Positions 1 through 64,000 of a stretch of 64,000 nt of DNA are shown here, piece by piece (positions within the stretch are counted from its first letter, which is position 1; the number at the start of each line of letters is the position of its first letter). Under the pieces are notes generated by a model. It searched no databases, had not been told where the DNA came from, and saw nothing but the letters and a program-made list of their open reading frames with translations. The stretch covers positions 1 through 64,000 of the forward strand of contig JAMDCQ010000012.1 in NCBI GenBank assembly GCA_023488905.1, in the 5' to 3' direction. A program made the translations under genes and the position numbers. Source of the DNA: Candidatus Bathyarchaeota archaeon (GTDB taxonomy: Archaea; Thermoproteota; Bathyarchaeia; Bathyarchaeales; Bathycorpusculaceae).

Positions 1-6
1 AAACAA

Positions 7-1407
7 TTACACAAAGAATATGCCAACTATTCTGTTTCCTTCATAGACTTTGTAGATGGGTACTCTGAATGATGACGAAGTCACCAAGCCTTGGGGTATT
101 GTGACGTTCCATGAGTAGCATTTATTTAGTGCACCGTTTAGGCATCTTGTAACTGGGAATGCTGAATTAACCTGTTGACCTATGGCATTAGTTGGGTTTG
201 CAACGCTCGTAGCGTTACCATAGCCCATTCCTGTAGTGCTAAAGGTCCAGCTGCCGTATGATGGTGTACCTATGACTGCGTTTTGTAGTCCTGCTAGTGT
301 TGAGTTCCAAAGTGCCATCCAGCCTTTGGCTAGGTCGACTTGGTAGATTAGAATTTCGCCGTTTGGACCGAAGATTCTAGTGCCTGAGGGAACGTTGTAG
401 AACATGAACTCGAATTCGCCATTACTTGGACTGTATGCTGTGTAGTTTGAGCCGGTTACTGACCAGAGGTAGTTCCATACGCCGTTAACGTTGTAGCTGG
501 GGTAGAACATTGTTTGGCCGAATGAGAGTACTGTGTTGTTTAGGAACCAGAGTTTCTCTCCAGTGTGTAGGTCGATTGCTTGGATACCAGGGATTCCTAC
601 AGTTGAATAGGTTCCTGAACCGGCAGTGTTGTAGTATAGTACACCGTTGATTACTACTGAGCTTGCGAATCTGCCTTCATATGCGTCGCCTGCGTACATT
701 GCTGCTGGAATGTTGTTCTCACCGTCGTATAATCCGCCAGATAAACCGCCCTGTTCGTATGGAGTAGACCATAGGATGTGCGCAGTTTCTGGTGCATTAT
801 CTTGGTATAGTGCTAATGAGTTGACTGGTCGTTCTACCCAGTTACCTGAGATTGAGTACCATTCCCTGAGCTGTGGGTCGATTGGACGACTCCAATACTC
901 GGTTGGTAGAGGATGACCGGGGTAGGCTTGTGCAATTGGTTCTTCAAGTACTTCTAATGTGAATGTTTTGCTGCTTGCTAGAAGTATAGTGCCTGCTTCA
1001 ATCCATACACCTCTTTCTGAGGGCATAAATCTTTGTGTAATTGTTTGGTTTGGAAAGTTTGTTGTTATGGTGTAGTTTCCTACTTGGTCGGGTGTGTATG
1101 TTGTATAGGTTGAGCCTGTAGAGTCGGTTGTGAATGGACCGAGAGTCTGGGTTGTTCCGTCTGGTTTTACGACGGTAATAGTGATTCCAGTCCATCCCAA
1201 AGATGCTGATGCTGTAGCCTCTGAAACACCGCATTTGAGCAGTGTTGATTCACCGAGACCGATTGGGTTTGGAATAGCGTCCGCAATTGCGTAGGTTTTC
1301 TGTGTTACTTCTGCTTGTACGTTTATGTTCATCAAGGGTATTGTTGTTATAACTGAAGCTACGAATACTAATAGTAGCATAGTCGCGATTATGTTTTTAG
1401 ATTTCAC
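7..1407 (-). CDS. Secreted beta-propeller-type protein, probably C-terminally truncated
   Basis: The 466-residue protein opens with a signal peptide: a basic start, then a hydrophobic run, then a likely cleavage near residue 32. An Ig-like segment follows (residues 35-150), then a region with repeated short blocks such as VVINGVLYYN and AIDLHTGEKLW. Those blocks are typical of PQQ-like propeller repeats in archaeal surface proteins. The start is GTG, with TAGGAG about 13 bases upstream. The frame stops seven bases from the window edge, after too few blades for a closed propeller, so the gene is probably cut by a nonsense or frameshift change. No substrate can be inferred. It lies downstream of RuBisCO on the same strand, separated by about 260 bases that hold its own promoter region. 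Confidence 0.75.
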   Translation of the reverse strand: MKSKNIIATMLLLVFVASVITTIPLMNINVQAEVTQKTYAIADAIPNPIGLGESTLLKCGVSEATASASLGWTGITITVVKPDGTTQTLGPFTTDSTGSTYTTYTPDQVGNYTITTNFPNQTITQRFMPSERGVWIEAGTILLASSKTFTLEVLEEPIAQAYPGHPLPTEYWSRPIDPQLREWYSISGNWVERPVNSLALYQDNAPETAHILWSTPYEQGGLSGGLYDGENNIPAAMYAGDAYEGRFASSVVINGVLYYNTAGSGTYSTVGIPGIQAIDLHTGEKLWFLNNTVLSFGQTMFYPSYNVNGVWNYLWSVTGSNYTAYSPSNGEFEFMFYNVPSGTRIFGPNGEILIYQVDLAKGWMALWNSTLAGLQNAVIGTPSYGSWTFSTTGMGYGNATSVANPTNAIGQQVNSAFPVTRCLNGALNKCYSWNVTIPQGLVTSSSFRVPIYKVYEGNRIVGIFFV

Positions 1408-1666
1408 TTTTTCTTTTTCTCCTAAAGTTTTAAAGATTCGCCCGCAAATTTTTAATGGAAATTTTGGGCAAATCTTCTAGTAATATTAGCACTTTTACCT
1501 TATAAGGATTTAGCAGTAAGCTTAAACTTAGCGTTTTTTACTAAAAAGAGCAAAAAAGCCATTTACCTTTAATAAAGAGGGTTTTGGCAGAGAACAAAGA
1601 AAGAGACTCGACAAGACAGCCAAGTGTACTTCTCACGTCCTAAACGACTTTTTTAAGGTAAAACTA

Positions 1667-2950
1667 TCAGGTTCGCCATTGTTTTATGGAAAGCGCAAGT
1701 TCTCTGTGGCTTTTTGCGTATTCGACGAGAGATTTGCCAACTAACACTGCATCAACGGCTTGCCGCATTGCTTTAGCGCCGCTAACTGTGCCGTCAGGGT
1801 GTCCATGTATGCCGCCGCCCGCCTGCAACACAACATCAGCCCCAAAGGTCTCAATTAAAGCAGGCACCAGCCGCGGGTGCAAACCGCCTGAGGCAACAGG
1901 CAAAACAGGCTTCAAACCCCCCATTTCACCTTTACAGACAGCTATGTTTTCGAGGACTTCAGCTTTAGTTTCAGACATCTTGCCAACAACTGTACCGACA
2001 TGGAGTTGATCTACGCCTATGATTCTTGCGACGGCAGCTATAGGTTTCATGGATATGCCATGCAAGGGGTTTTTGGTGAAAGCTGCGTGACCTGCCCTGT
2101 GAGCATGGATGACAAGCTTGAAGTTTTGGTCGCGAAGGGTCTGCAAGGCTGACCAGCCGCATGTTAAAATGTCCACCATGACGTATTCGCCGCCTTGATC
2201 TACCACGGCTTGGGCGCGTTTAAGCAGGGTGGTGGTTTCTGCGGTGATGTTAACCATGTAGACTTTGCGTTCGCCTGTTTCGTCTTGAGCTTTGTCTCTG
2301 CCTTCTAAGGTTTGTGTGAGGCGGTCGTCGAAGGGGTTGAATTTTTGGCTACTGAGGTTTTCGTCGTCTTTAACTACGTCGCAGCCGCCCAGCCATGCGT
2401 CGTATGCGACTTTGGCGTGGTCTTTAGTCTTTAAGCCCAGTTTTGGTTTGATGATGGTGCCCACAAGGGGACGTTTTGGGACTTTGATGAGTTTACGTAT
2501 GCCAACGATGCCAAACTGGGGGCCTTTAAAGCCTCCGAGGAGGGCTTTGGGTAATTCTAGGTCTAAGAGACGCAAATTTTTGAGCGCCTTTAGCCCGAAG
2601 ACGTTACCTGCAACGCTGCTTAGGATGTTTGGCATGTTGCCGTCCTCGAAGAGTTCGATGGGATAAGCGATTTTTATGGTATTGCCGTCTATGCCGTAGA
2701 CGTGGGCTGCGAGTTTTTTGACGTAGGGTTTCTCGGTGGTTAATTCTGTCCAGGTGCCCACGGAGCTTTCCGCTGCGACTCCGCCTGCAGCTTCTTTTAG
2801 GCTTATTCCCTCAGGTTCTACATAAAAAGTGCAAAGTAAATCTGTTTCTTTGGGTTTGTATGATAAATCGACAAAGTCAACGTACTTCAAGCAGAATTCC
2901 TCGAATACTAACTTGCTTTTTCCCTTAAAATCTTTAACTATCACAAGCAA
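1667..2950 (-). CDS. rbcL: Form III ribulose-1,5-bisphosphate carboxylase/oxygenase
   Basis: This is a complete archaeal-length RuBisCO (up to 427 residues). Catalytic landmarks are present: GTIIKPK (Lys168), the carbamylated lysine and Mg ligands in VVKDDEN (Lys194, Asp195/196, Glu197), HAHRAGH (His284), loop-6 lysine in GTVVGKMSE (Lys324), and SGGLHP plus the phosphate-binding GGGIHGHPDG. In archaea, form III enzymes turn ribulose-1,5-bisphosphate from AMP into two 3-phosphoglycerates, and the divergent neighbour is AMP phosphorylase. The longest frame starts at TTG 2950. A TTG at 2890, preceded by GAGG eight bases upstream, gives an N-terminus closer to family members and leaves room for promoters. 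The ribose-1,5-bisphosphate isomerase needed for the pathway is not in the window. Confidence 0.96.
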   Translation of the reverse strand: MLVIVKDFKGKSKLVFEEFCLKYVDFVDLSYKPKETDLLCTFYVEPEGISLKEAAGGVAAESSVGTWTELTTEKPYVKKLAAHVYGIDGNTIKIAYPIELFEDGNMPNILSSVAGNVFGLKALKNLRLLDLELPKALLGGFKGPQFGIVGIRKLIKVPKRPLVGTIIKPKLGLKTKDHAKVAYDAWLGGCDVVKDDENLSSQKFNPFDDRLTQTLEGRDKAQDETGERKVYMVNITAETTTLLKRAQAVVDQGGEYVMVDILTCGWSALQTLRDQNFKLVIHAHRAGHAAFTKNPLHGISMKPIAAVARIIGVDQLHVGTVVGKMSETKAEVLENIAVCKGEMGGLKPVLPVASGGLHPRLVPALIETFGADVVLQAGGGIHGHPDGTVSGAKAMRQAVDAVLVGKSLVEYAKSHRELALSIKQWRT

Positions 2951-2970
2951 ACAATAACTAAGTGGTCACA

Positions 2971-4515
2971 ATGGAGCTAATCGTTGAACTTTTAAACATC
3001 ACCACAGGCGGCAACCGCATCGCCGTCGTCAGCGAACAAACCGCCAGCCAACTCGGTGTCCAAAGCTCAGACAGAATAAAAATCACCTACGGCGACAAAA
3101 CATCCATCGCCATCATCAACATAGCTGAACATTTCCCTAGCAACCGCATCGGCCTCTTCGAAGAAACCGAGGGCGCGCTGGGCGTGAAAGGCGATGAGGT
3201 TGTGGATGTGGCGTTGGCGCCGCTTCCTGAGTCGCTCTTTAACATCCGTGCTAAGCTTCGTGGGGAACGTTTACGAGAAAAAGACATAGTTGCCATCGTT
3301 AAAGATGTGGTTGAGCGGCATCTGAGTACTGCGGAAATTGCAGCTTTTCTCACTGCACTCAACATTTATGGGTTAAGCACAGGGGAAACTGAAGCCCTTT
3401 CACGCGCCATGATTATGACGGGAAAAACTCTCAATTTCGGAGCCTCACCTATCCTTGACAAGCATAGCGTCGGCGGGATTCCAGGCGACAAAACCAGTAT
3501 GCTCGTAGTGCCAATCGTTGCGGCTGCAGGCTTTACCATTCCCAAAACCTCTTCGCGGGCAATTACCTCGCCAGCGGGCACCGCAGACCGCGTTGAAACC
3601 CTCTGCCCAGTCACATTATCAATAAATGAAATTTATGAAACAGTCAAGAAAACGGGCGGTTGCTTGGTTTGGGGTGGTTCGCTTGAGCTTGCACCCGCAG
3701 ATGACCTCTTTATCCAAGTTGAATACCCACTGGGCATTGACCCGATGCTTTTGCCCTCGATTTTAAGCAAAAAGAAAGCCATAGGCGCCACCCACGTCGC
3801 CATCGACATCCCCACAGGCATGGGCGCAAAAATCAAAACCCGCCAAGAAGCCTACACCTTAGCTTCAGACTTCATCGATTTAGGCAAACGGTTAGGGTTA
3901 AACATCCAGTGCGCCCTCACTTTCGGCGACCAACCACTCGGCTGCGGCATAGGACCAGCCCTTGAAGCCCGAGAAGCCCTCCAAACGCTTATGGGCGGCG
4001 GACCGCCAGACCTAAGAGAAAAAGCGGTGAGCTTATCGAGCATGCTATTTGAGATGGTGGGCGTCGAGAATCCGCGTGGTATGGCGCAGGATATGATTGA
4101 TTCAGGTAAAGCTGAGCGGAAGATGCGGGAAATCATCGCAGCGCAGGGCGGGAACCCAGCGGTTAAACCTGAGGATTTGCCAGTCGGCCCCAAATCTGCT
4201 GTTGTGCGCTCAAAAGAGGCAGGAAAAGTGCTCTGGTTAAGCACCGACGACATAGTGCGCATAGCCCGCATGGCTGGGGCGCCTAAAGAGAAGGGCGCAG
4301 GGGTACTTTTGCATGCTAAACTGGGGGATTATGTGCGTAAAGACGGCGTACTGATTGAAGTTTTTGCTGAGAGAAGCAGTAAACTGTCTGCGGCACTTGA
4401 ACTTGCCAACCAGTTAACGCCAATTGTGTTAAGTAAAAAACCAGAAGCAAAAATGGTTCTAGACACTATCCCAGAGAAGCCGCCACATGAAAAATCCTTC
4501 ATGCTTGACCGATAA
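2971..4515 (+). CDS. deoA: AMP phosphorylase (archaeal DeoA family)
   Basis: The protein belongs to the nucleoside phosphorylase II family. It has the extra N-terminal domain of about 85 residues found in archaeal AMP phosphorylases but absent from thymidine phosphorylase. Motifs include KHSVGGIPGDKTS, TSSRAITSPAGTAD and the glycine-rich MGGGPPD region. It phosphorolyses AMP to ribose-1,5-bisphosphate and adenine, the first step of the AMP route to RuBisCO, and its divergent neighbour is form III RuBisCO. ATG 2971 is preferred over GTG 2962 because family proteins start MELIV-like. A TATA-like CCTTAAAATC lies about 40 bases upstream, inside the longest RuBisCO frame. Confidence 0.95.
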   Translation: MELIVELLNITTGGNRIAVVSEQTASQLGVQSSDRIKITYGDKTSIAIINIAEHFPSNRIGLFEETEGALGVKGDEVVDVALAPLPESLFNIRAKLRGERLREKDIVAIVKDVVERHLSTAEIAAFLTALNIYGLSTGETEALSRAMIMTGKTLNFGASPILDKHSVGGIPGDKTSMLVVPIVAAAGFTIPKTSSRAITSPAGTADRVETLCPVTLSINEIYETVKKTGGCLVWGGSLELAPADDLFIQVEYPLGIDPMLLPSILSKKKAIGATHVAIDIPTGMGAKIKTRQEAYTLASDFIDLGKRLGLNIQCALTFGDQPLGCGIGPALEAREALQTLMGGGPPDLREKAVSLSSMLFEMVGVENPRGMAQDMIDSGKAERKMREIIAAQGGNPAVKPEDLPVGPKSAVVRSKEAGKVLWLSTDDIVRIARMAGAPKEKGAGVLLHAKLGDYVRKDGVLIEVFAERSSKLSAALELANQLTPIVLSKKPEAKMVLDTIPEKPPHEKSFMLDR

Positions 4516-4523
4516 GCAGCCGC

Positions 4524-4901
4524 CTATCGGGTGACGAGTCCGCCGATAAAACCACCGATAACCGAAGCAATCGTTGCAACAACAGCTATTATAATGCTTA
4601 AGGCTGCGCCGACGACCCCGCTGACTAATGCACCGATGAATCCAAAGTTGCTGGCACCGTAGAATACGAAGCCAAAAAGAGCCAAAATAAAAAGAATTAT
4701 ACTGCTCGATATGCCTGCAAGTAGCCCCGCGATGCTTCCGCCAATTATGCCCCGAGCCACTAAGCCAGCGATTATGCCGCCTATGAAGCCGCCGAGTAAG
4801 TGGCCGACGCCGGGGTAGATAATGCCTAATACTACAGTGACAAGAAAACCAACCAATGCACCTAATCCAACACTAGCCACATAGATCACTGATTGTTGCA
4901 T
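4524..4901 (-). CDS. Small glycine-rich integral membrane protein
   Basis: The 125-residue protein is almost wholly hydrophobic, with three to four transmembrane segments and many Gly-Gly pairs (GGFIGGIIAGL, GGFIGGLV). The composition resembles the archaeal DUF5518-type small membrane proteins, but that assignment is tentative. It ends eight bases from the stop of deoA, which converges on it, and lies 27 bases downstream of the AIM24-family gene, so it may be co-transcribed with that gene. No catalytic residues are evident. Function unknown. Confidence 0.75.
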   Translation of the reverse strand: MQQSVIYVASVGLGALVGFLVTVVLGIIYPGVGHLLGGFIGGIIAGLVARGIIGGSIAGLLAGISSSIILFILALFGFVFYGASNFGFIGALVSGVVGAALSIIIAVVATIASVIGGFIGGLVTR

Positions 4902-4928
4902 AAGAAAAAGAGAAAATAAAAAGGTTGC

Positions 4929-5627
4929 CTATCGGCCTCGTTCACTTCTCACTTTAGGCGCCAGCAACGTCCATAACCACTCAGTGAATTCTTGGAGGTT
5001 CTTGGTCTGGATGTGAACTTCGCCGGGTCCAGTGATTTGGGTGACTAAGCCTTCGCCGCTTAGCAGGGTTTCTTTCAAGCCGCCTAAGCGGGTAACTTTG
5101 TAGCTGCATGATTCACTAAAGCCGACGAGGTGGAAGTTGTCTACGATTAGGGTTTGGCCCGCTTCAAGTTTGTGGGTGTCGATGGCGCCAAACGTGTTGA
5201 TGAACATTTGCCCGCTGCCTGTGGCTTTAATCATGAAGAGACCTTGCCCGAAAAGGCCTTTGGTGAAGCCTTCCCATTTAACATCTAAATCGATGCCCTG
5301 GGTTGAGGCGATGTAGGCGGATTTTTGGATGACGTAGCCGCTGCCGGGTGCGATGTCAAGCTGTTTTATGTCGCCAACTGGCGCTGCAACAAACGCTGCT
5401 TCTCCTTGGCCGTTTTGGGCGGTGTAGTCGTTAACCCAGAACGATTGGCCGCCAATGAGGCTTAATCCTAAGCTGCCCAGAAGGCTTTTTTCGCGTTTTC
5501 TTGTGTGGACTTCAATATTGGGGGTCATGTAGGTTAGGGCGCCGGATTCTGCGGTGATGGTTTCGCCTTGCTCGAGGTTGGCGACTACCATGGCGTATGA
5601 GGGGTTGTATTTAATTTCGAACTTCAT
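4929..5627 (-). CDS. AIM24/TIGR00266 family protein
   Basis: A 232-residue all-beta protein of the AIM24 family. It shows the usual conserved pattern: the start MKFEIKYNPSYAMVVANLEQGE, SGALTYM, the FWVNDYTA stretch, the GQGLFMIKATGSGQMFIN segment and the end VTQITGPGEVHIQTKN. Family proteins are predicted double beta-sheet, trimer-forming proteins with no established enzymatic role; the yeast homologue acts in mitochondrial inner-membrane organisation. The ATG is followed by a typical family N-terminus, and upstream AAGGAGTG about seven bases away is a good SD. It may form a two-gene unit with the membrane protein downstream. Confidence 0.88.
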   Translation of the reverse strand: MKFEIKYNPSYAMVVANLEQGETITAESGALTYMTPNIEVHTRKREKSLLGSLGLSLIGGQSFWVNDYTAQNGQGEAAFVAAPVGDIKQLDIAPGSGYVIQKSAYIASTQGIDLDVKWEGFTKGLFGQGLFMIKATGSGQMFINTFGAIDTHKLEAGQTLIVDNFHLVGFSESCSYKVTRLGGLKETLLSGEGLVTQITGPGEVHIQTKNLQEFTEWLWTLLAPKVRSERGR

Positions 5628-5715
5628 GGTAATTCACTCCTTTTTTGCGTTAGTTATAAAAACCCCTTAGTGAACCATGTTAATAAAGTAATGACACAAA
5701 GGGCTTAGGCATAAG

Positions 5716-6429
5716 ATGGTTACAGCCGCATCCGTCTGGGTAATTGTGAAGAAAACCTTCAGTTTAACACTTATTTTTAACGCGTTGGTCACTTTGGGAT
5801 GCGTTGCAGGCATTATCTACGGCTTTTACGTGTCTTACCCCAACTGGGAACCCTACTCGCCATACCTGCTTAACGGTAACCTGTTTTGGCTCGCCATCGC
5901 CGCGGCGCTGATCAACATCTTCCCCAGCGCAGCCATCGGCAGAGCACTGCACACAGGCAGATTCCTCTTCCACCACTACGTTTACGGCGCTTTTGTGCTT
6001 GCGGGGTCTTCAGCGTACGTTTTCTTCTTCACTCCAATCCCGATACAAAACCTGTTTTTGATAGATTCAAACAGTATACCGATCAACGCTGTCCGTGTAT
6101 GTCTGCTTGCTGGATTAGCGCTGTTCCTCGACGATTTACCAGACTGCAACAAACGGGTTGAGGCGGGGTTGAACTGGATGAAAACCAAAGCCTTCCAAGT
6201 ACGCAAAGGACTACATGTCATGCAAATCTTAACGGGCTCATTAGCTATTTACTGCGCTGCATCAATGATTCTTTCAACGGTTTTTGTAGATGCTCAACGT
6301 GCGCTGCCGAACTCGTTCTGCATAGGCTCACTGCTCATAACAGGCATCACTTCTTTCGTGCTGGCAAAGAGGGGTGCATGGCTAAAAATCGCTCCGCCAA
6401 CGCCTAAAGCAGCTAAGCTTTCTGTTTAG
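5716..6429 (+). CDS. Polytopic membrane protein of unknown family
   Basis: A 237-residue protein with about six transmembrane segments (around residues 17-38, 52-72, 85-105, 125-145, 168-190 and 200-220). Two charged or histidine motifs sit near membrane boundaries: FLFHHYVYG around residue 85 and LFLDDLPDC around residue 140. Their pairing suggests a possible metal site, but I do not recognise the family. The start ATG 5716 follows about 90 bases of divergent intergenic space shared with the AIM24-family gene. The 3' end overlaps the convergent NERD gene by 17 bases. Confidence 0.75.
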   Translation: MVTAASVWVIVKKTFSLTLIFNALVTLGCVAGIIYGFYVSYPNWEPYSPYLLNGNLFWLAIAAALINIFPSAAIGRALHTGRFLFHHYVYGAFVLAGSSAYVFFFTPIPIQNLFLIDSNSIPINAVRVCLLAGLALFLDDLPDCNKRVEAGLNWMKTKAFQVRKGLHVMQILTGSLAIYCAASMILSTVFVDAQRALPNSFCIGSLLITGITSFVLAKRGAWLKIAPPTPKAAKLSV

Positions 6430-7129
6430 CGATTTCTTTGCCTATGGCTTCAAGTTGTTCGCGGCTGAACCTGCGTTGGCTTCCGTGGTTTGTTAGGTAG
6501 TTTGGCAGTTGTGGGAGTTTGAGCACTGGTACTGTGGGGTTGTTTAGTTGGAGTGTGGCGTGTTTGTTGGTTATTACCACTATGCCCTCAACCCAAACGC
6601 CCAAAGAGCGCAGATGGTGCGAGTTGTCAATTAGCTGTTTTATTCTGGCGGCGTTGCGTTTTACTTGGCGGCTTGGGCTGGAGTTGAAGTTGCGTTTTCC
6701 TGCCCGATGCCACTGGTCGCCGACGCAGCTTATGGGTCCGCTCCAGTTCTTGGTTTCCAGGACATATATGCCGCTTGGCGCTAGGACAACGTGGTCTATG
6801 TCGCCTCCGCCCTCTTTGAGGTAGAGGTCGTTTATGAGATAGTAGTCGTCGCTTAATGTGTTGCTGAGTAGGTTGGCGACTTGTTTTTCGCCTTGCCAGC
6901 CGCCGCTGTAAATGCGGTACTTACGCAAATAAAAGTAGAAGCCGATTAGGGGCGCAACCATTAAAATCAATCCCACCTGTTCCAAGAGACCAACCTGCAG
7001 CGAAGAAAGCACCCGAAACGCTACTGCAGATAAACCAGCGAAAAGAATCAGTAAGCAGAGAGCGGCTTTGGCGAGGTTTTTTCTGGTTTGGTTCTTGAGG
7101 TAGCTGCTGGAGGCTTTTATTTTCCGCAT
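6413..7129 (-). CDS. Membrane-anchored NERD-domain protein
   Basis: Two hydrophobic segments (about residues 20-60) are followed by a NERD domain. It shows GGWQGEKQVANLL, the acidic DIDHVVLAPSGIYVLETKN motif and the lysine/arginine-rich RQVKRNAARI helix. NERD domains are predicted restriction-like nuclease domains; the D...E-x-K pattern here is intact. The frame stays open upstream to 7330, but that extension is low-complexity and lacks an SD. ATG 7129 is chosen because a TATA-like element sits 25-31 bases upstream, which fits a leaderless transcript. Whether it acts on DNA is unknown. Confidence 0.8.
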   Translation of the reverse strand: MRKIKASSSYLKNQTRKNLAKAALCLLILFAGLSAVAFRVLSSLQVGLLEQVGLILMVAPLIGFYFYLRKYRIYSGGWQGEKQVANLLSNTLSDDYYLINDLYLKEGGGDIDHVVLAPSGIYVLETKNWSGPISCVGDQWHRAGKRNFNSSPSRQVKRNAARIKQLIDNSHHLRSLGVWVEGIVVITNKHATLQLNNPTVPVLKLPQLPNYLTNHGSQRRFSREQLEAIGKEIAKQKA

Positions 7130-7438
7130 ACGGATAATGGATTGGTTTAATGGTATATTACGGTTGGGCTTTTTGCGCTGTGTTCCTTTTTTGTAGTTGT
7201 TGTTGCCGAGACCCCCTCTTGTTTCAACAACAACCAACGGATTGCGTAGACGATTGTGTTTTGGTTTCTGCGTCGGGTTTGGGTTGCAAGCTGGTTGTGG
7301 CTTAATCCGCAAGCAGAACAGGGCAACCACCGTTCACGAAATAGAGCCAGTTTGAGGGTGTTCTTTTTGGGGAACAGCCCGTTCTCTGGGGAGAGCTATA
7401 AGCCACATCTACCTATGCACCTAACAAGTGATGGATAA
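7130..7438. other. Divergent intergenic region, no gene supported
   Basis: This 309-base stretch separates the NERD gene from the LamG-like gene. It holds the NERD promoter. On the plus strand a TATA-like AGCTATAAGC lies about 40 bases before ATG 7439. The open frames crossing it are low-complexity and have no start signals. I see no RNA gene or repeat in it. Confidence 0.5.
7150..7160 (-). promoter_or_regulatory. TATA-like box for the NERD gene
   Basis: On the minus strand TAATATACC lies 25-31 bases upstream of ATG 7129, the spacing expected when transcription starts at or next to the start codon. No SD precedes that ATG. This supports the internal start over the longer open frame. Confidence 0.45.
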
Positions 7439-8368
7439 ATGGCAACCAACAAAAACGCATTAAAAACCTTAACCTTTTGCTTACTAATCGTAACCATGTT
7501 AAGCCCAATTTTAGTGACCACTGCACGGGCAGACAGCGCCACGACAGTGGGCGAATGGAAACTCGACGAAACCGACATCAGCGGCACAACCGAAACCACA
7601 CCCGACGCAACAGGCATCAACAACGGCATATTGGCAGGCGCAGAGCACCCAACACTTGTCGAAGGCAAATACGGCAACGCCATGAAGTTTAGCGGAGAAA
7701 ACGCCATCTACGTTCCAATCAAATTCGTCGTCGGCTTTCCACCCATGGATGAACCCATGTACATCCCAATCTCCACTAACCTCGACATCGAGAAATACTT
7801 CACCATAAACGCGTGGATTAACGTCCCAAGCTTCACAAACGCCACATACAACAACATCGTAGTGAAATGCAACCACCCAGACCAAGCCTGCGAATGGCAA
7901 AACACACAAAGAGTCCTCGGCTTAGCCATACGTGCAGGCACACCAGAAAACGGCGAAGAATACGTTGAAGGAGCACTCAGCGGCTTCCTCATGACGGAGA
8001 GCGGCGGCTTCAACGAAATAGTAACAACCCAAGCCATTCCGCTTAACACTTGGATAGAAGTGCAGTTTACCCGCACAACCACAGGAATGCACCTCTACAT
8101 CAACAACGAAGAACAAGCAGTCAAAGTCTTAGAGGGCACCCAGAATCCAACAGGCAAAATCCTCAGCGGCACAGAATACTACTTCGGCCACGACAGCCAC
8201 GCAACCATCGACAACGTAAAACTCACCGACTTAGACCCCTACAGCGAAAACAGCTTTGACATCGGACCCAACCTGATGATTGTGATAATCGCCGTCGCAG
8301 TCATATTTGCAGTCGCGTGGCTACTCCGCCGAGCTATCCAACTCTGGATAATCAAACCCAAAATCTAG
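7439..8368 (+). CDS. Secreted, membrane-anchored LamG/concanavalin-like protein
   Basis: A 309-residue protein with an N-terminal signal peptide (cleavage near residue 31, ARADS) and a C-terminal transmembrane helix (about 278-300) ending in basic residues. The middle has the LamG signature order: VGEWKLDE, the GNAMKFSG block, FTINAWINVPS, TWIEVQFTRTTTGMHLYINN and the late IDNVKL strand. LamG-like domains bind carbohydrate or protein on cell surfaces, so the protein probably projects from the membrane. The gene ends ten bases before the radical SAM gene and could be co-transcribed with it, although the functions look unrelated. Confidence 0.82.
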   Translation: MATNKNALKTLTFCLLIVTMLSPILVTTARADSATTVGEWKLDETDISGTTETTPDATGINNGILAGAEHPTLVEGKYGNAMKFSGENAIYVPIKFVVGFPPMDEPMYIPISTNLDIEKYFTINAWINVPSFTNATYNNIVVKCNHPDQACEWQNTQRVLGLAIRAGTPENGEEYVEGALSGFLMTESGGFNEIVTTQAIPLNTWIEVQFTRTTTGMHLYINNEEQAVKVLEGTQNPTGKILSGTEYYFGHDSHATIDNVKLTDLDPYSENSFDIGPNLMIVIIAVAVIFAVAWLLRRAIQLWIIKPKI

Positions 8369-8378
8369 GCGATAAAAC

Positions 8379-9551
8379 GTGGGTACAACCCTCAAACTGC
8401 TGGAACTGTTGCTTCGGCAGAAGCTGCTAGGGCAGGGACTAAAGGGTGAACCCCACACCCCACTCATTGTTTCTTACGCTGTTACACGCGCCTGCAACCT
8501 AAGATGCCTCCACTGCCACGTATCCGCAAGAGAAGCCATGCCAAACGAACTCAACCTGCAAGAGGCAACTGCGGCAATTGATGAAATGCACAGTTTGGGC
8601 ACGGAAGCAGTGATTTTCAGCGGCGGCGAACCCTTGCTGCGCAAAGATTTTGTTTTGGCTTTGGCGCAACACTGCGACGACTTAGGTATCATACCCGCCA
8701 TGTTATCGAATGGCTTGTTGATTACGCCTCACACCGCGTTGCAGCTTCAGGAAGCAGGCATCAAAGCCATCGGCATACCCATCGACTCCGTTGTCCCCGA
8801 ATGCCACGACCGCCTAAGAAACCTCCCGGGCACCTTCCAAAAAGCAGTGCAAGCCATCAAAACCTGCCTAGAAATCGACTTAGAAGTCGTCATAACCACT
8901 ATGGCACTAAAAGACACCTACAGCGAGATGCCCCAGCGGCTGCAGTTTCTCTCGGAGTTGGGGGTGGATGAGGTGGCGGTTTACGATTTGATTCCAGTGG
9001 GCAGAGGCAAAGACGTCATGGATAACGCTATGACGATGGAGCAACGCGTTAACCTCATCCGATGGCTACAGAGCAAGCAGGAGAATACGGAGATGGTTTT
9101 TGCAATGTCAGGCGGCTTGCCCATGTATCCCGAAATCGCCTGCGAAATGCACCGCAGCCACGGCACCAAAGCCAAAGACCTCCTCATCAAAGAGTTCTGG
9201 ATACATCAAGGCATCGGCTGCCACGCAGGCAACATGTACTTTAGCCTCCGTCCAAACGGCGACATCTACCCCTGCACCTTCCTCCCAATCAAGGTCGGCA
9301 ACATACGCGAACAGAGCCTAACCGAAATATGGCGCAACTCGCCAGTGCTAAACACGCTACGGCAAAGACACACGCTCAAAGGCAAATGTGGCACCTGCGA
9401 GTACCGTGAGGGCTGCGGCGGATGCAGAGGACGAGCTTATGCGTGTACAGGCGACTACTTGGAGACGGACCCCGTTTGCCTCCGCGACTTGATGATTGAA
9501 GAAAAAGTTTCGCCAGCGGACATCAAGCGGTTCGGATGGTGCGTCGGGTAA
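8379..9551 (+). CDS. Radical SAM protein with SPASM-type C-terminus
   Basis: The SAM-cluster motif CNLRCLHC (Cys39, 43, 46) is followed by the GGEPLLR motif and a TIM-barrel core. The C-terminal part carries the auxiliary-cluster cysteine pattern: CHAGN, then PNGDIYPCTF, then CGTCEYREGCGGC and a final DPVC. This architecture is shared by peptide-modifying maturases and by the AhbC/AhbD enzymes of the archaeal alternative haem pathway, and the length (390) fits the latter. No other haem gene or precursor peptide is nearby, so the substrate is unresolved. The start is GTG. Confidence 0.88.
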   Translation: MGTTLKLLELLLRQKLLGQGLKGEPHTPLIVSYAVTRACNLRCLHCHVSAREAMPNELNLQEATAAIDEMHSLGTEAVIFSGGEPLLRKDFVLALAQHCDDLGIIPAMLSNGLLITPHTALQLQEAGIKAIGIPIDSVVPECHDRLRNLPGTFQKAVQAIKTCLEIDLEVVITTMALKDTYSEMPQRLQFLSELGVDEVAVYDLIPVGRGKDVMDNAMTMEQRVNLIRWLQSKQENTEMVFAMSGGLPMYPEIACEMHRSHGTKAKDLLIKEFWIHQGIGCHAGNMYFSLRPNGDIYPCTFLPIKVGNIREQSLTEIWRNSPVLNTLRQRHTLKGKCGTCEYREGCGGCRGRAYACTGDYLETDPVCLRDLMIEEKVSPADIKRFGWCVG

Positions 9552-9580
9552 CCGTTTCATTGGTATTGCGTCACAATCAT

Positions 9581-9980
9581 ATTAGGCGCCAAATAGTGGT
9601 TCTATGCAGAAACCTATAGAGGGGAGGTCTGGTTTGGTTGCTTTCTAAGCAAAAGTTCCCGCTTTTAACAGTAGATCAAAATTTTGTTGCGCGCTCTTTA
9701 TGTGGGTGTGGTGGTTTACGGCACACCACACGACGGCAGTTGGGGGCGGCTGCGTTTTGGGTTTGCAACGGTTTTCTGCGTCGGTTTCGGTGTGGCATAT
9801 GGGATTTTCTCCACAAGAACAACATAGCTCTATGTTGAAACGGGCTGGGTGTGGATGTGGGGGCATGTATCTTTTGGTTTTTTCTTCCACAAGAACCAAC
9901 AACCCCAACCAAACCAACAAACAAACATATTTTTTGATCTACTGTTAAATAAGGGAGGGGGTCTTTGGCAAAGCAACAGA
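9581..9980 (+). repeat. Composite intergenic repeat, locus a (interrupted by MITE)
   Basis: The left block runs ATTAGGCGCCAAATAG, then TATGCAGAAACC, then CCTATAGAGGGGAGGTC. The right block AAATAAGGGAGGGGGTC ends in GCAAAGCAACAG. The two halves are separated by a 278 bp inverted-repeat element inserted in the CTTTAAATAAGG box. This locus fills most of the 532-base gap between the radical SAM and MFS genes. Related copies lie at 20221, 23866, 38110 and 43569. Confidence 0.75.
9668..9945. mobile_element. MITE-like element, copy 1 (278 bp)
   Basis: The ends are perfect inverted repeats, ACAGTAGATCAAAA and TTTTGATCTACTGT, flanked on both sides by TA (9666-9667 and 9946-9947). A TA target duplication is typical of IS630/Tc1-mariner transposition. 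The interior matches copy 2 at 53559 over most of its length, for instance GGTTTACGGCACACCACACG and CCACAAGAACCAACAACCCC. It encodes no transposase and is presumably moved in trans. Confidence 0.8.
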
Positions 9981-10083
9981 ACGAGTTACTTCGTTTATGA
10001 GCGGGTAAATGTGTAAGCTAAACCGTTTAGAATTAGTTTTTTTAATCTTATTTTAAATACATCCTATAACAAAAGAGGGAGCC

Positions 10084-11289
10084 ATGCAGGAGGTCAAATC
10101 AACCGTCAGCCCAGTCCATAGTAAGTTGCTACTTTTAGTTTTGGGCTTGTCTGCGCTTTCTGCCTGTTTAGTAACCGTTGCTTTTCAAGTATTAATGATC
10201 GATGTAGCCGCTAGCTTCCAAGTTCAAGTTGGCACGGCAAGCATGGCGGCCTCTGTCGGCTCGATTTCAGGCATAACCTTCGGGTTACTTTTAGCTGTGG
10301 TAAGCATGCGCTACAGCCATAAACTACTATTGTTAGGCGGCTTGGCGTGCACCATTCTAGGAGCGCTCGGCTATTATTTTGCACCGACTTTTCCATTACT
10401 TTTAGCCTCCAACATCGGTGTAGGCGCAGGCATAGCTATTGTATCTGCGATGGCTTACTCCATAATCGGCGACGTTTACCCACTGGAAAAAAGAGGAAAA
10501 GCGGTTGGAGTAATTGTCGCTTTCACGACTCTTGCATTTGTTATAGGTAGCCCCGCCACGGGTTTACTGGCATCGTATTTGGATTGGCGTACAGTCACGA
10601 TTGCCTTGACTTTACCCGTCGCGTTAGCAAGCCTAGTTTCAGCCGCTTTTGTGATTCCAAAAAGACAACAAACAAAAGCTTCAACAGAGAGGAAGCAGTT
10701 TTCTCCTGGATGCAAACAGGCATTCACCAGCGTTTCAGCAGTTGCTGCATTATCAGTTACTATATTCTTGTGTACTGAAGGCGCCATAGGTTACTATTCG
10801 GTTTCGTTCTTCCGGGATCAATTTGACCTCTCTGTTGGGTGGGGGTCATCGTTTATTTTGTTCGGTAGCCTTGCAGGAGCAGTGGGAGGTGCAATCGCAG
10901 GTCTGCTTGTTAACCGGATGGGTCGCAAAAATTTAGGCACAATTACATTCCTGCTTGCCAGTATACTTACTTTGATGTTCACGTTTATGCCCACAGTAGA
11001 GCTTTCGGGTTCAGTGGGGCTTTTACGCTTCTGGTTCGCCGCGATGGCGTCAACCGCTGGCGGCAGCTTAATCCTCGAACAGTTACCCAAATTCCGCAGC
11101 ACCATGATGTCATTAAATGCGGCGTTCATGAACATCGGGATTCTTGTGGCATCTGTATTTGGAGGGTTAATGCTTAACAGCTACGGTTATCAAGCAGTCG
11201 GGCTGGCGCTGGGCAGTTTAGGATTAGTAGGTGTAGTAATCTGGGTTACACTGGTAAAAGAGCCCTGCCCAACAACCACAAAAACTTAA
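10084..11289 (+). CDS. Major facilitator superfamily transporter
   Basis: A 401-residue protein with twelve predicted transmembrane segments in two halves. The halves are joined by a basic cytoplasmic loop around residue 195-215 (KRQQTKASTERK). The first half has the MFS signature region near residues 75-85 and the GDVYPLEKRGKAVG motif after segment 4, typical of drug/metabolite proton antiporters of the DHA1 group. The second half repeats it with NRMGRKNLG. GAGGGAGCC directly before the ATG is a strong SD. The substrate is not deducible. It stands alone, flanked by repeat loci a and b. Confidence 0.9.
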   Translation: MQEVKSTVSPVHSKLLLLVLGLSALSACLVTVAFQVLMIDVAASFQVQVGTASMAASVGSISGITFGLLLAVVSMRYSHKLLLLGGLACTILGALGYYFAPTFPLLLASNIGVGAGIAIVSAMAYSIIGDVYPLEKRGKAVGVIVAFTTLAFVIGSPATGLLASYLDWRTVTIALTLPVALASLVSAAFVIPKRQQTKASTERKQFSPGCKQAFTSVSAVAALSVTIFLCTEGAIGYYSVSFFRDQFDLSVGWGSSFILFGSLAGAVGGAIAGLLVNRMGRKNLGTITFLLASILTLMFTFMPTVELSGSVGLLRFWFAAMASTAGGSLILEQLPKFRSTMMSLNAAFMNIGILVASVFGGLMLNSYGYQAVGLALGSLGLVGVVIWVTLVKEPCPTTTKT

Positions 11290-11310
11290 CCGAACCGAAA
11301 AAACCGTTTT

Positions 11311-11356
11311 TGCCTTTAAATAAGGGGGTCTAGTCACCGCAGAGCCGCTGTTTGCA
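11311..11356 (+). repeat. Intergenic repeat box, locus b (short form)
   Basis: TGCCTTTAAATAAGGGGG is followed by TCTAGTCACC and GAGCCGCTGTTTGC. This matches the right ends of loci i and j. It lies between two convergent genes, so it is unlikely to be a promoter here. Confidence 0.65.
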
Positions 11357-11362
11357 AGCTTG

Positions 11363-13141
11363 TTATGTTGCAAAACGCCTCGGATCAGTGTCGATGTCCA
11401 CAATCGTGGGCTTATCCGATTTCAGCGCTTTCTCAACTGCAGCTTCCAATTCTGCAGGTTCGGTGACTTTTATGCCTAACCCGCCTGCATTGGTTGCGAA
11501 GTCGGCGAAGCTAAAATCGTGCAGCTCGGTTTGCCAACCCTCGTATCCCTCCACCTTCTGCTCCTGCATGATCATGCCCAAACGTTTGTTGTTAATCACA
11601 AATACCTTCACAGGCAAATTGTACTTCAACGCAGTCAGGAAGTCACCCAGCACCATCGTCAAACCGCCATCTCCCGTCACGCAGACGATTTGCCTCTCAG
11701 GACACGCCAAAGCAGCCGCCAACGCACCAGGCAACCCGAAACCCATCGTCGCCAAAGTGCCACTCATAACCATCTTCTGCGTCCGCTTCATGAAGAAGTT
11801 GCGTCCGAACCACCAGCAGTTCTCGCCAACATCAAGTGAAATCACCGCGTCATCTGCAACCTTCTCATTGAGCACTTTCATGATGTAGGGTGGGCGAATC
11901 GGTTTTGCTTTTGGGTCAGCTTCCGCTTGGAGTTGCTCAAGCCACGCCGCCTTGAGTTTGGCGGCTTCAGCTACATAGTCAGCCCTATTTTTCTCGGCTA
12001 CTTTCTCAGTTAACTTTGGAATCAAAACCGCGCTGTTACCAAGCAACGCGACCTCCGCAGGGTAACGCCTCGCAATCATCAAGGGGTTGATGTCGATTTG
12101 GACCATGCGTTTTTGGGGAATCTGGGACAAATCCGAAAACGACAAGCCTACCGCAATGAGTAAATCGGTTTTCTCCATGATTTGCGACGCCGCAGTTGAG
12201 CCTACACCGCCGTGGCCACCCATGTAGCGCGAATCCATCTCGTCTACGATGCCTTTGCCGCGGAAAGTAGCAATTATCGGTGCCCCAAGTTTGTCAGCGA
12301 GTTTAAGCAGTTTAGTTCCCTGTCCTCTTGCACCGAAACCGATCACGATAACTGGGCGATTGGCTTCATCGACAACTTTGGCTGCTTTCTCAATCACCCA
12401 TTCCTCCTGTCCATATGCCATGTTGGGCATTCTGCCTTCAAACGGTAAAATCTCCGTTTCATACGGCAACTTCTGCACATCATTAGGGATGCCAATGTGC
12501 GCGACACCTTGATCTAGTAGTGCATGCTTAATTGCCAACGTCACCAGTGAAGTTGTCTGATCCTCAGTCATCAACGTCTTGTTGTAAACGCTCAGCGGTT
12601 CAAAGAAAGCTTGCTGGTCGATTTCTTGTATGGCACCTTTACCGATCAGTTTACGGGGTACCAATCCCGTTAAAGCCAAAACAGGCGCGTGATCCAGTTG
12701 TGCATCGTAGAGTCCTGTGACGAGATTGGTTGCGCCTGGACCCGAAATCCCCAGAACTGCCGAAATGTGGCCCGTTAGTTTTCCATATGCGGAAGCCATA
12801 AACGCCGCTGTCTCTTCATGGCGAACTTGGATGTAGCGGACTTTGCCGTTGGTTTTGCGTATGGCATCTATCACACCCAAAGTTGAAGTGCCAGGTATAC
12901 CAAAAACGTATCTAACGCCCCAAGCCGCGATCTGGTTAATTAGCACGTCCGAAACGGTGTTTTCAGCCTTCTCTTCAGATGCAGCTTCCTTCCCCGTCTT
13001 CTCCTCGGTTAAGAGCACAAAAGCCGATTTTGGAGCGCCGCAAATGGGGCAAACCCACTCTTTAGGCAAATCCTCAAACTTGACTTTCTGTTTAACGTCA
13101 TCATAAACCCAGTTGCACACGGTACATCTATACTTAGCCAT
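11363..13141 (-). CDS. Rubredoxin-fused thiamine-diphosphate enzyme (acetolactate synthase/pyruvate oxidase-like)
   Basis: Residues 1-45 are a rubredoxin domain with CTVC (Cys6, Cys9) and CPIC (Cys31, Cys34). A charged linker leads to a full three-domain ThDP enzyme of the acetohydroxyacid synthase/pyruvate oxidase group. Its features are the catalytic glutamate in RHEETAAF (about residue 109), the FAD-domain-like central part, and the ThDP/Mg motif VTGDGG followed by NN about 30 residues later. The fusion suggests that electrons from a 2-oxoacid pass through the iron centre to an acceptor. The substrate could be pyruvate or another 2-oxoacid. ATG 13141 is preferred over TTG 13147 because GGAGG lies seven bases upstream. 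Confidence 0.9.
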
Positions 13142-13228
13142 AAACAAACCTCCAGAAACAACAAAAACTAAGACTAATCGAGAATATCAGTTTATTGGAA
13201 ACATAGACTTAACGGTTACTTGTTTGGA

Positions 13229-13552
13229 TTAGAGGTTGAGTGTTTTTGTTACCTTATTGTTTATTTCTTTCTTAAGTTTAGGACCAACATGCCCTAATTC
13301 TCCCACGATTAGCCTTTTGGATAGTGTTGCGATTTTTTCAATCTTTAGAAATGAATCTACCTTTAGTCCAGTTTGCTTGAATTCCGGGTGCTTTTCATCT
13401 ATCACAACATCATTAGAATTGGTTTTTGCTTTTCTCGATGAAATGAAGACTACAGTGACGTCTTTTTCGCTTTCATATAAAACAAGTGCAGGTCTCAGTT
13501 TAGTAGATGTTAAATCGGTAAATGGAAAAGTAATTAGAACTATCTTTACCTT
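13229..13552 (-). pseudogene. PemK/MazF-family toxin, lacks an in-frame start
   Basis: The minus-strand frame reads a complete PemK/MazF-like endoribonuclease: an N-terminal IVLITFPFTDL, then KLRPALVLYES, VVFISSRKA, TGLKVDSFLKIEKIATL and a C-terminal GELGHVG. The frame is open up to the stop codon of the antitoxin gene and has no ATG, GTG or TTG before the second third. Removing one A from TTGAAAGG at about 13553 would restore a start giving MKVKIVLITFPF and preserve the usual antitoxin-toxin junction. It is therefore a frameshifted toxin, a recoded gene or a base-call error. Family toxins cleave mRNA and are held by the upstream antitoxin. Confidence 0.7.
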
Positions 13553-13747
13553 TCAATTGCAGTTAACCTTTGTTTTAACGTCTTTAATCGAATAGATGTC
13601 AGGCTCCTCCGCCAGAAACTCCTTTAGCGCCTGCTCTTCAAGAGCCATAACTATCTCAGTTTCTCTCTCTTCCAACAAAGAGTCAAGTTTCTTGTTAACC
13701 TCTGATAACAAGAACTTGATTTCTTTGAGTTCAACTTCGATTGTCAT
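13553..13747 (-). CDS. Small charged antitoxin-like protein
   Basis: A 64-residue acidic, heptad-rich protein: residues 3-40 form a likely coiled coil (ELKEIKFLLSEVNKKLDSLL). It is followed by a short C-terminal tail, EEPDIYSIKDVKTK, of the type that binds MazF-like toxins. Its stop codon abuts the toxin reading frame. Size, charge and position directly before a PemK/MazF homologue identify it as the probable antitoxin, although I do not recognise a named antitoxin family. Its ATG overlaps the stop of a short upstream frame (ATGA). Confidence 0.65.
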   Translation of the reverse strand: MTIEVELKEIKFLLSEVNKKLDSLLEERETEIVMALEEQALKEFLAEEPDIYSIKDVKTKVNCN

Positions 13748-13869
13748 TGTTCCACATAGGCATATACCTTTTCAGTCCTATTAATAATTGTTCCAAAAAG
13801 CTTTGCAGAATCGAACAATTCATAAACTGCGTTAACCCAATCTATCTCCAATAGAAGGTTGCTTGTCAT
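13744..13869 (-). CDS. Possible 41-residue leader ORF upstream of the antitoxin
   Basis: ATG 13869 opens a 41-codon frame reading NLLLEIDWVNAVYELFDSAK. It ends in an ATGA overlap with the antitoxin start, as in translationally coupled genes. Its ATG shares the CATG with the divergent trxB start. The composition looks protein-like, but there is no SD. It could equally be the untranslated promoter region of the toxin-antitoxin operon. Confidence 0.25.
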   Translation of the reverse strand: MTSNLLLEIDWVNAVYELFDSAKLFGTIINRTEKVYAYVEQ

Positions 13870-14800
13870 GGATAATTGGGATGTCATCATCGTCGGCGCA
13901 GGTTCAGCGGGACTTTCCGCAGCCATTTACGCGGTTAGGAGCGGATTGAAAACTTTGGTTTTGGATGAGAAATTCGCTGGAGGAACCATCGCAGATGCCC
14001 CCACAATCGTCAATTACCCAGGTTTTGTCTCCATAAGCGGCGGCGAGTTGGCCCAGAAGATGGCTGACCACGCACGCGCGCTTGGCGCAAACATCCATGA
14101 CATCGAAGCCGTAACCACTTTAGACCTCAAAGGCGAAACCAAAACAGTAACAACCACAGGCGCATCCTACACAGCCAAAGCCATCATAATCTCCACTGGT
14201 TCGCATTACAAAGAAATCGGTGCCAAAGGCGAGAAAGAGTTCCGCGGTAGAGGCGTAAGCTACTGCGGCGTGTGTGATGGCCCATTTTTCAAGGGTAAAC
14301 GTGTGGTGGTTGTGGGTGGCGGAAACTCGGCATGTATTACCACGCTCTATATTTCAGGTTTAGCGTCCCAAGTTACGGTTATCCATCGGCGGCAGATGTT
14401 CCGTGCAGAAGAATCGCTTGTAAACGATCTTAAAGCAAAAACAAACGTCAACATCCTCTGGAATACGGAAGTCCAAGAAATCAAAGGCGACCGCCAAGTC
14501 CGCTCAGTCACGCTAATTGACAACTCAACTGGGCAAACCAGCGAGTTAGCTGTGGATGCGGTGTTTGTGCAGGTCGGCGAAGCACCCAACAGTCAACTGG
14601 CAAACGCGGCAGGCGTAGAAATCGACGAGCACGGCTACATCAAAATCGATATGCATCAACGCACCAACCTCGAAGGCGTGTTCGCTGCTGGAGACGTAAC
14701 CAACCACCCCGTCAAGCAGGTCGGCACAGCGGTTGGGCAGGGAATCACGGCTGCGCTTGAAGCTTACGCTTTCATAAGGCGTCCATACTACAAAAAATAG
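13868..14800 (+). CDS. trxB: Thioredoxin-disulfide reductase
   Basis: A 311-residue flavoprotein with the FAD motif VGAGSAGLSAAIYA at the N-terminus. The redox-active dithiol is CGVCDGPFF near residue 135, the NAD(P)-binding motif is VVVGGGNSA near 155, and the C-terminal FAD motif is GVFAAGDVTNHPVKQ. It transfers electrons from NAD(P)H to thioredoxin-like proteins. CGVC replaces the more usual CATC or CAVC. After GGGNSA the sequence CITTLY lacks the usual glutamate pair. ATG 13868 is preferred over TTG 13859 by family length. No thioredoxin gene is adjacent. Confidence 0.93.
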   Translation: MDNWDVIIVGAGSAGLSAAIYAVRSGLKTLVLDEKFAGGTIADAPTIVNYPGFVSISGGELAQKMADHARALGANIHDIEAVTTLDLKGETKTVTTTGASYTAKAIIISTGSHYKEIGAKGEKEFRGRGVSYCGVCDGPFFKGKRVVVVGGGNSACITTLYISGLASQVTVIHRRQMFRAEESLVNDLKAKTNVNILWNTEVQEIKGDRQVRSVTLIDNSTGQTSELAVDAVFVQVGEAPNSQLANAAGVEIDEHGYIKIDMHQRTNLEGVFAAGDVTNHPVKQVGTAVGQGITAALEAYAFIRRPYYKK

Positions 14801-15004
14801 TGGTACACCACTTTTGTAAAGCCCGTCTTCTTCTATTTTTGACTCAAAACCAGTTAAACAATACGTTTGTTAACCCAGAGTTATATAGGGGATTTTCACA
14901 ATTTTCAGAGGAAGGATTATATCGTTCTAAAAGCCTTCTTGTGCTTTCGATGCTTCAGCCAACACGCTAAGGCATTAATCAGCAGCGTGCAATGAGGTTT
15001 ACTA

Positions 15005-16225
15005 ATGAGTGAGAAATGTCTCGCTGTAGTTGAGGTTAATCAGGACTTATGCAGCAGATGTTACGTTTGCCAATCCATCTGCCCCTATGATGCAATCAAA
15101 CGTGATGACGAAGGCAAAGTAAACATTAACATCGAAGAATGCCAAGTTTGCGGCATTTGCTACAGTGCTTGCCCAGCTTCCGCCATAAAAATGCAGTATT
15201 ACACTTACGACAACTTAACCGAATACCTAAAGCAAGCTCAGGCGAAGTCGCCTAAAACTGAGACATTGGTTTTGATGTGCCGCGGCAACTCGCCCAACAC
15301 AGGCGAAGTAAAAGACATCCTCAAAGAACAAAACCTAAAAATCGACAATTACATCGCACTCAGATTGCCCTGCGCGGGTAGAGTTCCAACGGACTTTGTC
15401 TTTGAAGCCCTAAACTTGGGCATAAAAAACATCGTCTCAATCCAATGCGAGGATCCCTTCTGCCGCTACAAAGAAGGCACCAAAATCAACACCCGCAGAT
15501 TAACCCTCGCAAAAAACGTTCTCAAACAACTCGGCTACGACGACAACGCCGTTCGAGTCATCAAATTCTCGCGCAAAGCAGTCTATGACGTGTTGGAATG
15601 TGTGGGTTGCGACAAATGCATCTTCATCTGCCCCTACAAAGCCTTAGAGTTCGAGCCTTTCGCCACTCCAAAAGTCATCGAAGAAAAATGTGTTGGCTGC
15701 GGCGCTTGCCAACTGGTTTGCCCACACCACGCCATACAAGTCAAAGGTTTCGAATTCGAAAATGTGCTTAAACGCTACGGCGAATCCGCGCAGAAAGTGG
15801 CGGCGCAGGGCAAAGGACCAGCAGTTCTCGCGTTTATTTGCCAGTGGTCAGAGTTCTCCGCCTTAGATAGCCCCAACAAGGCGTTTGAAGGCAAAAACGT
15901 GTTGGCTCTTGAGGTTCCATGCTTCAAATCCCTCGACCCAGTTCATGTAGTCAACGCCTTGAGCTGCGGTTTCGAAGGCGTAATCGCGGTTGTTTGCTCT
16001 TCAAAAGACTGCAAGCTACAGGAAGGGCGAGACACAGCAGAACGCAACTTAGACGTAATCCTTGATGTGCTCAAAAAGAAGAACCTGCTTGAACGGTTCC
16101 AACTCTACGAGGAGTCACCAAGATGCCAAGGAGATTTCGAGCAGAAACTCAACGAATTCTACCAAAAAATCGCCAATTTACCTAAAGAACCAAAAGCGGA
16201 GGCTAAAGCCGAATGTACAAGATAG
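15005..16225 (+). CDS. Double ferredoxin/FlpD (MvhD-like) fusion protein
   Basis: The 406 residues form two repeats of one module. The first has two [4Fe-4S] motifs (Cys16-CSRCYVCQSICP and Cys46-CQVCGICYSACP) followed by an FlpD/MvhD-like domain (about 86-190). The second has CVGCDKCIFICP and CVGCGACQLVCP (about 200-245), followed by another FlpD-like domain (about 276-385). FlpD/MvhD subunits carry a [2Fe-2S] centre and pass electrons between hydrogenase or formate dehydrogenase and heterodisulfide reductase. The gene overlaps the downstream NfnA-like gene by 13 bases, so the product should belong to the same complex. GAGG lies before the ATG. The 200-base region upstream carries a TATA-like TTATATAGG around 14880. 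Confidence 0.9.
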   Translation: MSEKCLAVVEVNQDLCSRCYVCQSICPYDAIKRDDEGKVNINIEECQVCGICYSACPASAIKMQYYTYDNLTEYLKQAQAKSPKTETLVLMCRGNSPNTGEVKDILKEQNLKIDNYIALRLPCAGRVPTDFVFEALNLGIKNIVSIQCEDPFCRYKEGTKINTRRLTLAKNVLKQLGYDDNAVRVIKFSRKAVYDVLECVGCDKCIFICPYKALEFEPFATPKVIEEKCVGCGACQLVCPHHAIQVKGFEFENVLKRYGESAQKVAAQGKGPAVLAFICQWSEFSALDSPNKAFEGKNVLALEVPCFKSLDPVHVVNALSCGFEGVIAVVCSSKDCKLQEGRDTAERNLDVILDVLKKKNLLERFQLYEESPRCQGDFEQKLNEFYQKIANLPKEPKAEAKAECTR

Positions 16226-17058
16226 TTAGCAAAACCGAATTGGTCCCGAAAATCAAGCTCTTCGAAGTCGAAGCACCAGACATCGCCGCCAAATCACACC
16301 CCGGACAATTCCTAATCGTCATCCACGGCGAAAAAGGCGAACGCATACCCCTAACCATCTGCGGCTACGACACCAAAAAAGGCACAGTCTCATTTGCTTT
16401 CCACGAAGTCGGCAAAACCACTAAAGACCTCGGCAAACTCGAGCAAGGCCAAGAAATCGACAACATCACTGGTCCGCTGGGGAATCCATCAGAAATCAAA
16501 AAATTCGGTAAGGTGCTCTGTGTCGGCGGTAGCGTTATGATTGCGCCGCTTCTTTTGCAGTCTAAAGCCATGAAGGAAGCAGGTAACCACGTTACCACGG
16601 TATTGGGTGCTCGCTCGGAGCCCTTCATTATGCTTGAGGACGAAGCCAAGAAGTACAGTGACCAAGTCTACGTCGCAACGGATGATGGTTCTAAAGGCTA
16701 TAAGGGTTTAGACTTCCTCAAAGAGTTGCTTACCAAAGAAAAGTTCGACCGATGCGTCGTTATGGGTCCAGTCATTCTGATGAAGGATGTCAGCGAAATC
16801 ACCAAACCCTACAACATACCCACCATGGTCACCTTAACGCCGATCATGATTGACGGCATGGGCATGTGCGGTGTCTGCCGAGTAACCGTCGAAGGCAAGA
16901 TGCTCTTCGGCTGCGTGGACGGCGCTGAATTTGATGGGCACCAAGTTGACTTTGACGAATTAATCCTGCGACAGAGAACTATGCTCCCTGAAGAAAGGTT
17001 AAGCAGTGTACTGGCAGATATGCATGGAGGTTGCAAGTGTGGCAGAAACAAAGCCTAA
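16213..17058 (+). CDS. NfnA/SudB-like FAD, [2Fe-2S] oxidoreductase subunit
   Basis: A 281-residue protein of the ferredoxin-NADP reductase family. It has an N-terminal FAD domain with PLTICGYD and an NAD(P)-binding core with VLCVGGSVMIAPLL. The C-terminal [2Fe-2S] motif is GMGMCGVCRV followed by FGCVDG and FDGHQVDF. These features define the small subunit of NfnAB (NADH-dependent ferredoxin:NADP oxidoreductase) and of archaeal sulfide dehydrogenase. It overlaps both neighbours, a sign of translational coupling, and should pair with the NfnB-like protein encoded next. The direction of catalysis and nucleotide preference cannot be read from the sequence. Confidence 0.93.
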   Translation: MYKIVSKTELVPKIKLFEVEAPDIAAKSHPGQFLIVIHGEKGERIPLTICGYDTKKGTVSFAFHEVGKTTKDLGKLEQGQEIDNITGPLGNPSEIKKFGKVLCVGGSVMIAPLLLQSKAMKEAGNHVTTVLGARSEPFIMLEDEAKKYSDQVYVATDDGSKGYKGLDFLKELLTKEKFDRCVVMGPVILMKDVSEITKPYNIPTMVTLTPIMIDGMGMCGVCRVTVEGKMLFGCVDGAEFDGHQVDFDELILRQRTMLPEERLSSVLADMHGGCKCGRNKA

Positions 17059-18451
17059 ACCGAAACTAAACAAGAAAGCCGTTGAAATGGCAAAGCAAGA
17101 CCCCAAAGTACGGGCGAAAAACTTTAGCGAAGTCGCCTTGGGCTACACTGAAGCGGAAGCTCAAGAAGAAGCCAACCGTTGCCTGCAATGCCCAAACCCC
17201 CTATGCCGACAAGGCTGCCCCGTCGAAGTTCCGATTCCACAGTTCATCAAATGCATCAAAGAGAAGAAGTACGCTGAAGGCATCCAAGTTATCAAAACCA
17301 AAAACGCGTTACCCGCAGTTTGCGGTCGTGTGTGCCCACAGGAGTCACAGTGTCAAGCTAAATGCGTTATAGGCAGAATGGGTGAACCCGTAAGCATTGG
17401 GCGGCTTGAGCGGTTTTTGGCTGATTGGGAACGCGACAACGGTTACCAGCTGCCGCCAAAAGAAGCGTCAACGGGCAAAAAGGTAGCGGTTATCGGTGCT
17501 GGTCCAGCAGGCTTAACCGTTGCAGCCGACCTCGTCAAGCTCGGTCACGAAATCACCATGTTCGAAGCCCTACACATCGGCGGCGGAGTGCTCTCTTACG
17601 GTATCCCAGAATTCCGCTTACCCAAAGCCGTCGTAAACAACGAAGTTAACTACGTCCAAAAACTCGGCGTTGATCTGCGTTTAGGCAACTTGATCGGAAG
17701 AATTCACACGATTCCCGAATTGATGAAAGAAGGCGGTTACGATGCAGTGTTCATCGGTAGCGGTGCAGGTTTGCCGCAGTTCACTGATTGCCCCGGCGAG
17801 AACCTAGGCGGAATCTACAGCGCCAACGAATTCCTCATCCGCGTTAACCTCATGAAAGCCTTCCAGTTCCCAGAATACGACACACCAATCCGCATCGGCA
17901 AACACGTCGTGGTTATCGGCGGCGGCAACGTTGCGATGGACTGCGCAAGAAGCAGTATGCGATTGGGCTCTTCGGTTTGCTTGCTATATAGGCGTTCCCG
18001 TGACGAATTGCCTGCAAGGCATGAAGAAATCGAGAACGCGGAGGAAGAGGGGTTGGTCTGCAAGTTTTTGGCTGCTCCAGTAGAGTTTTATGGTGACAGC
18101 AAGGGCTGGGTTAAAGCTATGAAATGCATCGCTATGGAACTCACTGAGCCAGATGCAAGAGGAAGGCGTGGAGTCAAAGTGGTGCCTGGCAGCGAATTCG
18201 TCATGGATGTGGATACAGTTATCATAGCTATCGGGCAAACACCTAACCCAATCATACAGCGCACAACAGACGGTTTACAAAATGACCCAAGACACGGCAC
18301 CATCTGCGTCAATGAAGTCGGCAAAACCAGCCTCGACGGAGTCTACGCAGGCGGCGACGTCGCAACAGGTGCAGCAACAGTCATCAGCGCCATGGGCGCA
18401 GGCAAACGCGCAGCAAAAGCCATGCATGAATACCTCACCAACAAGAAATAA
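17039..18451 (+). CDS. NfnB/SudA-like glutamate synthase small-chain family flavoprotein
   Basis: A 470-residue protein with an N-terminal double [4Fe-4S] region (CLQCPNPLCRQGCP, then CGRVCPQESQCQAKC). It continues with FAD binding (AVIGAGPAGLTVA) and NAD(P) binding (VVIGGGNVAMDCAR, then RRSRDELPAR). It closes with GVYAGGDVATGAATVISAMGAG. It belongs to the group containing GltD, NfnB and SudA. The NfnA-like partner directly upstream points to an Nfn/sulfide-dehydrogenase role rather than glutamate synthesis. GTG 17039 is the start because GGAGG lies eight bases before it; longer frames from 17006 lack this. Confidence 0.93.
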   Translation: MAETKPKPKLNKKAVEMAKQDPKVRAKNFSEVALGYTEAEAQEEANRCLQCPNPLCRQGCPVEVPIPQFIKCIKEKKYAEGIQVIKTKNALPAVCGRVCPQESQCQAKCVIGRMGEPVSIGRLERFLADWERDNGYQLPPKEASTGKKVAVIGAGPAGLTVAADLVKLGHEITMFEALHIGGGVLSYGIPEFRLPKAVVNNEVNYVQKLGVDLRLGNLIGRIHTIPELMKEGGYDAVFIGSGAGLPQFTDCPGENLGGIYSANEFLIRVNLMKAFQFPEYDTPIRIGKHVVVIGGGNVAMDCARSSMRLGSSVCLLYRRSRDELPARHEEIENAEEEGLVCKFLAAPVEFYGDSKGWVKAMKCIAMELTEPDARGRRGVKVVPGSEFVMDVDTVIIAIGQTPNPIIQRTTDGLQNDPRHGTICVNEVGKTSLDGVYAGGDVATGAATVISAMGAGKRAAKAMHEYLTNKK

Positions 18452-18474
18452 GCCGCTAACTGCTGCTTTTTCTT

Positions 18475-18520
18475 TCTATAGCCCCCCTTATTTAAAGGCG
18501 CATACACTTCCGTATTCGTC
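18475..18520 (-). repeat. Intergenic repeat box, locus c (short form)
   Basis: CTATAGCCCCCCTTATTTAA continues into AAGGCGCATACACTTCCGTA. On the minus strand it reads as the CTTTAAATAAGGGG box preceded by a small ATAC/GTAT hairpin, like loci i and j. It lies between convergent genes. Confidence 0.6.
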
Positions 18521-18529
18521 TTTGTAGCA

Positions 18530-19525
18530 CTATTTTTTGAGGGCAACGTAAATGTCTGCTTCCACCATCTGTGAGGTGCTGTTGTAGAAGTGATGTGTGA
18601 AGTAAATGTTTCCAGTGTTATCCAGTGAAGGTTCCCCTGCAAATTGTGAAAGGATAAGTTGTGGCTCTGACCATAAAGCGTTAACTTTTAAAGAACGGTA
18701 AATTGCTGGTGTACCCATGTATGTTCTTGTAAACCATAACTCCTTTCCATCTTGAGTAATAAAGGGCCACCCTTCGTTTTCAGCGGTATTGACCGCAGCT
18801 ATGTTTTTGGGTTTCTGCCATTCGCCGCCAACTTTTTCTGTAACCCAAATATCATATTGTCCTTCTCCGCCTGCCCTCGGTGAATGGAAATAAATCTCTG
18901 ACCAGTCGGCGGTTATGTGCATCTCGCCAACTTGATATTCCTTGTTTATCTTGTCACCTGTGTATTGCCAATTTACCCATTTACCATCTTTAAACTCCGC
19001 TGCGAAAAGGTTAAGCCCTGAGAAACCTTCGCGTGCAGAAGCAAACCACATAACGTTTCCTTGTACGAATTCAGCGCCATCAAGAGCCAACTTGCCTGAA
19101 TCTTGCAGAATTACTCTTTCAGCGTTGAGCCAGATGCCGTCTTGCTTTTTTGAGACGTAGATGCCTGTCACGCCGTCAAGCAATTGTTTTTCAGGAGGGA
19201 TATTTGGGTCAGGCGTAAAGAAGAAATACAGTGTAGCTCCGTCGGGCATTATGAAGGCTGAATCTTCAGCGCCAGCCGTGTTTACTGCTGATGAGAGAGG
19301 TACTGGCTGGTTCCAATCATCAGAATGAAGTATGGGTGGGTGCAAATCTTCGTCTACTGAGACTTTGACTGCGTCAGGGTGCAAGGCGCTTTCTCTTGTT
19401 GGGGGTGTTTGATTGTTTTCGTGGGGGTTAGAGCTAAAGCCTGCAAGAACAATTAAGACAATCACAATTAAGATTATAGCAACCGCGATCTTGGCTGAAC
19501 CCTTAAGCACTGTCATTGTCAACAT
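18530..19525 (-). CDS. Membrane-anchored WD40-like (PD40/TolB-type) propeller protein
   Basis: One N-terminal transmembrane helix (about residues 10-29) is followed by an extracytoplasmic domain of about 290 residues. That domain has repeated blades of the PD40 type: SAFIMPDGATLYFFF, GNVMWFASAREGFSGLNLF, ITADWSEIYFHSPRAGGEGQYDIWV, GWPFITQDGKELWFTR and PSLDNTGNIYFTH. Such propellers bind surface ligands or act as sensor domains. The protein is probably exposed on the outside of the membrane. Two ATGs (19525 and 19516) are equally plausible starts. It has no operon partners and is flanked by repeat loci c and d. Confidence 0.82.
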   Translation of the reverse strand: MLTMTVLKGSAKIAVAIILIVIVLIVLAGFSSNPHENNQTPPTRESALHPDAVKVSVDEDLHPPILHSDDWNQPVPLSSAVNTAGAEDSAFIMPDGATLYFFFTPDPNIPPEKQLLDGVTGIYVSKKQDGIWLNAERVILQDSGKLALDGAEFVQGNVMWFASAREGFSGLNLFAAEFKDGKWVNWQYTGDKINKEYQVGEMHITADWSEIYFHSPRAGGEGQYDIWVTEKVGGEWQKPKNIAAVNTAENEGWPFITQDGKELWFTRTYMGTPAIYRSLKVNALWSEPQLILSQFAGEPSLDNTGNIYFTHHFYNSTSQMVEADIYVALKK

Positions 19526-19640
19526 TATTGGTTGATTGTGGCTTTTAATATCTTACGTATTTTGCTCTTTTTTAAAAACAGTGTACTTTTCTTCTTCTTT
19601 TCTGCGCCCTCTTCTTTATGGTGTATTAGCGCTAATTGAA

Positions 19641-19685
19641 AGTCGCTGTTGCTCTCTGGGGCCTCCCCTCCCTTATATAAAGAAC
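19641..19685 (-). repeat. Intergenic repeat box, locus d (right-end fragment)
   Basis: CGCTGTTGCTCTCTGGGGCC is followed by TCCCCTCCCTTATATAAAG. On the minus strand this equals the right end of the long form (box, GGGAGGGG, then AGAGCAACAG). The TTATATAAAG also lies about 35-45 bases before the GNAT remnant start and may have been its TATA box. Confidence 0.55.
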
Positions 19686-19715
19686 AAAACAGCTTAACTA
19701 ACCAAGTGACCTCGA

Positions 19716-20213
19716 ATGATAATACGTGAAACCACCGACGCCGACTTAAACGACATACTACTTGTTGAGCGGGCAGCTTTCAACAAGGATGCGGAAGAAC
19801 TTGACTCGCGACCTCTTAGTTGACCCGTCAGCTAAGCCTCTGCTGTCGTTGCTTGCTTTTATTGATGGGCAACCAGTAGGGCATATCCTTTTCAGCAAAG
19901 CCACCATCGTCGGCGCCCCCAACATCAAAGCCTCATTCCTCGCGCCCCTCGCGGTTATCCCCAAATTCCAAAAGCAAGAAGTCGGAGGTAGCCTCATCAA
20001 AAAAGGCCTAGAACTCCAAACCCAATAGCACACTACCCAAAATTCGGCTTCACATCTGCCTCAAAATTGGGTTTCGAACCCACATACCCCATCCCAGCAG
20101 AAGTCGCGGACGCATGGATGGTGCAGGCGCTTCGCACCGGAATAATTGGCAACGCGTCAGGCAGAGTGCTCGGCTGCGATACTATGAACCGTCAAGAAGC
20201 GTGGCGAGAATAA
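19716..20213 (+). pseudogene. GNAT-family N-acetyltransferase remnant
   Basis: Translation starts at ATG 19716 (MIIRETTDADLNDILLVERAAF). It shifts frame near 19801 to LLAFIDGQPVGHILFSKATI and the acetyl-CoA site region LAPLAVIPKFQKQEVGGSLI. A stop at 20026 follows, and the frame resumes as HYPKFGFTSASKLGF through GRVLGCDTMNRQEAW. The order matches archaeal GNAT acetyltransferases. The first lesion is a single extra base; at the second about a dozen residues are missing before YPKFGF. With at least two lesions the gene is not functional. Confidence 0.8.
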
Positions 20214-20220
20214 AGGGTTT

Positions 20221-20320
20221 GTTGCTTTTAGTAATACCCTATCCCCCTATTTGAAGGCGAAAATCAGTTGACCTATCCCCTATAGGTTTCTGCATAGAAA
20301 TCCTAATAGACGCCAAATAT
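20221..20320 (-). repeat. Composite intergenic repeat, locus e (diverged long form)
   Basis: On the minus strand it reads the palindrome block (ATATTTGGCGTCTATTAGG), TATGCAGAAACC, CCTATAGGGGATAGGTC, a degenerate box CTTCAAATAGGGGG and a final AAAAGCAACAA. The block order matches loci f, g and h. It lies immediately after the GNAT remnant and before the flavodoxin gene. Confidence 0.65.
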
Positions 20321-20382
20321 ACCCACAAATCTTGGGAGAATAATTTTAAAACAAACAGCCTCAGTAGGTACTGGTGGAAAGT

Positions 20383-20919
20383 ATGGAAACGCTCATAGTT
20401 TATGGCACTCGTTACGGGGCATCCGCAGGCACCGCCGAAGAAATCGCAGCAGTCCTCAGAGGCGAGGGCTTTGACGTTAAAGTTGTGAACGCTAAAGAAG
20501 AAAAAATCAAAGACATCAACCCTTACGAGCTCATCGTTGTGGGCAGCGGATTACAGATGGGCAAGTGGACGGGCGAAGCAGAAGATTTTCTCAAACGCTT
20601 CCAAAACGACTTTGCCCAGAAGAAGATGGCGTTGTTTGCTTCAACGATGAAGACGGTTTCTGAGCGGGAAGGCAAAACCGACGACGTAGAAGTCACCAGA
20701 AAATTCGCCTTAACCGACAAAGTCACCAAGTACAGTCTGCAGGCAATCGCGCTGGGCTTCTTTGGCGGAGTGATTGATTACAACAAGATGAATTTTCTGT
20801 TCCGCAAAACCTTGGGTTCAATCCGTCAGCAGTTGGAAAAGGACGGCTTCAAAGAAACTTCACCGGACGTCTACGACATCCGCGACATGGAAGAAATCCG
20901 AAGCTGGGCAAAAGACTAG
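20383..20919 (+). CDS. Flavodoxin-domain protein (HemG-like)
   Basis: A 178-residue flavodoxin fold. The FMN phosphate loop is YGTRYGASAGTAEEIA at the N-terminus, and the second flavin loop region is VVGSGLQMGKWTGEAEDFL. The ending FGGVIDYNKMNFLFR and the YDIRDMEEIRSWA tail are typical of Flavodoxin_5 proteins related to bacterial protoporphyrinogen oxidase HemG. In archaea the role is probably electron transfer from an unknown donor. ATG 20383 fits the family start better than the upstream GTG 20374. A TATA-like ATTTTAAAAC lies about 35-40 bases upstream. Not obviously part of an operon. Confidence 0.88.
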   Translation: METLIVYGTRYGASAGTAEEIAAVLRGEGFDVKVVNAKEEKIKDINPYELIVVGSGLQMGKWTGEAEDFLKRFQNDFAQKKMALFASTMKTVSEREGKTDDVEVTRKFALTDKVTKYSLQAIALGFFGGVIDYNKMNFLFRKTLGSIRQQLEKDGFKETSPDVYDIRDMEEIRSWAKD

Positions 20920-20947
20920 CCCAAAAAGCAAAGTCAACCTAAGCGCG

Positions 20948-21055
20948 GTGGTCGTTTACAAAGCCAAAGAGCACCTTGCGGTGTTCTGTAAGCCGCAGGA
21001 CTGGACAAGCCCAGACACCATCAACCCCATAGTCGATTATGCAAAGATGGCTTGA
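20948..21055 (+). other. Short open segment, possible gene remnant
   Basis: A frame opened by GTG reads VVYKAKEHLAVFCKPQDW and ends at TGA 21055. The frame is open upstream into the end of the flavodoxin gene. Its composition looks like the tail of a real protein, but it has no SD and I do not recognise it. It may be a fragment left by a deletion. Confidence 0.25.
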
Positions 21056-21128
21056 AAAACTGCTTCTTTTTGCAGGCTAGCTTTTTATTTGATCATCTAA
21101 ATTATGCCGAGAGAAAGGAGAAAAGAAA

Positions 21129-21692
21129 ATGAACAAGATACTAAAGATAATTCTGATGGTTTTCGCTGTGTTCTTTATTGCAGTTTTTGCAGCTTTCAGC
21201 TTAGTAATCTATGACGTTGCAGGCAGCTTAGCAACCGACACTCAATCGCTCCCCAACGGCGCCGCAATCGGCAAAGCACTGATCGTGTATTCCCCAGGTT
21301 TAACTGGAGGCGCTAAGGATGTCGCCACAAAAATCGGCTACAACCTGCAAGATTCAGGCTACGACGTTACTTTAGCAGGCGTCAAAAGCTCAACCGCAAC
21401 AGACATCGCAAACTATGACCTTGTGGTGGTGGGTGGCCCAATCTATGCAGGCAAACCCGCAAGCACAATCCAAGCCTACCTAAACAGCCTAACTCAACCC
21501 GCAGGCGTAGAAGTTAGCGTATTTGGCTATGGTAGCGTGCAAATCGACAACACTGACCAAACCGCAGTCATGGATGATGTAGCGAACCTCTCAGACGACA
21601 GCAACTTGATTTTAACAGCCGTTGCAAAGATAACCAACAGTGACGACGTAGACGCTAAATGCCAGCAATTCGTAACTAATCTGCTTAAATAA
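21129..21692 (+). CDS. Membrane-anchored flavodoxin-like protein
   Basis: An N-terminal hydrophobic helix (residues 4-30) is followed by a flavodoxin-like domain. That domain has KALIVYSPGLTGGAKDVATKI as the phosphate-binding region, YDLVVVGGPIYAGKPASTI as the second loop, and a final strand/helix. The helix has a basic amino end and suits either an anchor or an uncleaved signal, so the domain may lie outside the membrane. AAAGGAGAAAAG before the ATG is a good SD. It ends three bases from the convergent signal peptidase gene. The flavodoxin at 20383 is a likely distant paralogue. Confidence 0.82.
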   Translation: MNKILKIILMVFAVFFIAVFAAFSLVIYDVAGSLATDTQSLPNGAAIGKALIVYSPGLTGGAKDVATKIGYNLQDSGYDVTLAGVKSSTATDIANYDLVVVGGPIYAGKPASTIQAYLNSLTQPAGVEVSVFGYGSVQIDNTDQTAVMDDVANLSDDSNLILTAVAKITNSDDVDAKCQQFVTNLLK

Positions 21693-21694
21693 AA

Positions 21695-22384
21695 TTAGAC
21701 TTCAAAATTTTCCTTTTTTGTCTCTGCTACAGCAGGTTGTGGTGGCTGCCTAGTTTTACTCCTGATTGCAGGTATAACGAACTCCACTATCAAAAGTATG
21801 ATTATCAATGCAATCACAATCGGCAAACCCACAGGGTTGTTCCTTAAGAACAGGGTTATATGCCCGAACCATGGGATTCGCATCACGACTTTGCCGATAA
21901 CTAGGTCTTCAGGTACGCCTTGACCGCTGTTCCACAGTGTGTGAGAATCGTATTCTTGCGGCGACACAGCGCTTGGCCATGGTTCGCCGTTGCCGTCGCC
22001 TTTGGTTTGGAAGTAGAGGGTGCCGTTGATTTCGTATTTTGAAACCACTCGGTGCACGATGGGGGTGGCGGTGGGGTTGTTGGGGTTTAGGTAAACGATG
22101 ACGTCGCTGTTGGGGTATTCTGCGTTTAGGGTATCGGGGTCTACGCCTTGGATGATTATGATGTCGCCGACGTGGAGGGTTTGGGCAAAGGTGTGGCTCC
22201 AACCGTCACATAAGCCGTCGTAGGGCACACACATGCTACCGCTTTCCACAACGCGAACGGGAACATCCGTGTTGAGTACAAACCGCAACCCGAAAAAGAA
22301 GCCTAAAACCACAATTACAATTATTGCGATGGCAAGTATGGATTTGAAGTTCTCGTTGCGGGTTATTTTTGATATAATGCTCAA
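21695..22384 (-). CDS. Signal peptidase I, archaeal Sec11 type
   Basis: The protein (229 residues) has transmembrane helices at about 15-35 and 185-205. Catalytic motifs of the archaeal/eukaryotic S26B class are present: Ser50 in VVESGSM, His111 in PIVHRVV in place of the bacterial lysine, and Asp130 in TKGDGN. The enzyme removes Sec signal peptides on the outer face of the membrane. Several secreted proteins are encoded in this window. The second, C-terminal membrane helix followed by a basic tail is common in archaeal versions. It stands alone in a convergent arrangement. Confidence 0.9.
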   Translation of the reverse strand: MSIISKITRNENFKSILAIAIIVIVVLGFFFGLRFVLNTDVPVRVVESGSMCVPYDGLCDGWSHTFAQTLHVGDIIIIQGVDPDTLNAEYPNSDVIVYLNPNNPTATPIVHRVVSKYEINGTLYFQTKGDGNGEPWPSAVSPQEYDSHTLWNSGQGVPEDLVIGKVVMRIPWFGHITLFLRNNPVGLPIVIALIIILLIVEFVIPAIRSKTRQPPQPAVAETKKENFEV

Positions 22385-22447
22385 TGTGGCGCCTTCAATT
22401 GGCTTCTATAGGAACACTATTTGCCCTAATAAATAACATTCTTTTTT

Positions 22448-23797
22448 TTATCGGCGGAGCAGACGAAAAATGCAATGGATTACAGTTTGCCTGTTAAGGT
22501 AAACGAAAGGAGCCACTAAGCCCACAACCGCCAAAGCCAACCCGAGAAAATGCAGATTAACCAAAATGCTGGTTTCAACTGCGGGTGTGTTTAGGTAGAA
22601 TCCGTAGTAGGTAACAGAGCCCACGCCAAACGAAACAAACCCGTACCATGCATTCAAAAAGAGCGTGCTCTCAACCAGCGAAGCGAAAATCAAAATCAGT
22701 CCAGCCAAAACCAAGGCAGGTTTTGCCCAGTCGATTTTCTTCTTGGTCTCCATTGAACCAATCAGATTGCCGCCTTTGTCGGCTATCGACGCCGCAGCTA
22801 AGCAGAGGAAGGGCAACGCGAAATAGTTGTATTTTACGGCGCTGACGTAGGGCACCGTCAAATGGAAACCCAAGACCAGCAGCATGTCCAACGCCATAAT
22901 CGCCGCAACAGTTCCGAGGCAAACAAGGTCTAAATGTAAAAACCGCCCCAGCTGTTTGCGATAGGCAACTGCCAGCGCTAAAGAAAAGAAAACCGCCGCG
23001 AACAGGAACCACCCAGCGCTTTTAATAAAGATAATCGGCAGAAACTCGGGCACGGGGTTAGCGACAAGTTCGGGGTGGGTGAAGTCGCTGCTGAGGTAGA
23101 CGCCGAAAAAGTGCTGGTTCGCAAACCCGCCAAACCACACTGCCTGCAGAATCAGCGTGGGCAAAATAAAAAACAGCGCCTTCTTTCGGCTTAACTTGAA
23201 AGCGCCGTTTTTTCGGTTCAAGACAATGAGGAGCAGCAGGGGGATGAGGGTGAACACGGCAAAGAGCTTGGTCAAAAACGCCAACGCAAACACCACGCCA
23301 GCCCCCAACACCAACTTGTCCGAGTTGCGTTTAACCGCCAAGACCGCCACGGTAAGAAACAGCAGACTCAAGAAGAGGTATTGGTTGTCGATTAAGAAAA
23401 TCCTCGACATGTAAACGTGCCATGGGGCAAAACCGAAAAGCGCCGCTGCCGCCAACCCTGTTTTTTTGCCGTACAGCACCGTGCCCAAAGCGTAAACTGC
23501 CGCAACGCAGCCGAGCCCAAACGCAGTCGCTAAACCCACACCGTTTAGGTAGTTTAATCCAAATGTTGCAAAAGTAGCGGCGGAGGTGTAGAAGCCAAGC
23601 GGCGGCTGATTAATCATTAGTCCCGTTGTGACAATGGGGTATCCGTGGGTGAGGATGCTTGCGGCTGCTTCGTATTCGAGTTGGGCGTCCCAGTTGGTGT
23701 AGGTGCCCATAGGGGCGGCGATGAGGAAGCAGCCGACTAAGACAACGATGATTTGGCTATGTTCGCGAAGAAACGCTTGAGCTCTTTTCCCTTCCAC
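22448..23797 (-). CDS. GT39/ArnT-like membrane glycosyltransferase
   Basis: A 449-residue polytopic protein with about ten membrane segments. The first extracytoplasmic loop carries an acidic motif, NWDAQLEYEAAASIL, equivalent to the DE-type catalytic motif of dolichyl-phosphate-mannose-type GT-C enzymes. It is followed by QPPLGFY, where the GT39 group usually has KPPL. The helix AAALFGFAPWHVYMSR is also typical. Such enzymes transfer sugars from polyprenyl-phosphate donors to surface proteins or lipids. It is a single gene; repeat locus f lies about 70 bases upstream and may supply its TATA box. Confidence 0.83.
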   Translation of the reverse strand: MEGKRAQAFLREHSQIIVVLVGCFLIAAPMGTYTNWDAQLEYEAAASILTHGYPIVTTGLMINQPPLGFYTSAATFATFGLNYLNGVGLATAFGLGCVAAVYALGTVLYGKKTGLAAAALFGFAPWHVYMSRIFLIDNQYLFLSLLFLTVAVLAVKRNSDKLVLGAGVVFALAFLTKLFAVFTLIPLLLLIVLNRKNGAFKLSRKKALFFILPTLILQAVWFGGFANQHFFGVYLSSDFTHPELVANPVPEFLPIIFIKSAGWFLFAAVFFSLALAVAYRKQLGRFLHLDLVCLGTVAAIMALDMLLVLGFHLTVPYVSAVKYNYFALPFLCLAAASIADKGGNLIGSMETKKKIDWAKPALVLAGLILIFASLVESTLFLNAWYGFVSFGVGSVTYYGFYLNTPAVETSILVNLHFLGLALAVVGLVAPFVYLNRQTVIHCIFRLLRR

Positions 23798-23865
23798 GTC
23801 TGCTTCCCAGCAGTAGCATCAGCCGTTGAGCAATAAAATATTATCCCAAAGCTCAGTAACCGCAC

Positions 23866-23967
23866 TTTTGCTCTGCCACTACCTCCCTCCCCTTATTTAA
23901 AGGCGAAATCCTGTGGACCTACCCCTATAGGTTCCCTGCATACATTGGATATTAGGATCCAAATATG
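23866..23967 (-). repeat. Composite intergenic repeat, locus f (long form)
   Basis: On the minus strand it reads ATATTTGGATCCTAATAT, TATGCAGGGAACC, CCTATAGGGGTAGGTCC, then CGCCTTTAAATAAGGGG, AGGGAGG and a final GGCAGAGCAAAAG. It is one of the clearest copies, about 100 bases long. It lies between the GT39-like gene and tRNA-Val. Confidence 0.72.
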
Positions 23968-24060
23968 GTCCAAGCAAACATAACAAGCAATTAGTAACGG
24001 CAACAGAAAAACAAAATTCTAATATTAACCCTTGCAATCTCTATGAGTTCAGCATCCTGT

Positions 24061-24138
24061 GGGCCGGTCGTCTAGCTTGGTTAGGACGTTGGCTTTACGA
24101 GCCAAAGGTCGCCGGTTCAAGTCCGGCTCGGCCCACCA
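24061..24138 (+). tRNA. tRNA-Val (anticodon TAC)
   Basis: The cloverleaf folds cleanly. The acceptor stem is GGGCCGG with TCGGCCC. The D arm is GTC..GAC. The anticodon arm is TTGGC-TTTACGA-GCCAA with anticodon TAC. The T arm is GCCGG-TTCAAGT-CCGGC. The discriminator is A and CCA is encoded in the DNA. No intron is present. An AT-rich TCTAATATTAAC about 35-40 bases upstream is a candidate TATA region. Confidence 0.96.
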
Positions 24139-24263
24139 TTTAGTTCTGAAAAAAACAATTACGCGGAACTTGACCCTGCTTAATTAAAAGCGAGTTAACG
24201 CCTGCTTGGTGAGCGATTATTTTAAAAACCCTTCTCTACAATTATATTATTGGAGAAACAAAC

Positions 24264-24623
24264 ATGGATATTGTAGGGCTACTAATACAGATAGTCGTTG
24301 CCATCATCTTCGTTGCACCCATACTGTGGATCGTGGGCAGGTCTTTAGCGGGCAAAGATAAAGCAAAGTTCACTGACGCCATCTGGATAGTCGTTTTGGG
24401 CATCGTCATTGGCACAGTCCTCGGCTGGTTCATCGGCGGCATAATCTCGTCGATAATCATGTTCTTCGTCTGGTTGGGACTCATCAAGCACTTCTTTGAT
24501 TGCGGCTGGCTCAAAGCCTTCGCGATTGCGGTAGTAGCGGTCATCATCTTCATGGTTATCGCTTTCGTTTTGGCGCTGATCGGGATAGGCATCGGCTTAG
24601 GCTTAGGCGTACTGAGCTTCTAA
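24264..24623 (+). CDS. Small polytopic membrane protein
   Basis: A 119-residue protein with four hydrophobic segments (about 5-25, 40-60, 60-80 and 85-115) and a short charged loop, GRSLAGKDKAKFTDA. The glycine-rich end IGIGIGLGLGVL resembles the small membrane protein at 4524 only in composition. TTGGAGAAACAAAC before the ATG is a good SD, and TATA-like ATTATTTTAAAAAC lies 40-50 bases upstream. Function unknown; it probably forms its own transcription unit, ending in a T-rich stretch at about 24640-24656. Confidence 0.75.
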   Translation: MDIVGLLIQIVVAIIFVAPILWIVGRSLAGKDKAKFTDAIWIVVLGIVIGTVLGWFIGGIISSIIMFFVWLGLIKHFFDCGWLKAFAIAVVAVIIFMVIAFVLALIGIGIGLGLGVLSF

Positions 24624-24748
24624 GTCCAGTACACACCCTTTTTCTCTTCTTTTTTGGTGGTTCCAGTTTTTGGACGGCTTGTTCGCATGCTTGGTGCTAA
24701 ATTCAGCTTCGCCCATCATAGGTTCAACCTTAAACGTGAGGAAAAAGA

Positions 24749-25180
24749 ATGCAAAAAACAAACCTACTCGCCCTATCCGTATTGGCCGCCGTCCTGTTGA
24801 GTAGTGCCCTTTTCTCGTTGGCATCTGCACAGGAAGAAGGCAACATCGAACCAGCAGCACCCGACACCTCTGCAGTTGACGCCGACGCCGCAGCCAAAGC
24901 CGCCGACTGCCAAATGGCCCCAAGCGATGGCAACACAACCGAACCCGACGCACCAGTAGGATACGGTGACGATATACTCTACACCATCCAAGGTGACGAA
25001 AAAGACGCCCTTACGGCTCCCGGCGCTGAAGACGCAAACCTAATCTCCACACAAGCCACCCCTGACTACACCTTACCCATAGCTGCAATCGGCATCGCCA
25101 TACCAATCATCGTAGGCGCGGCACTCGGCTTAATCGTCTACCACCGCAAACAAGCAGTCAAAACCCAAATCGCCGCTTGA
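24749..25180 (+). CDS. Secreted protein with C-terminal membrane anchor
   Basis: A signal peptide (cleavage near residue 27, after LASAQ) leads into an acidic, alanine-rich, low-complexity region with few hydrophobic residues. A C-terminal transmembrane helix (about 108-132) and a short basic tail follow. It looks like a short surface stalk or anchor rather than an enzyme. It has no recognised domain. GTGAGG lies about ten bases before the ATG. Function unknown. Confidence 0.7.
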   Translation: MQKTNLLALSVLAAVLLSSALFSLASAQEEGNIEPAAPDTSAVDADAAAKAADCQMAPSDGNTTEPDAPVGYGDDILYTIQGDEKDALTAPGAEDANLISTQATPDYTLPIAAIGIAIPIIVGAALGLIVYHRKQAVKTQIAA

Positions 25181-25184
25181 TTCT

Positions 25185-25206
25185 TCCCCTCTCTTTCTTT
25201 TTTCTG
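25185..25206 (+). terminator. T-rich putative terminator
   Basis: CCCCTCTCTTTCTTTTTTCT directly follows the stop of the anchored surface protein. Oligo-T tracts of this kind end transcripts in archaea. Confidence 0.4.
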
Positions 25207-25298
25207 TTGCTGGTGAGGTACAGTCACATATTCTTAAGAGCCATCTACTCGCATGGAATAGTACCTATGCAGCCAAGCGTCCAGTTGGAGGTGACTTG

Positions 25299-25466
25299 AT
25301 GCCAAAAAATGACCAAAAAACCTAAAACGCACCGCCCCACGCGTAGCCGTCCCTAAACCCGAAATAACGAAGGATAAAAAATTCAAGTGCCCAATCGACC
25401 AAGAAGTCTACGACTCAAAAGCCGACTTTGAAGCGCACTGTAAAAGAGGAACACGACGTGCTCTAA
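25299..25466 (+). pseudogene. Small zinc-finger-like gene with two frameshifts
   Basis: TTGGAGGTGACTTG gives a strong SD before ATG 25299 (MPKNDQK). The frame then shifts within a poly-A run near 25315 to TAPRVAVPKPEITKDKKF, followed by KCPIDQEVYDSKADFEAHC. It shifts again at TAAAAGAGG (25441) to read EEHDVL and stop. The last part resembles a C2H2-type finger (C, H, C and H spacing) common in archaeal small proteins. Both lesions fall in A runs, so base-call error cannot be excluded. Confidence 0.5.
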
Positions 25467-25524
25467 ACCGCAAGCTACCCTTTTCTCTGGCTGAGGCTGG
25501 AAGCGGCAGTTTGCAGTTCTCTGT

Positions 25525-25745
25525 TTATCTGATGGCTTCGTCTATTTTGGAGTCACGTTTGGTGCGGGTGACTTCTTTGAAAAGTTCTAGGCATTCTTCT
25601 TTGGTTGGTGCTTCTATGCCTATGCTGCCGTAGGCGCCGATGTCGATTCGGTATTTTCTTCTACTGTCTCCTCTCTCTTCTGATTGTGTAATTTTCCCCT
25701 CTTCCTTATAGTTAACAGATTCTATTATACTAAATCGTCTAACTA
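25525..25745 (-). pseudogene. Protein-like frame without a start codon
   Basis: The minus-strand frame ends with the clear protein-like stretch KYRIDIGAYGSIGIEAP, then TKEECLELFKEVTR and DSKIDEAIR before TAA. Upstream it stays open for about 70 codons but holds no ATG, GTG or TTG before an in-frame stop. It is either a gene remnant or a gene whose start has been lost. The family is not recognised. Confidence 0.4.
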
Positions 25746-25773
25746 GTTATGTACCCCATTATAAGCTTAGTCC

Positions 25774-26532
25774 CTATCCACCCACAAAAACAAGGCTCCG
25801 CTTAGAATAAAACACCACAAAAACAGCATTCCGCATGTAACGCCCCACCCGAGGAATCAAACCCCGCGCCTCCGTCCCCAACTTACACGTCAACGCAAAC
25901 TCAAAAAACCCCAACTGCTCCACATCTATCACGTCACGATCAAGGTGCGTCCGCTCCAGTGTGGATGTGACTAAATCTTTGGGGGCACGTAAAATGATTA
26001 GCCGATCCAGAAGCGATTGCTGCCAGCCTTTGAGCTTCTCAACCTGCTCTGACGCGAGCTCAGCGGTTAAGCTCTCAGCCTCCTTTGCGGCTACTTTGAC
26101 ACTGATTGGCACACCCTCCGAGATGCCGTATGCTTCAGCGATTGCTTTAAGCCCAACATCTTTGCCTGCCGAAAACTGCTCCCGCAACGCCGCCAACGGC
26201 ACAGCTGCCTGAGTAACTTTTGGCTCAAAAACACCCACATCAATCGTTAACTGCCCCCTGCTTTCATCTACCTTAGAAACATAACCCCGCAGCGCCGCGC
26301 CGACTTCGACGTTATCAAGGCTGACTGGACAGGTTCCAATCTCTTTTCGAGCATAAGCAGCCGCGATTACCTCATCTTCGCCTTCGAGGAAAACTTGAAC
26401 CCACTTGATAGCTGGATTAGCGACAACTTTAGCCTCTACATCTAAATCTGCAAATTGGTCCTGTAGAAGCTCATCTATCTGTTTGAGCTGTCCGCTGTTG
26501 AATGCTTTAACAAATAAAGTTAATTCCGTCAT
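25774..26532 (-). CDS. DUF2110-family archaeal protein
   Basis: A 252-residue soluble protein. Its sequence and neighbourhood (TFE, HD protein, Trm56) match DUF2110, a family confined to archaea and usually encoded next to tfe. An N-terminal alpha/beta part is followed by a segment rich in beta strands (GYVSKVDESRGQLTIDVGVF) that looks like an S1/OB-type fold. The C-terminal part ends NAVFVVFYSKRSLVF. An RNA-related function is plausible from the OB-like segment but unproven. Its ATG overlaps the stop of the upstream HD gene by four bases (ATGA), so translation is coupled. Confidence 0.85.
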   Translation of the reverse strand: MTELTLFVKAFNSGQLKQIDELLQDQFADLDVEAKVVANPAIKWVQVFLEGEDEVIAAAYARKEIGTCPVSLDNVEVGAALRGYVSKVDESRGQLTIDVGVFEPKVTQAAVPLAALREQFSAGKDVGLKAIAEAYGISEGVPISVKVAAKEAESLTAELASEQVEKLKGWQQSLLDRLIILRAPKDLVTSTLERTHLDRDVIDVEQLGFFEFALTCKLGTEARGLIPRVGRYMRNAVFVVFYSKRSLVFVGG

Positions 26533-27059
26533 GGGGTTTCGCCTAATAGGTTTGTTATTTCGGTATGGAGGTTTCTAACTCTTTCTGCGGCTTCTATCAT
26601 GCCCTGTTTTTGGAGGCGTTCAATTTCGGTTTCGATGGGGGATAGTTTGTCGTGGTCTATGCGTTTGTCGGCGTAGCATACGATTTTTTCTTCTATGGTT
26701 TGGGGCATGTAGATGTCTTGGGGCCAGCCCAGCCACTCCGCCTCTTCTTCGGTGATGCCTGCGCCTACGTGTCGCTTGATGATGTTGATTATGGGCTGGG
26801 GCAATCCAATGGATTGCGCGATTTGAGCTCCGACCAGTGAGTGGCCAACTTGGTGAGTTTTGGAGCGCCCAATATCATGCAACAATGCACCTGCTTCGAC
26901 GAGCGCTAAATCAACCCTGACGCCTTTTGCCTGCAATTTGCCCCCGATTTCCAGCGCAAGATGGGTTACGGCTAGGCAGTGGTTGATGACTTTGGGGGGG
27001 CAGTTGTGGTCTTTGAGAAGCTGGAGTGCTTGCTCCCTGCTCGGAAGCCGCTTGCTCAC
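26529..27059 (-). CDS. HD-domain protein (TIGR00295 type)
   Basis: A 176-residue HD-superfamily phosphohydrolase-like protein. Metal ligands are visible: His26 in VINHCLAV, His-Asp in GALLHDIGRSKTHQVGHS (about residues 59-70), and a further histidine in IIKRHVGAG. A late aspartate region CYADKRI follows. Members of this archaeal family (TIGR00295) have no proven substrate but are presumed to hydrolyse a nucleotide or cyclic nucleotide. GTG start two bases after the tfe stop; GTAAGG nearby may serve as SD. Part of the TFE operon. Confidence 0.88.
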   Translation of the reverse strand: MSKRLPSREQALQLLKDHNCPPKVINHCLAVTHLALEIGGKLQAKGVRVDLALVEAGALLHDIGRSKTHQVGHSLVGAQIAQSIGLPQPIINIIKRHVGAGITEEEAEWLGWPQDIYMPQTIEEKIVCYADKRIDHDKLSPIETEIERLQKQGMIEAAERVRNLHTEITNLLGETP

Positions 27060-27060
27060 C

Positions 27061-27573
27061 TTACTCGCCTAGTTCCTTGCGTAAAATTTCGACTTTCTCT
27101 GAGAGCCGCTCAATCATGATCTCGTTTGCAAAGTGCACAAGCGGTTTGCCGCATCCACTACAGTGAAACACCAATTCCACTGCTTCTTCGAAGGGGACAC
27201 GTTTGCATTCTTGGCTGCCGCAGTAGTAGAAGTCATGGTTCTTTTCGTAATCTAAACGCACGTTAAGCTTCTCTAGCACGCGGCGTTTTTGGCTTAGGAT
27301 GAAGCCTTCAAGTTGGTCGGGTTGAAGTCTCCAGTGAAAGATAAACCAGCCTGTCTTAGGATCCCGTGTCCTGCGGAGGCTGACCAGTGAATGGTCGTAG
27401 AGTTTGTAGAGGATTTTTCTGACGCTGTTTAGGCGTATGGCTGTTTTGTTCGCGATTTCGTCGTCAGTGATTTCTTCTACACCCTTCAAGTGTGCGATGA
27501 GTGTAACGGCGTCCTGTTCGCCTAACGCCACAGCCACCTTGTTTAGGGTTGCATCATCAATAGTCGATAACAT
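27061..27573 (-). CDS. tfe: Transcription factor E (TFIIE-alpha homologue)
   Basis: A 170-residue protein with an N-terminal winged helix (residues 5-85: DDEIANKTAIRLNSVRKILYKLYDHSLV). A basic linker helix leads to a C-terminal zinc ribbon (YYCGSQECKR and FHCSGCGKPL). It helps RNA polymerase and TBP/TFB open promoter DNA. The length is typical of archaeal TFE. The gene follows trm56 after a 63-base gap and is followed by the HD and DUF2110 genes, a gene order that recurs in many archaea. The start is ATG 27573. Confidence 0.95.
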   Translation of the reverse strand: MLSTIDDATLNKVAVALGEQDAVTLIAHLKGVEEITDDEIANKTAIRLNSVRKILYKLYDHSLVSLRRTRDPKTGWFIFHWRLQPDQLEGFILSQKRRVLEKLNVRLDYEKNHDFYYCGSQECKRVPFEEAVELVFHCSGCGKPLVHFANEIMIERLSEKVEILRKELGE

Positions 27574-27636
27574 GCTCTAAAGTCCTTTTGATACCTTAAT
27601 ATTGCATCTTGCTGCAATAAAACTCTTGTTGCGAAG

Positions 27637-28224
27637 CTAAGTCTTTTCTTTGATGGTTTTAATTAGCTTACCCCGCTCTTTGGGTACGATTGTGATTTTG
27701 GCTTTTTCGAAGGGTTGACCGAGTTCTTTGCCTTCAAAGTAGCGGTCCAAAAAAATCGCCAACGCTGAGCATTCCGAATGCGGCTGATTCCCAACTGCCA
27801 CGTTAAAATCTGAGACTTCCTCAGAGTAGAATTCGCCTGGAACCTTCTGGCTGCCAACCAGCAGCATCACATCTTTGCCCTGCGCCTTGATTCGCTGTAT
27901 TACGTTGCTGGTTTGGATGTTTTCGCCATACGCCGTCAAATGCACCACAACGCCCCCGTTGGCTTTCCATTCCCTGACCGCCCGCTTCCATGGCGTGCCC
28001 ATTTCAAAGCGGAAGCTGCCGCCCCATGCCTTGCTGATTTTCGCCACCGTTTCCTCGATATGGGGGTCGGTGGTGTCGGCAAGTATAAAACCTGAAGCAC
28101 AAAGTGCCCGAGCAGTCAAAGCCACATGCGTCGTCAACCTCACATCCCGCTGCACACGGTGCCCCCAACGCAAAATCACGATTTTAGGCGGGCTACTGCT
28201 TTGGGGTGAATTGGAAGGTTCCAT
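27637..28224 (-). CDS. trm56: tRNA (cytidine-56-2'-O)-methyltransferase
   Basis: The SPOUT-class Trm56 family is recognisable from ILRWGHRVQRDVRLTTHVALTARA at the N-terminus, HLTAYGENIQ, and the trefoil-knot region VMLLVGSQKVPGEFY with FNVAVGNQPHSECSALAIFLD. The enzyme methylates C56 in the T loop of archaeal tRNAs. It overlaps the end of hflX by 32 bases if ATG 28224 is used. The first dozen residues (MEPSNSPQSSSPP) are not family-like, so the real start may lie slightly downstream. Confidence 0.93.
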   Translation of the reverse strand: MEPSNSPQSSSPPKIVILRWGHRVQRDVRLTTHVALTARALCASGFILADTTDPHIEETVAKISKAWGGSFRFEMGTPWKRAVREWKANGGVVVHLTAYGENIQTSNVIQRIKAQGKDVMLLVGSQKVPGEFYSEEVSDFNVAVGNQPHSECSALAIFLDRYFEGKELGQPFEKAKITIVPKERGKLIKTIKEKT

Positions 28225-29461
28225 TGAGGTCTTGCACTTTCCTTTTAACTTGCTCCATCACCGAGGGATTTGCTTCGAAAACCACGTTGACGGAGTCGTT
28301 TGTGAATTCTTCTTTGTGGATATCTGCTTTCTGGTGAATCCACGAAATAAACGGCATCACATTGCCCGAGAGGGGTACGCTGAATTGGGCGGCTTGATAG
28401 TTTTCGAGGACGCGCAGAACGTGTTTTTTGAGTTCTTCAAGGTTAATTTGGCGTTTCGCGGAGAGCATAATCGGGTTTTTGACGCATTCCTTGAGCGCTT
28501 CAAGCTTTTCCTGTTGTTCTTCGGGTTTGACGAGGTCGATTTTGTTAAGCACAGTCACCATTGGGATGCCTGAGGCTCCGAGGCGGTCGATGGTTTCGAG
28601 GCAGACGTTGTTCTTTTTCTTGATTGTGTCCAGCGGCTCGCTTAAATCGACCAGGAGCACGATTAGGTCAGAGAAGATGGTTTCTTCCAAGGTGGAATGG
28701 AAAGCCTCAATCAGCGAGATGGGTAAGCGGTCGATGAAGCCCACGGTGTCGGTTAGGAGGAATTTGCGGTTAGAAAACTCTATCATACGCGTCTGCGTCG
28801 ACAGCGTAGTGAACAAGGACTTGTCAACTAACGCGGTTTCCGCGGTTAAGGCGTTAAAGAGGGTGCTTTTACCTGAACTAGTATACCCCGCCAGCGAAAC
28901 CGTTAGGAATCCTAACTCGGTGCGTCTGTCACGTTGCAGAACCCGTTTCTCTCGGATGCGCGAGAGTTTCTTGCGGATGGTTTGAACCTGCAATTTTATA
29001 GCGTCTTTGTAGACGTCTGCTTCGTAGGCGCCCAAGCCCATGAAGCCGGGTTGCTCGCTGCCTTTGGATAGGCGGACTTTTTCTCTGGCGTGTTTAAGCT
29101 CATTCTGTAATGTGGCCAATTGAATTTGTAGTTGCGCTTCAGTTGTGGTGGCGCGTCTTCTGAAAAGTTCAAGGATAAGCTGGAAGCGGTCCATGACTTC
29201 GACACGTGTGGCTTTTGCTAAATTGTAGGTTTGCAGCGTGCGCAGGGTGTTGTCAAAAATTACTTTTTCAGCACCTAATTCATCGACCATTCGGGCGAGT
29301 TCTTCGACTTTGCCTTTGCCAATCTGATAACGCGAATCAGGGCGTCTTGTCTGCTCCATTTCACCGACGATAACGTAGCCGGCTGTTTGGGCTAAACTCT
29401 TAAGCTCAGGTAAACTGGATTCTTCACGGTTTAATCTGCGCTGAACTAAGATCGCTTTCGT
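28193..29461 (-). CDS. hflX: GTPase HflX, apparently started at a non-canonical codon
   Basis: An HflX GTPase: an N-terminal glycine-rich/coiled domain (SRYQIGKGKVEEL through LQIQLATLQNELKHAREKVRL) and then the G domain with GYTSSGKSTLFN, DTVGFIDRLP and NKID. The first ATG is at 29359, but the conserved N-terminus (AILVQRRLN, LPELKSLAQTAGYVIVGE) is encoded in frame upstream of it. Between the in-frame stop and 29359 there is no ATG, GTG or TTG. GGAGG is followed ten bases later by ACG at 29461, the position where a family start would be expected. HflX binds ribosomes and splits or rescues stalled ones. It overlaps mbf1 by 16 bases. Confidence 0.88.
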   Translation of the reverse strand, partial: TKAILVQRRLNREESSLPELKSLAQTAGYVIVGEMEQTRRPDSRYQIGKGKVEELARMVDELGAEKVIFDNTLRTLQTYNLAKATRVEVMDRFQLILELFRRRATTTEAQLQIQLATLQNELKHAREKVRLSKGSEQPGFMGLGAYEADVYKDAIKLQVQTIRKKLSRIREKRVLQRDRRTELGFLTVSLAGYTSSGKSTLFNALTAETALVDKSLFTTLSTQTRMIEFSNRKFLLTDTVGFIDRLPISLIEAFHSTLEETIFSDLIVLLVDLSEPLDTIKKKNNVCLETIDRLGASGIPMVTVLNKIDLVKPEEQQEKLEALKECVKNPIMLSAKRQINLEELKKHVLRVLENYQAAQFSVPLSGNVMPFISWIHQKADIHKEEFTNDSVNVVFEANPSVMEQVKRKVQDLNGTFQFTPKQ

Positions 29462-29973
29462 TTGCTGGAAGCCTCCTCATCCACTTTACTCATATCGATG
29501 AGGTCCCCCAAAGTCAAACCTTCACCAGCCCCCGTCTTGGGCGCAGTTGTGACTTTTTCGTCTGCGATTGCAACCATAAGCTTGATTTTTAGGGCATGCT
29601 CCAGTTTACCTGCGAGTTGGTTGTTGGGCGCCATCTTGCCGGTTTCGATGTGGCGTAAAAGTGAAGCTTTTTCGTTGATTTTTTTGCCTAAATCCTCATG
29701 TGACAGCGCAAGTTTTTCTCTGGCAACGCGGATTTTTGTGGCGTAGTCATCGACGACTTCGGTGGTGATTTGCACCTGTGCCACTGGGGGTTTTTTCATG
29801 ATCGCGGGGATTTTCACGTAGGATTTGGTTGGGCTGGGCTGCGAAGCCGCTTCGTCTGCATAAACAACCTTGCCATGTTTGGAGCATTCGACGCAGACGG
29901 TTAGGGTTGCGCCTTCGATGTTGGCTCGTACGGGGTCAGAGTGAATTTTGCGTCCGCAAACTTCGCATCGCAT
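29446..29973 (-). CDS. mbf1: Multiprotein-bridging factor 1 homologue
   Basis: A 175-residue archaeal MBF1. It has an N-terminal zinc ribbon (CEVCGRKI at 3-10, CVECSKHG near 28) and a flexible linker. The Cro-type helix-turn-helix is at about 78-135 (IRVAREKLALSHEDLGKKINEKASLLRHIETGK). A tail rich in charged residues follows. In eukaryotes MBF1 bridges TBP and activators; archaeal MBF1 associates with ribosomes. It is the first gene of an operon with hflX, trm56, tfe, an HD protein and DUF2110. The promoter should lie in the short region before 29973, shared with the divergent PUA gene. Confidence 0.93.
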   Translation of the reverse strand: MRCEVCGRKIHSDPVRANIEGATLTVCVECSKHGKVVYADEAASQPSPTKSYVKIPAIMKKPPVAQVQITTEVVDDYATKIRVAREKLALSHEDLGKKINEKASLLRHIETGKMAPNNQLAGKLEHALKIKLMVAIADEKVTTAPKTGAGEGLTLGDLIDMSKVDEEASSKRKRS

Positions 29974-30059
29974 ATGACATAGACACCTTTGGAGTGACTT
30001 TATAATGTTGTTATGTTTATACTTGTCGAATCAAGCTAAAGTTACGGTATGATGAATGC

Positions 30060-30527
30060 ATGGAAAACAATAAAATGAAAGTCCGAGCAGTCGCGGATTA
30101 CCAGTTCGGCAAAGGCGTCGGAGCCAAACTCTTCCCCGAAGACATAGAAATCCAGTTGTCGCCCCGAACAGGCAGAATACGCTACATCAACCTAAACGGC
30201 GAACGCCTCGCAACGCTACGCCCCACCGACGGACGACTCTCGTTGAGCATCAAAGCCGCCCAAACCGTAGCCCAAAACATACCTAAAGCCAAATGCTTCG
30301 TAACAGTCCAAAACGACGTATCCCAATACATTGCCAAAGGCGGAGACGTATTCGCCGTACACGTGGTAGCGGTGGATGATGAAGTCGGCGCAAAAGACGA
30401 AGTCATCGCCGTAGACGAAAACCGAGAAGTCCTCGCAGTCGGACGCACCCTGCTCTCGGCACCTGAAATCCGCGCGTTTAAAACCGGCGTCGCCGTCAAG
30501 ACCCGACACGGCAGCAGGGAAAGTTAA
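30060..30527 (+). CDS. PUA-domain protein
   Basis: A 155-residue protein. The N-terminal half (VRAVADYQFGKGVGAKLFP, LSPRTGRIRYINLNGERLATLRP) and the C-terminal PUA fold are conserved in archaea. The PUA part shows KAKCFVTVQNDVSQYIAKGGDVFAVHVV and DENREVLAVGRTLLSAPEI. PUA domains bind RNA, often tRNA or rRNA. It lies 44 bases before nac on the same strand. That pairing suggests a role near the ribosome, but no specific modification activity is visible. The start ATG 30060 is leader-short; ATG 30075 is an alternative. Confidence 0.87.
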   Translation: MENNKMKVRAVADYQFGKGVGAKLFPEDIEIQLSPRTGRIRYINLNGERLATLRPTDGRLSLSIKAAQTVAQNIPKAKCFVTVQNDVSQYIAKGGDVFAVHVVAVDDEVGAKDEVIAVDENREVLAVGRTLLSAPEIRAFKTGVAVKTRHGSRES

Positions 30528-30571
30528 GTATATCAAGTTCTAGCACAAAATAAGGGTACAAGGTAACCTCT

Positions 30572-30937
30572 ATGAATAGACGCATGAATCCCCGCGAACA
30601 GAAACGCATGATGCAACGCATGGGCATGAACATGGACAGCGTGGCAGACGTGCAGCAAGTCATCATCCGAACCGCAACCAAAGACATAGTCATCGACGAA
30701 CCCGAAGTGGCGATTTTGCAGGTTCAAGGCCAAAAAATGTATCAAGTTATCGGCGGCCAGGTCAGCGAACAAGCCCCTTCAGCCCGAACCGCGGGTGCAC
30801 CAGCTAAACCAGCCTTCACTGAAGAGGACGTGCAGTTGGTGGCTGACCAGACAGGCAAAAGTTTGGAGAGGGCAAAAGAGGCGCTTCTCGAAGCAGACGG
30901 AGACTTAGCAAAAGCAATCCTTTTGCTCCAATCATAA
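30572..30937 (+). CDS. nac: Nascent polypeptide-associated complex protein
   Basis: A 121-residue archaeal alpha-NAC. A basic, methionine-rich N-terminus (MNRRMNPREQKRMMQRMGM) for ribosome binding is followed by the NAC beta-barrel (VQQVIIRTATKDIVIDEPEVAILQVQGQKMYQVIG). An Ala/Pro linker leads to a C-terminal UBA domain (TEEDVQLVADQTGKSLERAKEALLEADGDLAKAI). It dimerises at the ribosome tunnel exit and shields new chains. It follows the PUA gene closely, so the two are probably co-transcribed. AAGGTAACC before the ATG is the likely SD. Confidence 0.95.
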   Translation: MNRRMNPREQKRMMQRMGMNMDSVADVQQVIIRTATKDIVIDEPEVAILQVQGQKMYQVIGGQVSEQAPSARTAGAPAKPAFTEEDVQLVADQTGKSLERAKEALLEADGDLAKAILLLQS

Positions 30938-30965
30938 TTTTCCAATTTTAATTTTTTAAAATTCT
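30938..30965. terminator. Bidirectional A/T-rich terminator
   Basis: The 28 bases between convergent genes hold AATTTTTTAAAATTC, which gives oligo-T on both strands. This suits termination of nac and of the gene that faces it. Confidence 0.4.
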
Positions 30966-31253
30966 TTATGGGAATTGATAGAGTAAGCGTTCTCCCTCGT
31001 AGAGTCGCGACGAAGCGTTACAGGTGAACTGTTGCCCCGTCACCACTGGCAGCGATGTCATGTTGCCGTCTCGGAAAACCAGCGTGAGCGTGGTGTTTTG
31101 CCCGTTCCATTGCATCGTGTAGAGGCGTTGGATGTGGTCGACTTCCATGACTTTGGGGTTTGGGTTAGGGTTTGCCTGATAAGCTGTTGCGACTGTGCCC
31201 ACGATGATGCCCGCCAAAAACGCTACCGCGATCCAGATGTATGCTTCTCTCAT
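30966..31253 (-). CDS. Small membrane-anchored protein
   Basis: A 95-residue protein with one N-terminal transmembrane helix (IWIAVAFLAGIIVGTVATAY) and a short outer domain of about 70 residues with beta-strand character (RLYTMQWNGQNTTLTLVFRDG). There is no recognised family. ATG 31253 is preferred over TTG 31268 because GTGGAG lies just upstream at proper spacing. It stands alone, convergent with nac. Confidence 0.7.
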   Translation of the reverse strand: MREAYIWIAVAFLAGIIVGTVATAYQANPNPNPKVMEVDHIQRLYTMQWNGQNTTLTLVFRDGNMTSLPVVTGQQFTCNASSRLYEGERLLYQFP

Positions 31254-31402
31254 GTTCTCCACTGCCAATACGGTTTTGATTACGTATCTTGCTTAATGAC
31301 TGTTTCGATAACCCTCCTCTTTGTTGTAGCGGCGTGGCAGTCACAAGGGTTTAACACCACAGAATCAGTCAACCCCTCGTGAAATGGAGGTGTTTGTTGG
31401 AG

Positions 31403-31789
31403 ATGCGCGCTCAAAAAACCGAGTTACCTAAAACCATGGAAACCGACGAATTAACCACTTATGAAGCCGTCTGGGGTGAGATACATGTTGAATATGATGT
31501 TTTCAAGAAACGTTTCGATGTGACGCCTTACCTCAAAGGGTTGCCCAACGACCGCGACCCCTGCCCACACTGGGGTATCATAGTCAAAGGCAGAGGAAAA
31601 ATCATCTACGATGGCAAAGAGGAAAGCTTCCAAGCAGGCGACGTTTACTATGCTCCGCCGGGGCACACGGGCGTTTTCGAGGAGGGCACGGAGCTTTGGG
31701 AGTTTAGCCCACAGGATAAACTGCAGAAAACCATGGAAGTTATCGCCAATAACATGACAGCAATGCGGAAGGTAACGTTGGGGATTTAG
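31403..31789 (+). CDS. Cupin-domain protein
   Basis: A 128-residue single-domain cupin. Motif 1 is reduced: CPHWGIIVKGRGKIIYDG keeps one histidine where many cupins have two. Motif 2 is QAGDVYYAPPGHTGVFEEG. Small archaeal cupins of this type often bind metal or a small ligand, but no substrate can be assigned. GGAGGTGTTTGTTGGAG precedes ATG 31403, so this start is chosen over 31379. A monocistronic unit is likely. Confidence 0.8.
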   Translation: MRAQKTELPKTMETDELTTYEAVWGEIHVEYDVFKKRFDVTPYLKGLPNDRDPCPHWGIIVKGRGKIIYDGKEESFQAGDVYYAPPGHTGVFEEGTELWEFSPQDKLQKTMEVIANNMTAMRKVTLGI

Positions 31790-31866
31790 TCAAGGAAGTT
31801 GGACTAAGCTTAGTCAAGAAACCTGAACAAGAACGCTTTAATTGACATGTCAATCCAGTTTTAGGT

Positions 31867-32716
31867 ATGAAGGCGACTGCTAAGGAGTTCCTCTATTCTT
31901 CTCCTTATCTTCTTAGTAGCTTCCACACTAGCACTCCTCCTACAATCCGCCTCAGCAGAAACCGCTCCATCTGTTCCCGAGATAATATCGGCCAAGTATG
32001 TAGATTGTTCATATGATGTGGCTCCCGTTTATGGAACCGATCAATACACAGGTCAAACTGTGATCAAACAGGACGGCTACCACATAGATAACCGCTCAAT
32101 AGCCGTCACCCTAAGAAATCAACCCTTCACTCCATATACTAGCGCAAATGGAACTAAAATCGAGTTATACTTCAACTTTAGAATCAAGGGCTCATATGGA
32201 GCAAGTTGGGACTATTATCCCTTCGCAGAAAACGGTATAACGACACAGGTCTACGGCGGATTCTTCTGGAGTAACCACACCTCCTCCCCTGCTCCTGAAC
32301 TAACCCAATCAAACTCAGAATACACCACTATAACCTTCATTCCAGGCGCCTATAGGGTGCCAACTGGCGCTCAGATAGACGTTCAAGCCCAAACGATGAC
32401 AGGTTACATGACATATCACGATAAGGTTTACGTGTTTTCAGGGGAAACAAGCGGTTGGAGTAGTACAAAAACCGTGACCATCGACGACAGCCAACCAACC
32501 CCGACCTCATCAGCCCCAACGCAAGCTTCATCTACACAAAACCAAACTTCAACCGCGCCCTCAACTAACCAGCAGCAACCCAACACAGAATCGGGTGTGC
32601 TGCTTGGGCTGGACTGGGAAAAAATAGCTATCATTGTTTTGGCTATAGCGGTTACTGCATTAGCAATTTTTGTATTTTGGCAGAGGAAAAAAGGCGGTAG
32701 AACAGTGGAGAGTTAA
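31867..32716 (+). pseudogene. Secreted, membrane-anchored surface protein; frameshift just after the ATG
   Basis: From 31871 the frame reads a textbook signal peptide (RRLLRSSSILLLIFLVASTL, then ALLLQSASA). A beta-rich domain follows (HIDNRSIAVTLRNQPFTPY, GAQIDVQAQTMTGYM, SGWSSTKTVTI), then a Ser/Thr/Pro/Gln linker and a C-terminal transmembrane helix before RKKGG. The only nearby ATG (31867) is one base out of frame: ATGA-AGGCGA would need to be ATG-AGGCGA. Without that the first usable start is GTG 32018, which loses the signal peptide. It is a paralogue of the next gene. Either the gene is newly broken or one base is wrong. Confidence 0.65.
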
Positions 32717-32718
32717 TG

Positions 32719-33506
32719 ATGCCAAACCAAAAAACTGCTACCCTGCTCCTTGTTACAATTTTAGTTGTTTCCGCGGTTATTGCTGCAGGAACCCCGTTGC
32801 CATTGGTTCAGTTAAGCCCGCAGTTCCACATTTCACTGTGAAACTTATCGACGCCTCTTACGATATACCCTCAACCACCACAATCGACCCTTACACAGGC
32901 AAAACGGTAACACATGAAGGCTCACATGTCGAAGCTAGAAAAATCGAGATCAAGATAAAGAATGAACCCTTCACGGTACAGGAGGGCACCGCTAACTGGA
33001 CAGCATACTACCAGTACAATATTCGTTGGAAGGGACATTTTGAAGAGGAGTGGCATCAGCTTTTCTATGCTTCCGACGGCTATCTGGGTCGCGATTCAGG
33101 GGCTGAAACAGTTTTTGCTCCTGAAGGCGAATACACCGAAGAAGGATTAAAAATGGATACGCGAGGAATGTACACAACACTTCCCCCAGAAGCCCAAATC
33201 GATTTCCAAGTGGAAGCAATGATTGGGTATGTGCATCGGGTAGTTGAAAGCGGCTGGAGCAACACCCAAACATTAACCATATCCAGCAACGCCATAGCGG
33301 TGTCGTCATCGCCTTCGCCTGGCAGTTCTGCTATAGCTTCCCCGAACCAACCCACAGCAACCCCAACTCAACCAAGTGCAGAGACAAGGGATTTGGCTGG
33401 GTTTGACTGGGAAAAAGTCGCCATTGTAGTTCTGAGCGTGTTTGTTGGTGTGTTGTTGGTTTTGGTGGGTGTGCTGTTTCGCAAGGTATCGAAGAAGCCC
33501 AGCTAG
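32719..33506 (+). pseudogene. Paralogous surface protein; frameshift after the signal peptide
   Basis: ATG 32719 (overlapping the previous stop as TAATGATG) encodes a signal peptide, QKTATLLLVTILVVSAVIAA. The mature part (KPAVPHFTVKLIDASYDIP, ARKIEIKIKNEPFTV, PPEAQIDFQVEAMIGY, SGWSNTQTLTI) continues in another frame from about 32790. It has the same architecture as the preceding gene: a Ser/Pro/Thr linker, GFDWEKVAIVVL and a C-terminal membrane helix. Around GCAGGAACCCC a one-base loss explains the shift. The shared motifs show a tandem duplication. Confidence 0.65.
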
Positions 33507-33790
33507 CGTTTTCTGTTCATGACAGTGAATCAAGATGCTGGTTCTGCTTGCCGAATCAGCCAGCAACGCAGCTCAGACCCAGACACCAAAACACAACCAC
33601 CTGCCAAATCCGCTGGAAGATGAAGAATAAAGGCGACACCCTCTTCTTCTTTACTAGAAAAAACAAGTCGCAACTAAAATTGCAAAAGCCAAAAAATCTA
33701 AACTCCAATTCCAACAGCCAACCACAAACAAACCTGCGTACACAAATCATAAAAGCAGCCGAGCCCAACCTCAAAGCAGGGAAAGACATA

Positions 33791-34318
33791 GTGGTTAATC
33801 GCGGTCTCTACGTCGGCAGATTCCAACCCTTCCACATCGGGCACTTAGACGCCATCAAATACGCCTTGGAAAATGTGGATGAGTTAGTGGTGGTGATAGG
33901 CAGCGCTCAGTACAGTCATAACAGAAATGACCCTTTCACTGCTGGCGAGCGGCTAATGATGGTACATAACGCGCTTTTAGAGGCAGATGTAGATTTTTTG
34001 AAGGTATGGATTGTCCCCGTGCCCGACGTACATCTGCATATGCTTTGGGTCAGCGCAGTCGAAGGCTACACACCCAAATTCAACGTGGTCTTCTCAAATG
34101 AACCCTTGACGAGACGATTATTCATGGAGGCAGGTTACGTAGTCAAAAACTTGCCGCTCTTTGACAGAAAACTCTACACATCAACACATGTGCGAGAAAA
34201 AATGATTCAAGACGGCAGTTGGAGTGAACTTGTACCCAAAAGCGTCGCGAAATTCATAGACCAAATCGACGGCGTTAACCGCGTCAGGGATCTGGCGCGA
34301 ACCGACAAAGTCACCTAA
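33791..34318 (+). CDS. Nicotinamide-nucleotide adenylyltransferase
   Basis: The archaeal NMNAT family is recognised from RGLYVGRFQPFHIGHLDAI (the GRFQPxHxGH nucleotidyl-transferase motif), VVIGSAQYSHNRNDPFTAGERL, and the C-terminal ISSTxxR-like TSTHVREKM. It makes NAD from NMN and ATP. GTG 33791 is chosen because it lies directly before the conserved strand. The longer open frame from 33548 is lysine- and glutamine-rich, low-complexity and has no SD. A 284-base stretch before it therefore holds no supported gene. Its end overlaps the convergent PrsW-like gene by four bases. Confidence 0.93.
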   Translation: MVNRGLYVGRFQPFHIGHLDAIKYALENVDELVVVIGSAQYSHNRNDPFTAGERLMMVHNALLEADVDFLKVWIVPVPDVHLHMLWVSAVEGYTPKFNVVFSNEPLTRRLFMEAGYVVKNLPLFDRKLYTSTHVREKMIQDGSWSELVPKSVAKFIDQIDGVNRVRDLARTDKVT

Positions 34319-34881
34319 ACCACAACTTTCTCTGTGGATGCTTTATGGTAGTATCGCCAAGCCAGCAGATAAGTGGCTACCAGAATCAGGACTCCCGCAG
34401 AGACACTAAGCAAATAGCTTTCTAAAACAGCCACAAAATTGTTTGCCATATGAAGCCCCACAGCAACCAAATAGAAAGGCAGCGGATTCTTCTTAGCAAT
34501 TCCATAGGCAACTATGACTGCACTTGAAGTGTGAAAGATGACACCGGGAACTCTGGCCAGCGGCGGCACATCCAAGAAGGCAACGTAGAGCACAAACTCA
34601 GCGATACCAAACCCTAACCCAATCAAGATAGCTAACACCGTGAGGGAGCGTTCGGTTTCGCCATGCCGATAGAACAACGGCAAGACTTTAGCAAATTCTT
34701 CTATGAAAGGCGCAAAAACAACTATCGTTATGATGGCTGGAAAGAAAGGGTATGTCTGCGAGAAAAACAACGTAAACGGGATGCTCACCAAAATGCCTGA
34801 AACGAAAAAGAAAGCATATTCTTTCCAGTTGGGCTTGTGGATGGGTATTATGCAGTGGGGCGGTTGCGGGGGTTCTTCCAT
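34315..34881 (-). CDS. PrsW-like membrane protease
   Basis: A 188-residue protein with five to six membrane helices. It carries the PrsW/M82-type motifs: APFIEEFAKVLPL (the EExxK motif), GLGFGIAEFVLY, PGVIFHTSSAVIVAYG and VGLHMANN, which supply the conserved glutamates and histidines. PrsW proteases cut membrane-bound regulators in bacteria; the archaeal role is unknown. No anti-sigma-like partner is nearby. The start is ATG 34881. Confidence 0.83.
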   Translation of the reverse strand: MEEPPQPPHCIIPIHKPNWKEYAFFFVSGILVSIPFTLFFSQTYPFFPAIITIVVFAPFIEEFAKVLPLFYRHGETERSLTVLAILIGLGFGIAEFVLYVAFLDVPPLARVPGVIFHTSSAVIVAYGIAKKNPLPFYLVAVGLHMANNFVAVLESYLLSVSAGVLILVATYLLAWRYYHKASTEKVVV

Positions 34882-34941
34882 GAAAACTGGGCTTCCTTAA
34901 GAAAAAGAACGGCGGTCTAGTTTATGTGCTTTTATGCCGCC

Positions 34942-36297
34942 TTAGAAGCCTGCGGTTACGGGGTCTGTGGGTTTGATGATTTCTCTAAGCAGCACAGTTG
35001 CATAGCAGCCTCTCAACAACGTAAAACTAAGCCCGACGCTGTCGCTGGATGTATGCTGAAGCTGGAAATCTTTAACAGGCGTAAGCGCTGTCCGCAGTCC
35101 CCCTTTGCCGCCTGCACGGGACAACTCGTTGAGCCACCCATCTTGACTGGCAACACCTTCTTCCTCGAGTATTTGGGCTTCGATTTCGCCCATCGCCCCA
35201 CCTGAAAGCTTCTGCTTAGCCCCCACAAGTGGCAGGGCAACCCGCAACTTACCCGCCGCAATCGAAGCGTTAGTTGCCTCAAGGGTTTCAGCAGTAACCA
35301 GTTTCGCCATCGTCGTCAAGGGCAACCCTGAACGTTCAACGGCAACTACAAAATCGCCCTCCACCGCTCGATTCAGTGGCAGCCCCTGCTTCATGCGTCC
35401 ACTCAGGAAACGGTTAAACAGATACGACTGCTGCGCTTGAACAAACAGAGCCTGCAACTTCGGGGGCAACCGCCGAAAAGCGCCCACATAATCCGTTGGG
35501 TCTTCGGCTAAGTGGCTAAGCATTTGGCGTTCGAATCTGAGTTGCTTGGGGTAATTCTCTGCAGCCCACTTGAAATCATGCGTTTCCTCAAGTTGCTGTC
35601 GCGCCTTCTGCGAATCTGGGTGCTCATAGGCGCTGGGCTTAGCTAAGAAAAGCATCGCTGCTTCCTCAAATTGCCCCCGCGTGAGGGCTTTTCCAACTAA
35701 GTGGGTTATGGGGCGTGTGGTGCCGAAGCGTTGGTGCCCAAAAAAGTTCGGGATACCACCCAGCGCGGCGAGTTCTTGGATGGTTTGCTCTAAACGTTGT
35801 TTCACGGCTGCGTCTGGGACGGCTGGGTGCTTGATTGTTATTGTGAAGTGGTTGCCTAAGAGATAGAACAGCGACAACATTTCTCGGACATAGCCCACAG
35901 GGATAACTCTAACGCCTTTAACGTCTACTTTGGCTGCTTCTTCCACCGAGAGACCTTCCACAGTGATAAACTGGGCTGTCACGGCTCGGGCGTCCTTTAT
36001 CCCCGCATACTGCACCCTCGCTGGCTCTACACCTAACGATTTGGCCACGACTCGTGTGGCGATTAAGGTGTCCCAGTTGCGTTTAACCAAAACGCAAAGC
36101 ACAAACCGCTGCCTATGCGCCGACGAACCAATAACTCTACTTGGCACAATTCCCTCGGCGCTGGCTTTGCTACCGTCAACAAGCACCTCTTCAACGACAA
36201 AATCCTCCACCGCCTCCTTAATCGCACCTCCGACGCCCTCGTTTTTGGTGGCGTATACCTCCATCCCCAGCAACTTGTCAACTTCAGGAATCGGCAA
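34942..36297 (-). CDS. truD: tRNA pseudouridine synthase D
   Basis: A 451-residue TruD-family enzyme. The motif with the catalytic aspartate is YAGIKDARAVTAQ (about residue 98-110). GGIPNFFGHQRFGTTRPITHLVGKAL and the inserted TRUD subdomain ending with DSVGLSFTLLRGCYATVLLREI are also typical. In archaea it modifies U13 of tRNA. The gene lies eight bases after pth2, so both are probably translated from one transcript. The first residues MPIPEVDKLLGMEVYATK fit archaeal family starts. Confidence 0.95.
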   Translation of the reverse strand: MPIPEVDKLLGMEVYATKNEGVGGAIKEAVEDFVVEEVLVDGSKASAEGIVPSRVIGSSAHRQRFVLCVLVKRNWDTLIATRVVAKSLGVEPARVQYAGIKDARAVTAQFITVEGLSVEEAAKVDVKGVRVIPVGYVREMLSLFYLLGNHFTITIKHPAVPDAAVKQRLEQTIQELAALGGIPNFFGHQRFGTTRPITHLVGKALTRGQFEEAAMLFLAKPSAYEHPDSQKARQQLEETHDFKWAAENYPKQLRFERQMLSHLAEDPTDYVGAFRRLPPKLQALFVQAQQSYLFNRFLSGRMKQGLPLNRAVEGDFVVAVERSGLPLTTMAKLVTAETLEATNASIAAGKLRVALPLVGAKQKLSGGAMGEIEAQILEEEGVASQDGWLNELSRAGGKGGLRTALTPVKDFQLQHTSSDSVGLSFTLLRGCYATVLLREIIKPTDPVTAGF

Positions 36298-36305
36298 AAA
36301 ACCGC

Positions 36306-36671
36306 CTACAACAACTTCAATTGGCGAGTGAGGCGGTCTATCTTCTCGGCTGGAGCTGGACCAATGCCGAGACAGGTGATTGAGCCTTCTGGAATCTGGG
36401 TTAAACCGCGATCAACAATCAATGCATGGGGCAACCCCAAATCTTCCGCAGCCTCTTCCAACTCGCACAGCTCCTTCTCGGTTTGGACTTTGAGGGCGAC
36501 CTTCTTTTGTCCCTCATACATCCATGCATCCCACCATTTCTTATGATGCACAAAAGCGTCCTGCGCGGCGGATATGGCTGCGTGACCTGCTTGGGCCGCG
36601 ATTTTTCCTTTGCCCATCTGCAAATCAGTGCGGAAGACAAGGACTTGTTTGTATTCGAATTCGTCTGACAT
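36306..36671 (-). CDS. pth2: Peptidyl-tRNA hydrolase, Pth2 type
   Basis: A 121-residue Pth2: YKQVLVFRTDLQMGKGKIAAQAGHAAISA holds the conserved lysine, glutamine and histidine residues of the active site. It is followed by QKKVALKVQTEKEL, PHALIVDRGLTQIPEGS and the end TCLGIGPAP. The enzyme frees tRNA from dropped-off peptidyl-tRNA. It is first in a unit with truD. Full family length, with ATG 36671. Confidence 0.96.
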   Translation of the reverse strand: MSDEFEYKQVLVFRTDLQMGKGKIAAQAGHAAISAAQDAFVHHKKWWDAWMYEGQKKVALKVQTEKELCELEEAAEDLGLPHALIVDRGLTQIPEGSITCLGIGPAPAEKIDRLTRQLKLL

Positions 36672-36705
36672 CTGGGTTCCCGCTTCTATGTTGGTGAGGG
36701 AGATT

Positions 36706-37941
36706 TTAAGGGTTTGCAGTCAAGTAAAGCAGCCCAAAGTAGCCTAACGCCGCCAGCATCGCTGGTTTTGTAACTACGTTAAGCAACATTTTGCCCTGAA
36801 AATCAATCTCAGTGACATCACTCAATGCAGCGTCAACGCCCAGCTTACGGCAAACTCGCAGCATCTCATCTAGCCGCTCATCGGAAAGCGAATCCAAAAA
36901 CCGCCTCAACCGCAACATGACGCGGATGTCAAAGTTGAAGAGTTCGTCGCAACGTTTCTGATAAGCCCAAAGAACTTGAGCGGAAACGTCGCCTTGCGCT
37001 ATGGCTTGGCTTGCCACTTCAGCCGCCTCTTTAGCCGCGGTTAAACCGAAGATTACGCCGCCGCCGGTGGTGGGCTTCACTTGCGAGGCACAGTCGCCTA
37101 CAGCCAAGAAGCCATCCGTGTAAGCCTGTGGGATTGGGCCTGCGAGGGTTATGGCGTGGTATCCCATTGTGGTGATTTTGGCTTTTCCAAGCTGCGTTGA
37201 AGCCACTGGGTGCTTTGTCATCAGGCGCTTGAGGTGTTCCCGTGGGTCGCCGCGGTTGGTGGCTAAGCCCACTTTTGCGGAGCCGTCAAGCCGCGGTATA
37301 ACCCAGCCGTAGAAGCCCGGCGCATAGGCTTTGCCGAAATACACCTCTACAGCGTTCAAATCGAGGTTTTGGACGTTTTCCATTTCCGCCTCAACTGCGT
37401 AAACGAGTCCTGCTGGGTTTAGGGTGGGTAACCCTGTTTGCCGCACAAGCCGTGAAGATACGCCTTCAGCGTCCAAGACGATTTTGGAGTTAACTTGAAC
37501 CGGGTTGTTTTCTCCTGTTTTCACGCGCACGCCTTGCACGGCACCTTTCTGCATCAGTAGCGATTCGACACGTGAATCCAACGCAAACTCGGCACCAGCC
37601 GCCTTCGCCTGCTCAGCCAAAAACTGATCAAACCGCGCTCTACTCAGTGCAGTGGTAACTGGGCAGGAGAGTTTCAAGGTGAACTTGGTGCCCTGTGGCG
37701 AATAAAAGTTGGCGACAGAAAAGTTGTTCTCCACTATACCGTTGGGCAGCGGATAGAGCCCCATTTTTTTGAGGCTTCGGATGCTTATATGACCCGCACA
37801 ATGCGAAGGCAAACCGATTTGGGGATGCTCCTCAAAAACCCTGACCGCCAAACCTTTTTTGGCTAAATGGAGGGCTGCATAGGCGCCGACGGGTCCGCCT
37901 CCAACGACCACTACGTCTAGCTGGGGGTTCTGGGTTGTCAT
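36706..37941 (-). CDS. Geranylgeranyl reductase family flavoprotein
   Basis: A 411-residue FAD enzyme. It has the N-terminal VVVGGGPVGAYAALHLAKKGL, the substrate-side LPSHCAGHIS motif with a cysteine, ALSRARFDQFLA, and the second FAD motif FLAVGDCASQVKPTTGGGVIFGL. The C-terminal helix VVTKPAMLAALGYFG may touch the membrane. Archaeal members saturate the isoprenoid chains of archaeal lipids or quinones. It lies upstream of pth2 with 34 bases between, so it may head that operon. The start ATG 37941 fits the FAD motif position. Confidence 0.92.
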   Translation of the reverse strand: MTTQNPQLDVVVVGGGPVGAYAALHLAKKGLAVRVFEEHPQIGLPSHCAGHISIRSLKKMGLYPLPNGIVENNFSVANFYSPQGTKFTLKLSCPVTTALSRARFDQFLAEQAKAAGAEFALDSRVESLLMQKGAVQGVRVKTGENNPVQVNSKIVLDAEGVSSRLVRQTGLPTLNPAGLVYAVEAEMENVQNLDLNAVEVYFGKAYAPGFYGWVIPRLDGSAKVGLATNRGDPREHLKRLMTKHPVASTQLGKAKITTMGYHAITLAGPIPQAYTDGFLAVGDCASQVKPTTGGGVIFGLTAAKEAAEVASQAIAQGDVSAQVLWAYQKRCDELFNFDIRVMLRLRRFLDSLSDERLDEMLRVCRKLGVDAALSDVTEIDFQGKMLLNVVTKPAMLAALGYFGLLYLTANP

Positions 37942-38109
37942 CGCTATGGTACTGTGTGGAGCTGTTTATATAAGCTCAGGCGGCAACCACACTCAGCCGA
38001 TAGTTGGTGTTTGAAAATCTCCAATATTATGCTTGAGGCTAATACAGATTCACGGAAAACGCACTGTTTGCCACGAAATCCGTCTGCTTGGGTGCGTTTT
38101 TCGCAGACA

Positions 38110-38243
38110 TATTAGGATCCAAATATCAGATCAATGCAGAAACCTATAGAGGGAGGTCTACTTGGCGGCGGGTGGGTGCGTTTGGCGCGCCTCTGGCGTT
38201 TTGCTCTTTTTATAAGGGGAGGGAGCTCTGTGAGAGCAACAGC
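38110..38243 (+). repeat. Composite intergenic repeat, locus g (long form)
   Basis: ATATTAGGATCCAAATAT is followed by AATGCAGAAACC, CCTATAGAGGGAGGTCTAC, about 45 variable G/C-rich bases, TTTTTATAAGGGGAGGG and GTGAGAGCAACAG. With its flanks it fills the 304-base gap between the geranylgeranyl reductase start and the small cysteine-rich gene. Confidence 0.72.
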
Positions 38244-38245
38244 AG

Positions 38246-38398
38246 CTACTTTTTGAAGTTGTCTTTTTTGGGGTAGTCTTTGCATTCGTAGATTCGTAGT
38301 TGTCGTTGGGGTTCGATGCGGCAACGTTTCCGCGAATTCCTTCTTCGCAGCAGTGGCGGAAGCTGGAAGAAGGGACATTTTGAACATAGTGTGCTCAA
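38246..38398 (-). CDS. Small cysteine-rich protein (50 aa)
   Basis: TTG 38398 is preceded by GGAGG at eight bases and opens a 50-codon frame. Its cysteines form a zinc-ribbon-like pattern (CSKC near the start, CRIEPQ, IYECKDYPKK near the end). It lies 12 bases after the ABC permease gene on the same strand and could be its last partner. The strong SD and cysteine spacing support it; the short length and high arginine content argue for caution. Confidence 0.45.
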   Translation of the reverse strand: MSTLCSKCPFFQLPPLLRRRNSRKRCRIEPQRQLRIYECKDYPKKDNFKK

Positions 38399-38410
38399 TT
38401 TTTTTTCCTC

Positions 38411-39583
38411 CTATCTTGTCATCATTCTTCGGAACACTGGCAGCGCGATGGCTATCATGACTATGCCGAACGCTACCAAGATTATGAGTTCGTTGGTTAT
38501 TTGGGGTACACCAGCGCCAAGTACCATCACTTTTCTTAGTGCATCGCTTGCGTATGTTAATGGCAGGAACTGGCTAATCGTCTGCATGTACCATGGCATC
38601 TGCTGTATTGGGAAGAACACTCCGCTTAGGAACATCATAGGGAACATCAAGGTCATCATGAGCATCTGTGCGGTTTCTTGGTCTTTGGTGAAGGATGTGA
38701 TGACTATGCCTAAGCCAACGAAGCTAAACACGCCCAGCAGCAGCAACGCGAACACAAGCAGTATGCTGCCCTGTATGGTCACCCCGAATATGCCTATTGC
38801 CAGCGCTAAGATGATGGCTCCTTGGATTAAGCCTCGGGCGGTCTGCGCAAAAGTCTTGCCCAGAAGAATCGAGAGCCGATTCACAGGCGCAACCATCATG
38901 CCGTCCATGGTACCGATTTCTTTCTCCTGCGAAATCGCCACAGGCAACCCAGTCATGACACTCATCATAACTGTCATAGCCATGATGCCTGGTGCGATGA
39001 AGTCGAAGTAGCTTGGATTTCCTGAAACGACACCCTGCGTTTGAATATTGAATGGTTTAACAACAGCAATGTTGGTTGTGTTGAGTTGCTGCTCGGCGAA
39101 TTGGGTTCCGATTGCGTCGAAGACACCTGTTAATGCAGATCTTATGGTTGCGGAGATCTGCGGGTTAGATTCGTCGCTAACTATGATTATAGTGCCCTGT
39201 TGCCCAGACATGAGGCTCTCCGAAAAGTTGGCGGGTATCACAATGCCCCCTTCAAGGTTGCCTCTTTGCACCCTATCCTTCAGGTCGTCAACACTGGAGA
39301 TGTTAGACATCACAAGCATGTGTGTTTGATCGTTGATTCCCTGCAGTGCAGGTAGGAAAACCTGGTTAGACATGAATTGCCCCTGTAAACCTGCGTCTTC
39401 GTTAACTACGCCTATTTGCAGGTCGCTTATGGTTCCGTTGGTCGGGTAAATGAAACCCACCATAACCATCATGAACAGTGGCATCACGATAAGCAAAACT
39501 AAGCCCAGTCGGTTGCGGAAGAGTTCCATGAGGTCTTTTTGTGCAATTCTATAACTGTGTTTAAGAATAGTTTGTACAGTCAT
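38411..39583 (-). CDS. ABC-2 type transporter permease
   Basis: A 390-residue permease of the ABC-2 family. It has one N-terminal membrane helix (VLLIVMPLFMMVMVGFIYP), a large outer loop of about 150 residues with VIPANFSESLMSGQQG and VVSDESNPQIS typical of YhgE/Pip-related exporters, and five C-terminal helices. EKEIGTMDGMMVAPVNR is the coupling-helix region. It works with the ATPase encoded six bases upstream to export a drug, lipid or polymer. The divergent PadR gene suggests regulation by the exported compound. Confidence 0.9.
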   Translation of the reverse strand: MTVQTILKHSYRIAQKDLMELFRNRLGLVLLIVMPLFMMVMVGFIYPTNGTISDLQIGVVNEDAGLQGQFMSNQVFLPALQGINDQTHMLVMSNISSVDDLKDRVQRGNLEGGIVIPANFSESLMSGQQGTIIIVSDESNPQISATIRSALTGVFDAIGTQFAEQQLNTTNIAVVKPFNIQTQGVVSGNPSYFDFIAPGIMAMTVMMSVMTGLPVAISQEKEIGTMDGMMVAPVNRLSILLGKTFAQTARGLIQGAIILALAIGIFGVTIQGSILLVFALLLLGVFSFVGLGIVITSFTKDQETAQMLMMTLMFPMMFLSGVFFPIQQMPWYMQTISQFLPLTYASDALRKVMVLGAGVPQITNELIILVAFGIVMIAIALPVFRRMMTR

Positions 39584-39589
39584 GCTCTA

Positions 39590-40612
39590 TCACCTAACTC
39601 TCCTTTGCCCACCGCCAAACCGTTTGGGACCGTGTTCCATGGGGATTTTTTGGTCTGCGCTGTCTCTAACTTCGTGTCCAGTAATATGTAGGAACACATC
39701 TTCAAGGGACGGCTGCAAATTTGCCATTGAAGTAATTTTTCCGTTTTTCTTTCGAACGGCATCGATTATTGAATCGAAGGCTTCGTCACCGTGAACGATT
39801 ACATGCAGGGTTGTAGAGTTATCTTGAGTTATTGCGTCTGCGCAGTTGAGTGCTTTTATGGTAGCTGTCATGTCTGGGGTCAGGTTTGCGATTTCAAGTT
39901 TTACGATCATGGTGTCTGCTCCCGAAATTATCTTTTTCAGATTGGTTGAAGTATCAAGAGCTATAATTTTTCCATGGTCCACGATGGCTATGCGGTCGCA
40001 GAGTAAATCGGCATCAAGCATCATGTGGGTGGTTATGATGACGGTTGTTCCCTGTTCTTGGTTAAGTTTCCGTACGAATTCCCGGATTTCCACCGAAGAT
40101 TGAGGATCTAAACCCAGTGTAGGCTCATCTAAAAAGAGCACCTGTGGCATGTTCAGTAAAGCGCGTACAACATTCATTCTTTGGCGCATGCCCGTTGAGA
40201 ATGTGCCTACTTGGGCATCTTTGAATTTGGTTAGTTGAACAAGTTCCAGCAAATCGTCAATTCTTTTTGTCAGGGTGTCTTTGGGTATGTTGAAGAGGCT
40301 GCCGAAGAATCGAAGGTTTTCTTTCGCGGTTAAGCGGTTGTAGATTATCATTTTTTCGCTGACGATGCCGATTAATTTTCTGACGTCCATGTCATGTTTG
40401 ACTGTGTCGTAGCCTCCGATGGTTGCGGTGCCCTTTGTGGGTCTTGATAGTGTTGAGAGCATGCGCAGGGTGGTGCTTTTGCCTGCGCCGTTTGGGCCTA
40501 GTAAGCCGAAGATTTCGCCTTTTTTGACTTCGAAGGATATGTCGTCTACGGCGGTGAATTTGCCGAATGTTTTGGTTAGGTTTTTGACTTCAATGATGTT
40601 GTCGGTGTCCAA
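39590..40612 (-). CDS. ABC transporter ATP-binding protein
   Basis: A 340-residue DrrA-type ATPase: Walker A GLLGPNGAGKST, Q-loop region with IGIVSEKMIIYNRLTA, signature FSTGMRQRMNV, Walker B VLFLDEPTLGLDP and H-loop TTHMM. The Q-loop has SEK instead of the usual Q. After the ATPase domain a C-terminal extension (DUF4162-like, about residues 235-320) is present, common in drug or antibiotic exporters. It is the first gene of the exporter operon, and its start faces the PadR gene across a palindromic intergenic region. Confidence 0.93.
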   Translation of the reverse strand: MDTDNIIEVKNLTKTFGKFTAVDDISFEVKKGEIFGLLGPNGAGKSTTLRMLSTLSRPTKGTATIGGYDTVKHDMDVRKLIGIVSEKMIIYNRLTAKENLRFFGSLFNIPKDTLTKRIDDLLELVQLTKFKDAQVGTFSTGMRQRMNVVRALLNMPQVLFLDEPTLGLDPQSSVEIREFVRKLNQEQGTTVIITTHMMLDADLLCDRIAIVDHGKIIALDTSTNLKKIISGADTMIVKLEIANLTPDMTATIKALNCADAITQDNSTTLHVIVHGDEAFDSIIDAVRKKNGKITSMANLQPSLEDVFLHITGHEVRDSADQKIPMEHGPKRFGGGQRRVR

Positions 40613-40620
40613 AGCTTTTC

Positions 40621-40690
40621 CCTCTGTATATTATTCAACGGTATATTATTCAGTGCAATATATTGCGGCAAAATATAAGTATTACCGAAC
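40621..40690. promoter_or_regulatory. Probable PadR operator/divergent promoter region
   Basis: Between the divergent exporter and padR genes lie two tandem copies of GTATATTATTCA. A perfect 12-base palindrome GCAATATATTGC (40655-40666) follows. A looser CGGTATA...TATTACCG inverted arrangement spans it. The elements overlap AT-rich candidates for both TATA boxes. PadR regulators usually repress divergent transporter genes from such sites. Confidence 0.5.
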
Positions 40691-40712
40691 AACACTATAT
40701 ATTTCGACCCTG

Positions 40713-41315
40713 ATGAAACCACAAACCGAAGACGCAACAACCCAGAACTGGCTCAAAGAAGCCCAAAAAGGCTACATACGCATGGGCGTTCTCATCCTCC
40801 TCAGCAGAAAGCCCTCACACGGCTACGAAATCATGAAAGAAATCAACAACCGCACCCAAGGTTTCTGGCAACCCACCCCTGGCGGCGTCTACCCGATTCT
40901 GCGCGATTTGGAAAAGTCAGGCTACATCAAGGGGCATTGGCAAACTCTGAAAAACCGCAGGCTTAAAACTTACGCAATCACAAAGTCTGGCGACGCGATT
41001 CTAAAACGCGCTATCGTGAAGCAAACTGAGATTTTTAAAAGCATCAGCAGCCTCTTCAACGAGTTCGCCCGCGATGTTCTCAACATAGAAGGAACAGAGA
41101 TACCATTTCCACCTTTGCCGTTTAGCGCCTTTTTAGAGGAGAACAAGAGCTGCAAAGAAAACCTGCAGCAGCTAGAACATAAACGCAAACATGCCTTAGA
41201 AAGCATCAAATCCATAAAGGAACAGCTGAAGCAAATTGACTATCAAATCGCCACACTCAAAAGAGAAGCCAACCCTAAACCAGACGAAAACAACAAAGAA
41301 CCCCACACCCGTTGA
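40713..41315 (+). CDS. PadR-family transcriptional regulator
   Basis: A 200-residue PadR protein. The winged helix covers residues about 20-95: MGVLILLSRKPSHGYEIMKEINNRT, GGVYPILRDLEKSGYIKGHW and LKTYAITKSGDAIL. A long C-terminal helical coiled-coil (LQQLEHKRKHALESIKSIKEQLKQIDYQI) probably dimerises. PadR proteins bind drug-like or phenolic ligands and release their operators. ATG 40713 is chosen because the preceding open frame is antisense to the exporter ATPase. The protein presumably represses the divergent ABC exporter. Confidence 0.92.
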   Translation: MKPQTEDATTQNWLKEAQKGYIRMGVLILLSRKPSHGYEIMKEINNRTQGFWQPTPGGVYPILRDLEKSGYIKGHWQTLKNRRLKTYAITKSGDAILKRAIVKQTEIFKSISSLFNEFARDVLNIEGTEIPFPPLPFSAFLEENKSCKENLQQLEHKRKHALESIKSIKEQLKQIDYQIATLKREANPKPDENNKEPHTR

Positions 41316-41379
41316 GCCGCATGTGTGTTAATGGTTTAAATCTGTGAGGTTCCTATGCATAAGCGAGGACGTGTATAGC

Positions 41380-41703
41380 TTGTTCCGCGTTAGAGTCAAC
41401 AAAATCGAATCCACCCGCGACTTAGATGGCAACTTGGGTAAAAGAATCGAGTTGCTCGAAGAACGAGAAGTTAACCCCTACATTGTGAGACCGCAAACTG
41501 ACGAAGCCAAAATGGCGCAAGACCTTATGCAAGCGCTCCAACAGCAAATGCCGTTTCTGCCTCAACGTAACCAAATGGCAACGCCAAAAATTATCCTGTT
41601 CCTGACAGAACACGAATATGACAGCTTGGGAATCACCTTCGACGTTAACCAAGTTTACGAGGTTGTTTTAGAGAACCAATCGATTCGGTTTAGGAAAGTT
41701 TAA
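41380..41703 (+). CDS. Conserved small protein, possibly arcadin-1
   Basis: About 107 residues from TTG 41380 (GAGGA ten bases upstream); a GTG at 41344 gives 119. It reads FRVRVNKIESTRDLDG, GKRIELLEEREVNPY, then a glutamine-rich helix (QDLMQALQQQMPFLP) and a final beta part (PKIILFLTEHEYDSLGITFDVNQVYEVVL). The pattern resembles arcadin-1, a protein of the crenactin cytoskeleton, but no crenactin gene is in the window and the match is from memory of the family. The end overlaps the next, convergent gene by 14 bases. Confidence 0.6.
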   Translation: MFRVRVNKIESTRDLDGNLGKRIELLEEREVNPYIVRPQTDEAKMAQDLMQALQQQMPFLPQRNQMATPKIILFLTEHEYDSLGITFDVNQVYEVVLENQSIRFRKV

Positions 41704-42040
41704 GCAACTCGCTTCGCATTTGCGCCAGCGCTAGATGCTTGGGGTGGAAAGACAGGACGAACATCATATGCCTCAAAGCACTGCTGATTTCCTCTAAACC
41801 TGAAACTTTCCCTTCATCACAATACAGCGGAATCGGTTCCCCCTCATTTTCTTCATAGTACACGTAGATGGGTGTACTTGCACGCTCGAAACGTACCATT
41901 TCAAAGTCTAGATTGAGGCGTTTCGCGGTTTCTTTTGCTGCGTCCCTAACTGAGGTTAAACGTTCCCTGCTTGGCAGGCCCGTCGCAGCGTAAACCATCA
42001 GTTTCCCCGAGTTACCCTTAAACATATGCACCGTCTCCAA
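41690..42040 (-). CDS. Conserved hypothetical alpha/beta protein
   Basis: A 116-residue soluble protein: LMVYAATGLPSRERLTSVRDAAKETAKRLNLDFEMVRF suggests a strand-helix-strand start. PIYVYYEENEGEPIPLYCDEGKVSGLEEISSALRHMMFVLSFHP follows. There is a single cysteine and no recognised catalytic motif. An alternative start is ATG 42025. It overlaps the arcadin-like gene tail-to-tail. Function unknown. Confidence 0.7.
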   Translation of the reverse strand: METVHMFKGNSGKLMVYAATGLPSRERLTSVRDAAKETAKRLNLDFEMVRFERASTPIYVYYEENEGEPIPLYCDEGKVSGLEEISSALRHMMFVLSFHPKHLALAQMRSELLKLS

Positions 42041-42153
42041 GCACCCATTCAGTTGATATCTCTTTTAAGACAACCCTAGAAGCGACTTTTCTATGCAGTA
42101 GAGGGGTAGTTGAAAGTGAAAACCTATTAAACACATAAAACACGGTTTAGACC

Positions 42154-42429
42154 ATGAATGTGCGTGCACATATCTTCGTAAGTGGCAGAGTTCAGGGCGT
42201 ATATTTTAGGCAAAACACAAAAAACCAAGCAAAACGTCACGGCGTTAGGGGCTGGGTTAAGAATCTTGATGACGGCAGAGTGGAGGCGGTTTTTGAAGGC
42301 GACGAATCTGCGGTGAAGGCGCTGGTGGAGTTTTGCCATATTGGTCCAAAGGGTGCTGTGGTAACTGCTGTTTGTGTTGATTGGGAACCCTTTAGGGCTG
42401 AATTCGAAACTTTTGACATAATTTATTGA
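42154..42429 (+). CDS. acyP: Acylphosphatase
   Basis: A 91-residue acylphosphatase. GRVQGVYFRQNTKNQAKRHGVRGWVKNLDDGRVEAVFEG holds the catalytic arginine (in VYFR) and asparagine (in VKNLDD). It hydrolyses carboxyl-phosphate bonds such as those of acetyl phosphate or 1,3-bisphosphoglycerate. The C-terminus (FETFDIIY) is at family length. It is a single gene with a short leader. No partners. Confidence 0.95.
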   Translation: MNVRAHIFVSGRVQGVYFRQNTKNQAKRHGVRGWVKNLDDGRVEAVFEGDESAVKALVEFCHIGPKGAVVTAVCVDWEPFRAEFETFDIIY

Positions 42430-42488
42430 CAGTTCTATTAGCTTGCACGGTTAAATTCAAATTTACAACCGCATTATAGAATGGATAT

Positions 42489-43025
42489 ATGAAGATTCTG
42501 GGCTTAGTGGGCAGTCCACGAAAAAACAGCAACACAGACCTATTGGTAACGGCGATTCTTGCGGGTGCAGCTAAAAACAAGCACACAACTGAAAAAGTTC
42601 ACCTCTATACTGTGGATATTTCAGCCTGTGTAGATTGCAGGGCATGCAAAAAAGGCAACCTCCAATGCGTGCTCAAGGATGGCATGCAAAAGCTGTACCC
42701 AAAAATCCAGAACGCTAACGTTATAGTTTTTGGGACACCACTCTACTGGTATGGTCCTTCAGCGAAAATGAAACTGCTGCTTGACCGATTACGCCCATTC
42801 ATCGCCTCAAAGGAGTTAAAGGGCAAAAAAGCCGTGCTGGTAGTTCCTTCAGAAGAAGGCGCAGACGCATGCAACCACACCGTGGGCATGTTCAATCTGT
42901 CTTTGGGGTACTTGGAGATGACTTTGGTAAGCGTCTTATTACCTAAAGCCTCAGAACAAGCAGAAATTAAAAAACAGCCTGATGTACTGCGTCAAGCTCA
43001 AACGATAGGAAAACACATCAAATAA
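42489..43025 (+). CDS. NAD(P)H-dependent FMN reductase/iron-sulfur flavoprotein-like
   Basis: A 178-residue flavodoxin-fold protein: ILGLVGSPRKNSNTDLLV binds FMN phosphate and VIVFGTPLYWYGPSAKMKLLLDRL is the second flavin loop. A cysteine cluster CVDCRACKKGNLQC (spacing 2, 2, 6) resembles the compact [4Fe-4S] motif of archaeal iron-sulfur flavoprotein. Many FMN reductases keep such cysteines without a cluster, so the cofactor is uncertain. Role: electron transfer or quinone/azo-type reduction. The start is ATG 42489. Confidence 0.88.
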   Translation: MKILGLVGSPRKNSNTDLLVTAILAGAAKNKHTTEKVHLYTVDISACVDCRACKKGNLQCVLKDGMQKLYPKIQNANVIVFGTPLYWYGPSAKMKLLLDRLRPFIASKELKGKKAVLVVPSEEGADACNHTVGMFNLSLGYLEMTLVSVLLPKASEQAEIKKQPDVLRQAQTIGKHIK

Positions 43026-43030
43026 GCTGG

Positions 43031-43489
43031 TTACGTTTTCTTTTTTGGCACTCGGAAGTGGCTGTCTTTGCCTGCGCTGATGTATTCGCCACCCATGCCG
43101 CGGACTGCGGAGGCGATTTTGGCGAAGTTCTCGCTGCCCAAGAACTGTTTTGGTTTTATGATGATGTAGTCACCTTTTTCTTCGAAGCTTAGGCGGGATT
43201 CGAGTTCTTCGGGGAAGGACATGCGGATGTCGTCGAGGGATCGCAGTTTTGGGCTTTCGGGGGCTGCCGCGGGTGGCGATGCAGTTTTGGGTGTAGGTTG
43301 TGGCGGCGGTGGATGGAAAGCTGAAGACGGCGAAGAGGCTGGTTTTGGAGGTGCGGTGATTTGGCCGACTGCAAGGGATTTTAGTGAAGCAGAAACCGAA
43401 CGTAGCTCCTCAGAAACCTTGTTTAACGTAACTGAGATTTCTTCGACTTTAGCTAAAATTTGGTTAAGTTTTTCTTTCTCTGTGCTCAT
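43031..43489 (-). CDS. Coiled-coil/proline-rich linker protein with conserved C-terminal domain
   Basis: Residues 1-42 form a coiled coil (KLNQILAKVEEISVTLNKVS). Residues 43-85 are a Pro/Ala/Ser linker. The C-terminal domain of about 65 residues reads LSFEEKGDYIIIKPKQFLG, then FAKIASAVRGMGGEYISAG and SHFRVPKKK. The last part looks like a small DNA- or RNA-binding alpha/beta domain found in several archaeal proteins, but I cannot name it. It converges on the flavoprotein gene, and repeat locus h lies about 80 bases upstream and may include its TATA box. Confidence 0.72.
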   Translation of the reverse strand: MSTEKEKLNQILAKVEEISVTLNKVSEELRSVSASLKSLAVGQITAPPKPASSPSSAFHPPPPQPTPKTASPPAAAPESPKLRSLDDIRMSFPEELESRLSFEEKGDYIIIKPKQFLGSENFAKIASAVRGMGGEYISAGKDSHFRVPKKKT

Positions 43490-43568
43490 GGCGCTTCCCT
43501 CTCAACCCTAAGTACCCTAAACACCTAATAAATTATTTCTATAACAACATGACAAGACGCAACAGCGA

Positions 43569-43713
43569 TTTCCTTCTATAGGCCCCTTATTTAAAGGAAT
43601 GTTGGATGGCGTTTGTTGCTCTGCCGAGAGCCCCTTCCCCTTATAAAAAGCAGCGATAGATGTAACCCTCCCCTCTATAGGTTCTGCATAGAACCGCTAT
43701 TTGGATCCTAATA
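43569..43713 (-). repeat. Composite intergenic repeat, locus h (two boxes)
   Basis: On the minus strand it reads TATTAGGATCCAAATAG, TATGCAGAACC, CCTATAGAGGGGAGGG, TTTTTATAAGGGGAAGGGG, GGCAGAGCAACAAAC and then a second box CCTTTAAATAAGGGGCC. It occupies most of the 331-base divergent gap between the coiled-coil gene and rtcA. Confidence 0.72.
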
Positions 43714-43820
43714 GGTTGGTATCGTAATAGTCGAAAGCTGCCAGAATTGGATTACACGAGACCACTGTTATAGGGTCAACGATTCTATTTTTTAAATTGA
43801 CTACCTATAGTGAGAAGTGT

Positions 43821-44855
43821 ATGATAGAAATTGACGGGAGCCAAAAAAGCGGCAGCGGCACCATACTACGGTTATCCATAGCCATAGCCGCCATCAAAGG
43901 GCAGCCACTACACATCACCAACATCCGCCAGAGCCGACCACAACCCGGCTTGAAACATCAGCATCTTGAGTCGGTGTTGACGGCGGCTAAACTCTGCAAC
44001 GCCGAAGTCAAAGGCGCCACCTTGGGTTCAAGGGAACTATGGTTTACGCCTCATGAAATCTGCGGCGGCAACGTGGAAGCAGTGATTGAAACCGCTGGAA
44101 GCATCCCCATGCTGTTCCTATCCACGCTGCCCATATGCCTCTTCGCCCAAAACCCCGTCCGCTTACACGTAGCCAAAGGCGGCACCGACACCATCCACGC
44201 CCCAACCATCAACTACCTACGAAACGTGCTCCTGCCAACACTGGCTAAGATGGGCGTTGAAGCGGAAATCGTCGTTCAGAAGTACGGTTATTACCCTAAA
44301 GGCATGGGCGAGGCGACGATGACTGTGAAGCCTAACCCCCGCTTGAAACCGTTTGCGCTTGAAACCTTCGGCAAACTCAAAGGCGTAAAGGGCGTTTCTG
44401 TCTGCACCTTTCTGGCTGACCGACAGGTTGCTGAACGCCAATCCAAAGCAGCCCAAACCCAACTCGCACAGAACGGCTACAAAGCCAACACCCAAGTAGT
44501 CAACGACCAATCAAACCCCATCCAGAAAGGCAGCTCAATCGCGCTTTGGGCACAAACCGACACGGGCGTGCTCTTGGGGGCTGACGCTATTGGCGAGTTG
44601 TGGAAAATGGCTGAGGATGTAGGCAAAGAAGCCGCCCGAACCCTAATCGCCGAATTGTCCGCTCAGGCAACGGTTGACGAATTCCTCGCCGACATGTTGA
44701 TTCCCTACATGGCGCTCACTGAAGGCAAATCCGTCTTCCTCGCCCGCGCCGTTTCTGAGCATATAGAATCCAACATTTGGCTCATGGAAAAAATGCTAAA
44801 CACCCGATTCAGCATCAAAAAAGTTAACAACCTCTACCGAATAGAAAAAAGCTGA
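43821..44855 (+). CDS. rtcA: RNA 3'-terminal phosphate cyclase
   Basis: A 344-residue RtcA. The start MIEIDGSQKSGSGTILRLS has the family's glycine-rich first motif. It continues with RQSRPQPGLKHQHL, AKGGTDTIHAPTINYLRNVLLP, YYPKGMGEATM, and the catalytic histidine in SEHIESNIWLMEKML. It converts 3'-phosphate RNA ends to 2',3'-cyclic phosphate through a covalent AMP-histidine. ATG 43821 is preferred to 43797 by alignment with the family start. It is followed after six bases by trm5. Confidence 0.95.
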   Translation: MIEIDGSQKSGSGTILRLSIAIAAIKGQPLHITNIRQSRPQPGLKHQHLESVLTAAKLCNAEVKGATLGSRELWFTPHEICGGNVEAVIETAGSIPMLFLSTLPICLFAQNPVRLHVAKGGTDTIHAPTINYLRNVLLPTLAKMGVEAEIVVQKYGYYPKGMGEATMTVKPNPRLKPFALETFGKLKGVKGVSVCTFLADRQVAERQSKAAQTQLAQNGYKANTQVVNDQSNPIQKGSSIALWAQTDTGVLLGADAIGELWKMAEDVGKEAARTLIAELSAQATVDEFLADMLIPYMALTEGKSVFLARAVSEHIESNIWLMEKMLNTRFSIKKVNNLYRIEKS

Positions 44856-44861
44856 AGCGCC

Positions 44862-45932
44862 ATGCCCAAAACCTCGGTTTGCCTCAAAGTGCCCAAACAG
44901 CAGGGCGAAAAAGCAATCGCTTTAGCAGCTAAGCTTGGGCTGCTCGACAAGCACCTGAGCATAACGCGAGATGATGAGTACCTTTGTGTTCCTTTGGTTA
45001 GGCAGCCAGTCGATGCGGAGTTGGCGGCGATGCAACGCAGTGTGCCCTCACTTGAAGTCACCAGCAGCATTTTTGAGGCGAAAAAGCAACCGTCCGAAAC
45101 CCTTACCCAAGCACTCCAAAGCAAACTGCCCACCGAACTGCTTGCCGTTGTGCCTCAAGCGTTTGACATAGTTGGCGACATAGTCATAATCGAAGTCCCA
45201 CCCCAACTCAAACCGCACCAAACCCTAATCGGCGAAGCCATACTGCAAACCCACAGAAACATCAAAACCGTCTTGGGCAAGGCAGGCGACATCAGCGGCG
45301 TCTACCGCATTCGCGACTACACCTTCATCGCTGGCACACAAAAAACCAGCACAGTTCACAGGGAATTCGGCTGTGCATACCATGTGGATGTGGCTAAGGC
45401 GTATTTTTCGCCTCGACTCAGCCATGAGCATGAGCGGGTGGCGTCGCAGGTGCAGGCAGGCGAGGTTGTGGCGGACCTGTTTGCAGGGGTGGGACCGTTT
45501 TCGGTTTTGATTGGCAAACGGTGCCCAGAAGCCAAGGTCTACGCTGTTGATTTGAACCCCGACGCGGTGGAATTGCTCAAGCTGAACGTTAGGGTTAACA
45601 GGGTAGATAACCGAGTGTTTCCAATACTCGCAGACGCTCGAGAAATCGCCAAGGACAAACTCAAAGGAGCCGCAGACCGAGTCATAATGAACCTGCCAGA
45701 GACCGCGATCGATTTTGTAGATGCTGCCTGCAACACCATCAAGGCGGAAGGTGGAATTGTGCATTTCTATGGTTTTGTAAGGTCACCTGATTCGGTGGAC
45801 AATCTAAAGCAGCGTTTCACCGTTGAAGTGGAGAAGTGTGGCAGAAAAGTCGAGGCCTTCCTACATGCGAAGAGTATTCGCGAGACGGCGCCGTTTGAGT
45901 CGCAGATAGTTTTAGACGCAGAAATTCAGTAA
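44862..45932 (+). CDS. trm5: tRNA (guanine-37-N1)-methyltransferase Trm5 family
   Basis: A 356-residue protein with the archaeal Trm5 layout: an N-terminal D1-like domain (about 1-80), a D2 domain with EVPPQLKPHQTLIGEA and GVYRIRDYTFIAG, then a class I methyltransferase domain. AdoMet motif I is VADLFAGVGPFSVLIGKRCP, motif II is VYAVDLNPDAVELL and the catalytic motif is VIMNLPETA. It makes m1G37, the base next to the anticodon, which prevents frameshifting. It shares an operon with rtcA. Confidence 0.93.
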   Translation: MPKTSVCLKVPKQQGEKAIALAAKLGLLDKHLSITRDDEYLCVPLVRQPVDAELAAMQRSVPSLEVTSSIFEAKKQPSETLTQALQSKLPTELLAVVPQAFDIVGDIVIIEVPPQLKPHQTLIGEAILQTHRNIKTVLGKAGDISGVYRIRDYTFIAGTQKTSTVHREFGCAYHVDVAKAYFSPRLSHEHERVASQVQAGEVVADLFAGVGPFSVLIGKRCPEAKVYAVDLNPDAVELLKLNVRVNRVDNRVFPILADAREIAKDKLKGAADRVIMNLPETAIDFVDAACNTIKAEGGIVHFYGFVRSPDSVDNLKQRFTVEVEKCGRKVEAFLHAKSIRETAPFESQIVLDAEIQ

Positions 45933-46052
45933 ACAATATTGTTCGACGCCTTGGTTGGTGCTTCTCTAAGTCTTAGAGTCTAAGCTCTTAATGGTAGGGC
46001 TATAACCGCCTTATCTGTACATCACTACTCGGTGGAAACCGATTTGGTACAG

Positions 46053-46253
46053 ATGCCAAGTGAAGAACAAAGACAAAACCGAAAGAAAATCTTGGTTCTG
46101 AAAACCGTCATCTTTGCGCTCTATGCAATCTTTGTAGCCTTAAGTGCGCTGGGCCAGATATTGGCAAACAGCGCTGTGTCGTTTGCGAGTTTGATGGCTT
46201 TCACAGCAGCCGCAGCTTTCACAACCTACTATATGGTGTTGACGCAGCTCTAA
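46053..46253 (+). CDS. Small membrane protein
   Basis: About 66 residues: a short charged N-terminus (MPSEEQRQNRKK) and then two hydrophobic helices (ILVLKTVIFALYAIFVALSA and FASLMAFTAAAAFTTYYMV). ATG 46053 is chosen; GTG 46032 gives a longer version. It ends five bases before the convergent DUF371 gene. There is no family I recognise. Confidence 0.6.
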   Translation: MPSEEQRQNRKKILVLKTVIFALYAIFVALSALGQILANSAVSFASLMAFTAAAAFTTYYMVLTQL

Positions 46254-46258
46254 ATCGT

Positions 46259-46693
46259 TTAGGCTTCCACAGTTAAGGTTAAGGTGACTTTCTGTTTTGG
46301 ATTTTTTAGTTTCTCGACAACTGCTCTAGAGAGGTCGCGGGATGATTTGTCTGCTTTTACAGCTAAGGTTCTGTCTGAAAAGAATTCACTTTTCCGTATC
46401 ACCAAATCGTTTGGATGGTTTAACGTCAGCTCAGGGGATCCGAAAGCGTTTATTTGCCCCACTAAACCGTCCACTTCGAGTTGGATAGTTAATTTGGCGT
46501 TTGGCTGCCGCAGGGCGCTCTTGAATTCTGCACTGAAATCAGCCACTGACTTGTCCGCATCTACTGCCACAATACAGTCGCCCCTCTGTGTTACATTACG
46601 CTCCTTGGTGATCATAAATGTGGTTGGGTGAGTTGCCCGAATGTTTGGGTGCCCAAACGCATGAATTACTTCAACTGCTTTTTTCGGCGCCAT
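46259..46693 (-). CDS. DUF371-family protein
   Basis: A 144-residue protein of the archaeal DUF371 family: VEVIHAFGHPNIRATHPTTFMITKERNVTQRGDCIVAVDADKSV shows the GHxNIxxxHxxTxxxT pattern and the GDCI motif. INAFGSPELTLNHPNDLVIRKSEF forms a second, similar half. The family occurs almost only in archaea and has no known function; the conserved histidines might bind a metal. It lies three bases downstream of the winged-helix gene, which suggests co-transcription. Confidence 0.88.
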   Translation of the reverse strand: MAPKKAVEVIHAFGHPNIRATHPTTFMITKERNVTQRGDCIVAVDADKSVADFSAEFKSALRQPNAKLTIQLEVDGLVGQINAFGSPELTLNHPNDLVIRKSEFFSDRTLAVKADKSSRDLSRAVVEKLKNPKQKVTLTLTVEA

Positions 46694-46696
46694 TAC

Positions 46697-47665
46697 TTAC
46701 TCACGCACTTCAATTGAATCGACTTTGCCGTCGCCGTCCAAATCAAACCCAACGATGACCACCGCAAACGTGTCCGCGCCTTTGTATTTTTCAAGCGTTT
46801 TCTGCCACAGATTCGTGAGGGCAATAACGCAGGCTTTAGTTCCCACTGCTTTGTTACCAGCTAAAACTACGATTCTTTTGGAGCTATCCCACGGATTCAC
46901 GATCTTCGCAACCAACCCAGACACATCGGAAGTATAAACCTGCCCCGACTTAGACGAAGACAAACCGCCCAGCAAAAAGCCCTGCTGAGACGACTGCATA
47001 ATGAACTTGATTGGCAGATGCTCATTGATCTCCTGTGTTAAGAGGTTGGTACCGGGGCCACCGACTAAGATGAGGTTGTTTTTCTCCTCCTTCTCCACCT
47101 TAACGTCAACGTCGAGTTTAACTGCGAATTCGGTTGGCAATTTGGCGAACTGCCCCAAAAACAACGCTAAATGGGCTGCGTAGTGGCCGTCGCGTGCGCT
47201 GGTTTTAAAAGGCCCGTGAGGTTGGGGGCTGCCGACCACGATTTTCCCGTCGAAAACTCCATCATGTATGAATCCTTTGAAGAATTCCTGCAGTTGATCG
47301 TTTATGCCCAGCATGCAGAGGTTCTGGATGGGTTTGTAGCCTTGTGGGAATTCTATGCCGAAGGCGGATGAGGCGGTTTTGTAGTATTTTGCTGTGGCGC
47401 CTTTTTTGTTTTCTTCTTTTGTGACGGTTATGGCTCCTGCTTTGGCGAGTTTGCGGATGTGGTAGTAGACTTTTTGTTCGTGCATTTCGAGGTGTTTGGC
47501 GATTTCGAGGGGGTACATTTCTTTGGTGGATAGGAGGGTGAGGATTTTCCAGCTGAGGGGGCCGAGGATGTTTTTGAGTTTTTGGGGGTCGTTTATTATG
47601 TTTATGTCTTTGACTTGTTGGGTGGTGCCGTCGTCTTTGAGGAGTTTTTTGGTCATGTTGTTCAT
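46697..47665 (-). CDS. Winged-helix regulator with large C-terminal domain
   Basis: A 322-residue protein. Residues 25-95 are an ArsR-like winged helix (SWKILTLLSTKEMYPLEIAKHLEMHEQKVYYHIRKLAKAGAI). The remaining 220 residues form a domain with IVVGSPQPHGPFKTSARDGHYAAHLALFLG and LILVGGPGTNLLTQEINEHLP. It ends in an EF-hand-like loop DLDGDGKVDS. The C-terminal part resembles domains in archaeal surface proteins, here apparently used intracellularly for ligand sensing. The target is unknown; divergent glmS and co-linear DUF371 are candidates. Confidence 0.83.
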   Translation of the reverse strand: MNNMTKKLLKDDGTTQQVKDINIINDPQKLKNILGPLSWKILTLLSTKEMYPLEIAKHLEMHEQKVYYHIRKLAKAGAITVTKEENKKGATAKYYKTASSAFGIEFPQGYKPIQNLCMLGINDQLQEFFKGFIHDGVFDGKIVVGSPQPHGPFKTSARDGHYAAHLALFLGQFAKLPTEFAVKLDVDVKVEKEEKNNLILVGGPGTNLLTQEINEHLPIKFIMQSSQQGFLLGGLSSSKSGQVYTSDVSGLVAKIVNPWDSSKRIVVLAGNKAVGTKACVIALTNLWQKTLEKYKGADTFAVVIVGFDLDGDGKVDSIEVRE

Positions 47666-47882
47666 TGGTTTAACATCGCGGTACTATAAAAAATTTATTT
47701 ATAATGGTTGCAGTTTTTCATCCCGCAGCCTGTAGCAAATATTACTATTCACAGCAAAAAAACGCCGCAACCACTAAAACATTTCTTTTAGCAGTCACAG
47801 TCCATTATTAAAAAACTTTATAACCAAAATTCACCCCTCCATACCCAAACATCCAACCCAAAAAATAAGGCACGTAAAAAAC

Positions 47883-49712
47883 ATGTGTGGAATATTTGGT
47901 TGCGTTCTAAAAGACGGCCCAGCTGCCCCCCTGATTCATTCTTCCCTAAAAATGCTTGAGTACCGCGGCTATGACTCAGTCGGCATCGCCACCATAAGCG
48001 ATGGCACCGTCAACATGAAAAAGGACAGCGGCAAAATCGACGAGGTACACAAAATCCTCAACCTCGACGACTTACCCGGCGCCATAGGCATCGGACACAC
48101 TCGTTGGGCAACACATGGCGCACCCCTTAAAGTCAACAGTCACCCCCACACTGACTGCACAGGCGAAATCGTCGTCGTACACAACGGCATTATTGAGAAC
48201 TTTCTTGAACTTAAATCGGAACTCACAAACCTCGGCCATACCTTCGTGTCCAAAACAGACACCGAAGTCATGCCCCACCTTATCGAGGAAACCCTCAAAC
48301 AGAACCCTAAACTCTCTTTTGAGCAAGCTGTACACGAAAGCCTCAAGCGTGTTGAAGGCTCCTACGCATTCGCCATCCTCTCCACACGTGAACCCGACAA
48401 AATAATCTGCGCCCGAAACGAAAGCCCACTGGTTTTAGGCATCAACGGGCATGGCGTTTTCTGCGCTTCAGACATCCCAGCGTTTTTGGAAGTAACAAAC
48501 AAAGCCGTCATGATTAACAACGGTGAACTCGTCATCCTAAAAGCAGACGGATATGAAATCAAGAAAATCTCCGACGGCAGCCAAATCACACGGGAACCCA
48601 TCACCATCGATTGGACTCCGGAGATGGCGGTCAAGCAGGGTTACCCGCATTTTATGATAAAAGAGATCCATGAGCAACCTGAAACCCTCCGCAACACCTT
48701 ACGCATTCAGGACCATTATCTTGATTTGCTTTCCACGTTCCTTGACCGTGCTAACGAGGTGTTTTTGGTCGCCTGCGGAACAAGCTACCACGCATGCCTC
48801 GCCGCGTCATACATGTTCTCTAAACTGGCATTTCTGCCAACGTACCCTGTTTACGCTTCTGAATTCTTGGAGCAGCATGGCAAATCAGTCAACATCGACA
48901 GCACCATCCTCGCCGTGAGCCAATCTGGCGAAACCGCAGACACCATCGCCGCCGTCACCTGCGCCCAGCAGCGTGCAGCAACCGTCCTCAGCTTAACCAA
49001 CGTCATCGGCTCCAGCCTCACACGGATCAGTCGAGTCTACATCGGCACACAGGCAGGCCCAGAAATCGGCGTAGCAGCAACCAAAACCTTCACCTCCCAA
49101 CTCAGCGTCCTAGCACAGTTGGCGTTAAAGCTGTCTAAGAAGCGGGGCAAGATTTCGCAGGACGAAATCGACTGCCTAGAAGCAAAACTCCAACTCCTCC
49201 CCGAAATGGTCAACATAATAGTCACCACCCAAGAAGAAAAAATCAAAGGTTTAGCCAAAAAATACGTCAACGCCAAAGTCTTCTTCTACTTAGGCAGAGG
49301 CATAAGCACCGCCACCGCATACGAGGGCAGACTCAAACTCATGGAAATCGCCTACATCCCCTCCATAGCGTTTCCCGCGGGCGAAAGCAAACACGGCCCC
49401 ATCAGCCTCATCGAGGACGGTTTCCCAGTCGTGTTCGTTTGCCCCAGAGACGACACCCACCGGACAGTGATCGGTAACATCATGGAGATGAAAGCCCGAG
49501 GTGCCCACATCTTAGCCATCATAGAGGAAGGCGACGAGGAAATCAAATCCCTCGCAGACGACTACGTCGAAGTCCCCAAAGGCATCCCCGCAGTGCTCTC
49601 CCCGATTCCTTATGCAGTGCCGCTCCAGTTGCTAGCGTACTATACGGCTGTTGAGAAGGGCTTCAACCCAGACATGCCCAGAAACTTAGCGAAATCGGTT
49701 ACAGTAAAGTAA
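47883..49712 (+). CDS. glmS: Glutamine:fructose-6-phosphate aminotransferase
   Basis: A 609-residue GlmS. The N-terminal glutamine amidotransferase domain starts MCGIFG with the nucleophile Cys2 and has YRGYDSVG, HTRWATHG and HNGIIENF. Two SIS domains follow with ACGTSYHACLA, SQSGETADTIAAV and AATKTFTSQ, then GRGISTATAYEGRLKLMEIAYI, and the C-terminus ends PRNLAKSVTVK. It makes glucosamine-6-phosphate for UDP-GlcNAc and surface glycans. A TATA-like ACTTTATAACC lies about 60-70 bases upstream. The divergent gap of 217 bases before it contains no supported RNA. Confidence 0.97.
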   Translation: MCGIFGCVLKDGPAAPLIHSSLKMLEYRGYDSVGIATISDGTVNMKKDSGKIDEVHKILNLDDLPGAIGIGHTRWATHGAPLKVNSHPHTDCTGEIVVVHNGIIENFLELKSELTNLGHTFVSKTDTEVMPHLIEETLKQNPKLSFEQAVHESLKRVEGSYAFAILSTREPDKIICARNESPLVLGINGHGVFCASDIPAFLEVTNKAVMINNGELVILKADGYEIKKISDGSQITREPITIDWTPEMAVKQGYPHFMIKEIHEQPETLRNTLRIQDHYLDLLSTFLDRANEVFLVACGTSYHACLAASYMFSKLAFLPTYPVYASEFLEQHGKSVNIDSTILAVSQSGETADTIAAVTCAQQRAATVLSLTNVIGSSLTRISRVYIGTQAGPEIGVAATKTFTSQLSVLAQLALKLSKKRGKISQDEIDCLEAKLQLLPEMVNIIVTTQEEKIKGLAKKYVNAKVFFYLGRGISTATAYEGRLKLMEIAYIPSIAFPAGESKHGPISLIEDGFPVVFVCPRDDTHRTVIGNIMEMKARGAHILAIIEEGDEEIKSLADDYVEVPKGIPAVLSPIPYAVPLQLLAYYTAVEKGFNPDMPRNLAKSVTVK

Positions 49713-49737
49713 CCACCCAATTTTGGGATGATTAAAA

Positions 49738-49881
49738 ATGAGCGACAGTCTAAATCAAGACGCAATCCTTAGCTCAACAATCCTGAAAGCCTGCGGCACA
49801 TGCAGACACCCAAGAGGCGCCCACACACAAGACAGATACTGCACAGTCAAAGGCTGCAACTGCCAAAAATTCACCGAATAA
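49738..49881 (+). CDS. Small cysteine-rich (zinc-binding) protein, 47 aa
   Basis: A 47-residue frame starting ATG 49738 carries CGTCRHPRGAH, then CTVKGCNCQKF: five cysteines and two histidines in a compact zinc-binding pattern like those of small archaeal zinc proteins. It lies 25 bases after glmS and six bases before the convergent FEN1 stop. There is no strong SD, but GGGATG lies eight bases upstream. Composition and cysteine spacing support it as a real gene. Confidence 0.7.
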   Translation: MSDSLNQDAILSSTILKACGTCRHPRGAHTQDRYCTVKGCNCQKFTE

Positions 49882-49887
49882 AACGGT

Positions 49888-50916
49888 TCAACCGAACCAT
49901 TTTTCCAGCGAAACCTTCCCCTTCTGCTTCTTACTCCCCGCAGTCATCCGCTCAAGCGACTTCTTGATGCGTTCCTCACCGAACTCTTTCTCGCGACACA
50001 TAAAATCTATAATGCCCTGCTCGTCAGCGTCTCTCCAGTCGAGCTTGTAGTTGTCGGTGACTTGGGGATGGAGGAAGATTTCTCTGATTTGGTTGGGTTC
50101 ACAGGGGAAAGTGGGGTTTTTGATGTGGGGCAGGGCGGCTTCGAGGGTGCCGTGTTGGCGTATGAGTTTGAGGGCGGTTTTGGGTCCGATGCCTTCGATG
50201 CCGTCAGGATTAAAGTCGGTGCCTATTAGGATGCCGACATCGATTAGCTGCGCGTAGGTTAAGCCACATTCATTTAGCGCTTTAGATAACTCTACCACTT
50301 CAGGCACGACCTCAATGAAGACTTTTCCTCGTCTTCTTCTGCCAGAAATCGTCACGTTACGCAGCAACTTCGGCGCCCCGAAGAGGAGGCTGTCGTAGTC
50401 TTGGCTGGCACAGTAATCGGCAGTGCCTTTCCGTGCCATATAGGCAGCTTGGGCTTCGCCTTCACTTGGCGCCTGCACCCAGGGCAACCCCATGAGCCCC
50501 AAAAGTTTCTGGCTGTCATCTAACATGTAATCCTTCATGCTTGTTGACGCCTGCGCATACATGCGGGCTTCTTCAGGTTTGCCTTCTTTTACGGCTTTTT
50601 CATAGCGAATTGCGGCTTCTACTTTGATTTGGCGTCGCCGCTCAATCTCCGCTGCTTTTAGCACAGGGGATTCGCCGTCGAAAACGTAGACTGGTTTCAG
50701 CCCCATTTCGACGAGGTTGCTTGTGCGGTAGAAGAGGCCGCTTAGGTGGCTGGTGATTTTTCCTGTGCTGTCCTTGAGGGGTGTGCCGTCGGGTTGGCGG
50801 ATTATGCTGAGGAACTGGTAGATGGCGTTGTATGCGTCTATGGCTATGATTTTGCCTGAGAGGTCTTCGAGTTTGACTGGAGTTTTTGGTATGAGGTCTT
50901 TGAAGTTTACGCCCAA
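49888..50916 (-). CDS. fen: Flap endonuclease 1
   Basis: FEN1 of about 342 residues. Metal-binding acids appear in IIAIDAYNAIYQF, VYVFDGESP, PSEGEAQAAYMA, ASQDYDSLLFG and LIGTDFNPDG. The helix-hairpin-helix motif is GIEGIGPKTALKL, and the C-terminus VSLEKWFG is a PCNA-interacting box. It removes 5' flaps in Okazaki-fragment maturation and base-excision repair. TTG 50916 (MGVNFKDLIP) is preferred to TTG 50928 because the glycine after the start is conserved and lies at the active site. Confidence 0.96.
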   Translation of the reverse strand: MGVNFKDLIPKTPVKLEDLSGKIIAIDAYNAIYQFLSIIRQPDGTPLKDSTGKITSHLSGLFYRTSNLVEMGLKPVYVFDGESPVLKAAEIERRRQIKVEAAIRYEKAVKEGKPEEARMYAQASTSMKDYMLDDSQKLLGLMGLPWVQAPSEGEAQAAYMARKGTADYCASQDYDSLLFGAPKLLRNVTISGRRRRGKVFIEVVPEVVELSKALNECGLTYAQLIDVGILIGTDFNPDGIEGIGPKTALKLIRQHGTLEAALPHIKNPTFPCEPNQIREIFLHPQVTDNYKLDWRDADEQGIIDFMCREKEFGEERIKKSLERMTAGSKKQKGKVSLEKWFG

Positions 50917-50974
50917 AAGGCACCACAAATATGATTAGGTTTAAAACAGGTTAAAGAGGTTTGCTAATCACTCA

Positions 50975-51020
50975 AAGTATAAATCAAGGTTATACATTTG
51001 TATAACTTGTGGTTATACTT
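50975..51020. promoter_or_regulatory. Nested palindromic operator of vapBC
   Basis: GTTATACATTTGTATAAC (50989-51006) has 8-base arms around two central bases. A further pair, AAGTATAA (50975-50982) and TTATACTT (51013-51020), is centred on exactly the same point. It covers the region between a TATA-like GTATAAAT and the antitoxin start, as expected for autoregulation by an AbrB-type antitoxin dimer or tetramer. Confidence 0.65.
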
Positions 51021-51033
51021 GATTCGGGAAGAA

Positions 51034-51285
51034 ATGAAAGTCGGCCCAAAAGGGCAAGTTGTCATTCCACGAGCTATACGCAAGGCGCTCAAAATCACGC
51101 CGGGCTCCAAGGTGCAAATCACCCTAGAAGATAACAAGGCGATTTTGGAGAAGCCAGCTTTCGACGCAGTCGCTGTTTTTAAGAGGGTCGCCCAAAGCGG
51201 CAAATCGGTATCCTACATAGACCCCCATGCAGCATACGAGGAAGAACTCAAAGAGAGAACCCGCCGTGCTCTATCTGGACGCTAA
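51034..51285 (+). CDS. vapB: AbrB/SpoVT-type antitoxin (VapB)
   Basis: An 83-residue protein. The swapped-hairpin AbrB domain occupies the N-terminus (MKVGPKGQVVIPRAIRKALKITPGSKVQITLEDNKAILEK). A helical C-terminal tail (YEEELKERTRRALSGR) binds and inhibits the toxin. GGGAAG precedes ATG 51034, which is the start expected for the family; the frame runs open to 50998. It overlaps vapC by 20 bases. It should bind the nested palindrome just upstream. Confidence 0.9.
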   Translation: MKVGPKGQVVIPRAIRKALKITPGSKVQITLEDNKAILEKPAFDAVAVFKRVAQSGKSVSYIDPHAAYEEELKERTRRALSGR

Positions 51286-51664
51286 CATCTTCATCTTCGC
51301 CGCTTTAAACACCGAAAATGAAGGCCCCAAAGCGGTGGCTCTGCTGGATCAAATCCAGTCGGGTGAAGAAAAGGCAGTTACATCGGCTTTAACTTTTGAT
51401 GAGGTTTTCTGGGAGGTCAAGAGGAACCGTGGGATGGAGAAAGCACTGGAAACTGCAGAGGCACTGCTGAATTTTCCTAACTTGGAAATCATTGCTGCCA
51501 ATAAAGAGTTGGCACTGTCGGCTTTACGACTAATTAGAGAAGTGCATCTTGCACCGAGGGACGCTCTTCATGCTTCAACCGCAATAGCGGAAAAAGTAGA
51601 TTACGTTGTCACTTCAGACGCGCACTTTGGAAAAATAAAAGAACTAAAAATAAAGGGCTTGTGA
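51266..51664 (+). CDS. vapC: PIN-domain toxin (VapC)
   Basis: A 132-residue PIN-domain ribonuclease starting at GTG 51266 (VLYLDANIFIFAAL). Metal-binding acids appear in order: Asp in YLDAN, Glu in TFDEVFWEV, Asp in APRDALHAS and Asp in VTSDAHFG. VapC toxins cleave tRNA or rRNA and are neutralised by the cognate VapB. The overlap with vapB ensures that antitoxin is translated first. All catalytic acids are intact, so the system looks active. Confidence 0.92.
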   Translation: MLYLDANIFIFAALNTENEGPKAVALLDQIQSGEEKAVTSALTFDEVFWEVKRNRGMEKALETAEALLNFPNLEIIAANKELALSALRLIREVHLAPRDALHASTAIAEKVDYVVTSDAHFGKIKELKIKGL

Positions 51665-51675
51665 GCGCCAACTTT

Positions 51676-53385
51676 CTAATTATTCACTGGGAAGACAAGG
51701 GAAAATGCTGTTCCTTGTTCTGGTGTGCTTTCAACCTGTATACTTCCGCCGTGGGCTTCCATGATGCGTTTGCAAATTGGTAACCCAAAGCCCATGCCTT
51801 TTGCTTTAGTGGTAAACAGCGGTTTCCAGAGTTTGCCAATCGTCTCCTGAGACATACCGTCACCCGTATCTTTGAAGCTAATTTTTAATAGGTTCTCTGT
51901 TTTTGTGCTGTTGATTGTCAGTGAACCCCCTTTGGGCATTGCTTCAAAAGCATTTTTTATTATGTTAACGAAAACTCTGCTGATGTGGACTTTATCGACT
52001 CTAAGTGTCGGTGTATCTTCGGTGAGGTCTACAACTTTGACTCCGTAGGGAACCCGAATAAGTGACATCGCATTCTGGGCAAGTTCTTTCGGTGTAGCCT
52101 CTTCCATTTTGAGGGTTATTTCACGCGAGTAATCTAAGAGGTCCTCTACAATTTTATTCGAGTACTGTATGCCTGCCTGTATGTTCTCAAGCATCTCCTT
52201 AGATGTTGGGTCCATGTTTGGTGAGGCTTTTTTCTTGAGGTAATAAGTTGCCATCTGCATGCTGTTGAGCGGGTTGCGAAGGTCATGCCCAACCATACCT
52301 GCGAGTTCGCCGATAGCTGCGAAACGTTCATTCTTCAAAATTTTCTGCTCGTCTTGTTTTAGTCTGGTCAAATCGTGGATTATTAGTGTGATACCGACGT
52401 TTTTGCCCTTATATTTAATCAAGGATGCTGAGATCGAAACCGGCGTCTCAACGTTGTTTTTTGTTAGTATGGTTGTTTCGTAGTTTTTTATTTCGTGCTT
52501 TTGGTTTATTAGGTCTATTAGCTGCTGGTTGTCTTTACCTGATAGTATGTGGTTAACCGTTTTCCCCGTTAATTCATTTTCTTTGTGACCTGTCAGGTTA
52601 GTAAAGGCTTGATTTGTTCGGAGGATTTTCCCATTTGAGTCAATTAGAATAAAGGAGTCGGGCATAGTTGCTATGATGTTTTCTGCAGCGATAGCTGGGT
52701 TGAGGTTGAAAAGGTTGTATCTCCAAATTGCATAAAAAATAAAGAGACAGAGGACAGCGTTAGCGCCGACGCCGTAGTATGGGATATACAAGCCGAATAA
52801 GAAGTAGGCTGCCTTTGAAATTACATTTACAACGATTGGATAAGCCACGGCTATTGTGATTAGTTTGACTTGTTGTTTTTTGTTCGACTCATTAACTTTG
52901 AAATAATGTCTCAAACATATGGCAACCAAACTAACGGATATTATTGCAGACCAAAGAACGGTAGCAAAATCCAAGGGAGAATCAGAACCGATGAAAACGT
53001 AACCATATGCAGTGTTTACTGGTGGCCCAGAAATTAAGTCAGTCGTTAAGTCTGTTAACGAAAACAGAAAAGCGGGCGTATAGAGCAATATGTATGTACG
53101 TTTATCGTTAGCAAAGCGGTTTTGAGTAAAAACCAATACAAACTTCAGTAATAACACTAAAAAGAAAGGCCACAAAAAGCCTGCTTTGTTCCAGAAATAG
53201 GCTGTTTGGACGCTTTCCGCTTGGATAACCATGAACGTGGTGAAAGCGCTGTAGGCTCCGACGGTTATTGCAAGTATAAAAGCGCGGTTAAGGTTGCTTT
53301 TTCGGTTAGTAAAGTAGACGAAGACCGCTAGCAATGCGCAGATTAGGGTTGCTGCGATAGCAAAAAAGGCGTATATGCTAATCAA
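51676..53385 (-). CDS. Membrane PAS-domain sensor histidine kinase
   Basis: A 569-residue kinase. The N-terminal seven-helix membrane region (residues 1-225) is of the 7TM histidine-kinase type. A PAS domain follows (about 235-345: IIATMPDSFILIDSNGKILRTNQAFTNLTGHKENEL). The phosphoacceptor helix has GHDLRNPLNSM. The ATPase domain has the N box FVNIIKNAFEAMPKGG, G1 FKDTGDGMS and G2 GMGFGLPICKRI. It senses a membrane or cytosolic signal and autophosphorylates. No response regulator is encoded nearby, so it is an orphan. It is convergent with vapC. Confidence 0.93.
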   Translation of the reverse strand: MISIYAFFAIAATLICALLAVFVYFTNRKSNLNRAFILAITVGAYSAFTTFMVIQAESVQTAYFWNKAGFLWPFFLVLLLKFVLVFTQNRFANDKRTYILLYTPAFLFSLTDLTTDLISGPPVNTAYGYVFIGSDSPLDFATVLWSAIISVSLVAICLRHYFKVNESNKKQQVKLITIAVAYPIVVNVISKAAYFLFGLYIPYYGVGANAVLCLFIFYAIWRYNLFNLNPAIAAENIIATMPDSFILIDSNGKILRTNQAFTNLTGHKENELTGKTVNHILSGKDNQQLIDLINQKHEIKNYETTILTKNNVETPVSISASLIKYKGKNVGITLIIHDLTRLKQDEQKILKNERFAAIGELAGMVGHDLRNPLNSMQMATYYLKKKASPNMDPTSKEMLENIQAGIQYSNKIVEDLLDYSREITLKMEEATPKELAQNAMSLIRVPYGVKVVDLTEDTPTLRVDKVHISRVFVNIIKNAFEAMPKGGSLTINSTKTENLLKISFKDTGDGMSQETIGKLWKPLFTTKAKGMGFGLPICKRIMEAHGGSIQVESTPEQGTAFSLVFPVNN

Positions 53386-53546
53386 TTTGCGTTTTAATCC
53401 CCTTAGCCATCGCTAACGTAACCTCTGTAGCATTCCATTTGATGATTAAGAGGAAGGTTGGGATTTAAGCCGTATGAACTTTCAATAATGATTAGGTGCA
53501 AGTTTTTATCACGAAAACAAGCAGCCCGACACAATGCCATCGAGTT

Positions 53547-53945
53547 GCCCTTTATTTATCAGTAGATCAAAATTTTGTTGCCAACTCTTTGTGGGTGTTT
53601 TGGTTTACGGCACACCACACGACGGCAACTGTGGGCGGCTGCGTTTTGGGGTTGCAACGGTTTGGGGCGTCTGTTTCGGTGTGGCATATGAGATTTCCGC
53701 CACACGCCCAACATAGAAGCATGTTGAAACCGCCACCATGCGAATGTGAAAGCATGTATCGACCTTTTTTTCTTCCACAAGAACCAACAACCCCAACCAA
53801 ACCAACAAACAAACATATTTTTTGATCTACTGATAAGGGAGGAGAGGTGGCCGCTGAGAGGTCGCGTGGTTTCCTCTGTTGCGGATACGGAATCGTATGC
53901 GCCTTTAAATAAGGGGGGTCTAGTCAGCCAAGAGCAGTCGTTTCT
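53547..53945 (+). repeat. Composite intergenic repeat, locus i (interrupted by MITE)
   Basis: The left remnant GCCCTTTATT is separated by the 275 bp MITE from ATAAGGGAGGAGAGG. The rest continues with CGTGGTTTCCTC, a GATACG...CGTAT hairpin, GCGCCTTTAAATAAGGGG and TCTAGTCAGCCAAGAGCAG. About 115 bases of it recur inverted at locus j (57664). With short flanks it fills the 649-base divergent gap between the histidine kinase and INO1. Apart from the repeat I see only an AT-rich promoter stretch before 54035. Confidence 0.75.
53559..53833. mobile_element. MITE-like element, copy 2 (275 bp)
   Basis: The ends are TCAGTAGATCAAAA and TTTTGATCTACTGA, perfect inverted repeats flanked by TA on both sides (53557-53558 and 53834-53835). 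The interior matches copy 1 at 9668, with scattered substitutions and small indels. It sits at the same position of the CTTTAAATAAGGG box as copy 1. No transposase frame is present. Confidence 0.8.
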
Positions 53946-54034
53946 TAACTGTTGACGTTGTTGGTTGGGAAAAAGTTATAGCGCACGCAAACATTAAGCC
54001 ATACCAAATTAACTCATTGGATGTATAACCGTTC

Positions 54035-55117
54035 ATGCCAGAAATTCGTGTAGCACTCGTCGGCGTTGGCAACAGCGCATCTGCCCTCGTTCAAGGAACC
54101 CAATACTATAAAGACGCGAAAGAATCCGAATCTGTCCCAGGCTTGATGCACGTCAACTTCGGCGGCTACCACATCCGCGACATCGTCTTCGTCGCAGCTT
54201 TTGAAGTTAACAAGGAGAAAATCGGCAAAGACCTCTCCGAGGCAATTTGGGTGAAGCCGAACTGCTGCGAGAAATTCTCAGACGTCCCCAACCTCGGCGT
54301 CAAAGTTTCGCCAGCGCCAATCCTCGACGGCGTCGCACCCCACATGCGCGAAACCTTCAACGTCTACGACGGCAGCGCAACCAAAGAATCCGTAGTCCAA
54401 ACCCTCAAAGACACAAAAGCAGAAATCCTCGTAAACTACCTCCCTGTTGGTAGCCATGACGCAGTCCGATTCTACGCTCAATGCGCCATAGACGCAGGAT
54501 GCGCCTTCGTGAACTGCATGCCAGAATTCATCGGCTCCGACGCGTCAGGTGAATGGCCCAAAAAATTCGAAGCAGCAGGCCTGCCAGTTTTAGGCGATGA
54601 CATCAAGAGCCAAGTCGGCGCAACCATACTCCACCGCAACCTAGTACGGTTATGTCTCGATCGCGGAGTCATCGTGGATGAAACTTATCAGCTTAACCTC
54701 GGCGGCGACACCGACTTCCAAAACATGACCGTTGAAGGCCGCCTCAAATCTAAACGCATCAGCAAAACCGAAGCAGTCACCAGCCTCGTACCATACAACT
54801 TACCCACACGCATTGGCCCCAGCGACTTCGTCCAGTTCTTGGGCAACAAAAAAATCTGCTACATCAGCCTGAAAGGACGCAAATTTGGCGACCGCCCCAT
54901 AAACATCAGCGTAAAACTCGAAGTTGAAGACTCTCCCAACAGCGCAGGCGTCGTAATCGACCTCATACGCGCAGCAAAAATCGCGCTGGACCGCAAAATC
55001 TCTGGTGCACTGCTGAGTATGCCCTCATACGCATTCAAACACCCGCCAGTCCAAGTTCCCGACAGCCAAGCCCGCCAGTGGACGGAAGACTGGATAGCTG
55101 CCAAACGCGAAAGATAA
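54035..55117 (+). CDS. ino1: Inositol-3-phosphate synthase, archaeal type
   Basis: A 360-residue enzyme: NAD-binding IRVALVGVGNSASALVQG at the start, LVNYLPVGSHDAVRFYAQ, FVNCMPEFIGSD, LPVLGDDIKSQVGATILHR (conserved active-site lysine region), YQLNLGGDTDFQNM and KISLKG-like CYISLKGRKFG. It turns glucose-6-phosphate into inositol-3-phosphate for archaetidylinositol or compatible solutes. It is shorter than eukaryotic enzymes, as usual in archaea. It stands alone behind repeat locus i. Confidence 0.94.
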   Translation: MPEIRVALVGVGNSASALVQGTQYYKDAKESESVPGLMHVNFGGYHIRDIVFVAAFEVNKEKIGKDLSEAIWVKPNCCEKFSDVPNLGVKVSPAPILDGVAPHMRETFNVYDGSATKESVVQTLKDTKAEILVNYLPVGSHDAVRFYAQCAIDAGCAFVNCMPEFIGSDASGEWPKKFEAAGLPVLGDDIKSQVGATILHRNLVRLCLDRGVIVDETYQLNLGGDTDFQNMTVEGRLKSKRISKTEAVTSLVPYNLPTRIGPSDFVQFLGNKKICYISLKGRKFGDRPINISVKLEVEDSPNSAGVVIDLIRAAKIALDRKISGALLSMPSYAFKHPPVQVPDSQARQWTEDWIAAKRER

Positions 55118-55144
55118 AAAAACCTTTTGCCCAAAGAATGGGCT

Positions 55145-55438
55145 CTATTCTTCTAATTCCTTCTGTATAGCGTCAACTTTTTTTGCTAAGTCGCTAACTG
55201 CGGTTTTTATTTCTGCAAGTTCGCTGTTCATTTGAAGTTTAGCTTTCGTTTGAGGACTTTCCTGTCGCATGCCTTCCAACCCAAACGTGACGGCGAAAGT
55301 GATGATGAATGCCATAAAAACAAGCAGACCCGCAACGATGTTCGAAGTCAGCGTTATGCCGCCAACATAGAGGTACATGGCGATGATTATGGCAACTGCG
55401 AACCAAGTGCTTGCAACGACTGCAGCTCTACTATCCAA
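55145..55438 (-). CDS. Two-helix membrane protein with coiled-coil tail
   Basis: About 97 residues from TTG 55438, which is preceded by GGAGGTGG at seven bases. Two transmembrane helices (AVVASTWFAVAIIIAMYLYV and NIVAGLLVFMAFIITFAVTF) are followed by a charged coiled coil (NSELAEIKTAVSDLAKKVDAIQKELE). It overlaps the end of the ArsR-type gene by eight bases, so the two are coupled. No family is recognised; the regulator may control it. Confidence 0.75.
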   Translation of the reverse strand: MDSRAAVVASTWFAVAIIIAMYLYVGGITLTSNIVAGLLVFMAFIITFAVTFGLEGMRQESPQTKAKLQMNSELAEIKTAVSDLAKKVDAIQKELEE

Positions 55439-55742
55439 GTTTTTCCACCTCCTTTCTGAGACTCTCTGGAGAGATGCGTAGATCAAATGGTTGTAGTGTG
55501 TAGTAACGGAGCGCTTTTGCTTCGTTTTGGGCGGTGACTATGCGACTTGTGACGATTCCAGCTTTTTCGAGTTTTTTCAGGTGGATTTTGGCGAGAGCGC
55601 GGCTGATGCCGACGGTGTTGGCGATTTCGTTTAGGTATTTGTCTTGTTTTGTGAGGGTGGTGATTATTTTTAGACGTATGGGGTGGCCTAGCGCGTCGAG
55701 TTTTTTTGCGAGTTGGTTGATTTCTTCCACACATATCACCAT
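55431..55742 (-). CDS. ArsR-like winged-helix regulator
   Basis: A 103-residue single-domain regulator: LAKKLDALGHPIRLKIITTL is the ArsR-type first helix pair, and DKYLNEIANTVGISRALAKIHLKKLEKAGIV is the recognition helix and wing. It has only one cysteine, so a metal site of the classical type is unlikely. ATG 55742 is used; GTG 55730 is an alternative. It is coupled to the two-helix membrane protein and probably controls its own operon through the palindrome upstream. Confidence 0.88.
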   Translation of the reverse strand: MVICVEEINQLAKKLDALGHPIRLKIITTLTKQDKYLNEIANTVGISRALAKIHLKKLEKAGIVTSRIVTAQNEAKALRYYTLQPFDLRISPESLRKEVEKLG

Positions 55743-55751
55743 TATTAATTA

Positions 55752-55763
55752 ATTACATGTAAT
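55752..55763. promoter_or_regulatory. Probable operator of the ArsR-like gene
   Basis: ATTACATGTAAT is a perfect 12-base palindrome ten bases upstream of the ArsR-like start. A related half site, ATTACATATAAAT, lies just beyond and overlaps the likely TATA element. The placement suggests autorepression. Confidence 0.55.
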
Positions 55764-55886
55764 CAAAATATTACATATAAATTTACCGCTTACCCCATCA
55801 ACCAACTAGACACTTGCACAGCCAACCATTGTTAAACCTTTTATGTCTGAGGCGAAATTGTTACACATCAAGGAAGGTCACACAGC

Positions 55887-56306
55887 ATGGTTAAAGTTGA
55901 ACAGTACGAAGTGCCCGAAGGCCTCTACTACACCACAGACTTCGCCTGGGTCAAAGTTGAAGGCGACAAAGTCCGCGTCGGCATAACCGACTACGCCCAA
56001 AAATCGCTCCGAGAAATCGTCTACGCCGAACTTCCCAGCGTCGGCACCGAAGTAAAGCAGAAAGAGCCATTTGGAACACTCGAATCCGTCAAAGCAGTAT
56101 CTGACCTAGTCGCAGCCATCAGCGGAACAATCGAGGAAGTTAACGAAGAAGTCCAATCCAAGCCCGAAACTCTAAACGAAGATCCATACGGCAAAGGCTG
56201 GTTACTCATCGTCAAACCAAGCAACTTGCAGGCCGACCTCGCCCACCTCCTCGACTTCGAAAAAGCAGTCGAGTGGCATAAAGCTCAAACAGCGGGGAAA
56301 TGCTAA
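55887..56306 (+). CDS. gcvH: Glycine cleavage system H protein / lipoyl carrier
   Basis: A 139-residue H-protein: YYTTDFAWVKVEGDKVRVGITDYAQKSLREIVYAELPSVG, with the lipoylated lysine in GTLESVKAVSDLVAA and NEDPYGKGWLLIV near the end. The lipoyl arm shuttles aminomethyl groups or electrons. GcvP, GcvT and lipoate ligase are absent from the window. The gene is followed after ten bases by a flavoprotein of the CoA-disulfide reductase group, which may reoxidise its lipoyl group. AAGGTCAC lies before the ATG. Confidence 0.93.
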   Translation: MVKVEQYEVPEGLYYTTDFAWVKVEGDKVRVGITDYAQKSLREIVYAELPSVGTEVKQKEPFGTLESVKAVSDLVAAISGTIEEVNEEVQSKPETLNEDPYGKGWLLIVKPSNLQADLAHLLDFEKAVEWHKAQTAGKC

Positions 56307-56316
56307 GGCGAAACAG

Positions 56317-57663
56317 ATGGCGCGACGCATAGTAATCATCGGCGCAAACGCGTCAGGCGTAGACGCAGCGTCCGCGGCACGCAAAAAAGACCGCACCGCA
56401 GAAATCACGCTGGTCACTCAGGAAAAAACCGCGGGGTACTCGCGTTGTGGGTTGCCGTTTGTCATTGGCGGTCACATTGCAGAGTTCAAAGATTTGGTTG
56501 TTTATCCGCCTGCGTTTTTTCAGATGCAAAAACTGAACCTGTGCCTAGAAACTAAAGCCACTGCAATTAACACCAAAGATAAAACCGTCACGGTCCAAAC
56601 CAAAGACGGCGCAACCGAAGTCCTCCCATACGACTCGTTGGTAATTGCGACGGGTGCGGATTCATTTATGCCTCCGATTAAGGGCAGAGAGAAACAGGGC
56701 ATCCTCAGCCTGCGGGGCATAGAAGATGGTGAACGCATCGATGCCGCAGTTAAGGCAGGTGCTAAATCCGCGGTTATCATGGGTGCAGGCTTAATTGGAT
56801 TGGAGTTGGGTGTGGGTTTAATGGAGCGTGGCCTCAAAGTCACCATCGTGGAGATGTTGCCTCAGATTTTGCCTCAACTTCTCGATGCCGATATGGCGAA
56901 GCTTGTACAGCAGCATCTTGAAGAGAAAAGCATGCAGATTCTGCTAAACAAAAGCGTCGAAGAGTTCCTCGGAGACGACAAAGTTACCGCCATAAAAGCA
57001 GGCGGCGAAGTCATCGAAGCGGACGTGTTCATCAGCGCGTTTGGCGTGCGCGCCTCAACTAAACTTGCCACGGATGCAGGTATCCCGCTTGGAGAAACCC
57101 GCGCGATTAAAACTAACAGTAGAATGGAAACCGAAGTCAAAGACGTCTACGCGGTCGGCGACTGCGCAGAAGCCCCAAACATCATCACTCACAAACCCGT
57201 TTGTCCACAGTTGGGCACGGTTGCGGTGCGGATGGGAAAAGTGGGCGGCGCCAACGCGGCAGGCGATTACTCGCTTTTCGGAGGCGTTTTAGCTTCAGCG
57301 GTCACAAGGCTCTTTGAAATTGAAGCAGGTAATACAGGTTTAACTGAAACCGCGGCACAGCGCAACCGCATCGAAGTCGTCACAGGCGCAATCAGTAGCA
57401 AAACACGTGCCGACTACTATCCGGGTGCAACTCCAATTAAAGTCAAACTTGTCGTTGAAAAAGAATCCCAACGTATCATCGGCGCGCAGATTGTGGGTGG
57501 AGAAGAAGTTACTCAACGCATAAACTGCATAAGCTTTGCCATCCAAAAAGGCATGACCATACGCGAATTGGCAAAAGCCGACACAGCCTACGCACCACCG
57601 TTGAACGAGACATGGGAACCCATGGTTTTAGCAGCTGAAATGGTGCTCATGAAGTTTCGGTAA
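56317..57663 (+). CDS. NAD(P)H oxidase / CoA-disulfide reductase-like flavoprotein
   Basis: A 448-residue enzyme of the pyridine-nucleotide disulfide oxidoreductase class with a single redox cysteine in GYSRCGLPFVIGG (Cys44). The FAD motif is IVIIGANASGVDAASAAR, the NAD(P) motif VIMGAGLIGLELGVGLMERG, the second FAD motif VYAVGDCAEA, and the C-terminal dimer domain ends YAPPLNETWEPMVLAAEM. Relatives reduce CoA disulfides, polysulfide or oxygen. Being paired with gcvH suggests an electron-acceptor or lipoyl-linked role. It is followed by repeat locus j. Confidence 0.92.
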   Translation: MARRIVIIGANASGVDAASAARKKDRTAEITLVTQEKTAGYSRCGLPFVIGGHIAEFKDLVVYPPAFFQMQKLNLCLETKATAINTKDKTVTVQTKDGATEVLPYDSLVIATGADSFMPPIKGREKQGILSLRGIEDGERIDAAVKAGAKSAVIMGAGLIGLELGVGLMERGLKVTIVEMLPQILPQLLDADMAKLVQQHLEEKSMQILLNKSVEEFLGDDKVTAIKAGGEVIEADVFISAFGVRASTKLATDAGIPLGETRAIKTNSRMETEVKDVYAVGDCAEAPNIITHKPVCPQLGTVAVRMGKVGGANAAGDYSLFGGVLASAVTRLFEIEAGNTGLTETAAQRNRIEVVTGAISSKTRADYYPGATPIKVKLVVEKESQRIIGAQIVGGEEVTQRINCISFAIQKGMTIRELAKADTAYAPPLNETWEPMVLAAEMVLMKFR

Positions 57664-57780
57664 ACAGCTGCTCTTGGGTGACTAGACCCCCTTATTTAAA
57701 GCAGCATACGAAAACGTATCCGCACAAGAAGAAACCACGCCACGTCTCACCGTGTACCTCCCCTCCCTTATTTAAAGGCA
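57664..57780 (-). repeat. Composite intergenic repeat, locus j (inverted partner of i)
   Basis: On the minus strand it reads GCCTTTAAATAAGGGAGGGG, GTGGCGTGGTTTCTTC, a GATACG-TTTT-CGTAT hairpin, GCTTTAAATAAGGGGG, TCTAGTCACCC and AAGAGCAGCTGTTT. It matches locus i base for base over most of its length in the opposite orientation, without a MITE. It gives the form of the repeat before insertion. Confidence 0.75.
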
Positions 57781-57866
57781 GAAGCGGAGGTCTTTTGCTT
57801 CAGTGCCTTTTTTAACGGTTAAATAATCGGGTTTGGTTCTTCCATCATACGGTATACTGGTAGCAG

Positions 57867-59135
57867 GTGAAGCGGTTGGTTGATTTGCGCAAGAAGGGTG
57901 CAGGGGAAGACGACGAAAACTACCAAACAATGGCTGATTTAAGTAGGGTTGCGGACAAAGGCGAAAGCGCACTATCCTCGATGGGTTCGCTTAAGAAGAT
58001 GCCTTTTAGCCTTCAAGACCTGCATTTCGTTCCAGCCCAAGTAAACAGAATCCCCCTCAACATCGACGAAAAAGTCAACACCACAATCGTCATCGGACCA
58101 AAAGCAGGCAAACCCCTCAAAGCCGCTTCCCCCATCATGTTTAGCGGCATGAGCTACGGCTCAGTCTCCAAAAAAGTGCGCCTGATTCTGGCAACTGTCG
58201 CCTCAAAACTCAACGTCGCCATCAACTCTGGCGAAGACGTAGTTCTCCCAGAAGAAATAGAATTAGCCCAAAAACAACTAATCATACAGTATTCCCCCAT
58301 AAGGTTCGAATCCGCTCAAAACGCATTAAAACGGTGTTCTGCGGTGGAAATCCGCTTCGGGCAAGGTGCTTATCCGGGGTGGCTGAGCCGTTTGCCTGGC
58401 TCCAAAATGACTGGGGAAGTGGCGGCGCTTTTCAGGCGCAAGCAAGGCGAGGACGAATTTACCCCTGCCCATCACCCTGACATTACGAATATCGAGGAGC
58501 TCAAAGAGAAAGTGCACTGGCTAAAGGAGTACACCGGCGGCGTTCCAGTTGGAGCCAAAATCGGCTGCGGCAACGTAGAGGCAGACGTAGATATGCTTGC
58601 GGAGTGCGGCGTAGATTTCATTGCGCTTGACGGCTTCGGAGGCGGAACGGGCGCAACCGAGCTTTTTGTTAGGGAACATGTTGGGCTGCCTCTCATTGCT
58701 GCACTGCCCAGAGCTGACAGGCACCTGAAGAAAAACGGAAAACGGGACAACCTCACCTTGATAGCTGGAGGCGGCTTAAGGACTTCCGCTGACTTCGCCA
58801 AGTGCCTATCGTTAGGCGCAGACGCAGTCTACATAGGTACCGCAGCGTTGATAGCGATAAACTGCCAGCAATACCGAATCTGCCACACAGGACTCTGCCC
58901 AACTGGAGTAACCACAAACGACCCTGCTCTGCTTGAGCATCTCGATGTGACGGAGGGAATCCGACGGTTAACCAATTTCATGACGGTTTCGACTCGGGAG
59001 ATGGCAAATTATGCAAGAATTGTAGGGAAAAATGATGTTAGGTTGTTAGGGAAGGAAGACCTTGTGGCTTTGAAGCGGGATTTGGCTGACTTGACTGGGG
59101 TCAGTTGGCTCGATGGCCAACCAAAAAACTGCTAG
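57867..59135 (+). CDS. Stand-alone FMN-binding glutamate synthase domain protein
   Basis: A 422-residue protein equal to the central FMN domain of glutamate synthase: PIMFSGMSYGSVSKKV, NSGEDVVLPEE, GSKMTGEVAALFRRKQGED, PVGAKIGCGNVEADV, FIALDGFGGGTGAT, and the [3Fe-4S] cysteines in CQQYRICHTGLCPTGV. It lacks the N-terminal amidotransferase and the C-terminal helix domain, as in archaeal split glutamate synthases. The ammonia source would be a separate glutaminase, not seen here. The NfnB-like protein at 17039 is a homologue of its usual reductase partner but is far away. The start is GTG. Confidence 0.93.
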   Translation: MKRLVDLRKKGAGEDDENYQTMADLSRVADKGESALSSMGSLKKMPFSLQDLHFVPAQVNRIPLNIDEKVNTTIVIGPKAGKPLKAASPIMFSGMSYGSVSKKVRLILATVASKLNVAINSGEDVVLPEEIELAQKQLIIQYSPIRFESAQNALKRCSAVEIRFGQGAYPGWLSRLPGSKMTGEVAALFRRKQGEDEFTPAHHPDITNIEELKEKVHWLKEYTGGVPVGAKIGCGNVEADVDMLAECGVDFIALDGFGGGTGATELFVREHVGLPLIAALPRADRHLKKNGKRDNLTLIAGGGLRTSADFAKCLSLGADAVYIGTAALIAINCQQYRICHTGLCPTGVTTNDPALLEHLDVTEGIRRLTNFMTVSTREMANYARIVGKNDVRLLGKEDLVALKRDLADLTGVSWLDGQPKNC

Positions 59136-59392
59136 CGCTTTATTTTGTTCATTGTTTGCAGGGTTTTTTCGGCTGTTGAGGCGCAGAAAAGCAGGTCGTC
59201 AATGGTTGCGGTGAAGGTGGCTATTTTGCCCTCGCATTCGATGCGTGTTATGACCCTGTTGCTTTCCAAAGTTGTTTTTACTGTTAATCCTGCGGGGGTT
59301 TTGAGGTTGTCAGGCGAAACTGCTTCCTTAACAGCTTTCGCCGTTTTCGCATCGGGATATTCAAGTGTGATTGTCGCTTCCAAGCTTCTCAC
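59132..59392 (-). CDS. pcc1: KEOPS complex subunit Pcc1
   Basis: An 86-residue Pcc1: SLEATITLEYPDAKTAKAVKEAVSPDN, LTVKTTLESNRVITRIECEG and the helix TIDDLLFCASTAEKTLQTM. Pcc1 dimerises and binds Kae1 in KEOPS, which makes the t6A base of tRNA. GTG start. It overlaps the end of the RecJ-like gene by 32 bases and runs into the convergent glutamate synthase stop by four. Kae1 and Bud32 lie about 3-4 kb upstream on the same strand. Confidence 0.92.
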   Translation of the reverse strand: MRSLEATITLEYPDAKTAKAVKEAVSPDNLKTPAGLTVKTTLESNRVITRIECEGKIATFTATIDDLLFCASTAEKTLQTMNKIKR

Positions 59393-60827
59393 CCTTCAAC
59401 TGCCGCCCAACCAATTCGTCTGCGGTTTTAATGAAAGCTTCAACCTTATCAAGAGGCACCTGTGAACCAGCAGCAATGTTGTGTCCACCGCCTTTGCCGC
59501 CATGCGCCTCAGAAGCCAACCGCATCACATCGCCCAGGTTCACACCCTTCATGAGCGCCGCCTCGGTGGTTCTGCCCGAGAACTTCGCGGCTTTCTCTGC
59601 TTCGATGTTGGCGAAAGCTAAGAGCGGTTTTAGGTTGTTGGCGAGGCTTGAGACGATTATGCTGGAGACGGTTCCGATGATTTTTTCGTTGATAAAGTTC
59701 TCGCCGTAAATTACGTAGACGTTTTCGAGTTCCCGCATGCGTTCAGGTTTTTCGGCGACCCAACCGAGGTACTTGTTGATGTTTTTGCGGTAGTCCTCGA
59801 GGATTTTGTTGGATTCTTCGAGTGCGGCTTTGCGGTCGCCCATGCAGATGGCTATGCCTAAGCTGGGGCGATCCATGCGACCCGTCGAGTTCAGCAATAC
59901 CGAAAACTCGCGTCCATCCCGCAACGCGGTGTTGGGTTCTTCTTTGGTTAGTACGTAAATGTAACCGATAAGGTTCTCGACTTCCAAATGCAGTCCTTTA
60001 GACAAGAGGTAATCAGCAAGAGCCGAACAAAGCTTCTTTCGTTCCTCATCGTTTAAGTCGCAAAGCGAACGCAGTTTTTCGCCTTGTTTGAGTGAAATGC
60101 CCAAGTTAGTAACGAAATTTAGCGATTCGGTTTCTTGGCCGCTTAAACCTGGAATGAAGGGGGTGGTGGTTGTAGCGAGCATTCGGTGGATGGGGCGGGT
60201 TTCTCTCCCAAAGAACGTCAAGTCTTTTTCGACTTTGAGTAAGCCTGCGGCGACTGCGTCGTTAACGATTATTTCGTTTAAGCCTTTGAGGCTTCGCTGT
60301 TCGTACTTGTCTTGCATGTCGCCTAAAGCGCCCACCAATGCGATTGGGGCGCAGTCCACATTTGCTGGGTTCACTGCTTTAGCCGCAAAATAAGCGACTC
60401 CTGAGCCGCTGACTTCTGTGGCGCCGTCAATGCCGTAAACGTGGGGGTTGAGCATGGTAAAGTTGGGGTTATTTGATGCCCCAGTGATTTGGTGATGGTC
60501 AAGGATGACAATTTTGTTGTTAGGGATCTTTTCGTTGAGCAAGTCGAGGTAGCCACTGCCAAAGTCCGTCATGATGACCAACTGGGGTTTGTCAGCGGTG
60601 ACTTCCGCGATGATTTTGTCGTCTACCCACTGCATAACGCGCATGCGAAATCGTGCATCGAGGCGGTGCAGCATCTTGCATATGATACCTGCTGCGGCTA
60701 CACCGTCAGCGTCAAGGTGTGAGAAGCAGCTGATGAAACCGTCTTTCTGTGCAACTTCCGTAATCACCTTTGCTGCTTCGTTTGCCTGAGCCAAGAATTT
60801 CGCGATATTTTCTGGTTGCTGCGCCAT
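59361..60827 (-). CDS. RecJ-like DHH-family nuclease
   Basis: A 488-residue DHH phosphoesterase: SCFSHLDADGVAAAGIICKML holds the first acidic motif, VIMTDFGSGYLDLL the second, VILDHHQIT the DHH triad and LVGALGDMQDK the fourth. The C-terminal DHHA1 domain ends GGKGGGHNIAAGSQVP. Archaeal RecJ/GAN proteins are 5'-3' exonucleases that associate with the replicative helicase complex. The start ATG 60827. It is followed by overlapping pcc1 and preceded by uS15, a gene order common in archaea. Confidence 0.93.
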   Translation of the reverse strand: MAQQPENIAKFLAQANEAAKVITEVAQKDGFISCFSHLDADGVAAAGIICKMLHRLDARFRMRVMQWVDDKIIAEVTADKPQLVIMTDFGSGYLDLLNEKIPNNKIVILDHHQITGASNNPNFTMLNPHVYGIDGATEVSGSGVAYFAAKAVNPANVDCAPIALVGALGDMQDKYEQRSLKGLNEIIVNDAVAAGLLKVEKDLTFFGRETRPIHRMLATTTTPFIPGLSGQETESLNFVTNLGISLKQGEKLRSLCDLNDEERKKLCSALADYLLSKGLHLEVENLIGYIYVLTKEEPNTALRDGREFSVLLNSTGRMDRPSLGIAICMGDRKAALEESNKILEDYRKNINKYLGWVAEKPERMRELENVYVIYGENFINEKIIGTVSSIIVSSLANNLKPLLAFANIEAEKAAKFSGRTTEAALMKGVNLGDVMRLASEAHGGKGGGHNIAAGSQVPLDKVEAFIKTADELVGRQLKGEKLGSDNHT

Positions 60828-60918
60828 GCCTACTCACTTCTGCTTAGAAAGTGGCTGATTGGATTTAAAGCTGGCGCATCAAGGATAAAGAATAAAATAT
60901 GTTAAAGAAAGGAACTGT

Positions 60919-61359
60919 TTAGGTTACTGAAGCGATTTTTGCTTCGTACTTAAACTTTTTATCAATAACGCCTTCACGTTTGTAGTAGCGGCTGAGCTTG
61001 TGAATTTGGGCTTCGATGATTTGCATGTTGCGTTTGTTGTGGAGGTCTTTTTTGTTTTTGTCCATGTGGACGGCGAGGCTTTGGGCTTTTTTCATGAGGT
61101 TGGCGAGGTCTTCTGGCATGGTTGGTGTCAGGTTTGCGGCTTCGAGCGTGTCGCTTATGGATTTGCCTGTAATTGGCTTAACCAGTGGGATGGCGTATTG
61201 GTCGCGTAGAATTGTGCCTATGGCGCTCATGTTGTGGCCTTCTTTGGCGAGTTTTATGATGAAGGCTTCTACTTCTTCAGGCTGGTACTTGCACCAGTTG
61301 GGTGGGCGTCTGCTGACTGGGCGAATTGAATGTGATTTTCCGCTTTCTTGCTTTGGCAT
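60919..61359 (-). CDS. rps15: Small ribosomal subunit protein uS15
   Basis: A 146-residue archaeal uS15 (eukaryotic S13 type) with the archaeal N-terminal extension (SRRPPNWCKYQPEEVEAFIIKLAKEGHNMSAIGTILRDQY). The core LHNKRNMQIIEAQIHKLSRYYKREG follows. It binds the central 16S rRNA domain. ATG 61359 (MPKQESGKSHS) is the expected start; the frame is open to 61389 but that extension is not family-like. The lone cysteine in NWCKY is usual. Confidence 0.96.
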   Translation of the reverse strand: MPKQESGKSHSIRPVSRRPPNWCKYQPEEVEAFIIKLAKEGHNMSAIGTILRDQYAIPLVKPITGKSISDTLEAANLTPTMPEDLANLMKKAQSLAVHMDKNKKDLHNKRNMQIIEAQIHKLSRYYKREGVIDKKFKYEAKIASVT

Positions 61360-61447
61360 CGTTACACCTATTGTGCACCTAAACCACACTGCACAGATAT
61401 TTAAAAGTAGCTAGTCCAAGCGGCAAAAACAGGAAAAAAGTCCCTGT

Positions 61448-61948
61448 TTAACGCTTGGTTCTGTAAGCCACTATGCGGATTACGAATTGAGTTATCAACG
61501 ATAACCCTGCAAGTATAATTAGCGTCGCCCAAAACGTGAACCACCCCGTCAAAGTGCCCGCCTGCAAAAACACGCTTACCACTACAACGGCGCCGACCCA
61601 GAAAACCATGTTACCGACGGTCTCAGCGATTTTTTTAATACTAGAATGCAACAGTAGCCTTAAAGCCAAAATAACAACCTCCAAAACTGCGATACCCACG
61701 GCGAAGTTGAACACTGCACTGTAGACTTCGATGTGTTGGGCTGGGTGTGCTGGTGCTGGCAGAACCATGTCGCCGTTGATTACAGGGTAAGCTACGCCGG
61801 TTAAGTCGCCGAAGAATTCGCCGATTTTCTGCGGAACGCCAGGTGTCAACCCAAATGCGACACCTAAAATGATTAGGAAACCACCGACGGCTAATGCACT
61901 GATTAAGCCGTCGTTTATGGCTTTGTCGCGGAAGGTATGTTGCGTCAT
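61448..61948 (-). CDS. Four-helix membrane protein
   Basis: A 166-residue protein with four transmembrane helices (about 15-35, 75-100, 110-130 and 135-155) and an extracytoplasmic loop rich in proline (LPAPAHPAQHIEVY). The order and loop resemble small membrane proteins common in archaea near ribosomal genes, but no family can be named. TGAGGAGAAGCC lies before ATG 61948, a strong SD. Single gene between uS15 and rdgB. Confidence 0.78.
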   Translation of the reverse strand: MTQHTFRDKAINDGLISALAVGGFLIILGVAFGLTPGVPQKIGEFFGDLTGVAYPVINGDMVLPAPAHPAQHIEVYSAVFNFAVGIAVLEVVILALRLLLHSSIKKIAETVGNMVFWVGAVVVVSVFLQAGTLTGWFTFWATLIILAGLSLITQFVIRIVAYRTKR

Positions 61949-62063
61949 GGCTTCTCCTCATTTTCATATTCGAAGGCTTTACTATATAACAATTTGGTGC
62001 CAAAGAAAAAACAGGTAAGAAGCGGTTATGGAGTGTTGGTCCAAACTGGCGACCTCGACCCTA

Positions 62064-62672
62064 TTACTGTTTTTTGTACCATTCAGCGAATTTGCGGATA
62101 GCATTTGCCCGATGCGAGTACCCGTTCTTTTCCTCAATCGTCATTTCGGCGAAGGTTCTGATACTGCCCTCTGGCTGGAAGATGGGGTCGAATCCGAAGC
62201 CCGATTTACCCTGCTCAATCCGCTCCTTGGTGGTGATTTCTCCTTTGGATTCCCCATAGAAACTCACGGGGTCAATGGTGTTTTGGTCGTCGCAGTAAGA
62301 GATGATTGATTGGAAGGTGGCTTTGCGGTTTTTTTCGCCCTGCATGAGTTTGAGGATGCCACTGTTGTGGATGGTCTTGTAAACGTAGGCTGCGTATGGA
62401 CCGGGGAAGCCGCTGAGTGCGTCGAGGAATAAGCCTGCGTCTTCCACAAAAATCGGCAGGCGGCTCCGTTTGTAGGCGTTTTGGACGCTTTTTTCGGCGA
62501 TTTCTTGGAGGCTTTCGCTTTGGATTTCGTCGCCTTTGAGTTTAAGCATGCCCACGGCGATGCCTTGACTGCCCAGTATGCGGCGTGCTTCGTTAAACTT
62601 GTTGACGTTGCCAGTCGCGAAAAAAACGACTCTGCCCTTCAAACTAAAGTTACTGCTTACGCTCTTCGACAT
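62064..62672 (-). CDS. rdgB: XTP/dITP diphosphatase (RdgB/HAM1 family)
   Basis: About 202 residues: VVFFATGNVNKFNEARRIL binds nucleotide phosphates, PIFVEDAGLFLDALSGFPGPYAAYVYKTI carries the metal and specificity residues, and GKSGFGFDPIFQP and YSHRANAIRKFA are the late motifs. It removes deaminated purine nucleoside triphosphates. ATG 62672 overlaps bud32; a TTG at 62642 (KGRVVFF) is the position of many family starts and would avoid the overlap. It belongs to the kae1-bud32 transcription unit. Confidence 0.94.
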   Translation of the reverse strand: MSKSVSSNFSLKGRVVFFATGNVNKFNEARRILGSQGIAVGMLKLKGDEIQSESLQEIAEKSVQNAYKRSRLPIFVEDAGLFLDALSGFPGPYAAYVYKTIHNSGILKLMQGEKNRKATFQSIISYCDDQNTIDPVSFYGESKGEITTKERIEQGKSGFGFDPIFQPEGSIRTFAEMTIEEKNGYSHRANAIRKFAEWYKKQ

Positions 62673-63318
62673 AGCGGCCACGCCTCTCTATCTCACGGAT
62701 TTTCTCATAAACCTTTTCCGCCAACTCGACACCCCGAACCGAGCTGTAGCCGCACTGGACGCTTTTGAAGCATTCTTCCCAAGAGGCAAAGTGTGTGCTC
62801 TGCAATGCGCGCTTGAGCAGGTGTAAATCGACGCCTTGAGCTTCGATTTCTGAGCTTTTTTCTCCTAAGCCAAAGTCTATGAAGTAGATTTTGCCGTTTG
62901 GAGATTGTATCATGTTTGATGTGGTTAAATCGCCGTGTATTAAGCCGTATTTATGCAGAGATGCGACGGATTCACCTATTTGGAAACATATGTCGCGGAG
63001 GTCGCTTTTCTGAGTTTTGTTCAGCATCTCCTTAACCCGTTCGCCCTCAATGTACTGCATGATTATGGTGGATTCGGCCACGTTAACCATGTAAATCAAA
63101 GGCGTCGCCACCCCCGCAGCCTTCGCTTCATGCATCAACTGAGGCTCATGCACGGTGCGGTAGCTGCGGATTTGCTGGTCAAGCTCGGCGGGGCGGTAGC
63201 GTTTGGGTATGCGGACTTTGATGATGGCTTTTCGTCCGTGCCATTCTGTGAGGAAGAGGCTGGCTTCCGCTCCCTTCTTTAGTAGCTTGGTTTTGGGGGT
63301 TTTGTCTATTGTATCCAT
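62650..63318 (-). CDS. bud32: KEOPS complex kinase/ATPase Bud32
   Basis: A 222-residue atypical small kinase: KGAEASLFL near the start, AIIKVRIPKRYR (ATP lysine), STIIMQYIEGERVKEML hinge, and the catalytic loop IHGDLTTSNMI followed by FIDFGLG. The glycine-rich loop is reduced, as in Bud32. It is an ATPase within KEOPS that supports t6A formation by Kae1. ATG 63318 has GGTGGATG upstream; the longer frame to 63345 is not family-like. It overlaps kae1 by 13 bases. In some archaea the two are fused; here they are separate. Confidence 0.94.
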   Translation of the reverse strand: MDTIDKTPKTKLLKKGAEASLFLTEWHGRKAIIKVRIPKRYRPAELDQQIRSYRTVHEPQLMHEAKAAGVATPLIYMVNVAESTIIMQYIEGERVKEMLNKTQKSDLRDICFQIGESVASLHKYGLIHGDLTTSNMIQSPNGKIYFIDFGLGEKSSEIEAQGVDLHLLKRALQSTHFASWEECFKSVQCGYSSVRGVELAEKVYEKIREIERRGRYVEERKQ

Positions 63319-64000
63319 GGAACATCCACCTTGTCCACCCGCCAACGCAGCTTAACCATGCTCTGATCAATCGGGGTAACCAATCCATGGCGGTAAGCCA
63401 GCGTCCCTGTCCAAGCTATCATGGCGCCGTTGTCAGTTGCATATTGAAGCGGCACCACGCTGAATTTGGCGTCATGCTCCTCAGCAATCACCTTCAGCAT
63501 CGCTTGGAGACGCTTATTCGCCGCAACACCACCCGTCAGCAGCACCTCTTTCTTCTCGGTATGCGCCAGCGCCCGCTCAGTAACCTCTGTAACCATCGAG
63601 AAAGCATGCTCCTGCAGGCTGTAGCAGACATCTTCTAAGGTGCAGTCGCCCTTCTGCAGGGCAGTCGTCGCCGCTGTTACCAAGCCGCTGAGTGAAAGGT
63701 CCATGCCCTTTACTACGTAGGGCAAAGAAATCAGCCGCCCACTTTTGAGCGCCAACTGCTCGATAGCGGCGCCCAGCGGCAACCCCTTCTTGTGCTTAAG
63801 CCCCGCCTCCCGCGCGAAGACATCTAGGCAGTTGCCCAAGGCGATGTCGAGGGTTTCGCCGAACACACGGTAACGTCCCGATTCGAAGGCGGTGACCATG
63901 GTGTTGCCGCCTGAAGCGTAGAGTGTTACGGGGTCTTTGGCGCCTGTTTGGAGTTTGCCGATTTCTATGTGGGCGACGGAGTGGTTTACGCCGACCAAGG
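63306..64000 (-). CDS. kae1: KEOPS catalytic subunit Kae1, partial (5' end outside window)
   Basis: The C-terminal 230 residues of Kae1/TsaD. GVNHSVAHIEIG has the two iron/zinc-binding histidines, then LYASGGNTMVT, ETLDIALGNCLDVFAREAGL, LPLGAAIEQLA and the late motif YATDNGAMIAWTG. Kae1 transfers threonylcarbamoyl to A37 of ANN-decoding tRNAs. The frame runs off the window end, so the first ~100 residues are missing. It overlaps bud32 and forms an operon with it and rdgB. Confidence 0.95.
   Translation of the reverse strand, partial: LVGVNHSVAHIEIGKLQTGAKDPVTLYASGGNTMVTAFESGRYRVFGETLDIALGNCLDVFAREAGLKHKKGLPLGAAIEQLALKSGRLISLPYVVKGMDLSLSGLVTAATTALQKGDCTLEDVCYSLQEHAFSMVTEVTERALAHTEKKEVLLTGGVAANKRLQAMLKVIAEEHDAKFSVVPLQYATDNGAMIAWTGTLAYRHGLVTPIDQSMVKLRWRVDKVDVPWIQ

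Follow-up and report, generated by a model that had tools for sequence, protein, structure and literature searches.

Mosaic intergenic repeats of a Bathyarchaeota genome and their frequent position at breakpoints of gene order

The repeat copies of the window and their modules

The window, that is the whole stretch of 64,000 nt that was analysed, carries a dispersed repeat at ten places, a to j, as the first-pass annotation had claimed. Besides the reading of the sequence, this is supported by the counts: the box CTTTAAATAAGGGG, with at most one mismatch, had 95 matches in the 1.79-Mb genome of the uncultured archaeon to which the window belongs (G000) and 1 for the reversed control; the module of the palindrome and GCAGAAACC had 44 matches in the same genome (E <= 1e-3); and the two profiles used, A1 and A2, gave no match in ten dinucleotide shuffles of the window. 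Profile A2 (palindrome and GCAGAAACC), for which sequences of other species alone were used, matches five of the window copies (a, e, f, g and h), and profile A1 (two-box module), whose alignment includes copies i and j themselves, matches four (b, c, i and j). The annotation had allowed that the modules might be no commoner than expected; box and left module proved far above chance, and chance similarity was rejected on the box counts and the shuffles.

The left modules of copy a, namely the palindrome, GCAGAAACC and CTATAGAGGGGAGGTC, lie at 9579-9629 on the forward strand (profile A2 match 9580-9650, E 1.6e-11). The box of this copy harbours a non-autonomous derivative of an ISH3-like insertion sequence (IS), with the ends CAGTAGATCAAAA and TTTTGATCTACTG, at 9669-9944 (given without strand), flanked by TTAA at 9665-9668 and 9945-9948, and the remaining box and the tail (TTAAATAAGGGAGGGGG...GCAAAGCAACAG) follow at 9945-9978 (forward). 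Copy b (11309-11355, forward; profile A1, E 2.8e-6) consists of the box and the GGTCTAGTCA end, and copy c (18455-18518, reverse; profile A1, E 1.2e-8) of a hairpin arm, box and end, both being located between convergent called genes, as had been noted before; a related element is carried by another genome, G013, at the place orthologous to copy c. The box with the GAGAGCAACAG tail that forms copy d (19641-19690, reverse) is matched by neither profile. Copy e (20221-20320, reverse; profile A2, E 7.8e-10) is composed of the palindrome, GCAGAAACC, a G-rich block, a degenerate box and the tail, and copy f, upstream of tRNA-Val (23866-23965, reverse; profile A2, E 1.7e-5), of the palindrome, GCAGAAACC, box and tail. 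In copy g (38050-38245, forward; profile A2 match) the palindrome and GCAGAAACC are enclosed by module A (TCACGGAAAACGC...GTGCGTTT, with a degenerate right end), followed by the box and tail, and copy h (43565-43716, reverse; profile A2, E 5.7e-8) contains the palindrome, GCAGAAACC, two boxes, the tail and an end unit. The two-box forms are copies i and j. A second ISH3-like IS derivative (53560-53832, given without strand) lies within the first box of copy i, whose two-box module (box, G-rich block, GAGAGGTCGCGTGG, hairpin, box and GTCTAGTCA end) occupies 53828-53947 on the forward strand (profile A1, E 3e-31, the sequence being also in the profile alignment); in copy j (57659-57777, reverse; profile A1, E 4.1e-33, also in the alignment) this module is intact.

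These copies had been described as one element with long (a, e, f, g and h) and short (b, c and d) forms, the short ones carrying the box end only. The grouping of the long forms is returned by profile A2, and copies d and b are indeed a box with a tail and a box with an end, but copy c has its hairpin arm in addition, and the repeats appear to be mosaics of modules joined at the shared box rather than one element of two lengths. The units have a junction motif in common, the box CTTTAWATAAGGGG with its variants, and within clusters they mostly follow one another in the same orientation, with an inverted exception at one locus (L051). The palindrome is found in either orientation with respect to GCAGAAACC, with a variable centre, and copies a and i owe their length chiefly to an IS derivative of some 270 nt within the box of each. 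Module A (138-140 nt), with 18 complete copies in the own-genome stretches examined, has short imperfect inverted ends when read by eye; no target duplication of it was found, as the matches between its flanks did not clearly exceed those of shuffled pairs, 54 of 500 of which were as high.

Distribution, gene context and the insertion sequence

The exact box is present in 11 of 60 related genomes, and its occurrence is thus patchy among close relatives. In the nearest relative, G011, module A has matches at one place (C5:242.7-242.9 kb) among the matches listed, which are the best 40 of 110-167 candidates, and the seven matches of profile A2 in G013 fall at six distinct places. Empty orthologous sites, the search for which had been proposed earlier, were found in G013, where the gaps orthologous to those of h and f contain no element by eye and no profile match. 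No match was obtained to the L2 motif or the two-box motif in the viral contigs, to copy j in the plasmids or to copy g in the phages, and the box-plus-CTATAG pattern was matched once, in one viral contig, which by our own estimate is about the chance level for so short a pattern; accordingly, a virus or plasmid origin was rejected. The family had been called undescribed, and no published description was found in the literature searched, as far as the texts were available there.

A motif rule counted 100 places in the own genome, with 60 of the 62 stretches bearing further boxes taken in and two left out, and gave none for copy d and for 6 of 96 stretches. At only two of the 100 places does the overlap with a called gene exceed one half, namely at an element beside a gene end (L009) and at a lone box with one mismatch (L041), so that the earlier statement that copies never lie inside a gene is true almost always rather than always. 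The ordered composite was formerly taken for a small mobile or structured-RNA element, and its patchy occurrence fits the behaviour of a small mobile repeat. That the copies are a transcribed structured RNA or a promoter cassette is scarcely credible: one conserved hairpin exists in the two-box module, but consensus folding of the A1 and A2 alignments (7 and 3 pairs) revealed no pair changed on both sides, in a covariation test whose power is limited by the picking of alignment members by near-consensus patterns; the best candidate hairpin scored no better than shuffles, and the sole match in the window at the Rfam gathering score was the tRNA-Val. The box does resemble an archaeal TATA box, but its direction speaks against a promoter role as a rule: of the 68 places flanked on either side by called genes (the two places inside genes and the 30 of the 100 that lack such flanking genes being omitted), it faces the start of a gene in 35 and the end of one in 33.

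An autonomous copy of the insertion sequence exists in the own genome (L245), with a transposase frame of 349 codons, which is called ISH3-like because its score against the ISH3 family model NF033541 (173.8 bits, E 4.2e-51) is below the curated cut-off of 225. The derivatives nested in a and i, the only two of the ten window copies with IS ends, have ends in common with this autonomous copy. Six of the seven IS or IS-derivative copies examined, picked from the list of ends and read by eye, sit in a box, and their target duplications are of 4 bp in three, of 2 bp in three and absent in one; the box thus appears to be a preferred landing site of the ISH3-like IS.

Copies at breakpoints of synteny and their explanation

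In the comparison of one pair of draft metagenome genomes, the own genome and G011, 18 of the 20 copy-bearing gaps tested coincided with synteny breakpoints, a count reached by none of 20,000 permutations (expectation 7.6-8.9); the breakpoints were read from BLAST tables with the best 40 candidates per genome and not blind to the copies. The window alone accounted for nine of ten such gaps, and three further stretches, selected beforehand by copy density, for another nine of ten, where equal weights gave an expectation of 4.3 (p 0.0002). A copy is contained in 16 of the 19 breakpoint intervals. When permutation was restricted to classes of gap orientation and length, 12.1 of the 20 copies were expected at breakpoints and again none of 20,000 permutations reached 18, and for the intervals 11.0 were expected against the 16 (p 0.0006). 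The two gaps away from breakpoints are those of copy e and of the third copy in L277; the count does not include the lone box L041 or the terminal copy of L276, which lacks one flank. Some of the intervals are broad and take in more than one gap, namely those of a/b and c/d, with copies in both gaps, that of i, with a copy in one of two gaps, and L275 13366-19008.

Exchange between copies may have left some trace in the relative. Three G011 adjacencies each join the flanks of two window copies: a-left/g-left, c-left/g-right and h-left/j-right. The last is a hybrid, in which the flank and end unit of h run up to the box and the body and flank of j follow, and the G011 gap orthologous to d holds a two-box element that has the box and the outer flank in common with d and a different module; at the a-left/g-left and c-left/g-right adjacencies no element was found. 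Altogether, element traces occur at 5 of 12 G011 block ends tested, three of them clear, including the h/j hybrid, and two weak (E about 0.05), and the other seven have no element, which is why the copy is seen only on the own-genome side for most breakpoints. No reciprocal product pair was found in the comparison of the two genomes. The exact matches between the window copies and the other own-genome copies examined are at most 39 nt long (67 for the IS derivative), and because they are so short it is unlikely that the joins of the own genome come from simple assembler confusion.

Beyond what the first-pass annotation had claimed, the copies, as far as sequence comparison can tell, mark rearrangement breakpoints, their box is a target of the ISH3-like IS and their modules are exchanged at the box. 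This suggests that the repeats are spots of chromosome breakage and rejoining, and we infer copy-to-copy exchange as the best reading of the data: with a probability of about 0.62, the family consists of dispersed repeats between the genes of Bathyarchaeota, non-coding and modular, in which ectopic recombination at the shared box reshuffles gene blocks and makes mosaics. Crossing over at the box between two copies would swap their flanks, so that gene blocks would be moved, inverted or deleted, and the same exchange would generate the mosaic elements, with further modules possibly added by small IS derivatives landing in the box. Selection would keep the family out of genes, the order of the chromosome would be made fluid, and the family itself is probably selfish or neutral.

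The copies may instead have no causal part, repeats and breakpoints accumulating in the same tolerant non-operon gaps and the repeats entering the junctions afterwards. This account, unlikely though still to be reckoned with, would accommodate the seven element-free G011 block ends and the frequency of convergent gaps around elements, which make up 20 of 68 element gaps, whereas 4 of the 35 window gaps with a length of 60 bp or more are convergent. It would also accommodate the result for the three added stretches alone, the weaker of the two tests, where nine of ten against 6.1 expected under length weighting is only moderately surprising (p 0.005). However, the excess persists within the orientation and length classes, the h/j hybrid and the element at the d site testify to exchange inside elements, and the three G011 adjacencies join the flanks of two copy-bearing sites. 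Doubtful, too, is a dedicated recombination system, site-specific or transposase-assisted, that has its crossover site in the box and shuffles gene blocks between repeat-marked joints; if there were one, the chromosomes of Bathyarchaeota would be built of movable blocks, each ending at such joints.

Distinctly doubtful is the assignment of the rearrangements to the ISH3-like transposase, whose intramolecular transposition between boxes would produce deletions and inversions ending at boxes. An autonomous IS related to ISH3 is at hand, and the preference of its copies for the box, with 4-bp duplications in three of seven, agrees with such a cause, but the restriction of IS ends to a and i in the window and the h/j hybrid junction, at which no IS end was seen by eye, are against it. 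The spread of REP/BIME-type repeats by a REP-associated tyrosine (Y1) transposase is a very improbable source of the family: palindromic units beside GTAG-like G-rich motifs and the mosaic arrangement recall features given for BIMEs in the accessible part of the source (PMC2817692), and Y1_Tnp is matched once in the box carrier G009 and twice in G016, also a carrier, but no match (PF01797) was obtained in G000, with 9% of the genome missing, in G011 or in G013; moreover, 8 of the 10 genomes with Y1_Tnp among the 33 searched lack the exact box, and the modules run mostly in one direction.

Significance and comparison with known systems

Even closely related archaea can have scrambled gene orders, for reasons that are seldom apparent. 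In the present case, a countable DNA motif marks the scrambling of a chromosome, 18 of the 20 motif-bearing gaps in four stretches of one genome being breakpoints, and the hybrid of h and j in a relative would be a trace of exchange, so that the general question of the driver of archaeal chromosome shuffling becomes testable from the existing metagenome reads. The motif may also serve as a marker for annotating the intergenic DNA of Bathyarchaeota, as well as a preferred target site for the ISH3-like IS.

Among the known systems, the REP/BIME repeats with a RAYT transposase are likewise mosaic, palindromic, high-copy and extragenic, according to the part of the paper available (PMC2817692), which describes alternating units, unlike the mostly one-way modules here; they also differ by the lack of a Y1 match in the own genome, G011 and G013, although G009 and G016 do have it. 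The nested elements with CAGTAGATCAAAA ends in a and i are MITEs comparable to SM1-SM4 of Sulfolobus, as cited in the accessible text of PMC10969869, and the genome that carries them also has an autonomous IS; the main repeat, module A, differs from MITEs in having no detected target duplication. The integrase-driven inversions of Thermococcales, in the available portion of PMC5495485, are a likeness in that archaeal synteny breakpoints fall at dispersed related sequences; there the breakpoints lie in pairs of tRNA genes with a plasmid integrase as the agent, whereas here they lie in non-coding mosaic repeats, and the recombinase search covered PF01797 and the ISH3-like IS. The BOX elements of Streptococcus pneumoniae have terminal inverted repeats, target duplications and a predicted RNA fold, as far as the text of PMC3049150 was available, whereas the present repeats, of different sequences and from a different domain of life, have a module A without detected target duplication and no covarying fold found in A1 or A2; nevertheless, like the BOX elements described in that same part, they are modular, intergenic and variable in length, number about a hundred copies, and are nearly lineage-bound and probably parasitic.

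Modular composition of the repeat family

The genome under study, G000 (Archaea, Thermoproteati), comprises 1.79 Mb in 23 contigs and is 91% complete, the window being positions 1-64000 of contig 23. The box, the short junction motif common to the repeat units, occurs 95 times in G000 with at most one mismatch, against one occurrence of the reversed pattern, and the left module (TATTAGGATCCAAATA ... GCAGAAACCTATAGAGGG) gave 44 matches. Two profiles were built, A1 from 21 two-box elements of G000, copies i and j included, and A2 from 22 palindrome elements, all from other species; neither found a match in ten shuffled windows. The dispersed family reported in the first-pass annotation is thus a real modular repeat family of Bathyarchaeota, apparently not described before. 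In the window, the profile search suggested there recovered nine of the ten copies, namely a, e, f, g and h with A2 and b, c, i and j with A1, d being matched by neither. In GTDB genomes, TGCAGAAACCTATAGNGGG was found in at least 110 stretches, every listed one titled Candidatus Bathyarchaeota, and exact boxes were found in 11 of 60 related genomes besides G000 itself.

For comparison of the units by eye, 96 stretches around the box and left-module places were taken (with 60 of the 62 listed box stretches), the copies being set in one common orientation. Five recurring kinds of unit were told apart by eye in these copies: module A, from TCACGGAAAACGC to GTGCGTTTAACGCA, enclosing the palindrome and GCAGAAACC; the B end (box, AGGGGGTCTC, GAGAGCAACA); module C (box, AGGGGAGGT, GAGACGTCGCGTGG, the hairpin GGATACG..CGTATGC and a second box); the V end (box, GTCTAGTCA, AGAGCAGCTG); and the D end (box, CTATAGAAAAAAATCGCAGCTG). 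The boxes are the meeting points of the units, so that the composites vary by which units join there. Other species follow the same plan with other fillings, such as TATTTGGATCCTAATAG-N-TGCAGAAACCTATAGGGGGTAGGTC preceding a TATTGGCG...ATGTTGAAAA unit. Immediately upstream of the palindrome, some other Bathyarchaeota copies (L100, L115, L167, L190, L195-L197) have an additional module, which contains GTCAAGATTTCTTGAC or a similar sequence. At about 26.0-26.1 kb of contig 9 of G000 (L051), two facing box units share CCCCTTATATAAGGG between them, forming a long palindrome. A viral contig on which a terminase-like frame was recognized by eye has one box-plus-CTATAG match (L278:8595-8615), just before an ATPase-like frame, and this match may be due to chance.

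The box is, moreover, a preferred target of an ISH3-like IS, since joining both flanks restored it in 6 of 7 IS copies, picked from the list of ends and judged by eye. Nested in each of copies a and i is another repeat, unrelated to the first and about 270 nt long. Its inverted ends, CAGTAGATCAAAA, occur 76 times in G000 at up to one mismatch (control, 1). One copy is a full IS of 1113 nt with a 349-codon transposase frame (L245, autonomous; G000:C22:38000-40800, frame 869-1915, -), sitting in a box with a TTAT duplication; shorter derivatives with the same ends lie elsewhere in G000. Its transposase matches DDE_Tnp_1, the ISH3 match falling below its cut-off, and the target duplication was of 4 bp in three and of 2 bp in three of the seven copies examined.

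Gene context and the RNA and promoter readings

With genes called by a simple codon-score caller, two of 100 G000 copies show an overlap above half with a called gene, so that the claim that copies never lie inside a gene holds for nearly all of them. The 68 copies with called genes on both sides lie in 25 tandem, 23 divergent and 20 convergent gaps, and their boxes face a gene start in 35 cases and a gene end in 33. Neither the promoter function proposed for some copies nor a leader function fits this near-even direction. The suggested structured RNA fared no better: consensus folding yielded a single hairpin of 7 pairs for A1 and 3 pairs for A2, with changes on both sides in none of them, in alignments whose gathering by near-consensus patterns limits the test, and tRNA was the sole Rfam match in the window. 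Another hairpin, suspected from single sequences and in some seemingly compensated, was no better than shuffles over 22 sequences. Between copies d and e, the segment 19716-20215 starts with ATGATAATACGTGAAACC, which we take to resemble the beginning of an acetyltransferase, and the frame listing has no full-length frame there, so that this gene may be broken.

Coincidence with synteny breakpoints

The window was searched in pieces against the whole of G011, the nearest relative (83% identity in one protein compared, the next genome having 65%), and of G013, another related genome, with 40 first-look candidates per genome being scored. Homologous blocks have ends at repeat copies. The order in G011 is window 11346-18453, 67 bases, 38251-43548, 29 bases and 57690-57890; the blocks so joined are bounded by copies c, g, h and j. 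G011 also joins the left flanks of a and g to each other, in inversion. Breakpoints, in intervals drawn by the analyst from match tables, not blind to the copies and in some cases wide, fell at 9 of the 10 copy-bearing gaps of the window, and copies in 7 of 9 intervals. Three more 20-kb stretches, picked by copy density ahead of the synteny search, gave 9 of 10 gaps and 9 of 10 intervals, the combined counts between G000 and G011 being 18/20 and 16/19. Random placement predicts 7.6 to 8.9 gaps and 6.7 to 8.0 intervals, with none of 20,000 trials as high, and permutation restricted to gaps of like orientation and length class predicts 12.1 gaps (0 of 20,000 as high) and 11.0 intervals (p 0.0006); the added stretches alone, with length-weighted gaps, gave a weaker result (expected 6.1/10, p 0.005). 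The repeat family is strongly associated with rearrangement breakpoints.

In G011, a two-box element (L265, C3:144170-144253) adjoins the end of a block whose end in G000, too, lies at a copy (in L275), so that both genomes have an element at that breakpoint. An MFS transporter gene (10084-11289) between copies a and b, of the same orientation, has no match in the flanking G011 blocks and may thus be a passenger block.

Proposed exchange between copies and its alternatives

The join of the left flank of h to the right flank of j in G011 holds an element (A1 match, E 2.4e-20), the first part of which is h-like (flank, end unit, box) and the remainder j-like (hairpin, GACGTCTC block, box, flank). 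Where G000 has d, the outer flank and the box are retained in G011, with module C following in place of the short tail. The site of c has no element in G011, and in G013 bears a longer composite with the end and orientation seen in G000. The two genes flanking h stand in G013 in G000 order, 26 bases and no element lying between the aligned blocks, so that the G011 order is probably derived there. In G013, the site of i (L263, C8:110250-110700) is occupied by a small unit, AGAGGGGTAGGTC...TTGGCG, that lies between inverted ATAATTTTGC/GCAAAATTAT. Exchange between copies is the best-supported reading.

The copies may, however, have entered the joins in part after these had formed, as no element was found at 2 of the 3 G011 joins between copy sites or at 7 of the 12 tested G011 block ends. 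Errors of draft assembly behind apparent joins are also a risk; against them, identical stretches common to window copies and the other G000 copies compared reach no more than 39 bases (67 for the IS derivative), and the two element-free G011 joins have only 13-14 bases in common with the other G011 sequence compared.

The modules have been gained and lost separately between relatives, as the matches differ between G011 (232 kb; eight for A1, none for A2) and G013 (67 kb; one weak for A1, six distinct places for A2). Stretches of about 20 kb from G004, G006, G012 and G015 had no match to either profile, despite six exact boxes elsewhere in G006. Eighteen complete copies of module A, each 138-140 nt long, are present in the G000 stretches compared, with pairwise identity of 0.67-0.96 (median 0.76), and the module has one place among the matches listed in G011 (C5:242.7-242.9 kb). 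This points to lineage-specific and, for most copies, not very recent copying. At its flanks, the signal of a target duplication did not stand out clearly from shuffled pairings, of which 54 in 500 were as high, and a Y1 transposase, matched in the box carriers G009 and G016, had no match in G000, G011 or G013. The Bathyarchaeota family, which failed the mechanistic tests made here, is nevertheless similar in its build to the BOX and BIME repeats.
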